Part shown: positions 1-43,220 of the stretch, one piece after another
How positions within the stretch are numbered: the stretch's first letter is position 1
How the letters are laid out: every line of letters begins with the position of its first letter
Notes under the pieces: model-generated
Told to the model about the DNA's origin: nothing
The model's database searches: none
The model's input: only the letters and a program-made list of their open reading frames with translations
Position numbers and translations under genes: made by a program
Source: a virus
Strand: one strand, 5' to 3'
Length of the DNA: 43,220 bases
Virus record (IMG/VR): IMGVR_UViG_3300050014_000338
Location: 1-43,220 of that record

Positions 1-2
1 TT

Positions 3-764
3 GAGGGAAGTTTTTTAACCAGTGGAGTGCAGACATACAACGCTTCCACGTTCAATGGGACACAGTTCGCAGGAACCTTCACAGCAGAGACAGGCACATT
101 TGCGCCGTCAATCACAAACAGCGATCTCAGCACGATTGTTGACAATTCTCTCGACGGGATACAAGAACACAACAATATCAATCCATCTCTAAATATAAAG
201 CTTAACAATCAACAATCTAGTTATTCGCTCCCTCCTAGTCAAACTTGCGTGACCACTCCGTCACATTACACTTATCACTTCAATGGCAGCGGAAGCGGAA
301 CTTACGCTGTCGGCACGGTTCCATATACGGGCGCAGGGGGCAAATGGGAGGCGTGGGTAAAGGGTGCGTTTTACGACGATGCAACCAGCCCCGGCGTTGG
401 CAGCGCATCGGTCATAGAACTGACGCAGGCAAATCCAACTATCACTTTTACGAATGGTGCAACGCTCACTCTTGCTGTGAGTAGCTCTGGATTAAGTGCG
501 ACCCTTTCTGTAATGAGTGGTGGGACTGGAATGATCGGCGTAATGGAGGTTGACTTCTATCCTGGCACAGTATGCGGCTACCAGCAACCCGCAAACTCGA
601 TGACCACACAGCGTCCAATCAATGCTGTCGGGGGTGTGATCGTCGGGACGGGCGGGAATACGGTCTATCGCTGCCTCACGGCTGGCACGCTGCCAATTGG
701 TGCATTGACAACCGTGACAGCAGACTGCGGAACATCAACGGATACACTCCTAAAAACGCAATAG
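3..764 (+). CDS. Tail spike/fibre protein, C-terminal part (open at left edge)
   Basis: The frame is open from the left edge (codons begin at position 3) to a stop at 762-764, so the real start lies outside the window. About 253 residues are visible. They are rich in Gly, Thr, Ser and Asn with no charged clusters, as in beta-structured phage fibres. Two Cys (in the CGYQQ and YRCLTAG segments) lie near the end. The closing segment with GGNTVYRCLTAGTLPIG looks like the terminal module of tail proteins in environmental phages. The gene at 41784, which runs off the right edge, is probably the N-terminal part of the same protein. The family and role are inferred from composition and context; I cannot name a homologue. 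Confidence 0.6.
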   Translation, partial: EGSFLTSGVQTYNASTFNGTQFAGTFTAETGTFAPSITNSDLSTIVDNSLDGIQEHNNINPSLNIKLNNQQSSYSLPPSQTCVTTPSHYTYHFNGSGSGTYAVGTVPYTGAGGKWEAWVKGAFYDDATSPGVGSASVIELTQANPTITFTNGATLTLAVSSSGLSATLSVMSGGTGMIGVMEVDFYPGTVCGYQQPANSMTTQRPINAVGGVIVGTGGNTVYRCLTAGTLPIGALTTVTADCGTSTDTLLKTQ

Positions 765-797
765 GGATGCAGTTGGAAGGTGTACGTCAAGAGGTTT

Positions 798-811
798 GCC
801 CGTGCACGGGC
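798..811. repeat. 14-bp perfect palindrome after the tail gene
   Basis: GCCCGTGCACGGGC reads the same on both strands and lies 34 bases after the stop of the tail protein gene. No U-run follows, so it is not a classical intrinsic terminator. It could be a transcript-end hairpin or a protein site. Its centre GTGCAC resembles the half-sites of the dispersed palindrome family found elsewhere, but without the two-base spacer. Confidence 0.4.
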
Positions 812-829
812 TGACAGAAAGGAACAAAT

Positions 830-958
830 ATGAAGAAGATCGGCACAATCGTGATCCTGGCCGGGGGGATCATGCTTGCACACTACAGCCGCTCTGAAGT
901 CCCACGTAGTAGGAGGAATTATGGGTTTTTCAACATGGTTAAAATCAGTGATAAGTGA
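830..958 (+). CDS. Small protein with N-terminal hydrophobic segment (42 aa)
   Basis: ATG at 830 follows AAAGGAAC with good spacing; stop TGA at 956-958. The N-terminus (MKKIGTIVILAGGIMLAH) looks like a short signal anchor or uncleaved signal peptide, followed by a basic, polar tail. The second half overlaps a 22-codon ORF at 921 that has its own strong ribosome-binding site. No family recognised; it is called from the start signal and hydrophobic pattern only. Confidence 0.4.
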   Translation: MKKIGTIVILAGGIMLAHYSRSEVPRSRRNYGFFNMVKISDK

Positions 959-989
959 CGTGAGCGCAATTGAACAGAAATATTGGTAA
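921..989 (+). CDS. Micro-ORF with perfect ribosome-binding site (22 aa)
   Basis: AGGAGGAATT directly precedes ATG at 921, one of the best Shine-Dalgarno arrangements in the window. The product (MGFSTWLKSVISDVSAIEQK plus two residues) is a potential amphipathic helix. It overlaps the end of the 830-958 ORF in another frame. It is either a very small phage peptide or the translated remnant of a longer gene. The function is unknown, and the call rests on the start signal. Confidence 0.4.
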   Translation: MGFSTWLKSVISDVSAIEQKYW

Positions 990-1069
990 AATAAGCAGCA
1001 AATGGCCTTGCGGGAGTAATACCGCAAACCTCAGGGGATGGCCTAAAAACTAAAATCAGGGGGAACTAG

Positions 1070-1648
1070 GTGGCTATCCGGCAAGATGGGACTGAGGAGA
1101 TCAGGGGTATCGTCATGCAGGAAGTTACTAGACAGCTTGGACCCCTTGCCGATCGTGTGGGTCTACTCAGCAACAACATCGAGCGCCTTTACAACTCCAA
1201 TGGCGGTCCCCCTGGGTTCCTTCAGACGACCAGCAAGGAGCAGGAGGGGCGCTTCAAGATGATCTTCAACATCCTCGATGAGCACATGGAGGAGATAAGG
1301 CCCATCAAGGATTTCATCACTTCGCACGAGGTCCGCGAGAAGGAACACGAGAAATTCCAGAACAAGCGCGATCAGGAAATCAAAGACGCCATGACCGCGC
1401 GGCACGAAGAAAACAAAGAGAAACTGGACGAACTGGCTACGAAGGTTAGCAAGCGGACGCTTACTTGGACAATCGCAGCGGTGGGTGTGGCGCTTGCCAG
1501 CCTTTTCGTCATCATCCTGAGCGTCTACGTCATGGTTAAACTGGCGAAAACCAGCGACCTGCATCAATTCTTTCCGCTCGATAAGCAGGGGATGGTGTAC
1601 TCTGTTGAAAGCGCACCGCAAAGTGCTACGATTCCAAGCATGAGGTAA
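1070..1648 (+). CDS. Coiled-coil protein with one C-terminal membrane segment
   Basis: GTG start at 1070 preceded by GGGGGAA at about 5 bases. The product has 192 residues. Residues about 1-125 are charged and heptad-like, with many Lys/Glu between 60 and 120. A hydrophobic helix follows at about 130-157 (ending FVIILSVYVMV), then a roughly 35-residue polar tail. This topology (cytoplasmic coiled coil, one membrane pass, short outer tail) would suit a membrane-anchored lysis or structural accessory. No family recognised. It lies in a run of small genes leading to the lysis cassette. Confidence 0.6.
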   Translation: MAIRQDGTEEIRGIVMQEVTRQLGPLADRVGLLSNNIERLYNSNGGPPGFLQTTSKEQEGRFKMIFNILDEHMEEIRPIKDFITSHEVREKEHEKFQNKRDQEIKDAMTARHEENKEKLDELATKVSKRTLTWTIAAVGVALASLFVIILSVYVMVKLAKTSDLHQFFPLDKQGMVYSVESAPQSATIPSMR

Positions 1649-1651
1649 ATC

Positions 1652-1822
1652 ATGCCTGACAAGCCCAACCAGCCCATCAACACTGGCGATCCAAACCCCA
1701 ACCCCAAACCTCAGCCCCAGCCCGCATTCAAGCCAGACCCGAAATGGGACGCGGCTTATGATGAGTGGCTAAAGGCGCAGGGAATAATCCGTCGAGCAGA
1801 ATGGGGGAGGGATCGTAAATGA
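1652..1822 (+). CDS. Proline/asparagine-rich small protein (56 aa)
   Basis: ATG at 1652, TGA at 1820-1822. The N-terminal half is a low-complexity Pro/Asn/Gln stretch (residues about 5-25), followed by a Trp-containing, charged C-terminal half (KWDAAYDEWLKAQG). The stop overlaps the ATG of the next gene (ATGA at 1819-1822), typical of translational coupling. No family recognised. Confidence 0.5.
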   Translation: MPDKPNQPINTGDPNPNPKPQPQPAFKPDPKWDAAYDEWLKAQGIIRRAEWGRDRK

Positions 1823-2472
1823 TCGTCGACACGAACATTCAGGCGCTTCCGATGCTCTCGCACACGCAGGCAGACGGCTCCAACATCGGAGGCGTCCCGC
1901 CGGCCAGCTATGGGCTGCAGCTTGTCCCTGGCAAACACCGATCCCTGCTGATGTGGACGCAAGGAAACACGGGCAAGCCCACAGACTACCCCGCATGGAT
2001 GGCTTATCCAGCAACACCGCGTCCTATCCTGCCCAACACGGGCAAGCTACGCGTAGAGATGGAATACGCACTCGGAGGCAATATAGCCGGCCTCAACGCG
2101 GTCGAGACAGATGTGCTGATCGTGATGAACGGCCTGAAGTTCAATCGTAGCTTCCAGTATGTGCAGGGCATTGGATTCGAGATTGCCGACGTCAATGGGA
2201 ACTGGCTTCCAACGGGGATCAACCCAGGGTCACTCGTGGCGAACAGGAAATACTCGGTGGCCTTCGATAACGTCTTCGACGCGAAGACCAGTTCGACCAC
2301 CAGCTTTGAACGTGACGGCGTGGTCTATTTTGTTCCTGTATCTCTCCAAATGGTTCCGGCCAAGCCGACGAATTGGAAGCCAGACGGGGTTTACGTCCAG
2401 ATGCAGATGAGCTCCCTGCCAAATGGCCTACCGTGGTCCCTCAAGCTAAAATTGAACATAGCGTGGACGTAG
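1819..2472 (+). CDS. Hypothetical phage protein, probably beta-rich structural
   Basis: 217 residues, ATG at 1819 overlapping the previous stop; GGGGGAGG lies about 8 bases upstream. The sequence has few charged runs and alternates hydrophobic and polar residues (VQGIGFEIADVNGNW, VVYFVPVSLQMVP), suggesting beta sandwiches as in virion accessory or decoration proteins. There is no signal peptide or membrane segment. It sits between the tail spike end and the lysis genes, so a minor virion or host-attachment role is possible, but I do not recognise the family. Confidence 0.6.
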   Translation: MIVDTNIQALPMLSHTQADGSNIGGVPPASYGLQLVPGKHRSLLMWTQGNTGKPTDYPAWMAYPATPRPILPNTGKLRVEMEYALGGNIAGLNAVETDVLIVMNGLKFNRSFQYVQGIGFEIADVNGNWLPTGINPGSLVANRKYSVAFDNVFDAKTSSTTSFERDGVVYFVPVSLQMVPAKPTNWKPDGVYVQMQMSSLPNGLPWSLKLKLNIAWT

Positions 2473-2487
2473 GTTACCAAAGATTTC

Positions 2488-2501
2488 GTGCAATATCACA
2501 T
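2488..2501 (+). promoter_or_regulatory. Weak member of the GTGCAA-N2-TTGCAC site family
   Basis: GTGCAATATCACAT matches the strong form GTGCAATATCGCAC at 12 of 14 positions and lies in the 49-bp gap between genes 1819-2472 and 2522-2725. It is the most diverged and most distant member, so it could be chance. Confidence 0.25.
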
Positions 2502-2521
2502 CAGAAGCGGTACGATAATCC

Positions 2522-2725
2522 ATGGACAACGGACAGCGTATCGAGATGCAGGAACGGGCGATTGAGTTGCTGGCTAGGGCTCTCACTTCCGACCCAAAGG
2601 GTCAGGCGCTGCTTATCCGCGTGGCGAAGGTAGACGCGTTGGAAGCCATGAACATCTTGCCGATACCCGCGCCGGACTCGTATCCTGTTGGTGGGCACGA
2701 ATCAGCACAGCCGGAGGACTTATGA
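2522..2725 (+). CDS. Small hypothetical protein (67 aa)
   Basis: ATG at 2522, stop at 2723-2725. The N-terminal 45 residues look helical (RIEMQERAIELLARALTSD) and the C-terminal part is Pro-rich and flexible. No Shine-Dalgarno stands out, and a weak copy of the dispersed palindrome lies 20 bases upstream. No family recognised. The even spacing and codon use resemble its neighbours, so it is probably real. Confidence 0.45.
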   Translation: MDNGQRIEMQERAIELLARALTSDPKGQALLIRVAKVDALEAMNILPIPAPDSYPVGGHESAQPEDL

Positions 2726-2734
2726 CCCGTAGGG

Positions 2735-2944
2735 GTGTATGAACCAATTCTTTTAACTAAGGCAGAGGCTAAAGTGGTGACGCTGCTATTTGAAGGAATG
2801 GAAGCCGATCAGATTTCAAAAGTACTAGGTGTTTTCCGGAAGACGATCAATGATCACCTTCGGCGCGTCTACCGCAAGGCAGGAGTCAAATCAGCGCTCG
2901 GCTTAGTTGCAATGGCTTACAGAAACGGGGGGTATTTATGGTGA
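2735..2944 (+). CDS. LuxR/GerE-type helix-turn-helix protein (69 aa)
   Basis: Stand-alone GerE-like DNA-binding domain. The pattern LTKAEAKVVTLLFEGMEADQ, then ISKVLGVFRKTINDHLRRVY, then a final helix with KSALGLVAMAY follows the LuxR-type four-helix order, including the recognition helix (TINDHLRRVYRKAG). There is no sensor domain. The start is taken as GTG 2735. An alternative ATG at 2722 in another frame, with a better GGAGG, would make only a six-residue peptide. It lies directly upstream of the lysis cassette, so a role in switching on lysis or late genes is possible but is only inferred from position. Confidence 0.7.
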   Translation: MYEPILLTKAEAKVVTLLFEGMEADQISKVLGVFRKTINDHLRRVYRKAGVKSALGLVAMAYRNGGYLW

Positions 2945-3102
2945 TGGATAGAATTGGAACCGTGCTCGTGCTCCTGGCGCTCTGTACGTTTGCATGTACA
3001 TCCTGCGTGGGCAGTTTTACCCAGCACACGTACACGTTTCAGATCACCGCGACATCGGGCGGCGTGATCCACTCCACGCCAATTCAATTGACAATTCAGT
3101 GA
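2938..3102 (+). CDS. Small putative lipoprotein (54 aa)
   Basis: ATG at 2938 follows a run of G at about 5 bases and overlaps the end of the HTH gene; TGA at 3100-3102. The N-terminus is a charged residue followed by a hydrophobic stretch (VLVLLALCTFACTSCVG) with Cys residues suited to a lipobox, then a Thr/Ser-rich mature part. Small outer-membrane lipoproteins in lysis cassettes can act as outer spanins; that is a family-level possibility, not shown here. Confidence 0.5.
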   Translation: MVMDRIGTVLVLLALCTFACTSCVGSFTQHTYTFQITATSGGVIHSTPIQLTIQ

Positions 3103-3118
3103 TGGCGCTGGAGGATTT

Positions 3119-3208
3119 ATGACTTACGAGATGTGGTTCGACCTGCTTCTCTCGTTTCTGGTTTTGCTGCTCACTGTCCTCTGGATTGCTGAGCGGAGAG
3201 AGCGCTAG
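3119..3208 (+). CDS. Tiny single-pass membrane protein (29 aa)
   Basis: GGAGG precedes ATG 3119 by 4-5 bases; TAG at 3206-3208. The product is essentially one hydrophobic helix (WFDLLLSFLVLLLTVLWIA) with an acidic N-terminus and a basic ERRER tail. The stop abuts the GTG of the next membrane protein gene (shared G at 3208). In this setting it could be a lysis regulator or pinholin-like peptide, but it is also typical of uncharacterised phage micro-proteins. Confidence 0.5.
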   Translation: MTYEMWFDLLLSFLVLLLTVLWIAERRER

Positions 3209-3510
3209 TGAAAAGTCCAAGCAATAACATGATCGCGCTTCTAACCCTGCTTGGCGCCATTGGGTTGATGGTCTATCTGTTCGCAGGTTCCCGGCAAGAC
3301 CCAAGTCTGCGCATTGCGGCGCTGGTAGCCGGTACCGGGCTAGTATCCGCATTGGCTGCAATTGCCTCCACGATTTTAACCGGCAAGGATCTGACTAAGC
3401 CACGCGACCCTGCCGACATGCCCCCCAATACCACGACGACCGACACGTCTACCGTAAAGGTAGGCCCTGTCCCCCCTATCCAGCCGGCGGACCCGGCGCA
3501 ACTAAAGTAA
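3208..3510 (+). CDS. Holin-like two-pass membrane protein
   Basis: 100 residues. There are two predicted membrane helices at about 8-27 (MIALLTLLGAIGLMVYLFAG) and 36-58 (ALVAGTGLVSALAAIASTIL), separated by a short charged turn, then a Pro/Thr-rich soluble tail of about 40 residues. Two helices, small size and position just before the lipoprotein and cell-wall hydrolase genes fit a class II holin. No holin family motif can be proven from sequence alone. GTG start at 3208 is coupled to the previous stop. Confidence 0.55.
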   Translation: MKSPSNNMIALLTLLGAIGLMVYLFAGSRQDPSLRIAALVAGTGLVSALAAIASTILTGKDLTKPRDPADMPPNTTTTDTSTVKVGPVPPIQPADPAQLK

Positions 3511-3522
3511 AGGAGAAACACA

Positions 3523-3888
3523 GTGAAGAAGTTCCTCTTGATTCTCGCCCTGATGGTGCCCTTGGCAGGATGCGCACCGGTGACAGCGCCGACGCCGCCA
3601 TTGGCGCCTGGATACCAGAACACAGCCGATCAGACGATGGGAGAGATTCTGGCGGGAGCCCACGCCTTCTACCAGTCGATCCAGCAGCAGTCGGCGGCGG
3701 GGACCATGACGCTCTCGGCAACCGAGAAAGCGGCCTTCAACACGTTTGGGGTGACACTCAACGGGGCGCAGACGGTTTACCTGGCCTACCACGGCAACCC
3801 GACCGCGGCGAACCTGGCAGCAGCGCAGACAGCCGTCAACACGGTCCAAACCCAACAGGCAGCATTGCCAACCCCGAAGGTGAACTGA
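3523..3888 (+). CDS. Lipoprotein, probable lysis-cassette component
   Basis: AAAGGAG precedes GTG 3523. The 121-residue product begins with a clear lipoprotein signal, MKKFLLILALMVPLAGCAP, with lipobox LAGC and Cys at residue 17. The mature region is Ala/Thr/Gln-rich and mostly helical, with a Pro-rich linker after the Cys. Lipidation would place it in the outer or inner membrane of a Gram-negative host. An outer-spanin-like role is possible from position, but the mature part is longer than classical Rz1. Its stop overlaps the next ATG (TGATG at 3886-3890). Confidence 0.6.
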   Translation: MKKFLLILALMVPLAGCAPVTAPTPPLAPGYQNTADQTMGEILAGAHAFYQSIQQQSAAGTMTLSATEKAAFNTFGVTLNGAQTVYLAYHGNPTAANLAAAQTAVNTVQTQQAALPTPKVN

Positions 3889-4283
3889 TGAGCACAGCTA
3901 CCGTAGTACCCGCAGCCACCGGCTTCTGGGCAAACTTCAAGAACATCCTTCCGGCGATCGAGCTTGCCGGGAATGTCGCCATCAGTCTTCTGGTTCCGGG
4001 CGGTGTCGCACTTGCCCCGCTGTTGTCCGGGCTCGAGAATGCCGTGAATCCGCTCATACAGTCGATTGGCACCAAGGCTTCGGCGTCGAGCGAGATCATG
4101 ACCGTCTACGCCACTATCATTGGCGTGCTGACCACGTTGAAGGCCACGCCGGGCTTGCCTGCAGCTACTCTGGTTGAGATCGAAGGGTATATCACTGCGG
4201 CACAGAATGGCACGGGGGCTTACATCGAAGCTGAATCCGGGTTCAATCCTGCGCTGTATTCACCTGTGACGCCGATAGCATGA
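3888..4283 (+). CDS. Hypothetical small protein in lysis cassette
   Basis: The start is taken as ATG 3888 because it overlaps the preceding TGA; the frame is open further upstream only as a shadow of the lipoprotein gene. The 131 residues are rich in Ala, Gly and Thr, with a moderately hydrophobic stretch at about 27-47 (NVAISLLVPGGVALAPLLSG) and a helical C-terminal half. There are no charged catalytic clusters. A similar arrangement of a small hydrophobic protein before an endolysin occurs in other phages. Function unknown. Confidence 0.55.
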   Translation: MSTATVVPAATGFWANFKNILPAIELAGNVAISLLVPGGVALAPLLSGLENAVNPLIQSIGTKASASSEIMTVYATIIGVLTTLKATPGLPAATLVEIEGYITAAQNGTGAYIEAESGFNPALYSPVTPIA

Positions 4284-4669
4284 CGATTCAGGATCAAGTT
4301 ATCGGAGCTTTGACTGCATGGCGCGAGAACCGTGGCGGGGGTGTGGCTGGAATGACTTCGGTTATTAACGTTCTAGTCAACCGCGCCACTCATCGGGGAA
4401 CGGATGTCTACACGGAAGCAGTTCGGAGACTCCAATTCTCCTCCATGACCGCCGCTGGAGATCCCAATCTCATCCTCTTTCCGGCAGACAACGATCCTCA
4501 GTGGCAGGAAGCCCTCACGCTGGCCTCACAAGCCTCCAGGGGCTCTTTGGACGACATCACCGGGGGCGCAACATCCTACTACGCCCTATCGATGACTACA
4601 CCTCCATACTGGGCCGCATCAATGACCAAAACTGTAGAGATAGAGGGCCAAGTGTTCTTTAAGTCCTAG
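4280..4669 (+). CDS. SleB-type cell-wall hydrolase (endolysin)
   Basis: 129 residues matching the Hydrolase_2/SleB fold of peptidoglycan lytic enzymes. The motif WRENRGGGVAGM (Glu16 is the likely catalytic acid), INVLVNRATHRG, the QFSS turn and the ending GATSYYA...PPYWA...T..I.G..FF occur in family order. The length is close to a minimal catalytic domain, with no cell-wall-binding domain and no signal peptide, so it would need the holin for export. It is the last gene of the lysis cassette and is followed by a strong terminator. ATG at 4280 overlaps the previous stop. Confidence 0.75.
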   Translation: MTIQDQVIGALTAWRENRGGGVAGMTSVINVLVNRATHRGTDVYTEAVRRLQFSSMTAAGDPNLILFPADNDPQWQEALTLASQASRGSLDDITGGATSYYALSMTTPPYWAASMTKTVEIEGQVFFKS

Positions 4670-4698
4670 TAAAAAAAGCATACGCCAGAGCACAAGCT

Positions 4699-4725
4699 GG
4701 ATCGTCCTTTGGGGCGGTCCTTTTT
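4699..4725 (+). terminator. Intrinsic terminator after the lysis cassette
   Basis: A 9-bp stem (GGATCGTCC / GGGCGGTCC, with two G-U pairs), a 4-base loop TTTG and a following run of five T. It lies 30 bases past the endolysin stop and separates the late lysis transcript from the early region. Confidence 0.85.
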
Positions 4726-4753
4726 GTTGCTGAAAATAAATATCAAAATACCC

Positions 4754-4782
4754 TTTACAGCGGATTATGGGTATGCTAAATT
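4754..4782 (+). promoter_or_regulatory. Promoter for the small HTH gene (leaderless layout)
   Basis: TTTACA (4754-4759), a 17-base spacer and TAAATT (4777-4782). Only six bases separate the -10 from the ATG at 4789, so transcription should start on the start codon. The -35 lies inside an inverted repeat ATACCC (4748-4753) / GGGTAT (4769-4774), spaced 21 bp between arms, which looks like a dimer operator. Inferred from sequence only. Confidence 0.5.
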
Positions 4783-4788
4783 GCGTAC

Positions 4789-5001
4789 ATGAGAACTTAT
4801 ACCAGCGGCGAAGTGATGAAGTTCCTGCGGGAGAAGGCAGAGTCTAAACGGGGTGCGCAGAAGCAACTCGCATTGGAACTCGGCATCTCGCCGCAATACC
4901 TCAACGATATTCTTTCCGATAATCGCAGGTTGACGACTGAAGTAGCGGCGGCAGTTGGTTTCCGCAAACAGCCGGACTCGTATCTGCGAGTGAAGGAGTA
5001 G
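4789..5001 (+). CDS. Small XRE/Cro-type HTH regulator (70 aa)
   Basis: The HTH spans residues about 20-45: QKQLALELGISPQYLNDILS, with the usual Ala-Leu...Gly-Ile/Val-Ser pattern and recognition helix PQYLNDILS. The N-terminal helix (EVMKFLREKAESKR) and a short tail complete a compact Cro-like domain without dimerisation or protease domain. There is no Shine-Dalgarno upstream and the promoter predicts a leaderless mRNA, as for some phage repressors. It is the first gene of the early region after a terminator, so control of the early operon and of itself is likely. Confidence 0.7.
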   Translation: MRTYTSGEVMKFLREKAESKRGAQKQLALELGISPQYLNDILSDNRRLTTEVAAAVGFRKQPDSYLRVKE

Positions 5002-5003
5002 CC

Positions 5004-5222
5004 ATGAACGACACACTCTACATCGTTGTTTACCGTAGCGGCCCCAATTCCCGGTGGCAAGCTATCAGCGAGGGCGAGATGCCTGAACGGCGTATGGCGG
5101 AAAACCTGATCGAATGCAAGAAAGCGGCCGGATGGAAGAACTTCCAGTTCGCTATCGTCGAAGGCCCTATCTTCTCGCCGGACGCAATGGCTGAAGCTGA
5201 GGCAAAGCTCGAAGCCTTTTAG
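5004..5222 (+). CDS. Small hypothetical protein (72 aa)
   Basis: AAGGAG five bases before ATG 5004, two bases after the HTH gene stop, so the two are co-transcribed. The 72 residues are soluble and mixed alpha/beta (YIVVYRSGPNSRWQ at the start, acidic helix AEAEAKLEAF at the end). No family recognised. A partner or antagonist of the adjacent regulator would be a natural guess, with no direct support. Confidence 0.5.
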   Translation: MNDTLYIVVYRSGPNSRWQAISEGEMPERRMAENLIECKKAAGWKNFQFAIVEGPIFSPDAMAEAEAKLEAF

Positions 5223-5223
5223 T

Positions 5224-5331
5224 TTCCCGCCCGCAGACCAACGCGATGAGCAAAACAGCGCCACGAAGTGACTGAATTGTCTAGGCACACATTCACTGCG
5301 AATCTAAGTCCTTGAATTCAGTGGGCGGGAA
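5224..5331 (+). ncRNA. Structured intergenic RNA candidate upstream of ERF operon
   Basis: The 133-bp gap between 5222 and 5356 contains two perfect nested inverted repeats. TTCCCGCCC (5224-5232) pairs with GGGCGGGAA (5323-5331), and inside it ACTGAATT (5271-5278) pairs with AATTCAGT (5315-5322). The two right arms are adjacent, so the helices would stack in a multibranch RNA. The ribosome site of the ERF gene starts 14 bases after the outer helix. The strand is taken from the flanking genes. No known riboswitch class was recognised. Confidence 0.45.
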
Positions 5332-5355
5332 TTAAACCTCAAGTGAAGGAGAATC

Positions 5356-6381
5356 ATGGACACAGAAGCAATCGAAGGGACGCCGATACCGGCCACCCAG
5401 CCTGCAGGATTCGTCCTGCTGGCTCCCGGAACCATCGCCTCTGATTACGCGCTTCAGAGCCTCAACAAGGCGCTCGGGCAGGCGCAGGACGAGTTCGAGG
5501 ATGCCGTGAAAAACGCGGTAAACACCTACGGAGGATGGAAGTACACTCCGCTTGAGACGCTCATCAAGGCAGTGCGGCCTTCCCTCACCAAGTACCATCT
5601 GACCATTTCGCAGTTCCCGGTCACCGATCTGGAAGAGAAGACCATCACCGTCTATACCCGAATCGTTCACTGGGATTCTGGCGAGTGGATGCAGAACGCG
5701 CTTGAACTGCCGGGAGAATTGGCGCTCGGCAAGGATGGCGCTCCGAAGTTCAATCAGCAAACTATCGGCGGCTCTCAGACCTACGGCCAGAAGTACGCAT
5801 ACAAGGCCATCGCGGGCATCCCTGACGGGGAAGAGATGATCGACTCGACCGACGAAAAGGGCGATCTTCCCTCTCGTCAGAAGAAGCAGTCGGACGTTCG
5901 GCAGGCGGCACAGCAGAGGGCTGGTGCAATATCGCACCAGGAAAACGCTCCCAGGGCGACCACAACGCAGCAGTCGGCCCAACAGGCCCACCAACGTGCA
6001 GCGAGCGCACCTGAGGCAGCACGGCCCCAAGCAGCACAGCTTAAATTCATCCCCCCGAACGGTCTGACGGCTGTAATCAAGGGAGTGAAGGAGATTGAGG
6101 CGCTTGCAGCCAAACCAGCCAACGGCGACATTCCCGCAATGAAGGCCGTACGGGGCAGGCTGATTGTCTCATTCCTCGGCCAGCATAACGGAGTGGAAGA
6201 GGCGTCGTGCTTCGATACGAAGTTTTGGCCTGCACTGAAAGAGTCTGTAGGTTTGGAGTGTCATTTCCAGATCGCAGAGAAGGACGCCAACGGCAAGCAC
6301 TACATCAATATCGAGGATTTGATTTATGTTGCAGGGGAAGAGTACGTGGACGGCAAACCCGTACAAGGAGAGCAGCAATGA
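5356..6381 (+). CDS. erf: ERF-family single-strand annealing recombinase
   Basis: The N-terminal 175 residues match the ERF family of phage ssDNA-annealing proteins: KNAVNTYGGWKYTPLETLIK, then RPSLTKYHLTISQFPV, a beta strand with HWDSGEWM, and the family block GGSQTYGQKYAYKAIAGIPD followed by an acidic tail. Residues about 180-240 are a Gln/Ala-rich linker. The C-terminal 100 residues form a separate domain (AVKGVKEIEALAAK...GLECHFQIAEKD), probably for nucleic-acid or protein contacts. Strong Shine-Dalgarno (GAAGGAG) before ATG 5356. ERF proteins pair complementary strands during phage recombination and genome circularisation. The linker carries one of the dispersed palindromes. Confidence 0.85.
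   Translation: MDTEAIEGTPIPATQPAGFVLLAPGTIASDYALQSLNKALGQAQDEFEDAVKNAVNTYGGWKYTPLETLIKAVRPSLTKYHLTISQFPVTDLEEKTITVYTRIVHWDSGEWMQNALELPGELALGKDGAPKFNQQTIGGSQTYGQKYAYKAIAGIPDGEEMIDSTDEKGDLPSRQKKQSDVRQAAQQRAGAISHQENAPRATTTQQSAQQAHQRAASAPEAARPQAAQLKFIPPNGLTAVIKGVKEIEALAAKPANGDIPAMKAVRGRLIVSFLGQHNGVEEASCFDTKFWPALKESVGLECHFQIAEKDANGKHYINIEDLIYVAGEEYVDGKPVQGEQQ
5924..5937 (+). promoter_or_regulatory. Dispersed palindromic site within erf
   Basis: GTGCAATATCGCAC, with flanks giving 7-bp arms CTGGTGC / GCACCAG. It is a member of the GTGCAA-N2-TTGCAC family but lies inside the Gln-rich linker codons of the ERF gene, unlike most members, which sit at gene boundaries. Confidence 0.45.
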
Positions 6382-6647
6382 AGTTCATCGACAACGAAGG
6401 ACAAGTCCAAGACGGCATCCTGCTGACTGACGAGCAGGTCGTGCAGCGGGAGAGGCTTATTACCTACTTCCACGAGGAAGCGTGCGGCGGAAATTATCAT
6501 TCGTCTTATGGTAAAGACGTGAGGAAGTGCGTGACGCTCGCCAACGCTTTCGTCGCCGGCGCTATCGCCAAGGCCGCGAACACCGAACCGATTCCAGACC
6601 CCGAAGACTTGCATCCTTCACCATTCCCGACAGGAGTTGAAGCGTGA
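6378..6647 (+). CDS. Small hypothetical protein (89 aa)
   Basis: ATG 6378 overlaps the ERF stop (ATGA). The 89 residues include a short beta-like N-terminus (FIDNEGQVQDGILLTDEQV), a helical middle with a His/Cys cluster (FHEEACGGNYHSSYGKD, residues about 31-47) that could bind metal, and a Pro-rich end. No family recognised. Its coupling to ERF suggests a replication or recombination accessory role, inferred from position only. Confidence 0.5.
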   Translation: MKFIDNEGQVQDGILLTDEQVVQRERLITYFHEEACGGNYHSSYGKDVRKCVTLANAFVAGAIAKAANTEPIPDPEDLHPSPFPTGVEA

Positions 6648-8068
6648 ACTACGTCAAAGTTGAATCATCGCAGATCGCAGAAGTGGGTTTCGGGGAAGGT
6701 CGCTATGGCCCCGAGACCCTTGGATTGAAGTTCCCGCCCAACCGCAAGCAACTCGCCGCCGGCGAAACTGGCTCCGAGTACCACTATCAGAACGTGAGCA
6801 GCAGGACGCATCAAGCGCTCGTGGCCGCGCCATCCATCGGCATCTATTTCGGGCAGAACATTAAGAACAACCCCGCGTACCCGTACGTGAAGGTGGAAGC
6901 GGAACCGGTAATCACCGTATTGGATGCGGTAGGACCGGACCCTACGCCTGCATCCACACGTGCCCGTATTGCGGATGCAGAAAAACCTGTCTCGACTCAA
7001 TCGAATGGTGCCGAGTCTACAATCGCGACTGAACCGCCCAGCACCGCCCTTGCCGTTATCGACTCGATGGCTGATGACTTACTCTTCACTCCGGGCGCCA
7101 TCACCGATGCGCAGCTTGCGGCTGGCCGGCAGTGGTATCTCACCGAAGCAAAGAAGTACGACATTTCAACGGAGCCGAAGCGCACGGAACTGAAGCGGTT
7201 CGCGCGTCCACTCCAGAAGCTCCGCACCGGCATTGAGGCGCGAGCAAAGGAACTGACTGGTGCAACAAAGCGCAAGATCGCAGCCATCGATGCAGAGAAG
7301 CGCCGTCTGGTGCAGATCGTTGGCGGAATCGAGGATGAGGTATTGCGCCCTCTGACCGAATGGGAAAGCAAGGAAATGACTCGCGTGGATGAACACGCGG
7401 AAGCGCTCAAGACCATCCGCGAGCATATCCTCTATGGCGCAACCGAAACAGTCACCGATTTGACGATTCGCCTTGCGTGGTTGGAAGAACAACGGAAACG
7501 TGATTGGCAAGAGTTCGCGGTTCCGGCAGAGCGCGCCATCAATGACGAGGTTATGAGAGTGGAAGCACTTATCGACCTCGCCGATGCGCGGGACAAAGAG
7601 CAAGCCGAACTCGCCAAACTCCGGGCCGAATCCGTCGCAAGGGAACAGCGGGATCGCATCGAAGCTGCGGCACGGATCGCGCGGGAACAGGCCCAGCTAG
7701 AATCGTCGACGGAAGCGTTGCGCCTTCAAAGGGCAGCGGAAGACGCTGATACGCGCCGGGAGATCGCGGAGGGTATGCGCATCGCGTCGGAACAAGCGGC
7801 AGCACGGAGAGCCGAAGAAGCGGTCGCACAAGCCAAGCGCGACCAGGAGCAGGCCATCGAAAATGAGCGCATGCGGGTTGCTTTGGAAGCCAAGCATGAA
7901 CGGGAAGCGGCTGAAGCGCGGGCAGCGGACGATGACCACAGGTGCAAGGTGAATAAGGAAGCCATCGACGCCATAGCCAAGCATCTTCCGATTGAATGGG
8001 ATCTTGCTAACACGATTGTCTCAGCTATTGCAGCGGGGCTCATCCCCCACGTAACCATCAACTACTGA
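6644..8068 (+). CDS. KTSC-domain protein with long coiled coil
   Basis: GTG start at 6644 overlapping the previous stop, AGGAG eight bases before. Residues about 5-85 match a KTSC domain (VESSQIAEVGF...GLKFPPN...EYHYQNVSS...IGIYFGQNIKNN..YPYVKV), a small fold often found in phage proteins and next to Lys-tRNA synthetases. After a flexible linker, residues about 140-430 are a long, highly charged coiled coil rich in Glu, Arg and Ala, resembling phage proteins encoded beside recombination genes. The last 35 residues form a globular end (AIAKHLPIEWDLANTIVSAI). Position after erf suggests a recombination accessory or scaffold; function unknown. Confidence 0.65.
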   Translation: MNYVKVESSQIAEVGFGEGRYGPETLGLKFPPNRKQLAAGETGSEYHYQNVSSRTHQALVAAPSIGIYFGQNIKNNPAYPYVKVEAEPVITVLDAVGPDPTPASTRARIADAEKPVSTQSNGAESTIATEPPSTALAVIDSMADDLLFTPGAITDAQLAAGRQWYLTEAKKYDISTEPKRTELKRFARPLQKLRTGIEARAKELTGATKRKIAAIDAEKRRLVQIVGGIEDEVLRPLTEWESKEMTRVDEHAEALKTIREHILYGATETVTDLTIRLAWLEEQRKRDWQEFAVPAERAINDEVMRVEALIDLADARDKEQAELAKLRAESVAREQRDRIEAAARIAREQAQLESSTEALRLQRAAEDADTRREIAEGMRIASEQAAARRAEEAVAQAKRDQEQAIENERMRVALEAKHEREAAEARAADDDHRCKVNKEAIDAIAKHLPIEWDLANTIVSAIAAGLIPHVTINY

Positions 8069-8069
8069 G

Positions 8070-8633
8070 ATGCCATTTCCGGCCACACAAGAGGCGTTGT
8101 TTGCAGCCGGATATTCGTATGCCCGTTGGGAGCGATGTCCGGTCTGCACCCTCGATGTGGAGATTTGGAATTCACCGGGGAAGAGAACTATAGCCATGGA
8201 GCCAATGCCGTCTTTCAAAACCCCGGCAATTCGACACTATGAGCAGTGCAATCTTGCACCAAAACAGGAGGAGCAAAGTGGAAGAGGAAACGTACAAGAC
8301 GCTGCGGGACGAGATAGCAATCGCCGCGATGGTGTGCATGCTACAGGAGGACAAGTACCCTCCCAGACAGACGGCGCGAGAGGCCTACGCGATGGCGGAT
8401 TGGATGCTCACGGCTCGGGAATCAAGCTCTACGGAGTCACCGACAAGAACATGATCGCGGTAGGATGGCTGGACGGAACGCTGAAAGTCCAGTTCCGCTA
8501 CGGTAAGTACCACTATGCCAACGTCGCGGAGGATGTGTTTCAGAAGATCAGGAACAACCCATTTCCGAATTCTCTTTTTGTTAAGCTCGTGAAGAATCAC
8601 CCTGAACTCTATCCCTGCACCAAAATGGAGTAG
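8070..8633 (+). CDS. Zinc-finger plus KTSC fusion ORF enclosing an overlapping gene
   Basis: 187 residues in one open frame. The N-terminal 60 residues carry a Cys/His motif, CPVC...W.SPGK...MEPM...H...C, that is also present in the next gene (8636), so the two are paralogous. Residues about 128-187 are a KTSC-like domain (MIAVGWLDGTLKVQFRYGKY, HYANV, ending NHPELYP). The middle (about 65-125) is Gly/Arg/Asp-rich and looks like the shadow of another gene in the +1 frame at 8278-8454. An internal ATG (8451) overlapping that gene's stop could start the KTSC part as its own protein. So this may be one fusion protein or two genes whose frames happen to join. Confidence 0.5.
   Translation: MPFPATQEALFAAGYSYARWERCPVCTLDVEIWNSPGKRTIAMEPMPSFKTPAIRHYEQCNLAPKQEEQSGRGNVQDAAGRDSNRRDGVHATGGQVPSQTDGARGLRDGGLDAHGSGIKLYGVTDKNMIAVGWLDGTLKVQFRYGKYHYANVAEDVFQKIRNNPFPNSLFVKLVKNHPELYPCTKME
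8246..8259 (+). promoter_or_regulatory. Dispersed palindromic site before 8278 gene
   Basis: GTGCAATCTTGCAC is a perfect 6+2+6 palindrome ending 19 bases before the GTG of the 8278 gene and just upstream of its AGGAGGAG ribosome site. It would fit an operator or transcript-control site for the 8278-8848 genes. Confidence 0.6.
8278..8454 (+). CDS. Small protein encoded inside another open frame (58 aa)
   Basis: A near-ideal AGGAGGAGCAAA precedes GTG 8278. The product (EEETYKTLRDEIAIAAMVCM ... REAYAMADWMLTARES) is an amphipathic helical protein of a type common in phages, usually next to replication genes. Its codon pattern is more convincing than that of the enclosing frame (8070-8633) over the same bases. 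The stop TGA 8452-8454 overlaps an ATG at 8451 in the enclosing frame. Function unknown. Confidence 0.6.
   Translation: MEEETYKTLRDEIAIAAMVCMLQEDKYPPRQTAREAYAMADWMLTARESSSTESPTRT
8451..8633 (+). other. Possible independent start for the KTSC part
   Basis: ATG 8451 is in frame with 8070-8633 and overlaps the stop of the 8278 gene (ATGA), the coupling seen throughout this operon. Translation from here would give a 60-residue stand-alone KTSC domain. Whether it is used in addition to, or instead of, the long 8070 product cannot be decided from the sequence. Confidence 0.4.
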
Positions 8634-8635
8634 CT

Positions 8636-8848
8636 ATGGCATTCCCGAAGACGCTGAATGAAATGAAGTCGCACGGCTATACGTTCAAGGATTACGGCGT
8701 GTGCCGTGGTTGTGGTGATGACATCGAATGGTGGGAAACACCCAATGGCAAGAAAATCCCCATGAATCCCATGACTGGCGGCGATTCCGGAGCTACCGCT
8801 CACTGGGCCACATGCACAGAGCAAGACTCTTTCAGGAAGAAAGACTAA
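8636..8848 (+). CDS. Small Cys/His zinc-binding-like protein (70 aa)
   Basis: ATG 8636 two bases after the previous stop. Contains CRGCGDDIEWWETPNGKKIP, then MNPM and H-x3-C (HWATC), that is, C-x2-C...H-x3-C spaced for one zinc site. The same motif order occurs at the start of the 8070 ORF. Such proteins are frequent in phage early operons and are usually unannotated. Its TAA overlaps the ATG of the downstream helicase (TAATG at 8846-8850). Confidence 0.6.
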   Translation: MAFPKTLNEMKSHGYTFKDYGVCRGCGDDIEWWETPNGKKIPMNPMTGGDSGATAHWATCTEQDSFRKKD

Positions 8849-10422
8849 TGCACTCACTCTTCGCCCGCAAGCTATCACTGCGCCCGTTCCGCTGGTACCA
8901 GGAGCCTGCCATCCCGATGTTCCGCCAAGCCGTCAAGGAGGGGCACAAGAAGATCGTCGGGCAGGCACCGTGCGGATATGGGAAGACGGTCATCGCCGCA
9001 CACTTGGCTGTGTCGTCAATGCTAAAGGGTAACAAGGTGCTCTTTGCATGTCCGCGCATCTCGCTTGTGGATCAAACCTTAGAGTCGTTTGATGATCAAG
9101 GTATCCACGACATTGGCATCTTGCAGGCGAATCATAAACGCACAAATCCAATGTGCCAATTGCAGATCGCTTGCTTCGATACGCTCTACTCGCGCGACTT
9201 GCCTGACTTCGACTTTGTGATCCTCGATGAGATACACCTGGCCGACGCGCGGATGTGGAAGTTGATGGAGCGGTGGAAGATTGTTCTCGCCTTGACCGCT
9301 ACGCCATGGAAGAAGGGACTCGGACTCCATTTCAGCAAACTCATCGTGCTTTCGACTATCAGCGACATGCTGGAGTACCACGAGAAAGACCCGTCCGTGG
9401 GGCTGGTGCCGATCAAAGGGATTGGGCCTAAGCTGGATTTTCTGAGGGACATTGAGAAACTGAAGACCGGCGCGGATGGAGACATTCAAGAGAATGCGGC
9501 GGCGCATTTCATGGAGAAAAACGAGGTCGTCGCCGATATTGTTGACACGTGGCTTAGAACTCGTCAGGAGGGGAACCACCCAGGCGATAGGACATTCGTT
9601 TTTGCTCGAAGGAGGATCACTGCGGTTGCATATCAAGAGGCCTTTGCCGCGCAAGGAATCAAGTTCGATTACATCGATGCATTCACATCCGAGCGCAGCC
9701 CGATTTTCAAGCGTTTCCGGTCGAAAGAATCCCAAGGCATCGTCAGTGTTGGATGTTTGTCAACTGGGGTGGATGAGGACGTGCGATGCATCGTCGATGC
9801 CGCTCCCCGAAAGAATCAAGCTGACATCGTGCAAGCTCTTGGAAGAGGGATGAGGCCGGCAGAGGGAAAGGAGTTCTGCTACCTGTGCGATATGGTAGGC
9901 AACGCAAACCGCTACGGATGGTTTGCCGACATTTTCCACGAGAAGCTAGACGACACGCCTCCACACGTCAAGGGAAGCGCCTACGAGAAAGATGAAGCGG
10001 CCCCGACGGAAGTGAAGAGGAAGCAGTGCTCGATATGCCGCGAGTTTCTGCCCCGAGGAGCTTTTAAGTGTTTAGTCTGCGGGAATGTTCTGGTGGTTGA
10101 CGATACGGTTACACTCGACGGCGAGCTAGTGGACCTGCATCGCGCGAAAGTAGAGAAAAAGGTTAAGAAGGAACGTCTTCAAAAAAGCGAAGAGCAGGCA
10201 TTCTATTCTGGTCTGATTGACTTTGGGCAGAGCCGGGGATTCAAGCCAGGATGGGCGGCGAACAAATTCAAAGAGCGCTTCGGAGTTTGGCCTCGCAATT
10301 TAGAAGTGGTCCCGATGACTCCGCGCAAAGCCGTGAAGGAATTCATCGCGGAATCTGCGCGGAAATACCGGGAGAAACAGAAAGCACAACCTGCAGTTGA
10401 AGAATATCAAGAGGAGTTTTAG
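8848..10422 (+). CDS. SF2 DNA/RNA helicase with C-terminal zinc ribbon
   Basis: 524 residues from ATG 8848 (overlapping the previous stop; GGAAGAAAG upstream). Motif I APCGYGKT (residues 40-47), Q-like WYQEPA (17-22), DEAH-type motif II DEIH (127-130), motif III TATP (150-153) and motif VI QALGRGMRP (329-337) are all present and in order, so an active ATPase is expected. Residues 394-411 hold a CxxC-x10-CxxC zinc ribbon. The remaining tail is basic and Lys-rich, suited to nucleic-acid binding. It resembles phage UvsW/RadD-like helicases that remodel replication or recombination intermediates. Neighbouring ERF, helicase, methyltransferase and primase-type genes fit this role. Confidence 0.85.
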   Translation: MHSLFARKLSLRPFRWYQEPAIPMFRQAVKEGHKKIVGQAPCGYGKTVIAAHLAVSSMLKGNKVLFACPRISLVDQTLESFDDQGIHDIGILQANHKRTNPMCQLQIACFDTLYSRDLPDFDFVILDEIHLADARMWKLMERWKIVLALTATPWKKGLGLHFSKLIVLSTISDMLEYHEKDPSVGLVPIKGIGPKLDFLRDIEKLKTGADGDIQENAAAHFMEKNEVVADIVDTWLRTRQEGNHPGDRTFVFARRRITAVAYQEAFAAQGIKFDYIDAFTSERSPIFKRFRSKESQGIVSVGCLSTGVDEDVRCIVDAAPRKNQADIVQALGRGMRPAEGKEFCYLCDMVGNANRYGWFADIFHEKLDDTPPHVKGSAYEKDEAAPTEVKRKQCSICREFLPRGAFKCLVCGNVLVVDDTVTLDGELVDLHRAKVEKKVKKERLQKSEEQAFYSGLIDFGQSRGFKPGWAANKFKERFGVWPRNLEVVPMTPRKAVKEFIAESARKYREKQKAQPAVEEYQEEF

Positions 10423-10424
10423 CT

Positions 10425-10652
10425 ATGAAAGTAGAACTGGAACCAGAAGAAACCCTCAGCGGATGCCCGATGTGTGCATCTGAGGCGTCATTTCATTCAA
10501 CGATGATCGGAGCAAATCAAATGGTATCCGGTGCGCCCGTAGCGCCAACCGGCTCGCTATTTTGGGTGAAGTGCGAGGATTGCGGGCTAACTCAACCGGG
10601 AGTAACGGACCGCTTCAATGCGCTGTTACGGTGGAATCGGAGGGACGGATGA
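10425..10652 (+). CDS. Lar-like restriction-alleviation zinc protein (75 aa)
   Basis: The sequence has CPMC near the N-terminus and VKCEDCG about 37 residues later, ending with NALLRWNRR. This is the C-x2-C...C-x2-C plus A..xWNxR pattern of the Lar (restriction alleviation) family of small phage/prophage proteins. Lar modulates host type I restriction in the Rac prophage. Here it lies between two helicase genes and upstream of a DNA methyltransferase, a coherent anti-restriction context. Family assignment is from motif pattern only. Its TGA overlaps the ATG of the next gene. Confidence 0.6.
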   Translation: MKVELEPEETLSGCPMCASEASFHSTMIGANQMVSGAPVAPTGSLFWVKCEDCGLTQPGVTDRFNALLRWNRRDG

Positions 10653-12115
10653 GCGAAATAATCAACATGCCTCACAACTCTATTATGGGAGCGGAGATGA
10701 TTCTTCCAGATCAGCGGAATTGGGGAGACTATGAACGTTTCCTGTTTAGTAAGTCTCAGATTGGTGGCATGTCTGGATTCGATCCGATATGGATACCCGA
10801 CTGGCTATTTCCCTTTCAGCAACAGTTGACCGAATGGGCAATCCGCAAGGGACGCGGTGGACTGTTCGAGGATTGCGGTTTGGGGAAGACGCCGCAGTTT
10901 TTGGTGTGGGCTGAGAACGTAGCCCGGCACGAGAATGGCCGGGTGCTAGTACTTTCTCCGCTTGCCGTGTCATTCCAGACTTTGGCTCAGTCTGAGCATT
11001 TCGGCATTGAGTCTTGCGTATCGCGCAATGGCCAGTTGCCGCTTGGGAAGAACATCATCCTTACGAACTACGAGAAGCTGCACCTGTTCAACCCCTCCGA
11101 CTTCGTTGGCGTGGTGTGCGACGAGTCGGGCATCCTCAAGAACTACGATGGGACCTTGCGCGGAAGAATCACCGAGTTCATGAAGAAACTGAAATACCGG
11201 CTGCTCTGCACTGCCACCGCAGCGCCGAACGATTACATCGAACTCGGCACAAGCAGCGAGGCCCTGGGGGAACTTGGGTACGTAGACATGCTGACAAGGT
11301 TCTTTAAGAACGATCAGCACACGATAAAACCGATGGTCTATCGGAATCATGGAAACAATTTTCAGCAGTTAGATGAGGCGGCTAAGTGGCGATTCAAAGG
11401 ACATGCTCGCATTCCGTTTATGCGGTGGGTGTGTTCGTGGGCTCGAGCTATACGCCGTCCATCGGACATCGGCTTTGAAGATGGGCCGTTCAGACTTCCT
11501 CCACTGATCGAACAGGACCATCTGGTGATTGCTGATAGCCTCCCGTCTGGCATGCTGTTTCCCCTGCCCGCCGTGGGACTGACAGAACAGCGTGACGAGC
11601 GGCGGCGAACTATTCAAGAGCGATGCGAGAAGGCGGCGGCGTTGGCGAATGAGCAAGAGTCTTCTGTCATATGGTGCCACTTGAATCCAGAGGGAGATTT
11701 GATCAAAAAGCTACTCGATGGGGAGCAAATATCAGGGAGGGACTCGGAAGATGCCAAGGAAGAGAAGCTGCTGGCATTTTCCAAGGGCCAGATCAAGCGC
11801 ATCGTGACCAAAAGCTCTATCGCGGGCTGGGGCATGAACTGGCAGCACTGCTCACACACCGTAACCTTTCCATCGCATAGTTTCGAGCAGTACTACCAGT
11901 CAGTCCGCCGCTTCTGGCGCTTTGGGCAAGTCAACCCCGTAACCGTGGACATCGTAACCACGGAAGGCGAGCAGTCCGTATTGCAGAACCTCCAGCGCAA
12001 AGCCAAGGCCGCAGATGAACTATTCTCTTCTTTGGTCGAGCAGATGAATCAAGCAATCGCCATCGACCGCAGCGTTACATTCACCGAGAAACAGGAGAAC
12101 CCATCATGGCTGTGA
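10649..12115 (+). CDS. SNF2-like SF2 helicase paired with DNA methyltransferase
   Basis: 488 residues from ATG 10649, chosen because it overlaps the Lar-like stop (ATGA). Motif I is DCGLGKT (75-81), typical of SNF2 proteins, followed by VLVLSPLAV (motif Ia), CDESG (157-161, motif II), TATAAPN (about 188-194, motif III) and, late, SVRRFWRFGQ, the Q/R-rich motif VI. In many phages a protein of this type lies directly upstream of a beta-class DNA methyltransferase, as here (10-bp overlap with 12106). The pair may help the enzyme travel on or open DNA, or act as a phage replication helicase. Confidence 0.8.
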   Translation: MSEIINMPHNSIMGAEMILPDQRNWGDYERFLFSKSQIGGMSGFDPIWIPDWLFPFQQQLTEWAIRKGRGGLFEDCGLGKTPQFLVWAENVARHENGRVLVLSPLAVSFQTLAQSEHFGIESCVSRNGQLPLGKNIILTNYEKLHLFNPSDFVGVVCDESGILKNYDGTLRGRITEFMKKLKYRLLCTATAAPNDYIELGTSSEALGELGYVDMLTRFFKNDQHTIKPMVYRNHGNNFQQLDEAAKWRFKGHARIPFMRWVCSWARAIRRPSDIGFEDGPFRLPPLIEQDHLVIADSLPSGMLFPLPAVGLTEQRDERRRTIQERCEKAAALANEQESSVIWCHLNPEGDLIKKLLDGEQISGRDSEDAKEEKLLAFSKGQIKRIVTKSSIAGWGMNWQHCSHTVTFPSHSFEQYYQSVRRFWRFGQVNPVTVDIVTTEGEQSVLQNLQRKAKAADELFSSLVEQMNQAIAIDRSVTFTEKQENPSWL

Positions 12116-13110
12116 AGGAACAGGAAATCACCAAACAGTACGCCATATACAACGGAGATTGCATCGAGGTCATGAAGTCCCTACCTGCCGGACGTATTCA
12201 CCTTTCCGTATATTCTCCTCCGTTCGGAGGACTCTATTGCTACAGTTCTAGCGAGAAAGACCTGTCGAACTGTAAGGACTACGACCAGTTCTTTGAGCAT
12301 TACACCTTTGTTGTGCGCGAACTCTTTCGCCTGACGGTTCCCGGTCGCATGACAGCGGTGCATTGCATGGACGTGCCGACAGGTAACTGTGGGACCGATG
12401 GTCTGATTGACTTCCCCGGCGACATCATCCGACTCCATGAGCGGGAAGGATGGAAGTACATTGCCCGGTACTCGATATGGAAAGAGCCTCTGGCGGTGCG
12501 CAACCGGACAATGGCAAAGAACCTTGCCCACAAGACCATCGTGGATGACTCCAGCCGTTGCTCTGTGGCGTCTGCTGACTACCTGCTAGTCTTTCGCCGC
12601 AAAGGAGAGAACCCTGCCCCCATAGCTCATCCTACGGGGCTGCAATCGTACGCTGGCGAACGGGAGATGCCCGCCGAGTTGCTGCGGTATAAAAACTGGA
12701 AGGGAAATCAGATCGAAAATAGGTACTCGCATTGGATCTGGCGGCAGTACGCTTCCGCCTTCTGGGACGACATTCGGATAGGTAGGGTTCTCCCGTTCAT
12801 CCAAGCTCGCGACGAAGAAGACGAAAAGCATGTTCATCCACTCCAGCTTGACGTAATCGAGCGAGTTCTGACGCTTTGGTCTAACCCTGGAGAAACGGTT
12901 ATGACACCTTTTATGGGGGTTGGTTCGGAGGTCTACGTTTCGGTTGCGCAAAGTCGCCGCGCTATCGGCGTCGAACTCAAGCCAAGTTACTACTCCCAAG
13001 CAAAGCGGAATCTTGAAAGCGGAGTTGCGGATAACTGGACCGACACAACTGGGCAAATGAATCTGCTTGACGAGATTGACGAGGAAGATGACGGCGAGTC
13101 AGATAGCTAA
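12106..13110 (+). CDS. Beta-class DNA N4/N6 methyltransferase
   Basis: 334 residues. Catalytic motif IV SPPF (37-40, in YSPPFGG) precedes the AdoMet-binding motif I TPFMGVGSE (about 267-275). This order defines the beta class. SPPF rather than DPPY points to N4-cytosine more than N6-adenine, but this is not certain. A further AIGVELKPSYY (motif II/III region) follows. The C-terminal tail is strongly acidic. No restriction nuclease gene is adjacent, so it probably protects phage DNA from host restriction. ATG 12106 lies inside the end of the helicase gene. Confidence 0.85.
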   Translation: MAVKEQEITKQYAIYNGDCIEVMKSLPAGRIHLSVYSPPFGGLYCYSSSEKDLSNCKDYDQFFEHYTFVVRELFRLTVPGRMTAVHCMDVPTGNCGTDGLIDFPGDIIRLHEREGWKYIARYSIWKEPLAVRNRTMAKNLAHKTIVDDSSRCSVASADYLLVFRRKGENPAPIAHPTGLQSYAGEREMPAELLRYKNWKGNQIENRYSHWIWRQYASAFWDDIRIGRVLPFIQARDEEDEKHVHPLQLDVIERVLTLWSNPGETVMTPFMGVGSEVYVSVAQSRRAIGVELKPSYYSQAKRNLESGVADNWTDTTGQMNLLDEIDEEDDGESDS

Positions 13111-13642
13111 ACAACTCCACGGCAAGAAGGCCGGTAAAAGATGGCAATGCCGCTGTCCTACCGGCCTTCACTCCCACGGAGATCGTAACCGGAGCCTGTC
13201 CGTATGGGAATCGGACGACGGCTGGGTGAGGCTGAAATGCTTCACCGGGTGCCAGAGAGACGAGATTCTCGCGGCCATGGGGCTCAAGGTCAGAGACCTG
13301 GCGCTGAACGAGTTCAACCCCAACCCAGAGTGGGAGCAACGGCGATGGGACAAGGACAGGCTCAAGCTCTTGGAGCGCCAGCACGGGCTGGCAATCATGG
13401 CCCAGGCGGTGATACCTGGAGAGCGGAACTACTGGCGAGCGGTGGAGCGAAATATAGCCGTGCGGGGGCGGGCGCTGAGGAGTAAACTTTATCCTGAATA
13501 TGCCGCACAAATCCACCGTAATCAAGTCGCTCAATACCTCATCAAAAAGTATGGCTTCGAGGAGCTATCCAATTGCCTACCCCAAAATCTAGTGCAATCT
13601 TGCATCTCGCCACTCCAGACTTTGACGCCATCCGCGCCATGA
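13088..13642 (+). CDS. Primase-type (CHC2-like) zinc-finger protein
   Basis: 184 residues from ATG 13088; an upstream TTG 13067 is possible. Residues 21-55 hold CRCPTGLHSHGDRNRSLSV and LKCFTGC, the C..C..H...C..C zinc-knuckle arrangement and ..RSLSV.. strand of phage/bacterial primase N-termini. There is no TOPRIM or polymerase domain afterwards. The rest is a charged, Trp-containing region without recognised motifs. It may recruit the host primase or bind DNA at the phage origin. It overlaps the methyltransferase end by 23 bp and the next gene by 70 bp. Confidence 0.65.
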   Translation: MTASQIAKQLHGKKAGKRWQCRCPTGLHSHGDRNRSLSVWESDDGWVRLKCFTGCQRDEILAAMGLKVRDLALNEFNPNPEWEQRRWDKDRLKLLERQHGLAIMAQAVIPGERNYWRAVERNIAVRGRALRSKLYPEYAAQIHRNQVAQYLIKKYGFEELSNCLPQNLVQSCISPLQTLTPSAP

Positions 13643-14229
13643 CATCCGAAGACGCAGCTAAGCCAGTGGTGAACATTCTCCGCACCATGGAAGCCGCGGA
13701 CGAGCGTATCGAGTCCTTGACGCGGCAAGTGTACGCGCTCAGGGGCGCCGCCATGAAGATTGCCGATGAGAAACGCATCTACGAGCAATTCGAGGATGAG
13801 GAAGTCGGCAAGCCTTTCCGCAGTTTGGATCGATGGAACAAGGCTACATTCCCGAAGTCATGGCGCTACAACCAAGAGGCCCTGGCAACCATATCCAAGC
13901 TCCCCGACGTGCCGATGGAGCAGCTTATATCCATGCCCAGGTGCAACATGGTGATGCTGGCAAACAACGTGAGCAGTTCCGTGAGAGCCTTGCCAGACGT
14001 GCTGCAGGCCGCCCAGACGCTCTCCGAAAGCGACTTCGCCGATAGGTTATCTAGGGACCACGGCCAACATCTAGAACGCAAGGAAACGCTTAAATTCACC
14101 TATTCCAAAGGTGAGGCGGAGATGGTGAAACTGGCGCTTGGGATGGTGGGAAAATTGATCGAAATAGACGATATGTCGGGCCAGCTGCTCGCTCTGGCGA
14201 TCGACTACATCGCAGAGCATGCGGCATGA
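13573..14229 (+). CDS. Hypothetical helical protein (218 aa)
   Basis: TTG start at 13573, preceded by GAGGAG at 9 bases; the next ATG (13639) has no ribosome site. The sequence is mostly helical with a coiled-coil-like stretch (residues about 28-60, EAADERIESLTRQVYALRG), a Trp/Arg segment, and a terminal helix. No family recognised. Its first codons overlap the end of the zinc-finger gene, and a copy of the dispersed palindrome (13592) lies inside this start region. Confidence 0.55.
   Translation: MPTPKSSAILHLATPDFDAIRAMTSEDAAKPVVNILRTMEAADERIESLTRQVYALRGAAMKIADEKRIYEQFEDEEVGKPFRSLDRWNKATFPKSWRYNQEALATISKLPDVPMEQLISMPRCNMVMLANNVSSSVRALPDVLQAAQTLSESDFADRLSRDHGQHLERKETLKFTYSKGEAEMVKLALGMVGKLIEIDDMSGQLLALAIDYIAEHAA
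13592..13605 (+). promoter_or_regulatory. Dispersed palindromic site at 13573 gene start
   Basis: GTGCAATCTTGCAT differs from the perfect palindrome GTGCAATCTTGCAC in the last base. It lies just downstream of the TTG start of the 13573 gene and inside the 3' end of the preceding gene. Confidence 0.5.
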
Positions 14230-14843
14230 TCGCCGCTCTTTTTGTCATGCGCGGCGGGTGCTACTACGGTTTGCCTGATGTGGACCCGTGGGACGAAGCG
14301 CTAGATGCCCGGAAGTACTCCGGTCCGTATCGCGTTGTTGCCCACCCACCATGCGAACGATGGGGGAGATATTGGGGCGGAGCTCCTACAACTTGGCCAC
14401 GACTCATCAAGGGAGACGATAAAGGTTGTTTTGCTTCCGCTTTAGCGTCTGTACGCCGGTGGGGTGGAATTCTGGAACACCCGGAAGGCTCGGCGGCATG
14501 GCCAGCATTCGGCTTGATGCGTCCACCGCGTGAAGGCGGATGGGTTCCCGCTGATTGGATTGAAGGATTCCAGGGATACACTTGCGCGGTAGAGCAGGCG
14601 AATTATGGCCACCGCGCCCGCAAGCTGACATGGCTGTATGCGTGTGGAGTCCATCTACCTGAATTGAAGTGGGGGCGCGCAGAGGGAGATTTTGTACGTC
14701 TGGAGGATGGCTTTCACTCTGCCGAAGAAAGAGCGCGAGCGATCAAGACGGGAGCGTGTCAAAGGCTATCCAAGAATCAGCGGATAGCAACGCCTATACC
14801 TTTCCGCGATCTGCTCATTTCTATCGCAAGGTCGGAAGTGTGA
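14226..14843 (+). CDS. Conserved phage protein with AHPPC motif
   Basis: 205 residues, ATG 14226 overlapping the previous stop. Conserved-looking blocks are MIAALFVMRGGCYYGLPDVD, VVAHPPCERWGRYWGG (residues about 37-52), VRRWGGILEHPEGS and YGHRARKLTWLYACG. The Pro-Pro-Cys resembles motif IV of C5-cytosine methyltransferases, but no glycine-rich AdoMet motif I is visible. I recall similar proteins as conserved hypotheticals in phage nuclease/replication modules. It precedes HNH and PD-(D/E)XK-like nuclease genes. DNA modification is possible but unproven. Confidence 0.6.
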   Translation: MIAALFVMRGGCYYGLPDVDPWDEALDARKYSGPYRVVAHPPCERWGRYWGGAPTTWPRLIKGDDKGCFASALASVRRWGGILEHPEGSAAWPAFGLMRPPREGGWVPADWIEGFQGYTCAVEQANYGHRARKLTWLYACGVHLPELKWGRAEGDFVRLEDGFHSAEERARAIKTGACQRLSKNQRIATPIPFRDLLISIARSEV

Positions 14844-15205
14844 GACTAACTAGAATCAATCCCGTCAGCGCTAAGCGCCGCTCAAAGGGCGCCGTGCGCA
14901 TCGTCGGGGGCAGGGAAATCTGCTCTCAGTCGACGGCCGGCCGAGCTGAGTACCAAAGACGACGGGAACTGCGCTGGGATCTGGACCGGGGTATCTGCTG
15001 TCTTTGCGGACTCTTCGTCCCACTCGAGCAGGCCACCACAGAGCACCCCAACGGGCGTGGCATGGGAGGCAGCAAGCGCGATGACTCGGTGGAGGCTATT
15101 CGGGTCGCGCACTGGTTCGGGAACAACGCCAAGGGCTCGGTGAGCTACGAGCGGTACATGGAATTTCCGGAAGAAGTCAGGATCGCCAATTGCCAAGGTC
15201 TATGA
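14840..15205 (+). CDS. HNH endonuclease
   Basis: Start GTG 14840 chosen because it overlaps the previous TGA (GTGA) and follows AAGG. 121 residues. A CxxC knuckle (CCLCG, residues about 55-59) precedes the HNH core TTEHPNGRGMGGSKRDDSVE and AHWFGNNAKGS. The EH...N...H order and the RGMGGSKRDD loop are typical of small phage HNH nucleases that nick or cut DNA, for example in recombination or packaging. Here it lies in the replication/recombination operon rather than beside the terminase. Confidence 0.75.
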   Translation: MRLTRINPVSAKRRSKGAVRIVGGREICSQSTAGRAEYQRRRELRWDLDRGICCLCGLFVPLEQATTEHPNGRGMGGSKRDDSVEAIRVAHWFGNNAKGSVSYERYMEFPEEVRIANCQGL

Positions 15206-15519
15206 TCCCTAAAGCACTGAGCCCCGGCGAAGAAGCTTTTTGGTTACATTGCCGAGCCGAGAAGTTGGACCCTGTTCGGGAATATCTCTTCCATCCCACG
15301 AGAAAATGGCGTTTTGATTTCGCTTTCATCCCATCAAAAATAGCGGTTGAGGTTGAAGGACGCGGGCGGCATCAGAGCTTTGGTGGTTTCGAGGCTGATG
15401 CTCAAAAGTACAATGCCGCCGCTAAGTTGGGATGGACCGTTCTTCGATATACGCCGGCGATGGTGATGCGCGGAGAAGCGATCAACGATCTGATGGAGAT
15501 GCTAGGTCCCCATGTTTAG
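15202..15519 (+). CDS. PD-(D/E)XK/VSR-like nuclease
   Basis: Start ATG 15202 overlaps the HNH stop (ATGA); a TTG at 15190 is possible but lacks coupling. 105 residues with FHPTRKWRFDFAF...AVEVEGRGRHQSFGGFEADA then KYNAAAKLGWTVLRYTPAMV. This is the D...E-x-E-G core and strand-helix order of DUF559/VSR-like restriction-endonuclease folds. Asp in WRFDFAF and Glu in VEVEG are the likely metal ligands. Phage relatives serve as resolvase-like or recombination nucleases. It is the last gene of the early rightward operon and ends directly at a dispersed palindrome. Confidence 0.7.
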   Translation: MIPKALSPGEEAFWLHCRAEKLDPVREYLFHPTRKWRFDFAFIPSKIAVEVEGRGRHQSFGGFEADAQKYNAAAKLGWTVLRYTPAMVMRGEAINDLMEMLGPHV

Positions 15520-15707
15520 TGCAAGATCGCACCGGGCGGAATAACTACGATCCGATCTCCAGTTGAGTTCTGCTTTTGTAGGGCGCCAGTTCCCTTGGCA
15601 GCCTTGTATATTTGCCTACCCCTCTTGATCGATCGCCAATAACACCCAACACTTTCAGATGTGGCGAAAAACGACTTCTCATTGACTGGATATTTGTTTT
15701 TCTTCAT
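15516..15707 (-). CDS. Possible small leftward gene (63 aa)
   Basis: On the minus strand, AAAGGGAAAT precedes ATG at 15707; the product is basic (MKKNKYPVNEKSFFATSESV ... GRQIYKAAKGTGALQKQN ...) and could be a small DNA-binding protein. It converges on the rightward nuclease gene and its stop overlaps a dispersed palindrome. The composition is plausible, but there is no family match and no clear promoter. Confidence 0.35.
   Translation of the reverse strand: MKKNKYPVNEKSFFATSESVGCYWRSIKRGRQIYKAAKGTGALQKQNSTGDRIVVIPPGAILH
15519..15532 (+). promoter_or_regulatory. Dispersed palindromic site at operon end
   Basis: GTGCAAGATCGCAC starts on the last base of the nuclease gene stop codon. Upstream TTTA extends one arm. 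No promoter or terminator hairpin with a U-run is seen here, so a site at the end of an operon recalls transcription-blocking stoperators of some temperate phages. Confidence 0.6.
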
Positions 15708-15709
15708 AT

Positions 15710-16170
15710 TTCCCTTTCCGACGCGCTTTTGCTTTTAAACGGTCTTCGGGTGTTAGATTGTAAAAACTCCTAACCGTATTGCACCCTCTCGGGCGGTGTT
15801 TTACGCGCTCTCCCGGGACCCCCGCTTGAAGCCTTAACCGAGGACAGAGGCTTGAAACGGAGGGGCGATTGATGCTGCCGATTGACCTGTATAACGCCTG
15901 CGCTCGGGGCACCAGCCCCTCACGCCAGTTAAAGCGCCAGAGACGGTTTCAATCCTGCGTACGTTCCACCCGACACACCGAAGGTTTCAGCGTCCAACAT
16001 CCTCAGCCTATCCAATGGATTTAGGCTTTGGTCGGAATTAACGTCGATACCGGGCCACGCGTTCAGCCAACCTCGACGGCAGTCTTTCGGCTGCACAGCC
16101 CAGGCGCACAAAAGCGGAAACCTTGACGTGATGCAACGAATTGTCAGGGTTTTTTGCAATTTTGTTCCTG
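15710..16170. other. Gene-poor, hairpin-rich stretch; possible ncRNA
   Basis: No reading frame on either strand here has convincing start signals or protein character. Several hairpins are visible. At 15822-15860, CCG-TT-AAGCCT pairs with AGGCTT-AA-CGG around a 13-base loop. At 15906-15919, GGGGC pairs with GCCCC around ACCA. GCGCT/AGCGC and TAAC/GTTA pairings enclose the second hairpin. Minus-strand frames at 15679-15912 and 15929-16159 exist but have no ribosome sites. A structured RNA or degraded gene remnant are both possible. Confidence 0.35.
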
Positions 16171-16175
16171 GCCAC

Positions 16176-16205
16176 TTGCAACCTTATCACATAGTTTGGT
16201 ATCCT
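16176..16205 (+). promoter_or_regulatory. Candidate promoter for the 16321 gene
   Basis: TTGCAA (16176-16181), 18-base spacer, TATCCT (16200-16205): four of six matches in each box. It would give a leader of about 110 bases containing the hairpin at 16257-16290 before the gene at 16321. Confidence 0.35.
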
Positions 16206-16256
16206 ACAAGTGCGATTGATTCCTGGCCGTTTCAACGCGTTTTCCTTCTCGATGGC

Positions 16257-16290
16257 AAAACAGCTCCTTCCTCTCGGTTGGGGCTGTTTT
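16257..16290 (+). terminator. Terminator-like or attenuator hairpin
   Basis: AAAACAGCTCC (16257-16267) pairs with GGGGCTGTTTT (16280-16290), 11 bp with one G-T pair and a 12-base loop. The 3' arm ends in TTTT followed by GTTT, so it can terminate rightward; its A-run also allows leftward termination. It lies 30 bases before the small membrane protein gene and could act as an attenuator or insulator. Confidence 0.55.
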
Positions 16291-16320
16291 GTTTGCATCC
16301 AACTATTCGAGGTGCCTCAA

Positions 16321-16479
16321 ATGATCACGTTGATTATCGTTGTTCTAGTCTTGATGCTGTTCACAGATGGATTCCGCGCCCCTGAACCGCACTATCGCTA
16401 CGGGTACGGTGCCCTGGGCCTGATCCTGCTGATTCTTTTGTTCTGTATGTTGCTGGGCTTGCTTCCTGGCTTGAGGTAG
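16321..16479 (+). CDS. Small two-helix membrane protein (DUF3309-like)
   Basis: GAGGTG at 7 bases before ATG 16321; 52 residues. There are two hydrophobic segments (ITLIIVVLVLMLF and LGLILLILLFCMLLGLLPG) separated by a PHYRYGYG turn. This is the layout of the small DUF3309-type membrane proteins: hydrophobic N-terminus, aromatic/Gly turn, Leu/Ile-rich end. It is isolated on the plus strand between rightward and leftward operons, as a host-derived or accessory (moron) gene would be. A longer in-frame extension from 16210 has no ribosome site. Confidence 0.55.
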   Translation: MITLIIVVLVLMLFTDGFRAPEPHYRYGYGALGLILLILLFCMLLGLLPGLR

Positions 16480-16511
16480 GGCGCTGATCGTTGACCGGAC
16501 CGAGCGCCCTA
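16477..16511. repeat. Inverted repeat after the 16321 gene
   Basis: TAGGGCGCT (16477-16485) and AGCGCCCTA (16503-16511) form a perfect 9-bp stem with a 17-base loop, overlapping the stop codon and lying between convergent genes. There is no U-run on either side, so it may slow transcription from both directions without being a classical terminator. Confidence 0.45.
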
Positions 16512-16547
16512 GGTAGTGCGGAAGTGGAGCGAGGGTAGTGTTGCGGG

Positions 16548-16673
16548 TTAACTTATGAACCGATTGAAAATGTGGCGCAGGTCTCTGATTATCAAGGCGG
16601 CCCCTACCACGATCAAAACCACATAGCATGCCAAAAACAGAAAAGCTGCGATTTCGTGCGCCAAGTGAATCAT
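16548..16673 (-). CDS. Small single-pass membrane protein (41 aa)
   Basis: Minus strand. The start is set at 16673, where ATG overlaps the upstream stop (TGATG) and AAAGGA lies 8 bases before; a longer form from 16691 is possible. One membrane helix (AAFLFLACYVVLIVVGAALI) followed by a basic tail (RDLRHIFNRFIS). Last gene of the leftward operon. No family recognised. Confidence 0.5.
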   Translation of the reverse strand: MIHLAHEIAAFLFLACYVVLIVVGAALIIRDLRHIFNRFIS

Positions 16674-16858
16674 CAGAGAAGTCCTTTCCATTGCAGGATG
16701 TTGTAAAGCGGTTGGAATGTGGCGAGTAGAGCTACGGCAACGATGAACGCAAGCACGGTGATGATGGTCCACTCGTAGATCGAACGCCAGGGGGTTAAAA
16801 CGTAATAATGCAATAACGTTTCTAGCCAGGCCGGGCCTTCAGTGATGCGGTTGGTCAT
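16673..16858 (-). CDS. Small membrane protein (61 aa)
   Basis: ATG 16858 overlaps the upstream gene's stop, and the stop overlaps the downstream start. An amphipathic N-terminal segment (WLETLLHYYVLTPWRS) precedes one strong membrane helix (TIITVLAFIVAVALLATF). It belongs to a run of four tiny membrane proteins within a kilobase. Function unknown. Confidence 0.5.
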   Translation of the reverse strand: MTNRITEGPAWLETLLHYYVLTPWRSIYEWTIITVLAFIVAVALLATFQPLYNILQWKGLL

Positions 16859-17043
16859 GCGTAGACCTTCTCTCTTAGCGCATCCGCCTGCATCCCAAGT
16901 ACTGCCTGAGCTTCACGGCTCACGATCTTACGGTTGAGCACGGTTGCCAGGTTGAGTAAACCCTCTCGGTTCCCGCAATCGCACTGCATCGAGTTGATTC
17001 CCACGAGTCCACATTCGCACAGATAAGCGTTCTCGAGCCTCAT
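16855..17043 (-). CDS. Small cysteine-rich protein (62 aa)
   Basis: ATG 17043. Two C-x-C pairs (LCECG and CDCGN, about 12 residues apart, residues about 8-23) suggest one zinc site, followed by a helical region (LLNLATVLNRKIVSREAQAV). It overlaps both neighbours by four bases (translational coupling). No family recognised. Confidence 0.5.
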   Translation of the reverse strand: MRLENAYLCECGLVGINSMQCDCGNREGLLNLATVLNRKIVSREAQAVLGMQADALREKVYA

Positions 17044-17270
17044 GGCTTCTCCTGCGATTCCTGCTTTTTCCGCAACTCAGCCCGTTTGTGCCGGTCACGG
17101 CGCTTCTTTGATGCGGAGCGCTTCGGATCAGGCAGCGCTCTATGGACGTTAGCGATGGTATCTGTGAATCCATCGCGCCAAGGGGCAAGCTCGCCAGCGT
17201 AGTAATCGTCGGGCGAACCCTTGCAATCATTTGCAAGCCAATCGTCTTCTTGGTCATCAAAGAAACTCAT
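17040..17270 (-). CDS. Small charged protein (76 aa)
   Basis: ATG 17270. The N-terminal half is acidic (MSFFDDQEDDWLANDCKG) and the C-terminal half strongly basic (PKRSASKKRRDRHKRAELRK), a split-charge layout that could bind nucleic acid or ribosomal material. The four-base overlaps with both neighbours place it in the same leftward transcript. No family recognised. Confidence 0.5.
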   Translation of the reverse strand: MSFFDDQEDDWLANDCKGSPDDYYAGELAPWRDGFTDTIANVHRALPDPKRSASKKRRDRHKRAELRKKQESQEKP

Positions 17271-17428
17271 GGCCTCTCCTGGTCGTCGTAGAGTACGTTA
17301 TGGAGCCTCATGGCCCACTGTTCGCGGCGTTCGTTGATCCGTACGCGCCAGATGGCAAAGACAAGGAGCGCGTAGCCGATGGCGAGGAGGATGACCGCAT
17401 TCCACGGCCAGTGCATCATGGTTTCCAT
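17267..17428 (-). CDS. Small single-pass membrane protein (53 aa)
   Basis: ATG at 17428 (minus strand), stop TGA overlapping the next ATG at 17267-17270. The product has Trp/Met at the N-terminus, one membrane helix (NAVILLAIGYALLVFAIW) and a charged tail ending in YDDQERP. GGAGG lies upstream within the preceding gene's end. Function unknown. Confidence 0.5.
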   Translation of the reverse strand: METMMHWPWNAVILLAIGYALLVFAIWRVRINERREQWAMRLHNVLYDDQERP

Positions 17429-17523
17429 TTACGGCCTCCGATCATGGTTTCACGAGTGAGGATTGCGCCGATGATCAAGAGAGTCAAATCGGCAGGGATT
17501 GAGAGAATCAAGAGCAGACTCAT
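17416..17523 (-). CDS. Tiny membrane protein (35 aa)
   Basis: ATG 17523 overlaps the stop of the upstream gene (ATGA); stop at 17416-17418, overlapping the next gene by 13 bases. One hydrophobic stretch (LLLILSIPADLTLLIIGAIL) and a basic end (GGRKWKP). Supported by tight coupling on both sides rather than by similarity. Confidence 0.45.
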   Translation of the reverse strand: MSLLLILSIPADLTLLIIGAILTRETMIGGRKWKP

Positions 17524-17696
17524 TTGCGATTCCTTTCGTACTGTTCAAGAGCGTCGAGCTGCAGTTCACGGTAGCGTTCGGCTCGGCTTGCCAGGCGCTC
17601 ACGTTCCCGAGGCGGAGTGGATTTATTGCAGGACCAAACGTCGCAGCAGGCGGCGAAGAGGCCCAGGGATTCGATTTCCTCTTCGATGGCGGTCAT
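17520..17696 (-). CDS. Small Cys-containing helical protein (58 aa)
   Basis: Start ATG 17696 chosen for its AAAGGAG at six bases; a longer frame to 17747 has no ribosome site and would run into the palindrome. Features: acidic N-terminus (TAIEEEIESLGLFAACCDVW), a CC pair and single Cys, then an Arg/Glu-rich helix. It is the first gene of the lower leftward operon, with a near-perfect dispersed palindrome 38 bases upstream that probably controls it. Function unknown. Confidence 0.5.
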   Translation of the reverse strand: MTAIEEEIESLGLFAACCDVWSCNKSTPPRERERLASRAERYRELQLDALEQYERNRK

Positions 17697-17733
17697 AAGT
17701 TTCTCCTTTGAAACCCATTTCAATAGGTGTTTG

Positions 17734-17747
17734 GTGCAAGATTGCAC
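17734..17747 (-). promoter_or_regulatory. Dispersed palindrome upstream of leftward operon
   Basis: GTGCAAGATTGCAC, perfect 6+2+6, extended by TTTG/TAAA to nearly 22 bp of dyad symmetry (17730-17751). It lies between the excisionase-like gene and the 17696 start, the best placed operator of the set. Confidence 0.65.
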
Positions 17748-17797
17748 TAAAATACTTTCGTTACCCCACTCATAATGCCTGCTCTGTGTCCGGTGAG

Positions 17798-18082
17798 TTA
17801 TGGGTGCTCTGTGCAGTTAAGGTCCCCGCAGGTTGTACAGGCAAATTTACTAGGCGCATAAGGCCCGTCATTCGATGGCCGCTGTTCTGTGTCCGGCGAG
17901 AATAACCATTCACTTTTGAGTCGTTCCACCTCAGCCCAAGGGATTCGGTAGTCACGTCCTGCAGGACCGCCGAGTCGGTAAGCTTTGACTCTGCCGGCCT
18001 TTATCCAGTTCTTGACCGTGCCGGCGGAGCAGGAGAACTCTTTGGCCACTTGGGGGACGGTATAGTCGCGTTTGTCAGTCAT
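17798..18082 (-). CDS. Excisionase/MerR-like HTH protein (94 aa)
   Basis: ATG 18082 preceded by GGGAGGAG. Residues about 6-50 match the winged HTH_17/excisionase fold: YTVPQVAKEFSCSAGTVKNW, IKAGRVKAYRLGG and DYRIPWAEVERLK, the order helix-turn-helix, wing, closing helix. The C-terminal 35 residues hold a CxxC...C set (CTTCGDLNC) that may bind zinc. Such proteins act as directionality factors or small regulators. There is no integrase gene in the window, so a regulator role is as likely as excision. Confidence 0.65.
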   Translation of the reverse strand: MTDKRDYTVPQVAKEFSCSAGTVKNWIKAGRVKAYRLGGPAGRDYRIPWAEVERLKSEWLFSPDTEQRPSNDGPYAPSKFACTTCGDLNCTEHP

Positions 18083-18087
18083 TGTGG

Positions 18088-18705
18088 TTACTCCTCCCGA
18101 AGATGGTACGCGAGAATCTCAGCCTGTTTTTCCCGAGCAGCCCCAGCAGCAGCCCAAGCAGCAGCCCAAGCAGCAGCCCCAGCAGCATCCCGAGCAGCAT
18201 CCCCAGCAGCCCGAGCAGCAGCCCGAGCAGCATCCCGAGCAGCATCCCCAGCAGCCCAAGCAGCATCCCCAGCAGCATCCCGAGCAGCATCCCGAGCAGC
18301 AGCCCAAGCAGCATCCCCAGCAGCAGCCCAAGCAGCATCCCGAGCATCCCGAGCAGCATCCCCAGCAGCAGCCAACTCATCGCTGTTAATCCGCCCGTTG
18401 ACGTAGTCTCGCGCTGCTTTGATGGCCAGTTCTGGGCGTTTGTCGTCCGAGTATTTCCGCCAGATAGGCAAAACCTGTTCGGCAAAGTCGGCAGCCATAA
18501 GTCGAGCCACCTTGTCGCAATTCTCGGCTGTAGCCACCATCGCCCATAGGGTATCGTCAAGGCCGTTGATTTCAAGGACGGTCAAGATGTTAATTGGTGT
18601 ATCGTCGCCGTATTCCTCGCGTGATAGCGCCTTGCGGAGGAACTCGTAGCGCGATTTGCAAGCTGATGCTTTGCGCAGGAGTGCAAATGTGGTAGTTAGT
18701 TTCAC
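18088..18705 (-). CDS. Alanine-repeat protein, Imm5-like
   Basis: GTG start at 18705 with AAAGG at 7 bases. The N-terminal 110 residues (LEINGLDDTLWAMVATAENC, MAADFAEQVLPIWRKY..RPE, AIKAARDYVNGRI) follow the pattern of putative immunity proteins of the Imm5 type, including A-x-W and the acidic/Pro segment. Residues about 112-193 are an Ala-rich repeat (units such as DAARDAAGDAAWAA), encoded by an almost pure 9-15 bp DNA repeat. The end (EKQAEILAYHLRE) is helical. Phages carry such repeat proteins of unknown function. Assignment to Imm5 is from memory of the pattern. Confidence 0.55.
   Translation of the reverse strand: MKLTTTFALLRKASACKSRYEFLRKALSREEYGDDTPINILTVLEINGLDDTLWAMVATAENCDKVARLMAADFAEQVLPIWRKYSDDKRPELAIKAARDYVNGRINSDELAAAGDAARDARDAAWAAAGDAAWAAARDAARDAAGDAAWAAGDAARDAARAAARAAGDAARDAAGAAAWAAAWAAAGAAREKQAEILAYHLREE
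18132..18373. repeat. Short tandem repeat array inside the Imm5-like gene
   Basis: About 240 bp built from units of CCCAGCAGC, CCGAGCAGC and CCCAAGCAG-type, with occasional ATC insertions; all six frames are open for long stretches because the unit lacks stops. Unit lengths are multiples of three, so gains or losses would keep the frame of the alanine-rich segment. It is expected to be slippage-prone. Confidence 0.75.
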
Positions 18706-18746
18706 TTGTGAGCCTTTCCTCGTAAGTCGTTGATTACGTTAGACTG

Positions 18747-18760
18747 GTGCAAGATCGCAC
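18747..18760 (-). promoter_or_regulatory. Dispersed palindrome upstream of Imm5-like gene
   Basis: GTGCAAGATCGCAC with flanking CTGG/CTAA, 42 bases upstream (minus strand) of the GTG at 18705. A second site of the family lies about 37 bases farther upstream at 18797. Confidence 0.6.
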
Positions 18761-18765
18761 CTAAT

Positions 18766-18813
18766 TGCCCAGATAACGCGCTGGGCTCGCGGTTTAGTGG
18801 GATATTGCACTAA
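18766..18813 (-). repeat. 48-bp leader repeat, copy 1
   Basis: 44 of 48 bases identical to 19433-19480. Contains hairpin GCCCAG / CTGGGC (18767-18772 with 18781-18786) followed on the plus strand by the palindromic site at 18797. Two of the four differences between the copies are paired with each other in the hairpin (A-T here, G-C in copy 2), which is compensatory. Confidence 0.7.
18797..18810 (-). promoter_or_regulatory. Dispersed palindrome, GGG variant (copy 1)
   Basis: GTGGGATATTGCAC, with outer arms TTTAGTG / CACTAAA perfect over 7 bp. It overlaps the stop of the DUF551-like gene at 18810-18812 and lies upstream of the Imm5-like gene. Confidence 0.55.
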
Positions 18814-19229
18814 AGTGGCCCTACAATATCTTCCGCGCATTGGGCGCACAGGTAACAGGATGCATCATTGGGGAAGCGGGCCAGACCGATAGACGGCTCC
18901 CGCGTACCATCGGCGAGGCATTTATCGCACAAATTCATCGAAGCCTCTGCTGGAGATACAAACCCGTTGTGTGGCAGCGCGATAGACGTTTTCAGTTCTG
19001 TGACCTTACGTTGAGTTTCGGTCTGGTCTATGAGGGACTGCGGCGGATAGGGGAGTGCTGCCCAGTGAGTCACGCGCCACATAATCGGCCGGCAGGGGCG
19101 CTCCATTTCTGTATGCCATACGCCATCGGCAGAAATGAATGCGAGTCCGCCATAGACGAGTACGGTTTCACCTGGGGGCGGAACTTCATAATCCACATCG
19201 CGCCACTCGATGGTTTGCAGTCCATTCAT
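18810..19229 (-). CDS. DUF551-like protein with zinc-binding tail (139 aa)
   Basis: Start ATG 19229 overlaps the upstream stop (ATGA); the frame's longer extension is a shadow. Residues about 8-62 resemble DUF551, a small phage domain: IEWRDVDYEVPPPGETVLVY..., ending VTHWAALPYPP. The C-terminal half has CDKC and, 28 residues on, CYLCAQC (C-x2-C...C-x2-C-x2-C), probably a zinc ribbon. DUF551 proteins are common in phages, with no known activity. Confidence 0.6.
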   Translation of the reverse strand: MNGLQTIEWRDVDYEVPPPGETVLVYGGLAFISADGVWHTEMERPCRPIMWRVTHWAALPYPPQSLIDQTETQRKVTELKTSIALPHNGFVSPAEASMNLCDKCLADGTREPSIGLARFPNDASCYLCAQCAEDIVGPL

Positions 19230-19420
19230 GCGACCACCACTGTCTTCCCGGCTGCGTACATACCCTTGACGATGCAATCGGCGAGAATGAGCGACTCTTC
19301 CATGTTGAGTTTGCGTGTCCGAACCACATCGCGGATGATATCCCCTCGGCGAACCGACTCGGCATCCTTGTACTTGCGGGCGATCTTCAAAGCCAACTTG
19401 CTCACTTGATTCATTGTCAT
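19226..19420 (-). CDS. Small hypothetical protein (64 aa)
   Basis: ATG 19420 preceded by AGGAGAATGAAAA, the same ribosome-site sequence as at the 19750 gene. The product is basic and helical (VSKLALKIARKYKD, DIIRDVVRTRKLNMEESLIL). A hairpin and a palindromic site lie directly upstream (19433-19480). Function unknown. Confidence 0.55.
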   Translation of the reverse strand: MTMNQVSKLALKIARKYKDAESVRRGDIIRDVVRTRKLNMEESLILADCIVKGMYAAGKTVVVA

Positions 19421-19432
19421 TTTTCATTCTCC

Positions 19433-19480
19433 TGCCCGGATAACGCTCCGGGCTAGCGGTTTAGTGGGATATTGCACTAA
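19433..19480 (-). repeat. 48-bp leader repeat, copy 2
   Basis: Matches 18766-18813 at 44 of 48 bases. On the minus strand the hairpin GCCCGGA / TCCGGGC ends immediately before the AGGAG ribosome site of the 19420 gene, so it lies in the mRNA leader if transcription starts upstream. Confidence 0.7.
19464..19477 (-). promoter_or_regulatory. Dispersed palindrome, GGG variant (copy 2)
   Basis: GTGGGATATTGCAC, identical core to 18797-18810, 44 bases upstream of the 19420 start. Confidence 0.55.
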
Positions 19481-19504
19481 TTGCCGTGGTCGGAGCGGCG
19501 AAGG

Positions 19505-19750
19505 TTAAGCAAGTGCGGCGGATTGAGCATTAGCTATTGGAAATTCCCAAGTATCCTGGCAGTCGCGCCGCGCCATCACATCGAAGACGATAACGACTGT
19601 GGTTGTGTTGTCGTGGTCGACAGCGTGGCGATCCGCGTGATTCTTTGCCAGCTCAGAGGCTTTCTTGAGGCTGGTTGCGGTCTCGACCATGCCACAGCAC
19701 GAATCGCTGATTTGGTAACGGTCATGAACGGTAGTGAATTGTCTCGGCAT
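19505..19750 (-). CDS. Small hypothetical protein (81 aa)
   Basis: ATG 19750 with AAGGAGAATGAAAA upstream. Soluble, alpha/beta composition (FTTVHDRYQISDSCCGMVET, ASELAKNHADRHAVDHDN, TTTVVIVFDVMAR). A CC pair and a His/Asp cluster are the only distinctive residues. Its leader carries two small hairpins (CCGGGA/TCCCGG at 19782-19800 and CCGCTA/TAGCGG). No family recognised. Confidence 0.5.
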   Translation of the reverse strand: MPRQFTTVHDRYQISDSCCGMVETATSLKKASELAKNHADRHAVDHDNTTTVVIVFDVMARRDCQDTWEFPIANAQSAALA

Positions 19751-19863
19751 TTTTCATTCTCCTTACCGCTAGTAGCGGCTACCGGGATTACGGCTCCCGG
19801 CAGGCCGATTGATGCTACCTAGTCAAACAAGTAGTAGCCGAAAGCCGTCCGGCGCGGCTAAGG

Positions 19864-20064
19864 TTAGCTGGCCCGTGAAAGTATGACATACCTAACTACA
19901 GCGGCTTCCAACTCTGCTGCGCGGTCATCCCCAGCCAAAGGCCAACCCGTGCGGCGTAATGATCCCATAAGGGCATCCATCGCATTGTCGATTGCGTTCT
20001 TGAATCGTGCTGGCGCTTCTTCCCGCGCATCCAGATATTTACGTGCTTCAACTGTCAAGCTCAT
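19864..20064 (-). CDS. Small hypothetical protein (66 aa)
   Basis: Start ATG 20064 chosen because GGAGAATGAA precedes it; the ATG at 20076 would put that ribosome site inside the gene. A helical, charged protein (SLTVEARKYLDAREEAPARF ... DDRAAELEAAVVRYVILSR). First gene of the leftward operon, behind the promoter at 20107-20134. Function unknown. Confidence 0.5.
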   Translation of the reverse strand: MSLTVEARKYLDAREEAPARFKNAIDNAMDALMGSLRRTGWPLAGDDRAAELEAAVVRYVILSRAS

Positions 20065-20106
20065 TTCATTCTCCATAAGGCTGGTTGCCTTCTTGCTTAC
20101 ATATCC

Positions 20107-20134
20107 ACACTAACACACGATACCGTCATGTCAA
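20107..20134 (-). promoter_or_regulatory. Leftward promoter
   Basis: On the minus strand: TTGACA (perfect -35, plus-strand 20129-20134), 16-base spacer, TAGTGT (20107-20112). It points at the 20064 gene with a leader of about 35 bases and probably drives the upper leftward operon. Confidence 0.5.
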
Positions 20135-20429
20135 GTAAATTCGACAATACCGCACAACACTTTAGTAATACGTCAACAGAGCACTATGCAGGGCGGAGGA
20201 GAGGGCTCTTTCCCTTCCCCCGCTCTCGTTCTCGTGCTCTGATGCTTTTGCGGCGGCGCGTTGAAAGCAGGGCAGATGCGCGCGGGGTGCCGGCGGCTGC
20301 GGGAGAACGGCGGGACTTGTCCGAGGAGGCGGGGCGGGGTGGCTTGGACGTCCCGACGGTGCATGGTCGAAAAAATGGGAATCTAAAGTTCTCGCTAATA
20401 ATAAACAACGAAAATAATAATAAAATAGC
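20135..20429. other. Divergent intergenic region without a gene
   Basis: No supported gene on either strand. It starts with a G/C-rich block (20190-20370) that has strand asymmetry and open but unconvincing frames, then a sharply A/T-rich tract (20380-20430) with AATAATAA-type motifs. The GC-rich/AT-rich junction between divergent promoters is a candidate replication origin or regulatory hub, but no iteron set or DnaA boxes were recognised. Confidence 0.4.
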
Positions 20430-20457
20430 TTGACATTGGACCCCACTAATAATAAAC
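20395..20457. repeat. 12-bp direct repeats at the rightward promoter
   Basis: CTAATAATAAAC occurs exactly at 20395-20406 and 20446-20457, 51 bp apart. The second copy contains most of the -10 box of the promoter for 20465, so a protein binding the repeat would block or aid that promoter. Confidence 0.55.
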
Positions 20458-20458
20458 T
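20430..20458 (+). promoter_or_regulatory. Rightward promoter (leaderless layout)
   Basis: TTGACA (20430-20435), exact 17-base spacer, TAAACT (20453-20458), then six bases to ATG 20465, with no Shine-Dalgarno. Same geometry as at 4754-4789. It serves the 20465 operon that includes the XRE regulator gene. Confidence 0.6.
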
Positions 20459-20464
20459 TCATTC

Positions 20465-20860
20465 ATGCCACACTGTAATCAATGCGAACAGGACTGGGAG
20501 CAGAGGAAGCTAGGCGGTGATCCTGTTCAGTGTCCAAGGTGTCATAGAACGGATTGGCGAGAGCCGAAGAAGGGGAAGAATGGAAAAACCGAAGGAAGGC
20601 TCGTATCTGAGAATGTGGAATTACCTGGCGGCATCTCGCGGTTTCCTCGGAAAGAACAGGCCTGTGTTAGCGGACCGGCAAATCCAGCAAGCGCAGGAAA
20701 TATTAAATCTCCTAATGGACCCAGAGAACAACCTGGATTTGATGCGAAAGCCGTGATGTGCCCCTATACCGAGTACGATCCTGAGACCGGGGAGACGTAT
20801 GGGTGCCTGTTGGCTGAGCATAGTCTGAAAATCAAGCATCGGCGCGGTCCTGCGATTTAG
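20465..20860 (+). CDS. Zinc-finger protein frame enclosing an overlapping gene (131 aa)
   Basis: First gene after the rightward promoter, predicted leaderless. The N-terminus has CNQC...CPRC (residues 4-26), a two-knuckle zinc finger. The C-terminal 35 residues carry another Cys/His set (CPYTEYDPETGETYGCLLAE, then H). The middle is the shadow of a better-looking gene in the +1 frame (20580-20756). An internal ATG (20756) overlaps that gene's stop and could start the C-terminal part separately. This mirrors the 8070-8633 locus. Confidence 0.5.
   Translation: MPHCNQCEQDWEQRKLGGDPVQCPRCHRTDWREPKKGKNGKTEGRLVSENVELPGGISRFPRKEQACVSGPANPASAGNIKSPNGPREQPGFDAKAVMCPYTEYDPETGETYGCLLAEHSLKIKHRRGPAI
20580..20756 (+). 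CDS. Small gene inside the 20465 frame (58 aa)
   Basis: AAGGGGAAGA precedes ATG 20580; the product (MEKPKEGSYLRMWNYLAASR, then DRQIQQAQEILNLLMDPENN) is helical with natural codon choice. The stop TGA overlaps ATG 20756 of the enclosing frame. No family recognised; called because its start signal and composition are better than those of the overlapping frame. Confidence 0.55.
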   Translation: MEKPKEGSYLRMWNYLAASRGFLGKNRPVLADRQIQQAQEILNLLMDPENNLDLMRKP

Positions 20861-20886
20861 TGACTCCATGTGGCGGGGAGGATGGT

Positions 20887-21141
20887 ATGACGAAACTGAC
20901 TGAGCCGATACAGCGGTACTCATTTCCATCAGCAGAAGGGTATCCCGCTTTCGATATGGTGAGCTACGCCGATCATCTCGCAGCACTCGCCAAAGCGGAA
21001 GCGGAGCTGGACGCGCTCAAGGTGCAGTTGAGCGAGGCTGAATCTATGCTTCGCATCGAGTCTGAGGCAGCGCGGAATTATCAAGCCGAGAACGCATCCC
21101 TGCGGGCGCAGGTAGCGCGGCTGACGGAGCCGGCTTTTTAG
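20887..21141 (+). CDS. Small coiled-coil protein (84 aa)
   Basis: GGGAGG five bases before ATG 20887; a GTG at 20860 in the same frame overlaps the previous stop and is an alternative. A structured N-terminus (IQRYSFPSAEGYPAFDMVSY) is followed by a 50-residue coiled coil (AKAEAELDALKVQLSEAESM ... ASLRAQVARLTE). The type is frequent in phage early operons. A dispersed palindrome begins on the last base of its stop codon. Confidence 0.6.
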   Translation: MTKLTEPIQRYSFPSAEGYPAFDMVSYADHLAALAKAEAELDALKVQLSEAESMLRIESEAARNYQAENASLRAQVARLTEPAF

Positions 21142-21154
21142 TGCAATCTCGCAT
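21141..21154 (+). promoter_or_regulatory. Dispersed palindrome overlapping XRE-gene promoter
   Basis: GTGCAATCTCGCAT, preceded by TTTA. Its right half covers the position of a -35 box at the usual 16-17 base distance from TATTGT (21171-21176), the likely -10 of the 21183 gene. Binding here would repress or activate that regulator. Confidence 0.6.
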
Positions 21155-21182
21155 CAAGGTCAAGTTATGGTATTGTTAGGGA

Positions 21183-21554
21183 ATGGCGACGGATATCTTC
21201 GACGGCCCTAAACTGAAGTCTTTTCGCAAGCGGGCTCGTCTGACTCAGATGCAAGTGGTTACGATGGCCGGTGTATCAGAGACAACCATCTGCTACCTGG
21301 AGCGCGGCGACCGCAAACCGCAAAGCCGGACCCTCCAAAAACTATTGAACCTGTACGCCACGCGGATTGACTACTGGCGGCAGTTGGCTGCGAGACTCGA
21401 AGGAGAAGTGCATGTCGAAGGAAAAGTCGATCCCCAAGCGTCTGAGTGGAAACGAGGCTCTGGACTCAATCATGGAAGCAATCTACAAACGCCTGTCGGC
21501 TCACGGCCACTTCCACAGCCACAAAGCGTACCAGGGCTACAGCGCAACCGTTAA
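21183..21554 (+). CDS. XRE-family HTH regulator
   Basis: HTH_3 domain at residues about 11-63: LKSFRKRARLTQMQVVTMAG, then VSETTICYLERGDRKPQSRT and LQKLLNLYAT, all hallmark positions. The product is nominally 123 residues, but everything after residue about 77 overlaps the start of the next gene (21412) and looks like its shadow. TATTGT (21171-21176) sits six bases before the ATG with no proper Shine-Dalgarno, so its mRNA is probably leaderless. A dispersed palindrome overlaps the -35 position. It is the best candidate for the factor recognising that palindrome family; inferred, not shown. Confidence 0.7.
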   Translation: MATDIFDGPKLKSFRKRARLTQMQVVTMAGVSETTICYLERGDRKPQSRTLQKLLNLYATRIDYWRQLAARLEGEVHVEGKVDPQASEWKRGSGLNHGSNLQTPVGSRPLPQPQSVPGLQRNR

Positions 21555-21903
21555 GCTCGAATTCCGGCCGGCGCGCAGTTTCTCCCCGCCTTTGACCGAT
21601 GACTTCACCGTGGAAGACTTGGATCCCGGTGTGGAGTTGGAACCGGCTATGTACGAAACAGTTGAGATCCCCGTCCGTCCCCCAAACCAGGTACGCGAGG
21701 AAGCTGGGCTAGATATGCCAGTGCAGGTAGAGGAGCGGGGTCAGTTGGTCGAGCGCTTCATCCCCCCGGCGAAGTATAAGGGCAGGCTGAAGCCCAACGG
21801 CAAGAAGCCATCCACGGCGAGCATGGACACGCCCGCGGTCCCGGGAACGAACCCGGTGAGCGATGAAGTAGTCGAGCAGTTCGGCGTACAAACGAGGCCG
21901 TAA
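21412..21903 (+). CDS. Hypothetical protein (163 aa)
   Basis: Start ATG 21412 has AAGGAGA seven bases before it; the frame extends upstream as a shadow of the HTH gene. The N-terminal 30 residues are helical with His (AIYKRLSAHGHFHSHKAYQG). The middle is acidic and strand-rich, and the end is Pro/Lys-rich and probably disordered (KYKGRLKPNGKKPSTASMDT). No family recognised. Overlaps the HTH frame by 143 bp. Confidence 0.55.
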   Translation: MSKEKSIPKRLSGNEALDSIMEAIYKRLSAHGHFHSHKAYQGYSATVKLEFRPARSFSPPLTDDFTVEDLDPGVELEPAMYETVEIPVRPPNQVREEAGLDMPVQVEERGQLVERFIPPAKYKGRLKPNGKKPSTASMDTPAVPGTNPVSDEVVEQFGVQTRP

Positions 21904-22071
21904 ATGACGCGCGAAGAAAAGGTCCATCAAATCGCAGATCAGATGCAGGAGTTGCTCAGGCAGCCGGGAGTTGAAATGTACCTCGTTCCTGACGCCGAGC
22001 ATACGGTGCTGATTCACGGAAGGGTCAACCTGCTTCTTCTCGCGGAGTGGGTTCTGGCGAGAACGGGATAG
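21904..22071 (+). CDS. Small hypothetical protein (55 aa)
   Basis: ATG 21904 begins directly after the previous stop and TAG 22069-22071 abuts the ATG of the terminase-side gene. A helical N-terminus (TREEKVHQIADQMQELLRQP) is followed by a strand-strand-helix end (VEMYLVPDAEHTVLIHG, LLLLAEWVLAR). No family recognised; supported by exact packing between neighbours. Confidence 0.5.
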   Translation: MTREEKVHQIADQMQELLRQPGVEMYLVPDAEHTVLIHGRVNLLLLAEWVLARTG

Positions 22072-22833
22072 ATGCCTCCAGCCAAGTTCAAACCCGCTCG
22101 TGACAAGAGCAACGCCGAACTCAGGCGGGCCGCACTCCAGCGCCTCCAGAACCGCTGGAACCTCGACAACGAGGATGGCGAGTGGGAACCCCAGACGGAG
22201 CCGGTCATCACGCCGGGACTAAAGGAAATACCGGGAGGAATCGAATTGTGCATCCGAGTTCTTCGATCGCACGAAGATGACGATGCCCGCCAGTTCCTTG
22301 AGATGTACGACCAGTGCAGCAAGACTGACCGCGCCCACTTGCGTATCGAGGACATTGCGCACGCATCTGGAATCGGATCGCTACGCCTAAGGGAGATCGT
22401 CGGCACGGCGCTGTTTATCTACGCCGACAGCCAAGCTCAGATGATTCTATCCGCGTCCATGCCCAAGGTCATGCGTTCCACGGTGAAGGCTGCGACGGAC
22501 GAAGTACCCATCACCGCAACCGTAATCGAAAGAGACGGCGCGATTGTAACCAAGGTGGTAGGAAAGACCAACGGGGACGTCAGGGCGATGGAGATGTTGC
22601 TCAAGTCTCGTGGCATTCTTCCGATCCCCAAGGGATCGCAGATCGCTATCCAAGTGAACGCTGGCGACAAGGAATCCAAGCAACTTGAATCCGGACACAC
22701 CTGGAAGTACCCCGAGGACCGGCTCAAGGAAATCGTAGCCGTGACTAACCCCAAGCAGCTCGAAGCGAGCCACGTCACGACCGGCGAGCCGATTCACTTC
22801 GATCACAACAAGCCGATGGTGTTTGAAAGGTAA
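22072..22833 (+). CDS. Probable small terminase subunit
   Basis: 253 residues, directly upstream of the large terminase. The N-terminal half is helical and charged, with a possible DNA-binding segment (DIAHASGIGSLRLREIVGTA, residues about 93-112, HTH-like). The C-terminal half is strand-rich and basic. Small terminases recognise packaging sites through an N-terminal HTH and oligomerise, which fits order and size. There is no motif diagnostic for one family, so the call rests mainly on synteny. Confidence 0.5.
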   Translation: MPPAKFKPARDKSNAELRRAALQRLQNRWNLDNEDGEWEPQTEPVITPGLKEIPGGIELCIRVLRSHEDDDARQFLEMYDQCSKTDRAHLRIEDIAHASGIGSLRLREIVGTALFIYADSQAQMILSASMPKVMRSTVKAATDEVPITATVIERDGAIVTKVVGKTNGDVRAMEMLLKSRGILPIPKGSQIAIQVNAGDKESKQLESGHTWKYPEDRLKEIVAVTNPKQLEASHVTTGEPIHFDHNKPMVFER

Positions 22834-22837
22834 TAAG

Positions 22838-23071
22838 ATGAGCCAATCGGAACCAAATGGAATTTATGTTTATCAGCCGTTTGGAATACAAGACGGAAAA
22901 GAGAGATGGTCGCTCGGCTTGATTTATGGCGTCGGGGGCCTTCCAAACCTCACTCGAATCGAAGGTCTCACCAAAGACGGCGCGGAACGAGTAGCGGCTG
23001 CATTGAGGCATGAGCATTCCTGCGAGTGCATGGACGCATCGGGACGCTGCATGATCACCGGAGAGGTTTGA
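22838..23071 (+). CDS. Small hypothetical protein (77 aa)
   Basis: ATG 22838 with AAAGG eight bases upstream. A beta-rich N-terminus (GIYVYQPFGIQDGKERWSLG) is followed by a helix and a Cys-rich end (CECMDASGRCMITG; three Cys) suited to a metal site. It lies between the terminase genes. No family recognised. Confidence 0.5.
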   Translation: MSQSEPNGIYVYQPFGIQDGKERWSLGLIYGVGGLPNLTRIEGLTKDGAERVAAALRHEHSCECMDASGRCMITGEV

Positions 23072-23108
23072 TATTTTCTCAAAACGCCTCGCTACCGAAC
23101 AACTCTCC

Positions 23109-25241
23109 ATGCTTTCGGAGCACTCCGCCAAGTCGGAGACCGGCCTATGGATTCCCGAATACCACTCCCTTTCCCAGATCGACAGCTTCAACTCCCACTT
23201 CAAGACGCTGGCGGAAAAAGCGGAACGTGCCGACGAAGACGTGGAGTCCGCTCTTGGTCCGGATGAATTGAACTGGATTCAGAATGAGTATGCCATCTGC
23301 GCCTGTGACGACCGCTACTGGATGGAGAGCTATTTCTACATCAATGACGACAGCAAGCTGGTCCGATTCAATGCTCGATTCTCTCAGTCCATGTTGATCG
23401 ACACCTGGGCCGAACGCGAAGAGGCCGGGCTTCCCATTGAGCAACAGATCCTCAAGGCTCGCCAGCAGGGAATCTCGACGCTGGTCGAAGGGGCCATCGC
23501 CAAGAAAGTAAACTTCGGCATCGGCATCAAGGCGGCGGTAGCCTCCTACGATCAGGACGCCTGCGAGCGCATGGGCGGCATGATGGAGCTTGCCTTCAAC
23601 GAGATGCCCTCATGGATGAAGGCCAACCCTACAAGCGACCGCGCCGGGTCACTGAAGGCATTCGCTGCTACCAATACGCGCTTGACCTTGTATTCGGGCA
23701 AGAAGGCTTCAGGTATCGCCCGTGGTGACACTCCGTCAGTCCTTCATATCTCCGAAGTCTCAATCTTCCCTGACGCATCGAACGTGATTGAGAAGTCTCT
23801 GTTTCAGGCCGTCCACCCTTCCCCCAACACGTTCATGATCCTCGAGTCGACGGGCAACGGAAACACGGACTGGTGGGCGCGCACGTGGTACTCCAGCAGG
23901 GACTACTGGGCATCTGGCGGGGCAAGGCTCCAGCCGATATTCTTCCCATTCTTCATCGCCGTCGACTTGTTCCCCACTCCGACGTGGCGCCGCGAGCACC
24001 CCGTACCAAGGGACTGGCAGATGCTCACCGAGACTCGGCAGATGATGGCCAAGGCTGCAGAGTACGTCCACCAGACGCCTTTGATTCGCAAGTACGCGGG
24101 CGACGGTTGGAGGATGCAGGACTTTCAAGCCTACTACTGGGAGCAGGAGTTGAAGGAAGCACGGCGCAAGGGCGAAGAGAATTCGTTCTATCAGGAGCGC
24201 CCGATGGACGACAACGAAGCCCTTCGGCCAAAGAAAGACCTTGTATTCAATCTGATGGAGGTCAAGAAACAGGAGGAGACGCGCTCAGATTACACGGTCT
24301 GGTCAATCATCGGCGAGCAGGTTCAGGAGCGATACTGCCCCGATCCGGTGGACATCGACTACGATGCCGACAGGTTCCGAGTGAGCTATGACGGCAACAT
24401 CACCGACCTTCGCGGGAGGATGGCAAAGACGTTCTGGTGGGAGTTTGTTCCGATCAAGCAGCCTGTTGAGACGGGCATCGACCTGTTCGACGTGGAGCGC
24501 AAGTGCATGATCTACCGCTGGCCGGAAGCTGGGTACACCTACGGAATCGGCGTGGACAACTCAGGCGGAACAGGAAAGGACGGCACCTACCTCAGCGTGA
24601 ACGGGAAAGCGATCTACGGGAATGAGCCCGACTTTCAGGCTGCGTGCTGGTGGTCGAACAAGACTGACCCCTCGCTGGTGCATCCGTACATCATGGCGCT
24701 GGCATCACTCTATGGGTCCGAGATGCCTGATGGAACTCACCCGATTGTGGGCATCGAGCAGGTCTATGGCCTGGGCGACACGCCGCAGATTCAGATGCTT
24801 TCGATGGGCTGGAACAAACGCAACTTCTACCACTTTAGCCGACTGGACGGCATGAACCCCGAGCACGACAAAAAGAAGTCAAAGCGCATGGGCTGGTACA
24901 CGACGGAATGGAGCCGTAACTTCATGCTCTCGCTCTACAAGACGGCCGTAGAGAATCACTGGCGCAAGGTCAATGACCCATTCCTGCTGAAGCACGAGAT
25001 TCCCGCGTTCCAGATCGACAAGACAGAAGGCGGCAAGACGCGGTGGGACCATCAGGACGGCAAGCGGGACGACAGGATCTTCGGAGACGGCATCGCCTAC
25101 TGCATCATGAACGATACGGAAAGCATGACCCGGCGGGTGCTGAACAAGTTTGAGGGCGACGAGGAAGAGATTGAGATTGATTATGGGTATCCAGTGGGCA
25201 TAAACTCAACACTTGAAGAGATGATGGGAGCGGAACTGTGA
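23109..25241 (+). CDS. terL: Large terminase subunit (ATPase-nuclease)
   Basis: 710 residues from ATG 23109. Walker A variant KARQQGIST (about 116-124) and Walker B VLHISEVS (about 211-218, acidic pair SE) mark the DNA-translocation ATPase. FMILESTGNGN matches the following coupling region. GIGVDNSGGTGKDGTYL (second half) is the first acidic motif of the RNase H-like nuclease, followed by VGIEQVYG and a DDRIFGDGIAYC end. It packages phage DNA into the prohead through the portal. The frame continues upstream of ATG without stop to ATT 23073, which has a better GGAGAGG, so the true start may be non-standard. The last 51 bases are repeated downstream. Confidence 0.9.
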   Translation: MLSEHSAKSETGLWIPEYHSLSQIDSFNSHFKTLAEKAERADEDVESALGPDELNWIQNEYAICACDDRYWMESYFYINDDSKLVRFNARFSQSMLIDTWAEREEAGLPIEQQILKARQQGISTLVEGAIAKKVNFGIGIKAAVASYDQDACERMGGMMELAFNEMPSWMKANPTSDRAGSLKAFAATNTRLTLYSGKKASGIARGDTPSVLHISEVSIFPDASNVIEKSLFQAVHPSPNTFMILESTGNGNTDWWARTWYSSRDYWASGGARLQPIFFPFFIAVDLFPTPTWRREHPVPRDWQMLTETRQMMAKAAEYVHQTPLIRKYAGDGWRMQDFQAYYWEQELKEARRKGEENSFYQERPMDDNEALRPKKDLVFNLMEVKKQEETRSDYTVWSIIGEQVQERYCPDPVDIDYDADRFRVSYDGNITDLRGRMAKTFWWEFVPIKQPVETGIDLFDVERKCMIYRWPEAGYTYGIGVDNSGGTGKDGTYLSVNGKAIYGNEPDFQAACWWSNKTDPSLVHPYIMALASLYGSEMPDGTHPIVGIEQVYGLGDTPQIQMLSMGWNKRNFYHFSRLDGMNPEHDKKKSKRMGWYTTEWSRNFMLSLYKTAVENHWRKVNDPFLLKHEIPAFQIDKTEGGKTRWDHQDGKRDDRIFGDGIAYCIMNDTESMTRRVLNKFEGDEEEIEIDYGYPVGINSTLEEMMGAEL
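25191..25241 (+). repeat. 51-bp direct repeat, copy 1 (end of terL)
   Basis: Identical over 51 bases to 25501-25551. It covers the last codons of terL, the TGA, and the ribosome site (GGGAG) plus GTG start used by the next gene. Confidence 0.95.
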
Positions 25242-25513
25242 CAGCTGGATTCGAGAAGTGGTGGAGCGAGCAGGGCCGCTTTATGGACCCCGATACCGAA
25301 GACGTGCATTGGTACGACAAGCGGGAAGCTCTCGCTCGTCTAGCCTTCGATGAGGGCGTGAAGATTGGGATGGCGATAGCGGGGAATTACGTTGCCGATG
25401 ATTACATTTATCCGACATGTGTGCGATTTGCCAACGGAAGAACGGTCACACTCCTCAAAGATCCGATTCCACATCTGGAAATATCTTCCACAGAGGTTAA
25501 CCAGTGGGCATAA
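25238..25513 (+). CDS. Inserted small gene between direct repeats (91 aa)
   Basis: GTG 25238 overlaps the terL stop (GTGA) inside repeat copy 1; the stop lies inside copy 2. Residues include an acidic/Trp N-terminus (GFEKWWSEQGRFMDPDTEDV), a helical middle and a strand-rich end. No family recognised. Everything unique to this gene lies between the two 51-bp repeats, so it looks like a single-gene insertion that kept the terL translation-coupling signal. Confidence 0.65.
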   Translation: MTAGFEKWWSEQGRFMDPDTEDVHWYDKREALARLAFDEGVKIGMAIAGNYVADDYIYPTCVRFANGRTVTLLKDPIPHLEISSTEVNQWA

Positions 25514-25551
25514 ACTCAACACTTGAAGAGATGATGGGAGCGGAACTGTGA
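25501..25551 (+). repeat. 51-bp direct repeat, copy 2
   Basis: Perfect copy of 25191-25241, starting 310 bp after it. It contains the stop of the inserted gene and the GTG (25548) of the Mom-like gene. Recombination between copies would remove the insert exactly and join terL to the Mom-like gene. Confidence 0.95.
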
Positions 25552-26114
25552 ACGACTACCCTAAATCCGATTTCTCGATTTATTCGGTATCTCCAGCGAG
25601 TCGAACAGAGGCGGAGCCGCTCGTGCGGGCGCATTATTTGAAACGTTGGCCAGGTGTCGTAACCGCCACCTTGGGAATGTGGAAAGGCCCGTTCTTGGTT
25701 GGCGTAATCGTGTTCGCGCTTCCACCCCGCGAAACAGCGAAACGATACCGGGTGCATGTCGCGTGGGAGTTGGCAAGGTTGTACATCATGGACTCCGAGC
25801 CGTTTAACTCTGAGACGTGGTTTATGGCGAAGGCTATCAAGTGGGTGCGCGGCACATTCCCGGCAGTTGAAATGCTAGTGTCTTATGCCGACCCATCGGC
25901 GGGACACGCGGGCATCATCTACAAGGCTGCAAACTGGCGGCAAGATGGCCGTACCGATCAAGAACGGAAGACGCCGCGCTTCGACTATGGAGTAGGTGGT
26001 AAAGTGTACTCCCGGCGATCTCATGTCCCAAATGGAGCAACAGTGGACAGGATACCGAGAGTTTCAAAGTTTCGATTCACCTATCGACTCAGGAAAGAAA
26101 CGGTGGCATCATGA
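25548..26114 (+). CDS. Mom-like DNA adenine modification protein
   Basis: 188 residues, GTG start in repeat copy 2. The motif chain matches phage Mu Mom and relatives: HYLKRWPG..., LGMWKGPFLVGVIVFALPP, then VAWELARLYIMDSEPFNSET, followed by LVSYADPSAGHAGIIYKAAN. ELxRL, S-x-ADP and G..GIIYKAANW are the most telling. Mom, a GNAT-fold enzyme, converts adenines in phage DNA to a carbamoylmethyl form that blocks many restriction enzymes. Location beside the terminase would let DNA be modified before packaging. No Com-like translational activator was recognised next to it. Confidence 0.75.
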   Translation: MNDYPKSDFSIYSVSPASRTEAEPLVRAHYLKRWPGVVTATLGMWKGPFLVGVIVFALPPRETAKRYRVHVAWELARLYIMDSEPFNSETWFMAKAIKWVRGTFPAVEMLVSYADPSAGHAGIIYKAANWRQDGRTDQERKTPRFDYGVGGKVYSRRSHVPNGATVDRIPRVSKFRFTYRLRKETVAS

Positions 26115-26569
26115 GCTTTATTATTCTTCCCGGCGAGCAGAAAGACGACTGGGCATTCGAGAACGGCAAAGAGGTCCTCTGGTATCTGGAGAACCCCATG
26201 ACGCGTGTCGTCCAGATCACCGCACCAATGGCCCCCATCCCTTACGGCTTTAACCGTCACAAGACGAATCAGCCAAAGGAGATGGACCGCGTATTCCGCA
26301 AACTGCACGAGCAAGAGCGGGACAAGAACGCGCAGGTCATCGAGAAGATGTGGAGCCGTGGCCGAGCTCAGTACGAGGCCTTGCGTGACAGGCTGAATCA
26401 ACGGCTCGTATCGGCTGACACGAAGGTATGGGAGAAGGCATTCATCCGCGAATCGTTGCGGCTGATGAGCGAGCGCGACAATGAGGCTCAGAAGAATAAT
26501 GTCTATGGTATTTCGGCGATGGAAGAGTCTCCCGCGCCACTTGAAGGCGCAAGAACGAGGGTGAACTAG
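26111..26569 (+). CDS. Hypothetical protein (152 aa)
   Basis: ATG 26111 overlaps the Mom-like stop. The N-terminal part is strand-rich (IILPGEQKDDWAFENGKEVL) and the middle is a long charged helix with coiled-coil character (RVFRKLHEQERDKNAQVIEK). It lies between the Mom-like gene and the portal, in the packaging operon. No family recognised; it might be a virion or packaging accessory. Confidence 0.55.
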   Translation: MSFIILPGEQKDDWAFENGKEVLWYLENPMTRVVQITAPMAPIPYGFNRHKTNQPKEMDRVFRKLHEQERDKNAQVIEKMWSRGRAQYEALRDRLNQRLVSADTKVWEKAFIRESLRLMSERDNEAQKNNVYGISAMEESPAPLEGARTRVN

Positions 26570-26854
26570 ATGAGACTGAGAATTCTTGACATCAACTGCC
26601 GGTGGTTCTGGTTTACTTTGTTCTTTCGCGTAGACCACAGTCCTAATACTGGCTACCACATTGAATCCAGCCTCTACGAATATCAACGGTGGTCTGGTCC
26701 GTGGTTTCACTTCTGGATGTGGGAGTCTCTGCCGGATATGAGGCCGCAAGTGGCTCTCAAGCCGCGCAGTGAAGGGATAGCTACACTTGCGCAGGCAATG
26801 ACGAATCCAGAACTTAAGGTAGGCACGAAGTCGCGATTCGAGGATGTGAACTGA
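26570..26854 (+). CDS. Small Trp-rich hypothetical protein (94 aa)
   Basis: ATG 26570 follows the previous stop by one codon; the stop shares a base with the portal start. The N-terminal 60 residues are rich in Trp/Phe/Tyr (WFWFTLFFRVDHSP, WSGPWFHFWMWESLP), the rest polar. Too aromatic for a typical membrane helix; perhaps a small beta domain. No family recognised. Confidence 0.5.
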   Translation: MRLRILDINCRWFWFTLFFRVDHSPNTGYHIESSLYEYQRWSGPWFHFWMWESLPDMRPQVALKPRSEGIATLAQAMTNPELKVGTKSRFEDVN

Positions 26855-28983
26855 TGGCTGAGCGAGACGAGATAAATTGGCAGTGCCCCGATTTTGAGTC
26901 TCCCGATGCAACCAAGCTCGGGTTTCTCAAGCGTTGCATCTCGCAAGGCATCGCGTGGCAGCAGGAGAACTGCAACACGTCCGACATGCAGCGGGCGATG
27001 GACATTCTCGCGGGCAAGACGGGCGGGAAAGTCTCGTCGAAGTGGGCCAAGTTCACCACGGGCGACCTGAAGCGTGGCATCTTGGAAATCGTCGAAACGC
27101 TCTCCGACATCCGCCCCTACTGGGGTTACTCGACGGACAACAAAGCCTTCCTCGAAGAAGCAAACATGATGAGCCGAGTGGCGAAGGCAATCTACCTGGA
27201 GTCCTTCGTCGACCGCGCCATCAAGGATGCGCTCCAGTTCGCCGCGGTGTCGGGGGCCGGGTTCATCTATCCCTTCTATTCGCGGTCCATGTTCGGCGCC
27301 GGCGACGGTGAGTTCGTGTTCATGGCGCTGGGGCAGCCCGACGTGCTCCCGATCCAGCTTGGACGCAGCAAGGACTACCAGAACGCCTACATCGTCACGC
27401 TGGCCATCCCGATGGGCATTGCTGAGGCTCATGCAAGGTTCCCTGAGTTCCAGCAGTTCTTGAAGCCGTTCTCGAAGAAAAGGTACGGTCGCACTAAGGG
27501 CGGCGAAGACATCAGAAGGAGCGATACGAGCCGCTGGCGCTTTCATAACATTGAGGGGCAACTCGAAAGCTATACCGACGTGTTTTACACCTACGTTCTG
27601 GACCTGAGAGTCAACTACGGCGAGGTTGACGAAAAAGGCGACCCGATTCTCGGCGAAGACGGCAACCTCATCGGCAAAGAGTTAGACATGGGCCAAGTGG
27701 GAACAAGCTGGTACTACAAAGTTCCCTATGTCGGCCAGTCAATCACGCGCTTTGAGGGCGGCGCAAGCGTTACGCGGCCGGCTACGGAGGATGATTGCCG
27801 AGTGTATCCTCAACGACGGCTGCTGATCCATTGTGACGGCGCTTTGATGTACGATGGCCCAGCATTCGACTGGCACAGCATGGTTCCCCTGGTGCCCTTC
27901 TATCTCGACGAATGGGCATGGGAGCCGACCGGATATTCCCTGTTCAACGGTACGGCGGCAACACAGGATGCGATTGATGACCTGATGCGATCGATCTACC
28001 GGGTAGCGATGGCTCGCGCAATGCCCGGAAAGGTCTACAACATCGACATCACCACTGGCGAGAAGGCCGGCAAGCTCACCTCGCGGCAAGCGGAAGGGCT
28101 TGATCCGTTGAGCCCGGACATTACCTGGGGCATCGACGGAGACATCAAGGAGCCCGTCTTAAAGCCTCCAATGCCGGAATGGTGCTACAACGTGCCCGAG
28201 TGGGTGATGAAGGTCGTAGAGTTCCTTCAGGCGTCCATCCTTCGCCAGTTGGGCCATGACCAAATCAAAGCGCTTGAGAAGCTGCGCGGCAACATCTCCG
28301 ACCCAGAGAAACTGCTCGACGCAGAAGGCCCCACGGTCATGGGCACATCGCGGTCGATGGAGCGTGGATTCAGAGACCTGGCGGAGATGCTTAAGTTCCT
28401 TGTGATCCAGTACATGCCGGTGCGGACGCTCATTGACTATCTTGGCACGGACGGCATTCCAGCTACGGTGTTCGATTATTCCCCGGATATGGTGATTCCT
28501 TCGCACATGCCGGGAGAGCAGACGGTCGATCCGATGGGCCAGCCCGTTGCTTCCAGCGTGGAGACGTTGACCCGGGCCAAGACGTTCGCGCGCAATCTGC
28601 GGACGTTCATGACACCGCATTCGATGCACTACATCGCCCAGGCCAAGCAGAGGCTCGACACGCTAGCGTTGCTCGGCAAGGGTGTGCCGGTTGACCCTGA
28701 GACGATTGCGAACACGTTTGATCTTCCGAACTGGGGCAGCATCGACGGGTCGACGATCAAGGAGAAGGTTCTCAACTGGGCCAAAGAGCAGGTTACCCAG
28801 AAGGCACAGATCGCCAAGCTCGAAAAGGCGGAGGGTCTTGTTCCGCCAGAGGATGCCGGAGGGAAGCCGGGACCGAAGCCCGGTCAGGCTGGCGCGGGTA
28901 GGCCCAACACCAACAAGAAACCCGCCGCAATTGCTCAGAAGGGCACTGCTGGCGGCGGAAGAGTAGTACGGAAAACGAGTTAG
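26854..28983 (+). CDS. Portal protein
   Basis: 709 residues, similar in size to portals of P22-like and other short-tailed phages. The pattern includes an N-terminal helical segment, KFTTGDLKRGILEIVETLSD, IRPYWGYSTDN, the wing region with FDWHSMVPLVPFYLDEWAWE, GYSLFNGTAATQDAIDDLMR, and the long stem helix region, ending in a Gly/Pro-rich basic tail. Portals form the dodecameric channel at one head vertex through which DNA enters and leaves. Position after the terminase genes and before the scaffold and capsid genes agrees. Confidence 0.85.
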   Translation: MAERDEINWQCPDFESPDATKLGFLKRCISQGIAWQQENCNTSDMQRAMDILAGKTGGKVSSKWAKFTTGDLKRGILEIVETLSDIRPYWGYSTDNKAFLEEANMMSRVAKAIYLESFVDRAIKDALQFAAVSGAGFIYPFYSRSMFGAGDGEFVFMALGQPDVLPIQLGRSKDYQNAYIVTLAIPMGIAEAHARFPEFQQFLKPFSKKRYGRTKGGEDIRRSDTSRWRFHNIEGQLESYTDVFYTYVLDLRVNYGEVDEKGDPILGEDGNLIGKELDMGQVGTSWYYKVPYVGQSITRFEGGASVTRPATEDDCRVYPQRRLLIHCDGALMYDGPAFDWHSMVPLVPFYLDEWAWEPTGYSLFNGTAATQDAIDDLMRSIYRVAMARAMPGKVYNIDITTGEKAGKLTSRQAEGLDPLSPDITWGIDGDIKEPVLKPPMPEWCYNVPEWVMKVVEFLQASILRQLGHDQIKALEKLRGNISDPEKLLDAEGPTVMGTSRSMERGFRDLAEMLKFLVIQYMPVRTLIDYLGTDGIPATVFDYSPDMVIPSHMPGEQTVDPMGQPVASSVETLTRAKTFARNLRTFMTPHSMHYIAQAKQRLDTLALLGKGVPVDPETIANTFDLPNWGSIDGSTIKEKVLNWAKEQVTQKAQIAKLEKAEGLVPPEDAGGKPGPKPGQAGAGRPNTNKKPAAIAQKGTAGGGRVVRKTS

Positions 28984-28990
28984 GAGAATC

Positions 28991-29236
28991 ATGGACCCCA
29001 AAACAAAAAGCGTTCTAACGGATGAGACAGCATTCAAACCAGACACGGAAACTGTGGAGGGATGGAACTCTCTACTTCGCGAAACTCTGGACTTCATTCA
29101 CGAAGAGGGCCAGTCAGGAACACTCACGGCGCACTTCCGGCCCGGTGGTGTGATGACGGCATTGGTGTTCAAGGAAACAACCACGATTCCGCAGGCGCAA
29201 AGGGCGCTGCTTTCGGATAACAGCCAACCCGAGTAG
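28991..29236 (+). CDS. Small hypothetical protein (81 aa)
   Basis: GGAGAATC before ATG 28991. Polar N-terminus, a helix (EGWNSLLRETLDFIHEEGQS) and a two-strand end (TLTAHFRPGGVMTALVFKET). Located between the portal and the 29295 gene. No family recognised; may be a minor head protein. Confidence 0.5.
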   Translation: MDPKTKSVLTDETAFKPDTETVEGWNSLLRETLDFIHEEGQSGTLTAHFRPGGVMTALVFKETTTIPQAQRALLSDNSQPE

Positions 29237-29294
29237 TGAGCAAAATTGCTATCCGGAGAATCTATTCTGGGAGTAGGATAATCTCGAGGCGCTC

Positions 29295-29762
29295 ATGGAC
29301 CACAAAGAGAAAGCAATTCTGAATCGCCTATTGCGGGAAGCCGAGGACAACGCCCGCGAAATCTCCAAGGTCCTCCATTTCGTTCGCGAGATTCTCCGCG
29401 AACTTCAACCGCAACTCCCACAAATCACTGTTTTTTCGGAGATTACAATGCTGCCTACCACTGGTGGAAACACCCAAATCTTTACCGGCACGTTCGTACC
29501 AGCCGGTTCCGTTCCCCCCACCGACGCGGTTTACGCCGTCACATCGAACGATCCTGCAGTCAGTCCCACAGTGGACGCGACCGGCCTGATCGTAACCGGC
29601 GCGCTTCCTGTCGGATGGGTGGAGAGCACCACAACTCCCTTGGCGTACACCCGCACGGCGTCCAGCGCAAGCAATACCTCTTGGACGTTGAGCGACATCA
29701 TCACTCCTTCGGCGCCTCCGGTTGGGTTCCCCTCCAGCACGACCTTCGTCCAAACCACTTAA
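29295..29762 (+). CDS. Hypothetical structural protein, coiled coil plus beta domain
   Basis: 155 residues. The N-terminal 45 form an amphipathic helix (KEKAILNRLLREAEDNAREI). The rest is a Thr/Ser/Pro-rich, Ig-like strand sequence (TGTFVPAGSVPPTDAVYAVT, VDATGLIVTGAL). Helix-plus-Ig architecture is usual for phage accessory or decoration proteins. Last gene before a terminator. GAGG lies about six bases before ATG 29295. Confidence 0.55.
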   Translation: MDHKEKAILNRLLREAEDNAREISKVLHFVREILRELQPQLPQITVFSEITMLPTTGGNTQIFTGTFVPAGSVPPTDAVYAVTSNDPAVSPTVDATGLIVTGALPVGWVESTTTPLAYTRTASSASNTSWTLSDIITPSAPPVGFPSSTTFVQTT

Positions 29763-29766
29763 CTCG

Positions 29767-29780
29767 ATGCGACATTGCAC
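29767..29780 (-). promoter_or_regulatory. Dispersed palindrome before the packaging terminator
   Basis: ATGCGACATTGCAC (minus strand GTGCAATGTCGCAT), followed by TAAA. It lies between the 29295 gene stop and the terminator stem, again at an operon end, as at 15519. Confidence 0.5.
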
Positions 29781-29781
29781 T

Positions 29782-29814
29782 AAAGGCCTCCGCTTCACGC
29801 GGGGGCCTTTCTTT
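29782..29814 (+). terminator. Intrinsic terminator after packaging operon
   Basis: AAAGGCCTCCGC (29782-29793) pairs with GCGGGGGCCTTT (29799-29810) over 12 bp (one G-T), loop TTCAC, then CTTT. A strong bidirectional-looking stem. Confidence 0.85.
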
Positions 29815-29832
29815 GTGCGGAATAAAATAAAA

Positions 29833-29860
29833 CCCAAATACCCAAACTACTCCCAAACTA
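29833..29860. repeat. CCCAAA direct repeats upstream of capsid promoter
   Basis: CCCAAACTA at 29841-29849 and 29852-29860 (11-bp period), with a partial copy CCCAAATA at 29833. The array ends 15 bases before the -35 of the next promoter, a typical place for an activator. Confidence 0.5.
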
Positions 29861-29875
29861 TAGCAGCGATTGAAT

Positions 29876-29905
29876 TTGACTTAGCCTCGCCCGTGGCTCT
29901 AGAGT
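29876..29905 (+). promoter_or_regulatory. Promoter for capsid/tail genes
   Basis: TTGACT (29876-29881), 18-base spacer, TAGAGT (29900-29905). It follows a terminator and precedes the 29979 gene with a leader of about 65 bases; GAGGAGAATC serves as ribosome site. Confidence 0.45.
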
Positions 29906-29978
29906 CTGAATCAACAACTCAGGATCACGGCCCAGCGATGTCAGCCGCTCCTCTGAATCCAAACTGAGGAGAATCATC

Positions 29979-30107
29979 ATGGCAAAGCGTAGAGGACACA
30001 AGGGCGGCAAGCACAAGAAGCTCACCGTCGTAGGCCCCCATCTGGGTGCGAAGCACATGGCGAAGCACAAGGGTGGACGTAAGGGTCGCGGTCGGAAGCG
30101 CGCATAA
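29979..30107 (+). CDS. Very basic small protein (42 aa)
   Basis: GAGGAG before ATG 29979; TAA 30105-30107. Composed mostly of Lys, Arg, Gly and His in short repeats (KRRGHKGGKHKK, HMAKHKGGRKGRGRKRA), with no hydrophobic core. It looks protamine- or histone-tail-like, so it may bind DNA in the head. First gene after the late promoter, next to head genes. Confidence 0.6.
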   Translation: MAKRRGHKGGKHKKLTVVGPHLGAKHMAKHKGGRKGRGRKRA

Positions 30108-30116
30108 GTGGGAACC

Positions 30117-30341
30117 ATGCCACAAGGCGCACCGCAAGGCTCAATGCAGGGGGCTCCTCCGCAAGGGGGAGCTTCGCCTGCCATCAAGCTGGCAATGCTC
30201 GGACAGGCTATTCAGGGACTCGCAAAGGAGTTTCCTGGGGGCCAAGAGGGTATCCAGATGATGATGAAGGGCCTTCAGCAGGTGCAGGCTTCCGCTTCGG
30301 CGCAATCGGCTCCCCAGCAGCCCCCGGCTCCGCCCCGTTAA
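30117..30341 (+). CDS. Gln/Pro/Gly-rich small protein (74 aa)
   Basis: Start uncertain: GTG 30108 (GGAAG upstream) or ATG 30117. Low-complexity ends (PQGAPQGSMQGAPPQG; PQQPPAPP) flank a helical middle (IKLAMLGQAIQGLAKEFPGG). Such proteins upstream of scaffold genes often occur in podovirus-like clusters. No family recognised. Confidence 0.5.
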   Translation: MPQGAPQGSMQGAPPQGGASPAIKLAMLGQAIQGLAKEFPGGQEGIQMMMKGLQQVQASASAQSAPQQPPAPPR

Positions 30342-30371
30342 TCCTGAGAGACTTTTGAGGAGAAGAAATAA

Positions 30372-31205
30372 ATGACTGAACTCGAATGGCTCAAGCAGGA
30401 ATCGGGACTAACTGACGAAGAACTGAAGACCTACGAGACGATTCTCGGAGACAGCAAGTTTAAGGGAATGCTGAAGAAAGTTATCGACGGCAACGGTGCA
30501 TTGAGTGCCGCAAAGACAAAGGCCGAGACGGAACTGGATCAGTTCACTACCCGCTACAACAATGAGATTGTGCCCGCGCTACGGACTACCACTCAGGAGT
30601 CCATTGCTCAGTCGGGCAAAGTGGCCGCGCTTGAAGCAAAGCTCGCGAAGGCTAAGGAGTACGGCCTGATGATCGACGATGAAGTGGTTGCGCCAAAGCA
30701 GGCTGAACAGGTCCGCGCACCAGGCTCGCCCGATCCTAATGCCATCTCCCGCGACGATTTGAACCGTTTCTCCAATGCTCAGTCGAACACGCTGATTACG
30801 CTGAACGATCTGAACGCTGAGCACTTCGGCCTCTTCGGTGCGCCGTTGGGCGGCACGCAGGATTTGGTGGACGAAGTGAACCGCCAGCGGACGCTTGGAA
30901 ACAAGAACTTCACGCTCAAGAATGCTTGGGAAATTAAGAACAATGTCGCCAGCAAGCGCGCGGAAGTAGCCGCAGCCGCTCAGACGAAGCGCGACAACGA
31001 TTTGAAGGCGCAGTGGACCAAGGAAGAGCGCGAGCGCACCGGGAGCAACCCTCACACGCGCCGCGGCCAGCCTAGCCGTTTTTCAACGTACAAAGCATCC
31101 GATGCGAAGGCTGAGAAACCGTGGCAGGCTTCGCGCAGCAAGAATGAACGCAACGCCGGTTGGCGCGAAAATGCGCTGGCTAAGGTGCAAAACGGCGCTG
31201 CGTAA
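30372..31205 (+). CDS. Probable scaffold protein
   Basis: 277 residues, immediately upstream of the major capsid gene. Charged and almost entirely helical: coiled-coil stretch LSAAKTKAETELDQFTTRYN (about 43-62) and AALEAKLAKAKEYG, a Pro-rich break, then a basic C-terminus (residues about 200-277, RGQPSRFSTYKASDAKAEKP). An acidic/helical body with a basic tail that contacts the capsid is the usual scaffold design. No protease motif. The call is from position and composition. Confidence 0.65.
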   Translation: MTELEWLKQESGLTDEELKTYETILGDSKFKGMLKKVIDGNGALSAAKTKAETELDQFTTRYNNEIVPALRTTTQESIAQSGKVAALEAKLAKAKEYGLMIDDEVVAPKQAEQVRAPGSPDPNAISRDDLNRFSNAQSNTLITLNDLNAEHFGLFGAPLGGTQDLVDEVNRQRTLGNKNFTLKNAWEIKNNVASKRAEVAAAAQTKRDNDLKAQWTKEERERTGSNPHTRRGQPSRFSTYKASDAKAEKPWQASRSKNERNAGWRENALAKVQNGAA

Positions 31206-31228
31206 ATGAATTTTAAGGAGAGAATCAA

Positions 31229-32452
31229 ATGGCTTTTGGGCCGCTTTTTCCTGAGTTAAGCGCTACTACCCTCAACGAGCTCGTGGATGGCTATATATAC
31301 CAAAACAGCTATGTTGGGACCCCCTTTCAGCGCTACATGCGAGCCTCCGGAGCATTCGATCCGTTTGGCGGCGGCGCTGGTATGCAGGTGCCTCAGCTCT
31401 ATCAGGGTGTCGGTGGCGGCGCACTGTTCCCCGGCGAGGATGTAACCATCGTCGATGAGCAGGTGATCACTGCCAGCCTCTTCCAGCCCAAGGCATACGC
31501 CAAGTACAAGCTCGTGAACGACTTTGTGGTGGAGGCTCAGAACAAAGGCCCTGAGGCCCGCGTTGCGCTGCTCGAAGCCTACCTGAACCAGATGATGGAG
31601 GGTATCGACTTCCAGATCGAGGGCGACATGTTCCGCCACGGTCAGGCAGCCGGCAATGGCGTCAGCGACAATCGCCTCGCGTCCATCAACGGCATGTCGG
31701 AAGCGCTCAATGATGGAGTTTCCCCTTCGTGGGATGGCAACGTGTTCCAGACCTACGGCGGCCAGGGACGCAACGGCGCAATCGGCGCCTCGTTGAACTC
31801 GACTCCCATCTGGCTCGGCGATCAGAACGGCAACCCCGCTCCTCCGAACTACCAGACCCTTTTGAAGACCTACCTGACTCCGATCCAGAACGGCGGAGAC
31901 AAGCTGGGCGTGACCTCATACCTGGGGTACTCTTCGATCACTGCAGCCTTCCAGCGTCAAGAGCGGTATTTCACGCGCGATGACAAGCACATCAACTGGG
32001 AAGGCATCAAGCTAGAAAACGCAACCATCTTCTACGACGACATTGTGCCAGCGAGCGCTCCGAAGCCTTCCATCGCGAACCTGTTCACAAGCGTGAGCGG
32101 TACCGCAGCGGCCCCGGGAGCGATTCAGACCGGGCAGTTCGCCCTGACTCAGGCCATGCTCGGCAATCAGGGCATTTCGAACCTTCCTAACCTGGGCTTC
32201 ACGTCCAACCCGACGAAGAACGGCTTAGCTGGCGGCTTGAACACCATCGTGGTTGGTGAGCCTTTGTTCTGGATTACTCCGGATGTGTGGAAGTACCGAG
32301 AGGCCGATGGCGCACCGGTGAACTACTACTTCATGGACCCCGCGCGGTGGCCGGAAAACCCGTTCCTGTACATACAGTGGTTGAGGCATGTGCTGAACTT
32401 CTACAACCCCACCCCGCGTGAAGACCAGCAGTGCTACGGGATACTCGGGTAG
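31229..32452 (+). CDS. Major capsid protein
   Basis: 407 residues following the scaffold candidate, typical length for an HK97-fold capsid. Recognisable stretches are the N-arm (LFPELSATTLNELVDGYIYQ), VDEQVITASLFQPKAYAKYK (E-loop/spine region), MMEGIDFQIEGDMFRHGQAA, and a C-terminal P-domain strand set. The family is suggested by pattern and position, not by a single diagnostic motif. Strong AAGGAG ribosome site. Expected to be the most abundant virion protein. Confidence 0.8.
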   Translation: MAFGPLFPELSATTLNELVDGYIYQNSYVGTPFQRYMRASGAFDPFGGGAGMQVPQLYQGVGGGALFPGEDVTIVDEQVITASLFQPKAYAKYKLVNDFVVEAQNKGPEARVALLEAYLNQMMEGIDFQIEGDMFRHGQAAGNGVSDNRLASINGMSEALNDGVSPSWDGNVFQTYGGQGRNGAIGASLNSTPIWLGDQNGNPAPPNYQTLLKTYLTPIQNGGDKLGVTSYLGYSSITAAFQRQERYFTRDDKHINWEGIKLENATIFYDDIVPASAPKPSIANLFTSVSGTAAAPGAIQTGQFALTQAMLGNQGISNLPNLGFTSNPTKNGLAGGLNTIVVGEPLFWITPDVWKYREADGAPVNYYFMDPARWPENPFLYIQWLRHVLNFYNPTPREDQQCYGILG

Positions 32453-32480
32453 TCAAACGATTTAGATTCAAGGAGATAAC

Positions 32481-33143
32481 ATGGCTCGCATTTCAACGCC
32501 GGGAATTTGGCTCCCAGGTCCACTCAATACGCTGAACAGCGTCAGCCCCACCGGGCAGGCCGACATCGCCGGGAACCCCTACTACATGGGGATGAACCCT
32601 GGCAAGATGATCGTGCTCGGGCAGAGCGAAGCACAGAACGCGGCCGCCGCTGGGACGAACCTCTACGACGGCGCGTATCAGGTTGTGCAACTTGATTCAG
32701 GCGCGACGGCTTCTCTTGCGCTGGAGGGCATGCCTGCGTTCATCCTGCTTGACTCAGGCGCGACTCAGGGCGCACAGCCCGAGACGGCGTACAACATTCC
32801 CACGGTGACCACGGCAGACCAAGCGAATACTCTTGGGTTAAAGTCTTTGTTCTGCGGTGTGTTTATCAACCCAGCTACGGTTAACGCCGCGCCGAACGGT
32901 CCGACTCCTGGCAACTACACGATGCTCTTTGTCGGTGCCGGACGAGTGCAGACCATCAACGCTGCTACGGCAGTGCTTGGGCAGCCTGTATGGCCCAGCG
33001 CGGCTGGCGCTGCGACGTTCCAAACTGGTGCAACGGTTCCGACCAGCGGCACTTCCTGGGGTCAAACTGTCCAGCCGGTAACGGGAGCAGGGACAAGCCT
33101 CACTTACTTCCCTGATATCATGTTCCGCTTCGGCGGGTTCTAA
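32481..33143 (+). CDS. Probable decoration or head protein (220 aa)
   Basis: AAGGAG before ATG 32481. Gly/Ala/Thr-rich, strand-like (GIWLPGPLNTLNSVSPTGQA, YNIPTVTTADQANTLG), no membrane or coiled-coil segments. Located directly after the major capsid gene, where head decoration or head-fibre proteins are usually found. No known fold recognised. Confidence 0.6.
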   Translation: MARISTPGIWLPGPLNTLNSVSPTGQADIAGNPYYMGMNPGKMIVLGQSEAQNAAAAGTNLYDGAYQVVQLDSGATASLALEGMPAFILLDSGATQGAQPETAYNIPTVTTADQANTLGLKSLFCGVFINPATVNAAPNGPTPGNYTMLFVGAGRVQTINAATAVLGQPVWPSAAGAATFQTGATVPTSGTSWGQTVQPVTGAGTSLTYFPDIMFRFGGF

Positions 33144-33152
33144 GGAGACGGC

Positions 33153-33485
33153 ATGGCGCAAGGTGTAGGCAGTTCGCATCCGATTATCGGGCTCCAGCAG
33201 ACGTTCGGGGGGATGTATTGGAGTCCCCTCGACATCGCAGGCTCTGCAAGCTACGTGCAGGGCGGTGACGCGATCAGCCCGCAGAGTTTCGGATTCAACA
33301 GTTATATCCATCAGCTTGTCGGCGGCGTGTCGCAGAGCGGTAACTATGTTGCTGTGCCCCGCGCGCTAAACAGCGGATTCACTCAGTGGCAACTGGTGTG
33401 GTTTGTGGTAGCGACAGGGCTTCAAGTGGGAGCGGCTGTCAATCTTTCCGGCGAAACGGTTCGCTTGGCTGCAATCGGGCAGTAG
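33153..33485 (+). CDS. Small head-associated protein (110 aa)
   Basis: AAGGAG before ATG 33153. Beta-like sequence (QQTFGGMYWSPLDIAGSASY, QLVWFVVATGLQVGAAVNLS) with few charges; no TM topology. It follows the decoration candidate and ends before a terminator. A minor capsid or head-vertex role is inferred from position. Confidence 0.5.
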   Translation: MAQGVGSSHPIIGLQQTFGGMYWSPLDIAGSASYVQGGDAISPQSFGFNSYIHQLVGGVSQSGNYVAVPRALNSGFTQWQLVWFVVATGLQVGAAVNLSGETVRLAAIGQ

Positions 33486-33507
33486 ACTTCGGTTGTCATT
33501 TACCTTC

Positions 33508-33542
33508 GGGTCGGGGCTTCGCGGCCTCGGCCCTTTGTTTTG
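33508..33542 (+). terminator. Intrinsic terminator inside late region
   Basis: GGGTCGGGGC (33508-33517) pairs with GCCTCGGCCC (33524-33533), ten pairs including two G-T, loop TTCGCG, then TTTGTTTT. It partly separates the abundant head proteins from the connector and tail genes, a common way to tune expression. Confidence 0.8.
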
Positions 33543-33551
33543 TGAGGAACA

Positions 33552-34550
33552 ATGCTGATTGACATGACCTCGGAGCTTACCGACTTGGTGCCTGCGCTCA
33601 GCCGCGTCCGAGCCAAGCGACTGATAAATAGAAGCTTCAAGATCGTTCAGGATTCCATGCTCTGGAGCTTCCAACTCCAGCAGGGAGGATTCTCCACGCC
33701 GAACGTCTCGACGGGCGGCTCATGCACGTTCGCTCTGGGCAGTAATCAGGTCATCGGAGACGCGGCGGCATCGGCTCAGTGGCTTGCCTTGCCCTTCTAC
33801 TGGAGTCCCACGACGCAGCAGATCAGGGCGCAGGGTTATTCGGTCTATTCAATCATCGCGATGGACACGACGAACCCGGCAGCCATCGTGCTGACCCTGG
33901 ACCGCAACTTCATCGATCCTCTGCCGTTTTATACTGGGGTGGCTTACCAGATGTACGGCGCCTACATCCCCGCACCGGTGGGATTCAAGCGCTGGCTCAA
34001 CGTGGCAGACATGTTCGATCAGTGGTCGATGGATATCTGGACTGGCCGGCGCTCGCAGGACTTGGTTGACCCTTCCCGGCAGATAGCTTCGAACCCATAC
34101 CGAATGCTCCCCTTGGGCACGGATCGCCGGGGCGCTGGCACGTCGACGCCATCGGCAACCCTGAATCAGCAGCTTTACGAGCTTTACCCCTACCCGACAA
34201 CGAAGATTGCCTACCAGTGGTACGCGGTCGTAGAGTGGCCGTACCTGGCCAATAACAGTGACATGCTGCCATCACAGATCAGCGAGGAAGTGGTGACACA
34301 GAAGGCGCTGACCTGGGCCTACCGGGACGCTGAGGGACGGCGCGATATCATGGCGGCGAAGGGCGCAGGCGCGAATTTCCTCGGGCTCAAGAAGGAGTCG
34401 GAGACGGACTTCCTAACGCGCCTGAAGACTTTGCGGCTGCTGGACCGGGACGCAGTTGATTCGTACATGGTGGACATGAGGGCCGCGATGAGCCGGATGA
34501 CGGTCGGGCCATGGTTTAACAGTTCCACGATGCGGTCGAGCCCTTTCTAG
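33552..34550 (+). CDS. Head-tail connector/neck protein (332 aa)
   Basis: The N-terminus MTSELTDLVPALSRVRAKRL with a Trp-containing helix, strand-rich middle (GVAYQMYGAYIPAPVGFKRW) and a helical C-terminus (EEVVTQKALTWAYRDAEGRR) resemble podovirus adaptor/tail-tube-A-like proteins that bind under the portal. Position after head genes and before tail genes supports this. The exact family is uncertain. Confidence 0.55.
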   Translation: MLIDMTSELTDLVPALSRVRAKRLINRSFKIVQDSMLWSFQLQQGGFSTPNVSTGGSCTFALGSNQVIGDAAASAQWLALPFYWSPTTQQIRAQGYSVYSIIAMDTTNPAAIVLTLDRNFIDPLPFYTGVAYQMYGAYIPAPVGFKRWLNVADMFDQWSMDIWTGRRSQDLVDPSRQIASNPYRMLPLGTDRRGAGTSTPSATLNQQLYELYPYPTTKIAYQWYAVVEWPYLANNSDMLPSQISEEVVTQKALTWAYRDAEGRRDIMAAKGAGANFLGLKKESETDFLTRLKTLRLLDRDAVDSYMVDMRAAMSRMTVGPWFNSSTMRSSPF

Positions 34551-34559
34551 GAGGATGTA

Positions 34560-34817
34560 ATGGCGCAAAACAGTTCATTGATTGACGATGCCGTTGGCAT
34601 AGAAAATAAGCTCGAAAACTTTCTCGGTGATCCATCGAAGGCTGCCAACCAAAAGGCGCAATCGTCGAACTGGAAGCCAGAGGCTAATGAGGAACAAAAG
34701 GAGCAGATTGAACGCGAGTCCGGACGCAAGAAGCTGACCGCCGACGGACCGACCCTGGGCGGTAAGAAGAAAGCCAAGGCGAAGACGCGGAAGGCTGCAG
34801 CGCGGAAGAGGGACTGA
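34560..34817 (+). CDS. Small protein with basic tail (85 aa)
   Basis: ATG 34560 preceded by AGGAGG. Acidic/Asn-rich first two thirds, then a Lys/Arg/Ala tail (KKKAKAKTRKAAARKRD) likely to bind nucleic acid or a negatively charged partner. No family recognised. Located between connector genes. Confidence 0.5.
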   Translation: MAQNSSLIDDAVGIENKLENFLGDPSKAANQKAQSSNWKPEANEEQKEQIERESGRKKLTADGPTLGGKKKAKAKTRKAAARKRD

Positions 34818-36164
34818 TTGCCATACGCCTACCTAAATTTGGGCCAGCTTCGCGCTGCGCTGATGCGGCGCTTGCAGGATACCGCAAACGTCAACATTCC
34901 CGTTGCTGAGGCCAACTTATATATTATTGAGGCACTTAGAGTTTTGAATGCCCAGACTCAAGCTCCGGGTATTATTGACTTCACCTTTGATTTCAACCCC
35001 GGCGATACGTGGAACACTTTGAACTTCGCAGGCTCGCCGCGGCAGCGCACCGTTACCGACACGGACATCTACAGCCAAGTCGAAGCGATGCTGATGGAGC
35101 CGATGAGCGGCGGAACCTGGACGGGTACAAACCAGTTCAACATCACGCAGTTGGCGAATTCGCTTCAATATCGCCGCGATGAGCTTCTGTTGGCGTCTGC
35201 CGCGAATACGGTGAATCTGCTTCAATCATCTCCGTTGCTCTCGACGACGACCATCCTTCCCGACTCCACGCTGGACCTGCAGCGGGTGCGGTGGATGCCT
35301 TCAGACTCCTCTTTCGTCTCGCCATACGCTCTCGGAAGGGAAGATGTGACGACGCGGGATTCATTTGGCGTGTTGCTGACCATCCAGCCCGGGCCGCCCG
35401 ACTCGTGGATGATTACGGCAAACTCCCCGCTGGCTTTCGACTGCTCTTGTCCCCCTAACCAGCCTGGCACATGGGATATGCTTGTTCCCTTCTCCGGAGC
35501 GCCGTTTGCGCCCCCTGCAAGCACCCTTGTAGGCATTCCCGACGATTGGACCCCCGCGCTGGTCTACGGCGTCTTGGCGGACGTGCTGGCGAACTCTCCG
35601 GAGGGCAGGGATGAGTCACGCGCCAAGTATTGTATTCAGCGATACGAGCAGTTCAAGAAGGCGATGATCAAGATGCCATGGCTGCTCAGTGCCGCGATTG
35701 GGTCGATTCCGGTTGACACGCCATCCTTCAAGGAGATGGACGCCTACGCACAGAATTGGGAGCAAACTTGGCCCGCTGGCGATCCTCAAGTTGTTATTGG
35801 TGGCACTGATCTTGTCTCTCTGGCACCGAACATCCCCAGCAATGGATCTATCGTTTCCGCCGTGTTGACAGTCGTGGGCAATGCGCCAATCCCGACAAGT
35901 GACTCGAGCCTTATCCAGCTCGACCGGGCGGGCGTGGATGCGGTACTCAACTATTCGCAGCATGTTTGTATGTTTAAGCAGCAAGGCAAGGACTTCTTCG
36001 ACACGCTTCCACTTTTCCAGCAGTTCGAGGGGTATTGCAGACTGAAGAATCGCCAGTACTCCGCGCTAGGAATCTTCCTTCCAGACGTAATAGATCAGGG
36101 CAATCGCGGAGAAGAGCGGGATCCCCATTTTGCGAAGGAGTCGCCGAATGGCCAAAAGGCCTGA
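34818..36164 (+). CDS. Tail/neck structural protein (448 aa)
   Basis: TTG start at 34818, abutting the previous stop. The first 50 residues are helical (LGQLRAALMRRLQDTANVNI; EANLYIIEALRVLNAQTQ). The middle is strand-rich with repeated Pro/Gly, and a helical region follows (YGVLADVLANSPEGRDESRA). It may be an adaptor or tail-tube component under the portal. No diagnostic motif; position strongly suggests a virion protein. Confidence 0.6.
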   Translation: MPYAYLNLGQLRAALMRRLQDTANVNIPVAEANLYIIEALRVLNAQTQAPGIIDFTFDFNPGDTWNTLNFAGSPRQRTVTDTDIYSQVEAMLMEPMSGGTWTGTNQFNITQLANSLQYRRDELLLASAANTVNLLQSSPLLSTTTILPDSTLDLQRVRWMPSDSSFVSPYALGREDVTTRDSFGVLLTIQPGPPDSWMITANSPLAFDCSCPPNQPGTWDMLVPFSGAPFAPPASTLVGIPDDWTPALVYGVLADVLANSPEGRDESRAKYCIQRYEQFKKAMIKMPWLLSAAIGSIPVDTPSFKEMDAYAQNWEQTWPAGDPQVVIGGTDLVSLAPNIPSNGSIVSAVLTVVGNAPIPTSDSSLIQLDRAGVDAVLNYSQHVCMFKQQGKDFFDTLPLFQQFEGYCRLKNRQYSALGIFLPDVIDQGNRGEERDPHFAKESPNGQKA

Positions 36165-39100
36165 CAATTTCAGAGGTTTAAATATTGCCTCCCCGGTAAA
36201 TCGCTTGGGGCCGGGAGAAGTTGCGGTTGCGGTGAACACGCGCGGATACGGAGAGGGACAATTTGAACTAAGGAATCAGCTTAGTAACCCCATCGTAATC
36301 GATTCCTCCGCTATTATCCTTGACTCATCGGTACAGTCGATCTGTCGCGTCAACGACACCACGCCGGCAGGCCCTGCGGATGGCTTTGTGTTGATCTCCG
36401 TCGACGCGGCTGGAAACCTCTATGCCAACGACACGATTATTGCTATCGGGCTCAGCGGCGATCCTGTCTCCATCATTCCGTTCCGGCCCAACGCCTCAGT
36501 GCAGCCGTGGGCCTACGTGTTCGACAGTTCGCAGAGTGCGACGATCTACACTAAGTTCGCGCTGAATGACTCCTCGGCGACGTTCAACTGCTTTGGTCAA
36601 CTGAAAGTTCGCTCTGACGGTCGGGTCTACAAGACCGGCATCAAGGAACCGCCTCTCGCGCCTACGATAGGCACAGGGAATAGCGTAGTTCTATTTGGTG
36701 GAGTAACCCCAAACCTATTGGCGACGGCGATTCCTTGGACCAACTACAACGGCCAGAATCCGAACTACAGTTATGGCGAACTGAACGGATTGCCTTCCCC
36801 CACTCCCGATGGGACAGCTCCATTCATTGTCGATGTGGCGAACGCTTCAACCATCACCATCACGGCTTTAACCGGAACGGCAACGATCAATGGCTTCCCT
36901 CATGCGCCTACCGACACGTCTGCGGCATGGGTAGTTCCTGCCGATCCCGGATTTCCTGGGCAGTTCATTCAGATTGCCGGGACCGGCCTGACTCCGGGCA
37001 CAGCGAGTGTGGTAATAGGCGCATTCACCGATGGTGCTGGCAATGTCATCGGGAAGGGAGTGGCACCGCTCTTTGTGCCTTCCGTGGTCGACGTAGGGGC
37101 AAATATCGGTGTCGCCATTCAGGTTCCCTACGGGGCAGTGGCATTCCAGATCGGCATCAATTCGATTGGCGACACGTTCAGCGCAAACTCTGGGTCATTC
37201 ACGATTGCAGGCGAAGTGACCACGGAAGCGCTTCCTCCAAACATGTCCATCCTCGGAACGCTTGCCCTCTACTACTGGGGCGATTCGCCCATTTCAGGGC
37301 CTACCGGCTCGTACATATGGAAGAACCCGGGTGACACAGGCGGCGGCATCCCCCGCTCGACTTCCAACGCCGCCGGCAGTACGACTGGGAATTCGTTCAT
37401 TTTCGATGCGTCCTTTGGCTCGAGCGCAGTTCCTCCACAGCCGGCGGGGATTCCTGGACTTCCTGGAATCGGCTCTCCAAGTGTCCCAATGGAATGGTTT
37501 TCTATCTCGCCGGAAAGCGCGGTTGTAGGGGAAGCGCCCGTATTCCCTTCTCCAATCACCACAACCTATCCGACGAACACGGCATATCAGAACTTCAATT
37601 TCGTCGTTTACGGTAAGATTTACATTCCCGCCCCTGGACAGTACACCTTCGTTCTGACCTCACACGATGACTGCATTTGGGGCATTGAAGGTGCATCGCT
37701 CGTTTCAGCAGTCGCATCGGGAAGCGGCGAAAGCGCATCGGTAGGCTTGTCTAACAGCGGCCAGACTATCACTGTGGCAGAGGGGTATCCGCTTCTTCCG
37801 AGAGACAACTACACGCATGGCGATGGCGGAGATTACGCGCGGACCACGGTGGTCGTTTCTTTCGCGGCGGCTGGAATCTACGGCATCGAGATTGACTACG
37901 ATTACTGGTACCACTCGGGCCGCATCCTGCTTCTCGAAGGATCACCCAAGCCGGGAGAACCAGTCACGATCATCCCGCCCTTAACCCAAGGCATCCGAAC
38001 CGCTGTTTCGTATGCGTATAAATATCGCTCCTCCCTCACCGGTGCGCAGTCTAATCCGAGCCCGACTTCGACGCCAGAAACGTTACCTGTTCTCGCAAAC
38101 ACGATCACGGTGGTCTATTCCCCTGATCCGCAGGTGGACAAGATTGACTATTACCGCCAGGATGTGGGGCTTCCGAACTACACCTACGTTGCCACGGGGC
38201 CGAACACGAATCCTCCCACGCCGATCACTGACGCTCTGACCGACTTGGAGGCTGCGAACAATCAGGAGATGACCTACACGGACTATGAGCCCGTCCCGTC
38301 GATCGATCTGCCCGAATCGGGGACGGTGAACGTATCCGGCGGAATCATCTCCTGGGCTTCAGGGAACAAGTTCAACACGCGCTGGCTTCCGGGAACCATC
38401 ATGCTCATTGGTTACCCGACACAGCTTCCCTACGTGTTCATCACGCGGCCCACGAGCAATACTCAGGTTGCGATTCCCGGCGTTCCCGATGGATCGAATC
38501 TCGTTTACAACATTGCAGAGCCATCCCTGGCGAATCAGCCGTTGCCGTACATGTTTGGGCCGACAGACAATATCAACTTCATCTTCGCGGTGGGAGACCC
38601 GCTGAGGCCGGGCACGATCTATTGGTGCAACGGAAGCAACCTGGATTCATGGGCGGATACCAACCAATTTGACCTTACAGACCCATCTGAGGCCCTAGTC
38701 AACGGAGCGATGACTGGCGGATACGCGGCGGTGTTCTCGATCAAGCGCGGCTGGGTGATGACGCCGAACTTCTTTAATGCTCTTGCCACTGTGACAGGTA
38801 CTTCAGGTTCGGTGTGGACGGCTCAGGATGCGGGGATAAGCAGAGGCCTGTTCATCCCCCGCTGCCTCATCGTGCAGGGCGGAGGCAAAGTCTTCTTCCG
38901 CGTGGATGATGGGATTCACTATTCGAATCGTGGATTAGGGTCGCAGTCAATCACCGATTCCGACCTTTACCCATTATTCGTCCACGAGGGCTCGACGCCG
39001 CAGCCAGTGGTACGCAACGGCGTCACGATCTATCCGCCTGATGATTCGCAGCCGGAGCGTCAGCAATTTAGTCAGCAAGGCCCGTACATGTACTGGGACT

Positions 39101-39648
39101 ACATCGGGCTTGGTGATGGGCAACCGCACACTCTCGTATTCGACACGGAGCACATGGGATGGATTTACGACCTCTATGATCCTCCGGCAACCATCCACGG
39201 CTCGAATCAAGGCGAAAGCATCCAGGGCAACCTCGTAGGCTGCGCGGACGGCTCTGTGCGGTTGCTGGTGTCGAATGGAGTAGAGGCGCCCGTGGCAACC
39301 GTGGCAACGCCCGGCATCGGCGGTCAGGGATGGATGACGGCATATGAGGCAACGTTCGAATACAAGTGCGATTCCGGGGCCACGGTGAGCTTTTTTGCGG
39401 TGGACGCGAATAATGGCAGCTACGCGCCCAATCCCATAATCCTAGACTCGACAGGTGGCCAGATCACGAAGTTTACGACAAAGGTTTCTCCGTCGAAGTG
39501 GAAACTTCTCCAGACGCAGTTTGATTGGTCAGACCCAAGTTTGGAAGTCTACTTGGAAGGCTGCTCAATTGCCGTGAAACCATGGGGTGGCGAGTTCAAG
39601 AACGTCCCATTATTCCGTCCAAGTGGCGGCGAAGGTGGGCAGCTATGA
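36148..39648 (+). CDS. Large tail hub/stabilisation protein with PA14-like domain
   Basis: Start ATG 36148 with GAAGGAG seven bases upstream; 1166 residues. Strand-rich throughout. Around residues 470-600 there is a PA14/GLEYA-like carbohydrate-binding segment: FVVYGKIYIPAPGQYTFVLT, then SHDDCIWGIEG and later IEIDYDYWYHSGRILLLEGS. Downstream blocks with FIFAVGDPLRPGTIYWCNGS, SWADTNQFDLTDPSEALVNG and KRGWVMTPNFFNA resemble beta-propeller tail proteins of podoviruses. It may be the tail tube/knob that also binds host glycans. Confidence 0.65.
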   Translation: MAKRPDNFRGLNIASPVNRLGPGEVAVAVNTRGYGEGQFELRNQLSNPIVIDSSAIILDSSVQSICRVNDTTPAGPADGFVLISVDAAGNLYANDTIIAIGLSGDPVSIIPFRPNASVQPWAYVFDSSQSATIYTKFALNDSSATFNCFGQLKVRSDGRVYKTGIKEPPLAPTIGTGNSVVLFGGVTPNLLATAIPWTNYNGQNPNYSYGELNGLPSPTPDGTAPFIVDVANASTITITALTGTATINGFPHAPTDTSAAWVVPADPGFPGQFIQIAGTGLTPGTASVVIGAFTDGAGNVIGKGVAPLFVPSVVDVGANIGVAIQVPYGAVAFQIGINSIGDTFSANSGSFTIAGEVTTEALPPNMSILGTLALYYWGDSPISGPTGSYIWKNPGDTGGGIPRSTSNAAGSTTGNSFIFDASFGSSAVPPQPAGIPGLPGIGSPSVPMEWFSISPESAVVGEAPVFPSPITTTYPTNTAYQNFNFVVYGKIYIPAPGQYTFVLTSHDDCIWGIEGASLVSAVASGSGESASVGLSNSGQTITVAEGYPLLPRDNYTHGDGGDYARTTVVVSFAAAGIYGIEIDYDYWYHSGRILLLEGSPKPGEPVTIIPPLTQGIRTAVSYAYKYRSSLTGAQSNPSPTSTPETLPVLANTITVVYSPDPQVDKIDYYRQDVGLPNYTYVATGPNTNPPTPITDALTDLEAANNQEMTYTDYEPVPSIDLPESGTVNVSGGIISWASGNKFNTRWLPGTIMLIGYPTQLPYVFITRPTSNTQVAIPGVPDGSNLVYNIAEPSLANQPLPYMFGPTDNINFIFAVGDPLRPGTIYWCNGSNLDSWADTNQFDLTDPSEALVNGAMTGGYAAVFSIKRGWVMTPNFFNALATVTGTSGSVWTAQDAGISRGLFIPRCLIVQGGGKVFFRVDDGIHYSNRGLGSQSITDSDLYPLFVHEGSTPQPVVRNGVTIYPPDDSQPERQQFSQQGPYMYWDYIGLGDGQPHTLVFDTEHMGWIYDLYDPPATIHGSNQGESIQGNLVGCADGSVRLLVSNGVEAPVATVATPGIGGQGWMTAYEATFEYKCDSGATVSFFAVDANNGSYAPNPIILDSTGGQITKFTTKVSPSKWKLLQTQFDWSDPSLEVYLEGCSIAVKPWGGEFKNVPLFRPSGGEGGQL

Positions 39649-40736
39649 GCCCCTGGCCTGGAGCACCGAAGAATCCGCCAACATCGCCATCGAACAAGTC
39701 TTCGAACTGGCCTGGAATACCGAAGAGTCAGCAGTCCCCCGCCATCAACCCCCCGTCGATGCGGGCTGTTCCTGCGCTCAATGAAAACTCAACGATGGGG
39801 GATGTAGCCAATTCTATGAGGGTTGCCTTCGATGGGTTGACGGTCCATGAGCAGGCCTTCGCCAATCTTCCCGCTCAGGTGAAGGCGCAGGCGGCGGAGG
39901 CAGCGACCGCCGCAGTAACAGCATCGACTATTGTTTCACCATCATCGGGGTCCATCTCTGGAGGAACAGCGAAGGTCTCCACGTTCAATGCCAATGAAGG
40001 GAACATTATCTACTTCCCAGTGTTGGGCTTCGTGAATGACCAGCTTGGGAACCCGGAGTATGCGATGCAGAACTCCGATAATGGGAAAAAGGTCATTATT
40101 GGCACCGATTCGAGCGCCGTGGTGGTCTTCAATGCGGCTACGGTCAACGCTCCATGGTTCACGATCATCGACAATGACTCCTCCGCCACGGCAACAATTA
40201 TCTCCGATTCCGGGGCGGTTTTTGGGGCTCAGTCTATTCCACCTAACGGCTTCGGGATCGTTTATTTCGACGGAGCAGACTTTTGGGCGGATGCTACCCC
40301 TGCTGCTGGCGGCGGAGGAACGATCACAGACGTTGCGGCAGGTACGGGACTCACTGGCGGTGGCTCAAGTGGCTCAGTGACTTTGGCTATCGGCGCAACC
40401 GCTGTCACGCCGGGGAGCTACACGAACACAAACCTGACCGTAAACGCAGAGGGTCAGATCACGACGGCGGCGAACGGCTCAGGTGGCGGTGGGGGCTACG
40501 TCAAGGGGATTATAGCTATTGGTCCTCAAGGCTCAGCGGGCACGTATACAGCATCGGGAACGGTGCCCGGCGCCACGGTGGGAAGCGCGGTCTTAGTGGG
40601 CGTAGTGAACTCGACAGAGGCGGGTATATTCTCCAATCTGATCGGGTATGTGACGGCTCTTAATACGGTCAGTATCCAGCTGACGGCAAATGCCGCGTTT
40701 CTTTTGGTTGGATTACCTGTGGTCGTTTTCGTCTGA
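39645..40736 (+). CDS. Tail fibre/spike-associated protein (363 aa)
   Basis: Start ATG 39645 overlaps the previous stop (ATGA). Residues 1-40 are Pro/Ser/Asn-rich, and a helical segment (NENSTMGDVANSMRVAFDGL) may anchor to the tail. The rest is strand-rich, with a fibre-type motif (TDVAAGTGLTGGGSSGSVTL, NTNLTVNAEGQITTAANG) shared by many phage fibres. The C-terminal 80 residues form a hydrophobic beta domain. It acts probably as a minor fibre or an adaptor for the tail spike. Confidence 0.65.
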   Translation: MSPWPGAPKNPPTSPSNKSSNWPGIPKSQQSPAINPPSMRAVPALNENSTMGDVANSMRVAFDGLTVHEQAFANLPAQVKAQAAEAATAAVTASTIVSPSSGSISGGTAKVSTFNANEGNIIYFPVLGFVNDQLGNPEYAMQNSDNGKKVIIGTDSSAVVVFNAATVNAPWFTIIDNDSSATATIISDSGAVFGAQSIPPNGFGIVYFDGADFWADATPAAGGGGTITDVAAGTGLTGGGSSGSVTLAIGATAVTPGSYTNTNLTVNAEGQITTAANGSGGGGGYVKGIIAIGPQGSAGTYTASGTVPGATVGSAVLVGVVNSTEAGIFSNLIGYVTALNTVSIQLTANAAFLLVGLPVVVFV

Positions 40737-40764
40737 TAGGGGTATCCTGTGATGGAGGTGTAAC

Positions 40765-41370
40765 TTGGGCGGTCTTGTGGGTGGCATTTTTGATTTGGCG
40801 TCTGGTGACCCCACTCAGGGCGAGCAGAAGAAGTTTGGCGCTCTGGGGGACTACCAAACCGGCGTAGGGGAAGGACTGACGACTGCCGGGGCCGGATTCA
40901 ACGAAGACATCCTCTCCGGTGATCCAACCAAGATTTCTCAGGCTCTCGCTCCCGAGATCAGCGCCGGTCAGGGGCAGGTAGAGCAGCAGCGCCTTCAGGA
41001 TGCCAACTTCGGTACCCGTTCCGGGGGCACAGCAGCCTCTACAGAGGCAGCAACAGCCGCGAACAGGGGAAACATCATCAACCTCGTCGGAGGGCTTCAG
41101 AAGAGCACTGCGGAGTCATCCTTGAGCCATGGTGGTAGCCTTATGGATTCCGCAAGCTCGAATATCGGCAATGAGGCTCAGTTGGCCGAGCAACGCCGTC
41201 AGCAGCAGGTAGGTGACGTGAACGGTATCGCGTCAAGCGCGGCGGAGATTGCGATGGGCATCCCTGGCGGCGCACCGGCGGCGGCTCCCGCGGCGGGGCA
41301 AGACTTGTTGAGCATGGCATCCCCGGAAGACAGCGCGCTGGAATCAATCAACGCGATGGGAATAAGTTAA
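40765..41370 (+). CDS. Probable internal virion/ejection protein (201 aa)
   Basis: TTG start at 40765 with GGAGG six bases before. Low-complexity Gly/Ala/Gln-rich, helical body with heptads (EAATAANRGNIINLVGGLQK) and a Gly-rich hydrophobic N-terminus (GGLVGGIFDLASG). Podovirus DNA-ejection proteins typically look like this and lie among tail genes. No catalytic motif. Confidence 0.5.
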   Translation: MGGLVGGIFDLASGDPTQGEQKKFGALGDYQTGVGEGLTTAGAGFNEDILSGDPTKISQALAPEISAGQGQVEQQRLQDANFGTRSGGTAASTEAATAANRGNIINLVGGLQKSTAESSLSHGGSLMDSASSNIGNEAQLAEQRRQQQVGDVNGIASSAAEIAMGIPGGAPAAAPAAGQDLLSMASPEDSALESINAMGIS

Positions 41371-41380
41371 GGAGAAAACA

Positions 41381-41773
41381 ATGGCACTTCCAAGGTTGAA
41401 TTTTCAGGTAACGATTCCCGCGAGTGGGATTACACCCATCATTGCAGGGATTCCAGCGAACACCGGAGCCCTCTCGGGGCCTCAGAATACCGCAGGCGGA
41501 TTCACTCCGTGGGCTGTTGGCGATTGCATTGTCCAGTGGCTACAGTTCCAAAACAATGCAGCCAATCCTATCCGCTATGGTGGGCCGAATGTCAGCGTGA
41601 CCACTCCGGCGGCGGTGAATTTAGGAACGGCGGGAAATGGGATGCTGCTCCCCGGCGGACAACCAGGCGGATCGGGATCGATGAGCACGCCCATCAACTA
41701 CTCAACTAACTTAGCCGAATGGTACGTCGCTGGAACCCCAGGCGATGTCGTGGATATTCTGTTCCTGCCCTAA
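41381..41773 (+). CDS. Small beta-rich tail protein (130 aa)
   Basis: AAGGAG before ATG 41381. Gly/Pro/Asn-rich strands (FQVTIPASGITPIIAGIPAN), one central Cys. No membrane segment. Probably a virion component placed between the ejection protein and tail spike genes. No family recognised. Confidence 0.5.
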   Translation: MALPRLNFQVTIPASGITPIIAGIPANTGALSGPQNTAGGFTPWAVGDCIVQWLQFQNNAANPIRYGGPNVSVTTPAAVNLGTAGNGMLLPGGQPGGSGSMSTPINYSTNLAEWYVAGTPGDVVDILFLP

Positions 41774-41783
41774 AAGGAGATTT

Positions 41784-43220
41784 ATGCGTAAGTGGCTTTG
41801 GCTGTTCATTCTCGCGTTGGCTCCTGCATCCTATGCGCAGATCAACATTCCCGCTCCGTCCTACGTCAGGACACTTCCTGCGACGTGCGGAAACAGTGGG
41901 TCATGGGTGCTCATCTCGACGGGCGCGTATTACGTCTGCTTCAACGGTGTGCCGACGCTGGTCGGCGGAAGTGGTGGCTCCGGCACAGTCAGCAGCGGCG
42001 GTCCTTACGCCATTCCGGGCTACGGGGCAGGCACATCGACTACAGTAGGTCCGACGAACATCACCACAGATGCAACCGGCAATAACCTGAATGTACCAGG
42101 CACCGTCGCGGCTGGCACTGTGGTACCCGCTGCATTAGATAATAGTATTTATGCTGTTGGCTATGGTGTCAAAGCCGATGGCCAGACCGTGGGAGATGCT
42201 AGCACGGTTGTTACATCTTCCACTATCACATGTCCCGCCAGCGATTGCAATTTCACTGCTACGGACGTGGGAAAAATCGCCTTCGTTACGAGCATGACGC
42301 AAGATATTACGATGGCAGATTCTGGCGTTGTTGTTGCCCGAAGCACGATCACTATAGTGAACAATGCGCAGTCTATTACAGTATCTCCGGGTTCTGCGAA
42401 TGGAACTTACACCGGACAGGCACGACTTGTATGGGGTCATCTTGACAGTGCTGCTTACAACGTGACGCAGACCACTGCAAATGACTCGCTATTCGCCGCA
42501 TGGACCGCAGCACAGTCCAACTGCCAGCCGTTAGTGCTCCCGGCTGGTTACATGCTTGTTGAGCAACCCGAATTCTATACCTACTCGACGACGACTGGAT
42601 GCGCAGAAGTTAACACGAATCTGGCACTCAGAAAAGGCTATGAGATTAGTGGGTCTGGTTCCCAATCAACATTTATAGTTCCCACTCCCGCAATGCTCGG
42701 AACTAACTGCACCGGACCAAACACCGCACAAAATGGGTGTTTCTTTTCTGTGCCAACTATTTCGCTCAACCATCTCGCCATTTTTGGCGCTGGAAATGGA
42801 ACGCTTGACAGCAGTTTCAACGGCAAAGCAGCAATTTTGGTTCCGTCTATATCGGTTGGAACGAACTTCTTCTTTAACGATGTTGCCCTTTTGGGATGGG
42901 GCGGCGAGACAGCAAATTTTACCGGGGTAAGCATCGGGGGTACGAGCCCAAATCTTTCCAACGGGTTCATGGACAAAGTTGGTCTAGAAGGATTCGGGAA
43001 TACACAACTGTTGGTAAACATGGCTATACAGGCCCCTCTCACCTTCACAAACGGTTACAACGTACTATGCGGACTGTCATGTCTCACGCTTAACGCAGGG
43101 ACTATGTTCAGCAACTCGAACTCTTATGGGTTCGCAGTTTCTACAACACGGGATATGTTTACAGTCGATGCATCGGGTATGTTCTACTCAACTAATGATG
43201 CATTTCCTTGGGCTGCTGCT
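41784..43220 (+). CDS. Tail spike, N-terminal part, with signal-like N-terminus and beta-helix (open at right edge)
   Basis: AAGGAG before ATG 41784; no stop before the right edge (479 codons visible). Residues 1-19 (MRKWLWLFILALAPASYAQ) look exactly like a Sec signal with an AxA-type cleavage site, unusual for a virion protein. After a Gly/Ser linker, a pectate-lyase-3-like entry (AVGYGVKADGQTVGDAST) and a following strand region (CQPLVLPAGYMLVEQPEFYT) begin a right-handed parallel beta-helix, the fold of depolymerising phage spikes. No catalytic acids can be assigned. The start of the window may hold its C-terminus. Confidence 0.65.
   Translation, partial: MRKWLWLFILALAPASYAQINIPAPSYVRTLPATCGNSGSWVLISTGAYYVCFNGVPTLVGGSGGSGTVSSGGPYAIPGYGAGTSTTVGPTNITTDATGNNLNVPGTVAAGTVVPAALDNSIYAVGYGVKADGQTVGDASTVVTSSTITCPASDCNFTATDVGKIAFVTSMTQDITMADSGVVVARSTITIVNNAQSITVSPGSANGTYTGQARLVWGHLDSAAYNVTQTTANDSLFAAWTAAQSNCQPLVLPAGYMLVEQPEFYTYSTTTGCAEVNTNLALRKGYEISGSGSQSTFIVPTPAMLGTNCTGPNTAQNGCFFSVPTISLNHLAIFGAGNGTLDSSFNGKAAILVPSISVGTNFFFNDVALLGWGGETANFTGVSIGGTSPNLSNGFMDKVGLEGFGNTQLLVNMAIQAPLTFTNGYNVLCGLSCLTLNAGTMFSNSNSYGFAVSTTRDMFTVDASGMFYSTNDAFPWAAA

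Follow-up and report, generated by a model that had tools for sequence, protein, structure and literature searches.

What are the short palindromes that recur across this podovirus-like genome for, and which protein reads them? The window analysed here is a whole virus record of 43,220 bp (G000), a fragment of such a genome. Judged by terminase and portal, its nearest matches within the phage collection searched are Tunturi 1 and 2 (28-30% identity), podoviruses of Tunturiibacter (Acidobacteriota) (PMC11924767), and the terminase of an Acidobacteria MAG contig is identical to that of the window in the best segment. The window also encodes a Mom-like DNA modification protein (25548-26114; phrog_1384, 2.5e-30) and an N6/N4 DNA methylase (12106-13110). 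In the related phage G008, the terminase ORF (L038:7998-10943) has 981 residues against the usual ~710, and the portal matches of this entry, with which L006/L007 are grouped for the same observation, span 2.9 kb against the usual 2.1 kb; inteins or introns are possible in both genes. Small proteins that match the Acb2/Tad1 hairpin domain (PF24729), one in G013 (L027:5709-5921, E 2e-12) and one in Tunturi 1 (L177:11234-11449, E 2e-11), suggest that Acidobacteriota phages encode counters to CBASS or Thoeris defence.

The window contains 11 dispersed palindromic sites of 14-20 bases with the consensus TTRGTGCRATATYGCACYAA (Table 1), every one of which had been correctly located in the preliminary description. 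In a leave-one-out matrix analysis all 11 score 17.5-29.5 bits, with the best non-site in the whole window at 6.7-8.2, and stand far above the expectation from the shuffled window, about 0.25 matches at 12 bits or more. The site at 2488, at first called weak, is a true member, because this matrix separates all 11 sites from the rest of the window. A refined RTGSRANNTTGCAC scan gives 12 matches at 10 places and its reversed control none, while a plain GTGCAANNTTGCAC scan with up to three mismatches shows no enrichment (25 matches against 19.9 expected) because that setting is too loose. It also holds that gene junctions harbour eight or nine of the sites; the site at 13592 covers a gene start and two others are intragenic. 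The absence of sites from 30-43 kb is true of the window and no general rule, because the window is a fragment, the sister contig G003 has a further site past the window's right end, and relatives carry conserved sites within late structural genes.

Table 1. Putative operators, candidate binding proteins and marker genes of the window.
Feature	Position	Strand	Placement or basis	Matrix score (bits)
Putative operator GTGCAATATCACAT	2488..2501		between genes 1819-2472 and 2522-2725	17.5 (best non-site 7.3)
Putative operator GTGCAATATCGCAC	5924..5937		within Erf-like recombinase gene	26.1
Putative operator GTGCAATCTTGCAC, perfect	8246..8259		within gene 8070-8633	23.5
Putative operator GTGCAATCTTGCAT	13592..13605		over candidate regulator gene start	19.5
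Putative operator GTGCAAGATCGCAC	15519..15532		shares TAG stop of gene 15202-15519, between convergent genes	24.4
Putative operator GTGCAAGATTGCAC, perfect	17734..17747		38 bp upstream of minus-strand gene 17520-17696	29.5
Putative operator GTGCAAGATCGCAC	18747..18760		42 bp upstream of minus-strand gene 18088-18705	23.5
Putative operator GTGGGATATTGCAC	18797..18810		at stop codon of gene 18810-19427, adjoins stem-loop element	23.9
Putative operator GTGGGATATTGCAC	19464..19477		37 bp upstream of minus-strand gene 18810-19427, adjoins stem-loop	23.9
Putative operator GTGCAATCTCGCAT	21141..21154		shares TAG stop of gene 20887-21141, upstream of Xre gene	26.7
Putative operator ATGCGACATTGCAC	29767..29780		between gene 29295-29762 and terminator-like hairpin	20.5
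Candidate cognate regulator, 218 aa	13573..14229	+	operator at gene start, tree split, model
HTH_3 protein, disfavoured	4789..5001	+	proposed earlier as binder
HTH_17 (excisionase-like) protein, secondary candidate	17798..18082	-	adjoins operator
Xre-type HTH protein, disfavoured	21183..21554	+	Pfam HTH_31/HTH_3
Terminase	23109-25241
Portal	26854-28983
Major head protein	31229-32452

The sites are conserved in related phages. A matrix built from the window alone, with a cut-off of 12 bits, finds them at 10 and 13 places in two diverged relatives, G002 and G013, and at 2-3 in G011 and G012, where shuffled sequences give at most 0.5; the siblings G004, G005, G008, G009 and G014 have none. Consensus scans and a terminase search added further site-bearing contigs (G026, G032/G039, G060, G061, G062, G064, G065, G067, G068, G069, G048/G051 and the MAG contig L101). 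Many sites occupy the identical place in orthologous genes of 35-75% residue identity. The operator position at 13592 is the most conserved of the family, that at 5924 recurs in G013 and G032, and G013 has one site (37741) similarly located within its homologue of gene 8070-8633 (39-40% identity) and another (30175) ahead of its homologue of gene 18088-18705, as at 18747. The site at 17734 directly follows the HTH_17 gene, and that at 34927 of G002 is similarly placed. The two GTGGGATATTGCAC sites have a conserved neighbour, CCGGGCTAGCGGTTTA, and a stem-loop, a combination that G048, G061 and G062 share with little change and that gives the impression of a regulatory cassette exchanged between phages. 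Gene 18088-18705, directly behind an operator, encodes a repetitive, alanine-rich protein of unknown function (phrog_18326), whose homologues are confined to G011, G013, G064 and G068.

The intragenic sites offer a way to separate constraint on the DNA from constraint on the protein. The peptide EVQYR is encoded as GTG CAA TAT CGC, which spells the operator, in all five site-bearing phages compared and in none of four site-less relatives, where the codons are GTC or GTT, CAG or CAA, TAC, and CGC or CGA. In the adjoining gene a site is kept at the same aligned place in two reading frames, yielding either DWCKIAL or DAILHL, and the tail gene peptide (S/A)CN[IL]AQL is spelled with the operator in site-bearing phages only. 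These codon patterns indicate that selection at intragenic sites is on the DNA and not on the protein.

Three versions of the site can be distinguished. Class A, GTGCRA-N2-TYGCAC, with the site form GTGCAATATTGCAC, has 10, 11 and 13 copies in G000, G002 and G013; the same halves with a 3-base spacer occur in G012 (5) and G069 (3); and class B, GTCCRA-N2-TYGGAC (GTCCAANNTTGGAC), with the site form GTCCAATATTGGAC, occurs in Tunturi 1 (11) and G053 (7). The classes are swapped in place: at the start of the gene family to which 13573-14229 belongs, class-A phages carry GTGCAATATYGCAT, G053 GTCCAAATTTGGAC and G012 GTGCGAGAATCGCAC, and in the Erf gene the G012 site at the position of 5924 is GTGCAAGAATCGCAC, likewise with the longer spacer. 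Among the papers listed by a literature search for the motif strings, none contains any of the three 14-base cores, the matches shown being to a generic 9-mer. Palindrome discovery, run with expectations for each motif since a version allowing two mismatches was swamped by composition, gave other dispersed families as well. G056 (IMGVR_UViG_3300045003_000043) has six copies of a different palindrome, TATGACANNNTGTCATA, within one mismatch (0.01 expected), some of them near contig ends, and G068 (IMGVR_UViG_3300036881_000024) has, beside its GTGYAATATTRCAC sites, 12 relaxed copies of a second family, CCTGCGANNNNTCGCAGG (0.37 expected).

Among the proteins considered, the product of gene 13573-14229 is the likeliest regulator. 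Its homologues in class-A phages have an operator within the first ~20 codons (G000, G002, G013, G068, L186, L188, L190 and L191, of which the four L loci were newly found by protein search alone), and G053 and G012 carry their own class, B and 3-base-spacer respectively, at the same gene start. Weaker copies stand there in L193 and G060, and Tunturi 1 and G011 have no site at this position. The search for related loci used an alignment of five class-A sequences as query, and the full family alignment holds 13. On the family tree class A is split from all others (support 100/99), so that one change accounts for the label; on the terminase tree the label needs three changes, class-A phages falling in two terminase lineages. 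G000 and G008 have close terminases, yet the class-A 13573 protein and the sites are found in G000 only. The family is also present in three phages with no recognised sites (G004, G008 and G070), and in G065, which has three sites, no homologue was detected.

The 13573 protein is predicted to consist entirely of helices, with a helix-turn-helix near residues 85-108 (pLDDT 85). In the family alignment most class-A members have S/T-W-x-Y at the second helix of this motif, where both class-B members have S-R-S-[ST]-x-F, and the protein of the 3-base-spacer phage G012 has an insertion just before that helix; this apparent correspondence with operator class draws on a small number of sequences and was recognised post hoc. 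The protein has no PHROG or Pfam assignment and belongs to no recognised DNA-binding family. A fold search with the model gave nothing significant, the best-looking hits being Spo0J and Noc chains (E ~6), and profile comparison with the ParB-like proteins of the relatives found no similarity.

We considered whether another phage protein might bind the sites, be it the HTH_17, Xre or ParB-like protein or an unrecognised early protein linked to the candidate. The last of these is conceivable because linkage to the 13573 gene is not broken, so that a neighbouring early gene could encode the binder. HTH_17 genes adjoin a site in five genomes (G000, G002, G013, G068 and MAG101), the Xre gene follows the site at 21141, and a ParB-HTH protein stands directly after a site in G002. 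However, the HTH_17 helix varies under a constant motif, and the Xre protein, one of two binders proposed earlier, was rejected as repressor since its recognition helix does not follow site presence: GVSETTICYLE is identical in the site-bearing G000, G002 and MAG101 and in the site-less G008, and differs in the site-bearing G048. The other earlier proposal, the HTH_3 protein, fell away, as it is found only in the near-identical contig G001. ParB-HTH proteins (PF17762) occur only in G002 (L018:14136-14909), G011 (L031:5309-6124), G068 (L145:14882-15664) and the site-less G008 (L038:992-1771), with a weak one in the site-less G014, and none in G000, G003 or G013; the relatives' copies are 72-76% identical to that of G002, and no ParA was found in G002, G068 or G008. 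The ParB-like protein was rejected on this partial distribution and its lack of profile similarity to the 13573 candidate. A Zn-ribbon protein (20465-20860), of no recognised family, was also set aside, being widespread in site-bearing phages but present in site-less ones too. On balance, we regard a different phage-encoded binder as rather unlikely. A host-encoded binder, with site classes that reflect different hosts, would explain why the motif is common to phages of very different gene content (G026, G013 and G000) and why none of the phage genes is present in every contig. It is nevertheless improbable: only 4 of 297 Acidobacteriota genomes contain the strict class-A core and 2 of 247 that of the class-B sister motif, in neither case in excess over chance, which led us to reject a host (LexA-like) regulon for both motifs, and operator class follows the tree of the 13573 protein.

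The remaining alternatives concern what the sites do. In asymmetric sites the perfect half, GTGCAA, lies upstream in the direction of transcription in 34 of 43 cases (p=0.00017), counting orthologous positions separately; because such positions are not independent, repeats were removed by hand, which leaves a ratio of 21:5 (p=0.0025). Tunturi 1 has mixed orientations with no bias. This orientation and the placement at gene junctions fit transcription control, and together with the failure to find a ParA in the records searched they make it quite improbable that the sites are centromere-like, nucleoid-structuring or DNA-protection elements, even though they are spread over early and late genes and some relatives encode orphan ParB-like proteins. 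Least probable of all is a role of the palindromes at the RNA level, as transcript hairpins that signal, for instance, antitermination or processing. They are mostly transcribed, terminator-like hairpins adjoin some of them (29767, G013 20762 and G067 7822), and a change from class A to class B would be a compensatory pair; against this, variation among the sites leaves 47 mismatches in the stem of the sense strand and fewer, 30, in that of the antisense strand, with 24 sites pairing better as antisense and 9 as sense.

With moderate confidence, we favour a reading in which the sites are operators of a phage regulator, most plausibly the 13573 protein, and operators and regulator have diversified together. 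We suggest that a phage-encoded, sequence-specific protein binds the palindromes of 14-20 bp at junctions between genes, over gene starts and at some conserved intragenic places, most likely repressing transcription or blocking elongation and so adjusting many transcription units in concert. The 13573 protein would also control its own gene through the operator over its start codon, and regulator and operators appear to have co-diversified into class A, its 3-base-spacer version and class B. In this phage of a soil bacterium and in its relatives, the spread of about ten copies over the genome, some of them within genes, and the use of different versions by different relatives point to an undescribed phage-wide system of gene control. 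We would give even chances to the fuller proposal that an undescribed regulator family, that of 13573, silences or blocks transcription across the genomes of integrase-less Acidobacteriota podoviruses through one network, its specificity co-diversifying and its intragenic operators kept by synonymous selection.

How does such a system compare with known ones? The operators of phages of the lambda, 434 and P22 type are dyads of ~14 bp bound by HTH dimers. The sites described here share that size and symmetry, but those operators are few and clustered at one switch, whereas here some 10-13 are distributed genome-wide and the Xre-type protein does not follow site class. In palindromic sites and global reach the system resembles that of KorB on plasmid RK2, a single global repressor acting at multiple palindromic OB operators; KorB is a CTP-binding clamp of the ParB family and the OB oligonucleotide reads GGGATATTTTAGCGGCTAAAAGGA (PMC11790492). 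The site sequence differs from OB, however, and neither G000 nor G013 yielded a ParB HTH domain.

Most detailed knowledge of operators scattered over a whole genome comes from Cluster A actinobacteriophages, and the likeness to the L5 stoperators that was drawn at the outset stands in part. L5 and its Cluster A relatives have more than 10 repressor sites across the genome, in short intergenic gaps and mostly oriented with transcription; one such site stands at the repressor gene, and the motif classes shift together with the repressor (PMC6550527, PMC9283540). The present phages likewise have many dispersed, conserved sites (11 in the window, 9-13 in G002 and G013) at gene ends, gene starts and operons, mostly in one orientation relative to transcription, and motif classes that co-vary with the candidate regulator; the operator at the start of the candidate's gene would be the counterpart of an autoregulatory site if that protein is the regulator. 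In contrast, each L5 stoperator is an asymmetric 13-mer recognised by a monomer, the repressor gp71, with an HTH and a Stoperator domain (PMC9283540), whereas the sites here have a palindromic 14-bp core, are often intragenic, are unlike L5 sites in sequence, as first noted, and are paired with a candidate protein that has no PHROG or Pfam assignment.

L5-type phages are moreover temperate and have an integrase or parABS (PMC6550527, PMC9283540). In the site-bearing podovirus records searched, whose contigs are possibly incomplete, we found no tyrosine integrase (PF00589) or ParA, and cultured Tunturi 1, which carries the sister motif, is reported to be lytic (PMC11924767); the earlier idea of lysogenic silencing accordingly gains no support from the genes found, and the question arises why a phage with no detected integrase needs dispersed operators. 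Because two defining features fail, the asymmetric site and the integrase or parABS, we do not file the system as a member of the L5 type. It would instead be a separate, palindromic system in phages of another bacterial phylum, with a named candidate protein and natural classes set apart by a single base or by the length of the spacer, testable now because cultured Tunturi 1 carries one operator class. Beside the Cluster A stoperators, it would offer a second system in which to see how phages co-evolve a repressor with at least 10 sites simultaneously.

Follow-up and report, generated by a model that had tools for sequence, protein, structure and literature searches.

Two apparent cargo genes, ORF91 and a mom-like DNA-modification gene (mom), lie in series between the terminase large subunit gene (terL) and a conserved downstream gene (g26111) in the window. 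The window is the whole 43,220-nucleotide stretch of IMG/VR virus record IMGVR_UViG_3300050014_000338 and represents a soil phage, probably with a host in the Acidobacteria. The two cargo genes probably came to stand in series through an out-of-register, non-homologous joint between a genome carrying terL–ORF91 and a genome carrying terL–mom. The evidence comprises an exact repeat of the terL end, a start position common to both cargo genes, sites that are empty or differently filled in related phages, and ORF91 homology that ends at the joint.

Anatomy of the duplicated terL end

The end of terL, including its TGA stop (25239–25241), is present twice in the window as a perfect 51-bp direct repeat with a period of 310 bp (Table 1). 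An exact repeat of this length far exceeds chance. Extended to 57 bp, the repeat matches at 96%, and four of the six added bases are identical, which is the chance level. No third copy is found in the window on either strand with up to 18 mismatches allowed over 51 bp. The GTG codons of ORF91 and mom are both at repeat position 48. These observations agree with the sequence-only reading, which described the terL end, its stop and the GTG start as exactly duplicated and both downstream genes as starting at the same position of the repeat. It also placed the 91-residue gene between the repeats. Unique DNA of 259 bp does lie there, but ORF91 itself begins in copy 1 and ends in copy 2.

Table 1. 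Features at and around the duplicated terL end in the window.
Feature	Positions	Strand	Remarks
terL, terminase large subunit	23109..25241	+	710 aa, no intein; PHROG terminase large subunit, E 1e-9
Repeat copy 1	25191..25241	+	final 17 terL codons, stop included; SD GGAG 7 nt before GTG 25238
ORF91, apparently captured cargo gene	25238..25513	+	probably trimmed 3' by copy 2; 62–64% identical to 133-aa L016 protein
Insert, unique DNA	25242..25500	+	right joint, apparently non-homologous, at 25500/25501
Repeat copy 2	25501..25551	+	holds ORF91 stop, plus SD and GTG for mom
Possible mini-ORF, 15 codons	25504..25551	+	terL tail peptide MGINSTLEEMMGAEL; putative
mom-like DNA-modification gene, second cargo gene	25548..26114	+	PF25680 Mom, E 1e-27; phrog_1384, E 3e-30
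g26111, conserved downstream gene	26111..26569	+	starts on or beside terL stop in empty relatives

ORF91 has 91 codons, and its GTG start overlaps the terL TGA (GTGA). Its final codons, CAG TGG GCA TAA, come from copy 2 and do not lie in the terL frame. The stop (25511–25513) is 34 nt ahead of the mom GTG, so the coupling between ORF91 and mom is not a tight overlap. The proposal that translational coupling was left unbroken holds for terL and ORF91, where the GTGA overlap is kept. It holds only in part for mom, which keeps a Shine–Dalgarno sequence (SD) and GTG but loses the stop-to-start overlap. In the terL frame, a TAA at 25498–25500 closes off copy 2. A possible mini-ORF in copy 2, with an SD-like GAGGT 6 nt upstream of its GTG (25504), would end on the mom start, as its stop overlaps that GTG.

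The same structure is present in other records. Two IMG/VR contigs (L001 and L002) are each 100% identical to the window over 14,440 bp, both repeats included. A contig from an Acidobacteria MAG (L046; PMYF01000175.1, 'fen_180 73.20110800_E2D') is 100% identical over 8,462 bp, again with both repeats. As these three records have the same structure without a base difference, an assembly error private to the window is unlikely. Long stretches of the four filled records are identical, and a single population may lie behind them; they are therefore weak as independent evidence. A repeat of this size can give rise to a loop in an assembly graph, and ORF91 would be such a loop, or a product of a mixed population, if the structure were an artefact. 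This is highly improbable given that all four records, a separately deposited MAG contig among them, agree on the single-copy structure, that the window contains no N, and that the ORF91 family, which has a homologue in another phage, is genuinely coding.

Elsewhere in the window, a 48-bp direct repeat (18766–18813 and 19433–19480, 92% identical) precedes the starts of minus-strand genes, one copy upstream of each. One copy is also found at L004:486-528 (97.7% over 43 bp), though the L004 terL is only ~76% identical in nucleotides. This repeat is likely a shared upstream regulatory element. A repeat array with a 12-bp period (18112–18397) lies within a minus-strand ORF (18088–18705) and encodes an Ala-rich, AAxDAA-type tract.

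The terL–g26111 site in related phages

The nearest cultured relatives of the window terL are Tunturiibacter phage terminases, with 30% amino acid identity. Among 396 genomes of the phylum of G009, terL matched the known MAG alone. A DNA search of phage records gave no match. Profile scans with terL and with g26111 converge on one small set of contigs from IMG/VR, together with two MAG contigs, and the scan with g26111 for further junctions added no members.

Within this set, terL contains in-frame intein-like insertions at two different sites. In the terL genes of L009 and L011 (L009:3014-5920 and L011:6001-8907), the insertion is at about residue 121, at ARQQG/ST. In that of L047 (L047:4222-7491), it is at residue 215, before SEVS, and has LAGLIDADG and weak Hint matches. 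The window terL contains neither insertion. The portal genes of L004, L005, L006, and L009–L011 contain an insertion of ~750–850 bp near portal nt 600–735, which is absent from the window, L003, and L007.

The terL–g26111 site is empty in about six lineages, and the stop and start there overlap or nearly so. In L004–L007, L008, and L009–L011, the terL stop and the start codon of the g26111 homologue overlap (GTGA or ATGA). The gap between terL and the next gene is 22 bp in L012 and about 10 bp in L034. Three lineages are filled. L003 contains an RNA ligase (L003:8130-8840; PF09414, E 9e-18), L047 contains a 74-aa gene with an ATGA overlap at both ends (L047:7488-7712), and the window contains ORF91 and mom. 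This comparison of empty and filled sites, which the sequence-only reading had called for, bears out its claim of gene gain at the end of terL. The gain, described there as recent, is probably recent relative to the divergence of terL. In the terL tree, L003 is the sister of the window and has other cargo, and the cargo state requires at least two changes on well-supported (starred) branches. The terL–g26111 junction therefore appears to be a spot for cargo genes (morons).

In all three filled lineages, the start codon of the first cargo gene lies on the terL stop, and GGAG precedes it by 7 nt. An SD of GGAG at 7 nt is common to ORF91, mom, the L003 ligase, the L047 cargo, and g26111 of L004, L007, and L009. 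Because the cargo genes start on the terL stop codon, they would use the ribosome-binding site in the terL tail. The first cargo gene thus appears to adopt a start signal that, in most of the empty phages, belongs to g26111.

As with morons, the extra genes lie between neighbours that are adjacent in relatives (L004–L011, L012, and L034). The insert is bounded by direct repeats that are single in relatives, with two copies here and one in L003. The nearest relatives with an empty site are about 76–78% identical in terL nucleotides, and none is near-identical. Consensus promoter and terminator matches are no more frequent than in shuffles, so the cargo would be read with the terL operon and would not be a classic autonomous moron.

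The window and L003 also share the terL tail. All of the final 18 codons are identical (18/18), against a background of 62% at conserved residues. The last 57 nt form the longest exact run within terL, and none of 5000 shuffles placed such a run terminally. Taken together, the codons and the run point to a short tail tract common to two phages with different cargo, and this tract appears to have been exchanged or inherited together. The terL tails of L004, L008, and L012 differ synonymously from that of the window at about background rates. This speaks against a general constraint beyond the SD, and the SD part alone of the tail looks constrained. On the same ground, nucleotide constraint by itself was rejected as the explanation for the tail identity. 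L004 and L007 do not differ over the first 2056 nt of terL and have four differences over the last 77, which points to a mosaic edge close by.

The cargo genes and their joint

The mom product scores 97.4 bits against the Mom profile (cut-off 27.1). Its homologues are 52–86% identical and occur in unrelated phage neighbourhoods. That mom is itself cargo at this site was overlooked in the sequence-only reading. The only relatives of ORF91 are in L016 and L017, which belong to a different phage type, and the relative adjoins a candidate clamp-loader-like gene (judged from the translation by eye). ORF91 has no Pfam or PHROG match and no tblastn match in phages, and among the 396 genomes it again matched the known MAG alone. 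Its AlphaFold model has a pLDDT of 47.5 and is too poor to use. Between ORF91 and its relative, dN is 0.21 and dS is saturated, which indicates that the family is coding and conserved. GC3 is 0.57 in ORF91 and 0.59 in mom, below terL, the portal and the capsid genes, versus 0.71–0.76 in most neighbours. The gene g26570 is likewise low (0.59), so composition lends mild support to import. Both ORF91 and mom are apparently imports.

The L016 relative has 133 residues and a Cys4 tail, and ORF91 is without the tail part. Because of this tail, a Com-like zinc protein was considered for ORF91. In Mu, such a protein is encoded upstream of mom. PF10122 does not match ORF91, and the control is likewise silent. 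The homology of ORF91 to the L016 protein stops at residue 88, the codon of which straddles position 25501. Judged from this single homologous family (L016/L017), repeat copy 2 has probably truncated the 3' end of ORF91.

The left joint is the GTGA overlap of terL and ORF91. Beside the right joint there is no notable matching tract, which argues that at least one step was non-homologous. An alternative course is that ORF91 was simply inserted at an existing terL–mom junction, with the 51-bp target duplicated by staggered break repair or by template switching to the tail. Such an insertion would give the same anatomy from one event in one genome, and copy 2 is the clean 51-bp duplicate that it would leave. 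For a target-site duplication, 51 bp would be long. The 259 bp contain no transposase or other mobile-element gene, the insert having one 91-aa ORF without a family match. Insertion alone also leaves unexplained why the ORF91 homology ends at the joint, though insertion of a fragment could explain it. This course is the main rival, and it is unlikely.

The sequence-only reading had described the gain as homology-mediated. In that model, ORF91 arrived on a piece that already bore a terL tail joined to it, and this tail recombined with the resident one. Both copies of the tail and that of L003 are identical, and a precedent has been proposed for LRRHood and Island3 (PMC3029335). No donor was found, and the model only moves the problem, as the joint between ORF91 and the tail must first arise without homology. 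Homologous integration as the formative step is very unlikely. As the ORF91 homology ends at copy 2, the term 'homology-mediated' is not supported for that step, and the most that homology in the tail could have done is to spread the product afterwards.

The preferred and simplest reading is a non-homologous joint between two filled genomes, in which the parents, the order of events, the manner of joining and the expression of the cargo are inferred. In the ancestral state, terL and g26111 would overlap stop to start (RTGA), with the SD within the terL tail. In several lineages, foreign genes would have entered this site, each with its start on the terL stop. A piece of DNA whose end lay within an ORF91-type gene would then have been joined, out of register and without homology, to a copy of this site, at a point 51 bp upstream of the start region of the second cargo gene. 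The setting was probably recombination or replication between co-infecting relatives, one with terL–ORF91 and the other with terL–mom. This joint would have shortened ORF91 and created a second terL tail, which provides an SD and GTG for mom itself. Once formed, the repeats would allow deletion or spread through ordinary homologous recombination.

In contig scans with terL, g26111, the tail, and mom, no phage was found with terL–ORF91–g26111 alone or terL–mom–g26111 alone. The exact-tail scan of IMG/VR recovered seven contigs, none of which (0/7) has the tail and mom without ORF91. Precise loss of the gene, as had been suggested, is mechanistically reasonable, and no loss product is among these seven contigs. 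A broader view, which is unlikely, is that the terL tail serves as a standing dock, where cargo would adopt its ribosome-binding site and start codon. Out-of-register recombination between phages would copy the tail, so that cargo would stack in series, gaining a new start signal at every step, and would be shed when the tails recombine.

Comparison with known systems

The window appears to preserve one step of phage gene gain. The joint is still legible, as are the duplicated start signal and the shortened end of the gene, and there are empty and differently filled sites for comparison. It suggests a route into a packed late operon, where a gene would be readable at once by taking a start signal that lies within the gene before it. 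A Mom-type anti-restriction gene is also recorded here from the terL region of a phage that probably infects Acidobacteria.

Morons typically carry their own promoter and terminator (PMC3029335). The present cargo resembles morons and conserved boundary sequences in that extra genes lie between the neighbours of relatives, with a short conserved boundary where the cargo changes. It differs in that promoters and terminators are not above chance and the cargo would use the ribosome-binding site in the terL tail. The start-associated sequences of Cluster K mycobacteriophages, a 13-bp motif in 11–19 copies (PMC3203893), are a looser analogue. They too are repeated SD-containing sequences directly before start codons, but they are dispersed, whereas the window has one gene-tail duplication and no dispersed family.

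LRRHood contains a 1.35 kb insert of four genes between 29-bp direct repeats (PMC3029335). In both cases, inserted genes lie at a gene end between short direct repeats that are single in relatives; here there is one 259-bp insert and the repeat is 51 bp. Island3 gene 68 encodes 85 aa, has no homologues, and is missing in a relative that is near-identical (Pope et al. 2011, PMC3029335). On its two sides lie ~50–60 bp that repeat the 3' end of the preceding gene, and the authors left open whether it was gained, or lost through recombination in the repeat. The likeness is close: one small gene between copies of the preceding gene's 3' end. The Island3 repeat supplies the C-terminus of both genes, whereas in the window ORF91 reads the repeat in a frame other than that of terL and the repeat, unlike in Island3, also contains the start signal for the gene that follows. 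The present case is a clear snapshot of an already known way in which phages acquire extra genes. It is of the same kind as Island3 and LRRHood, and the out-of-frame reading and the embedded start signal distinguish it.
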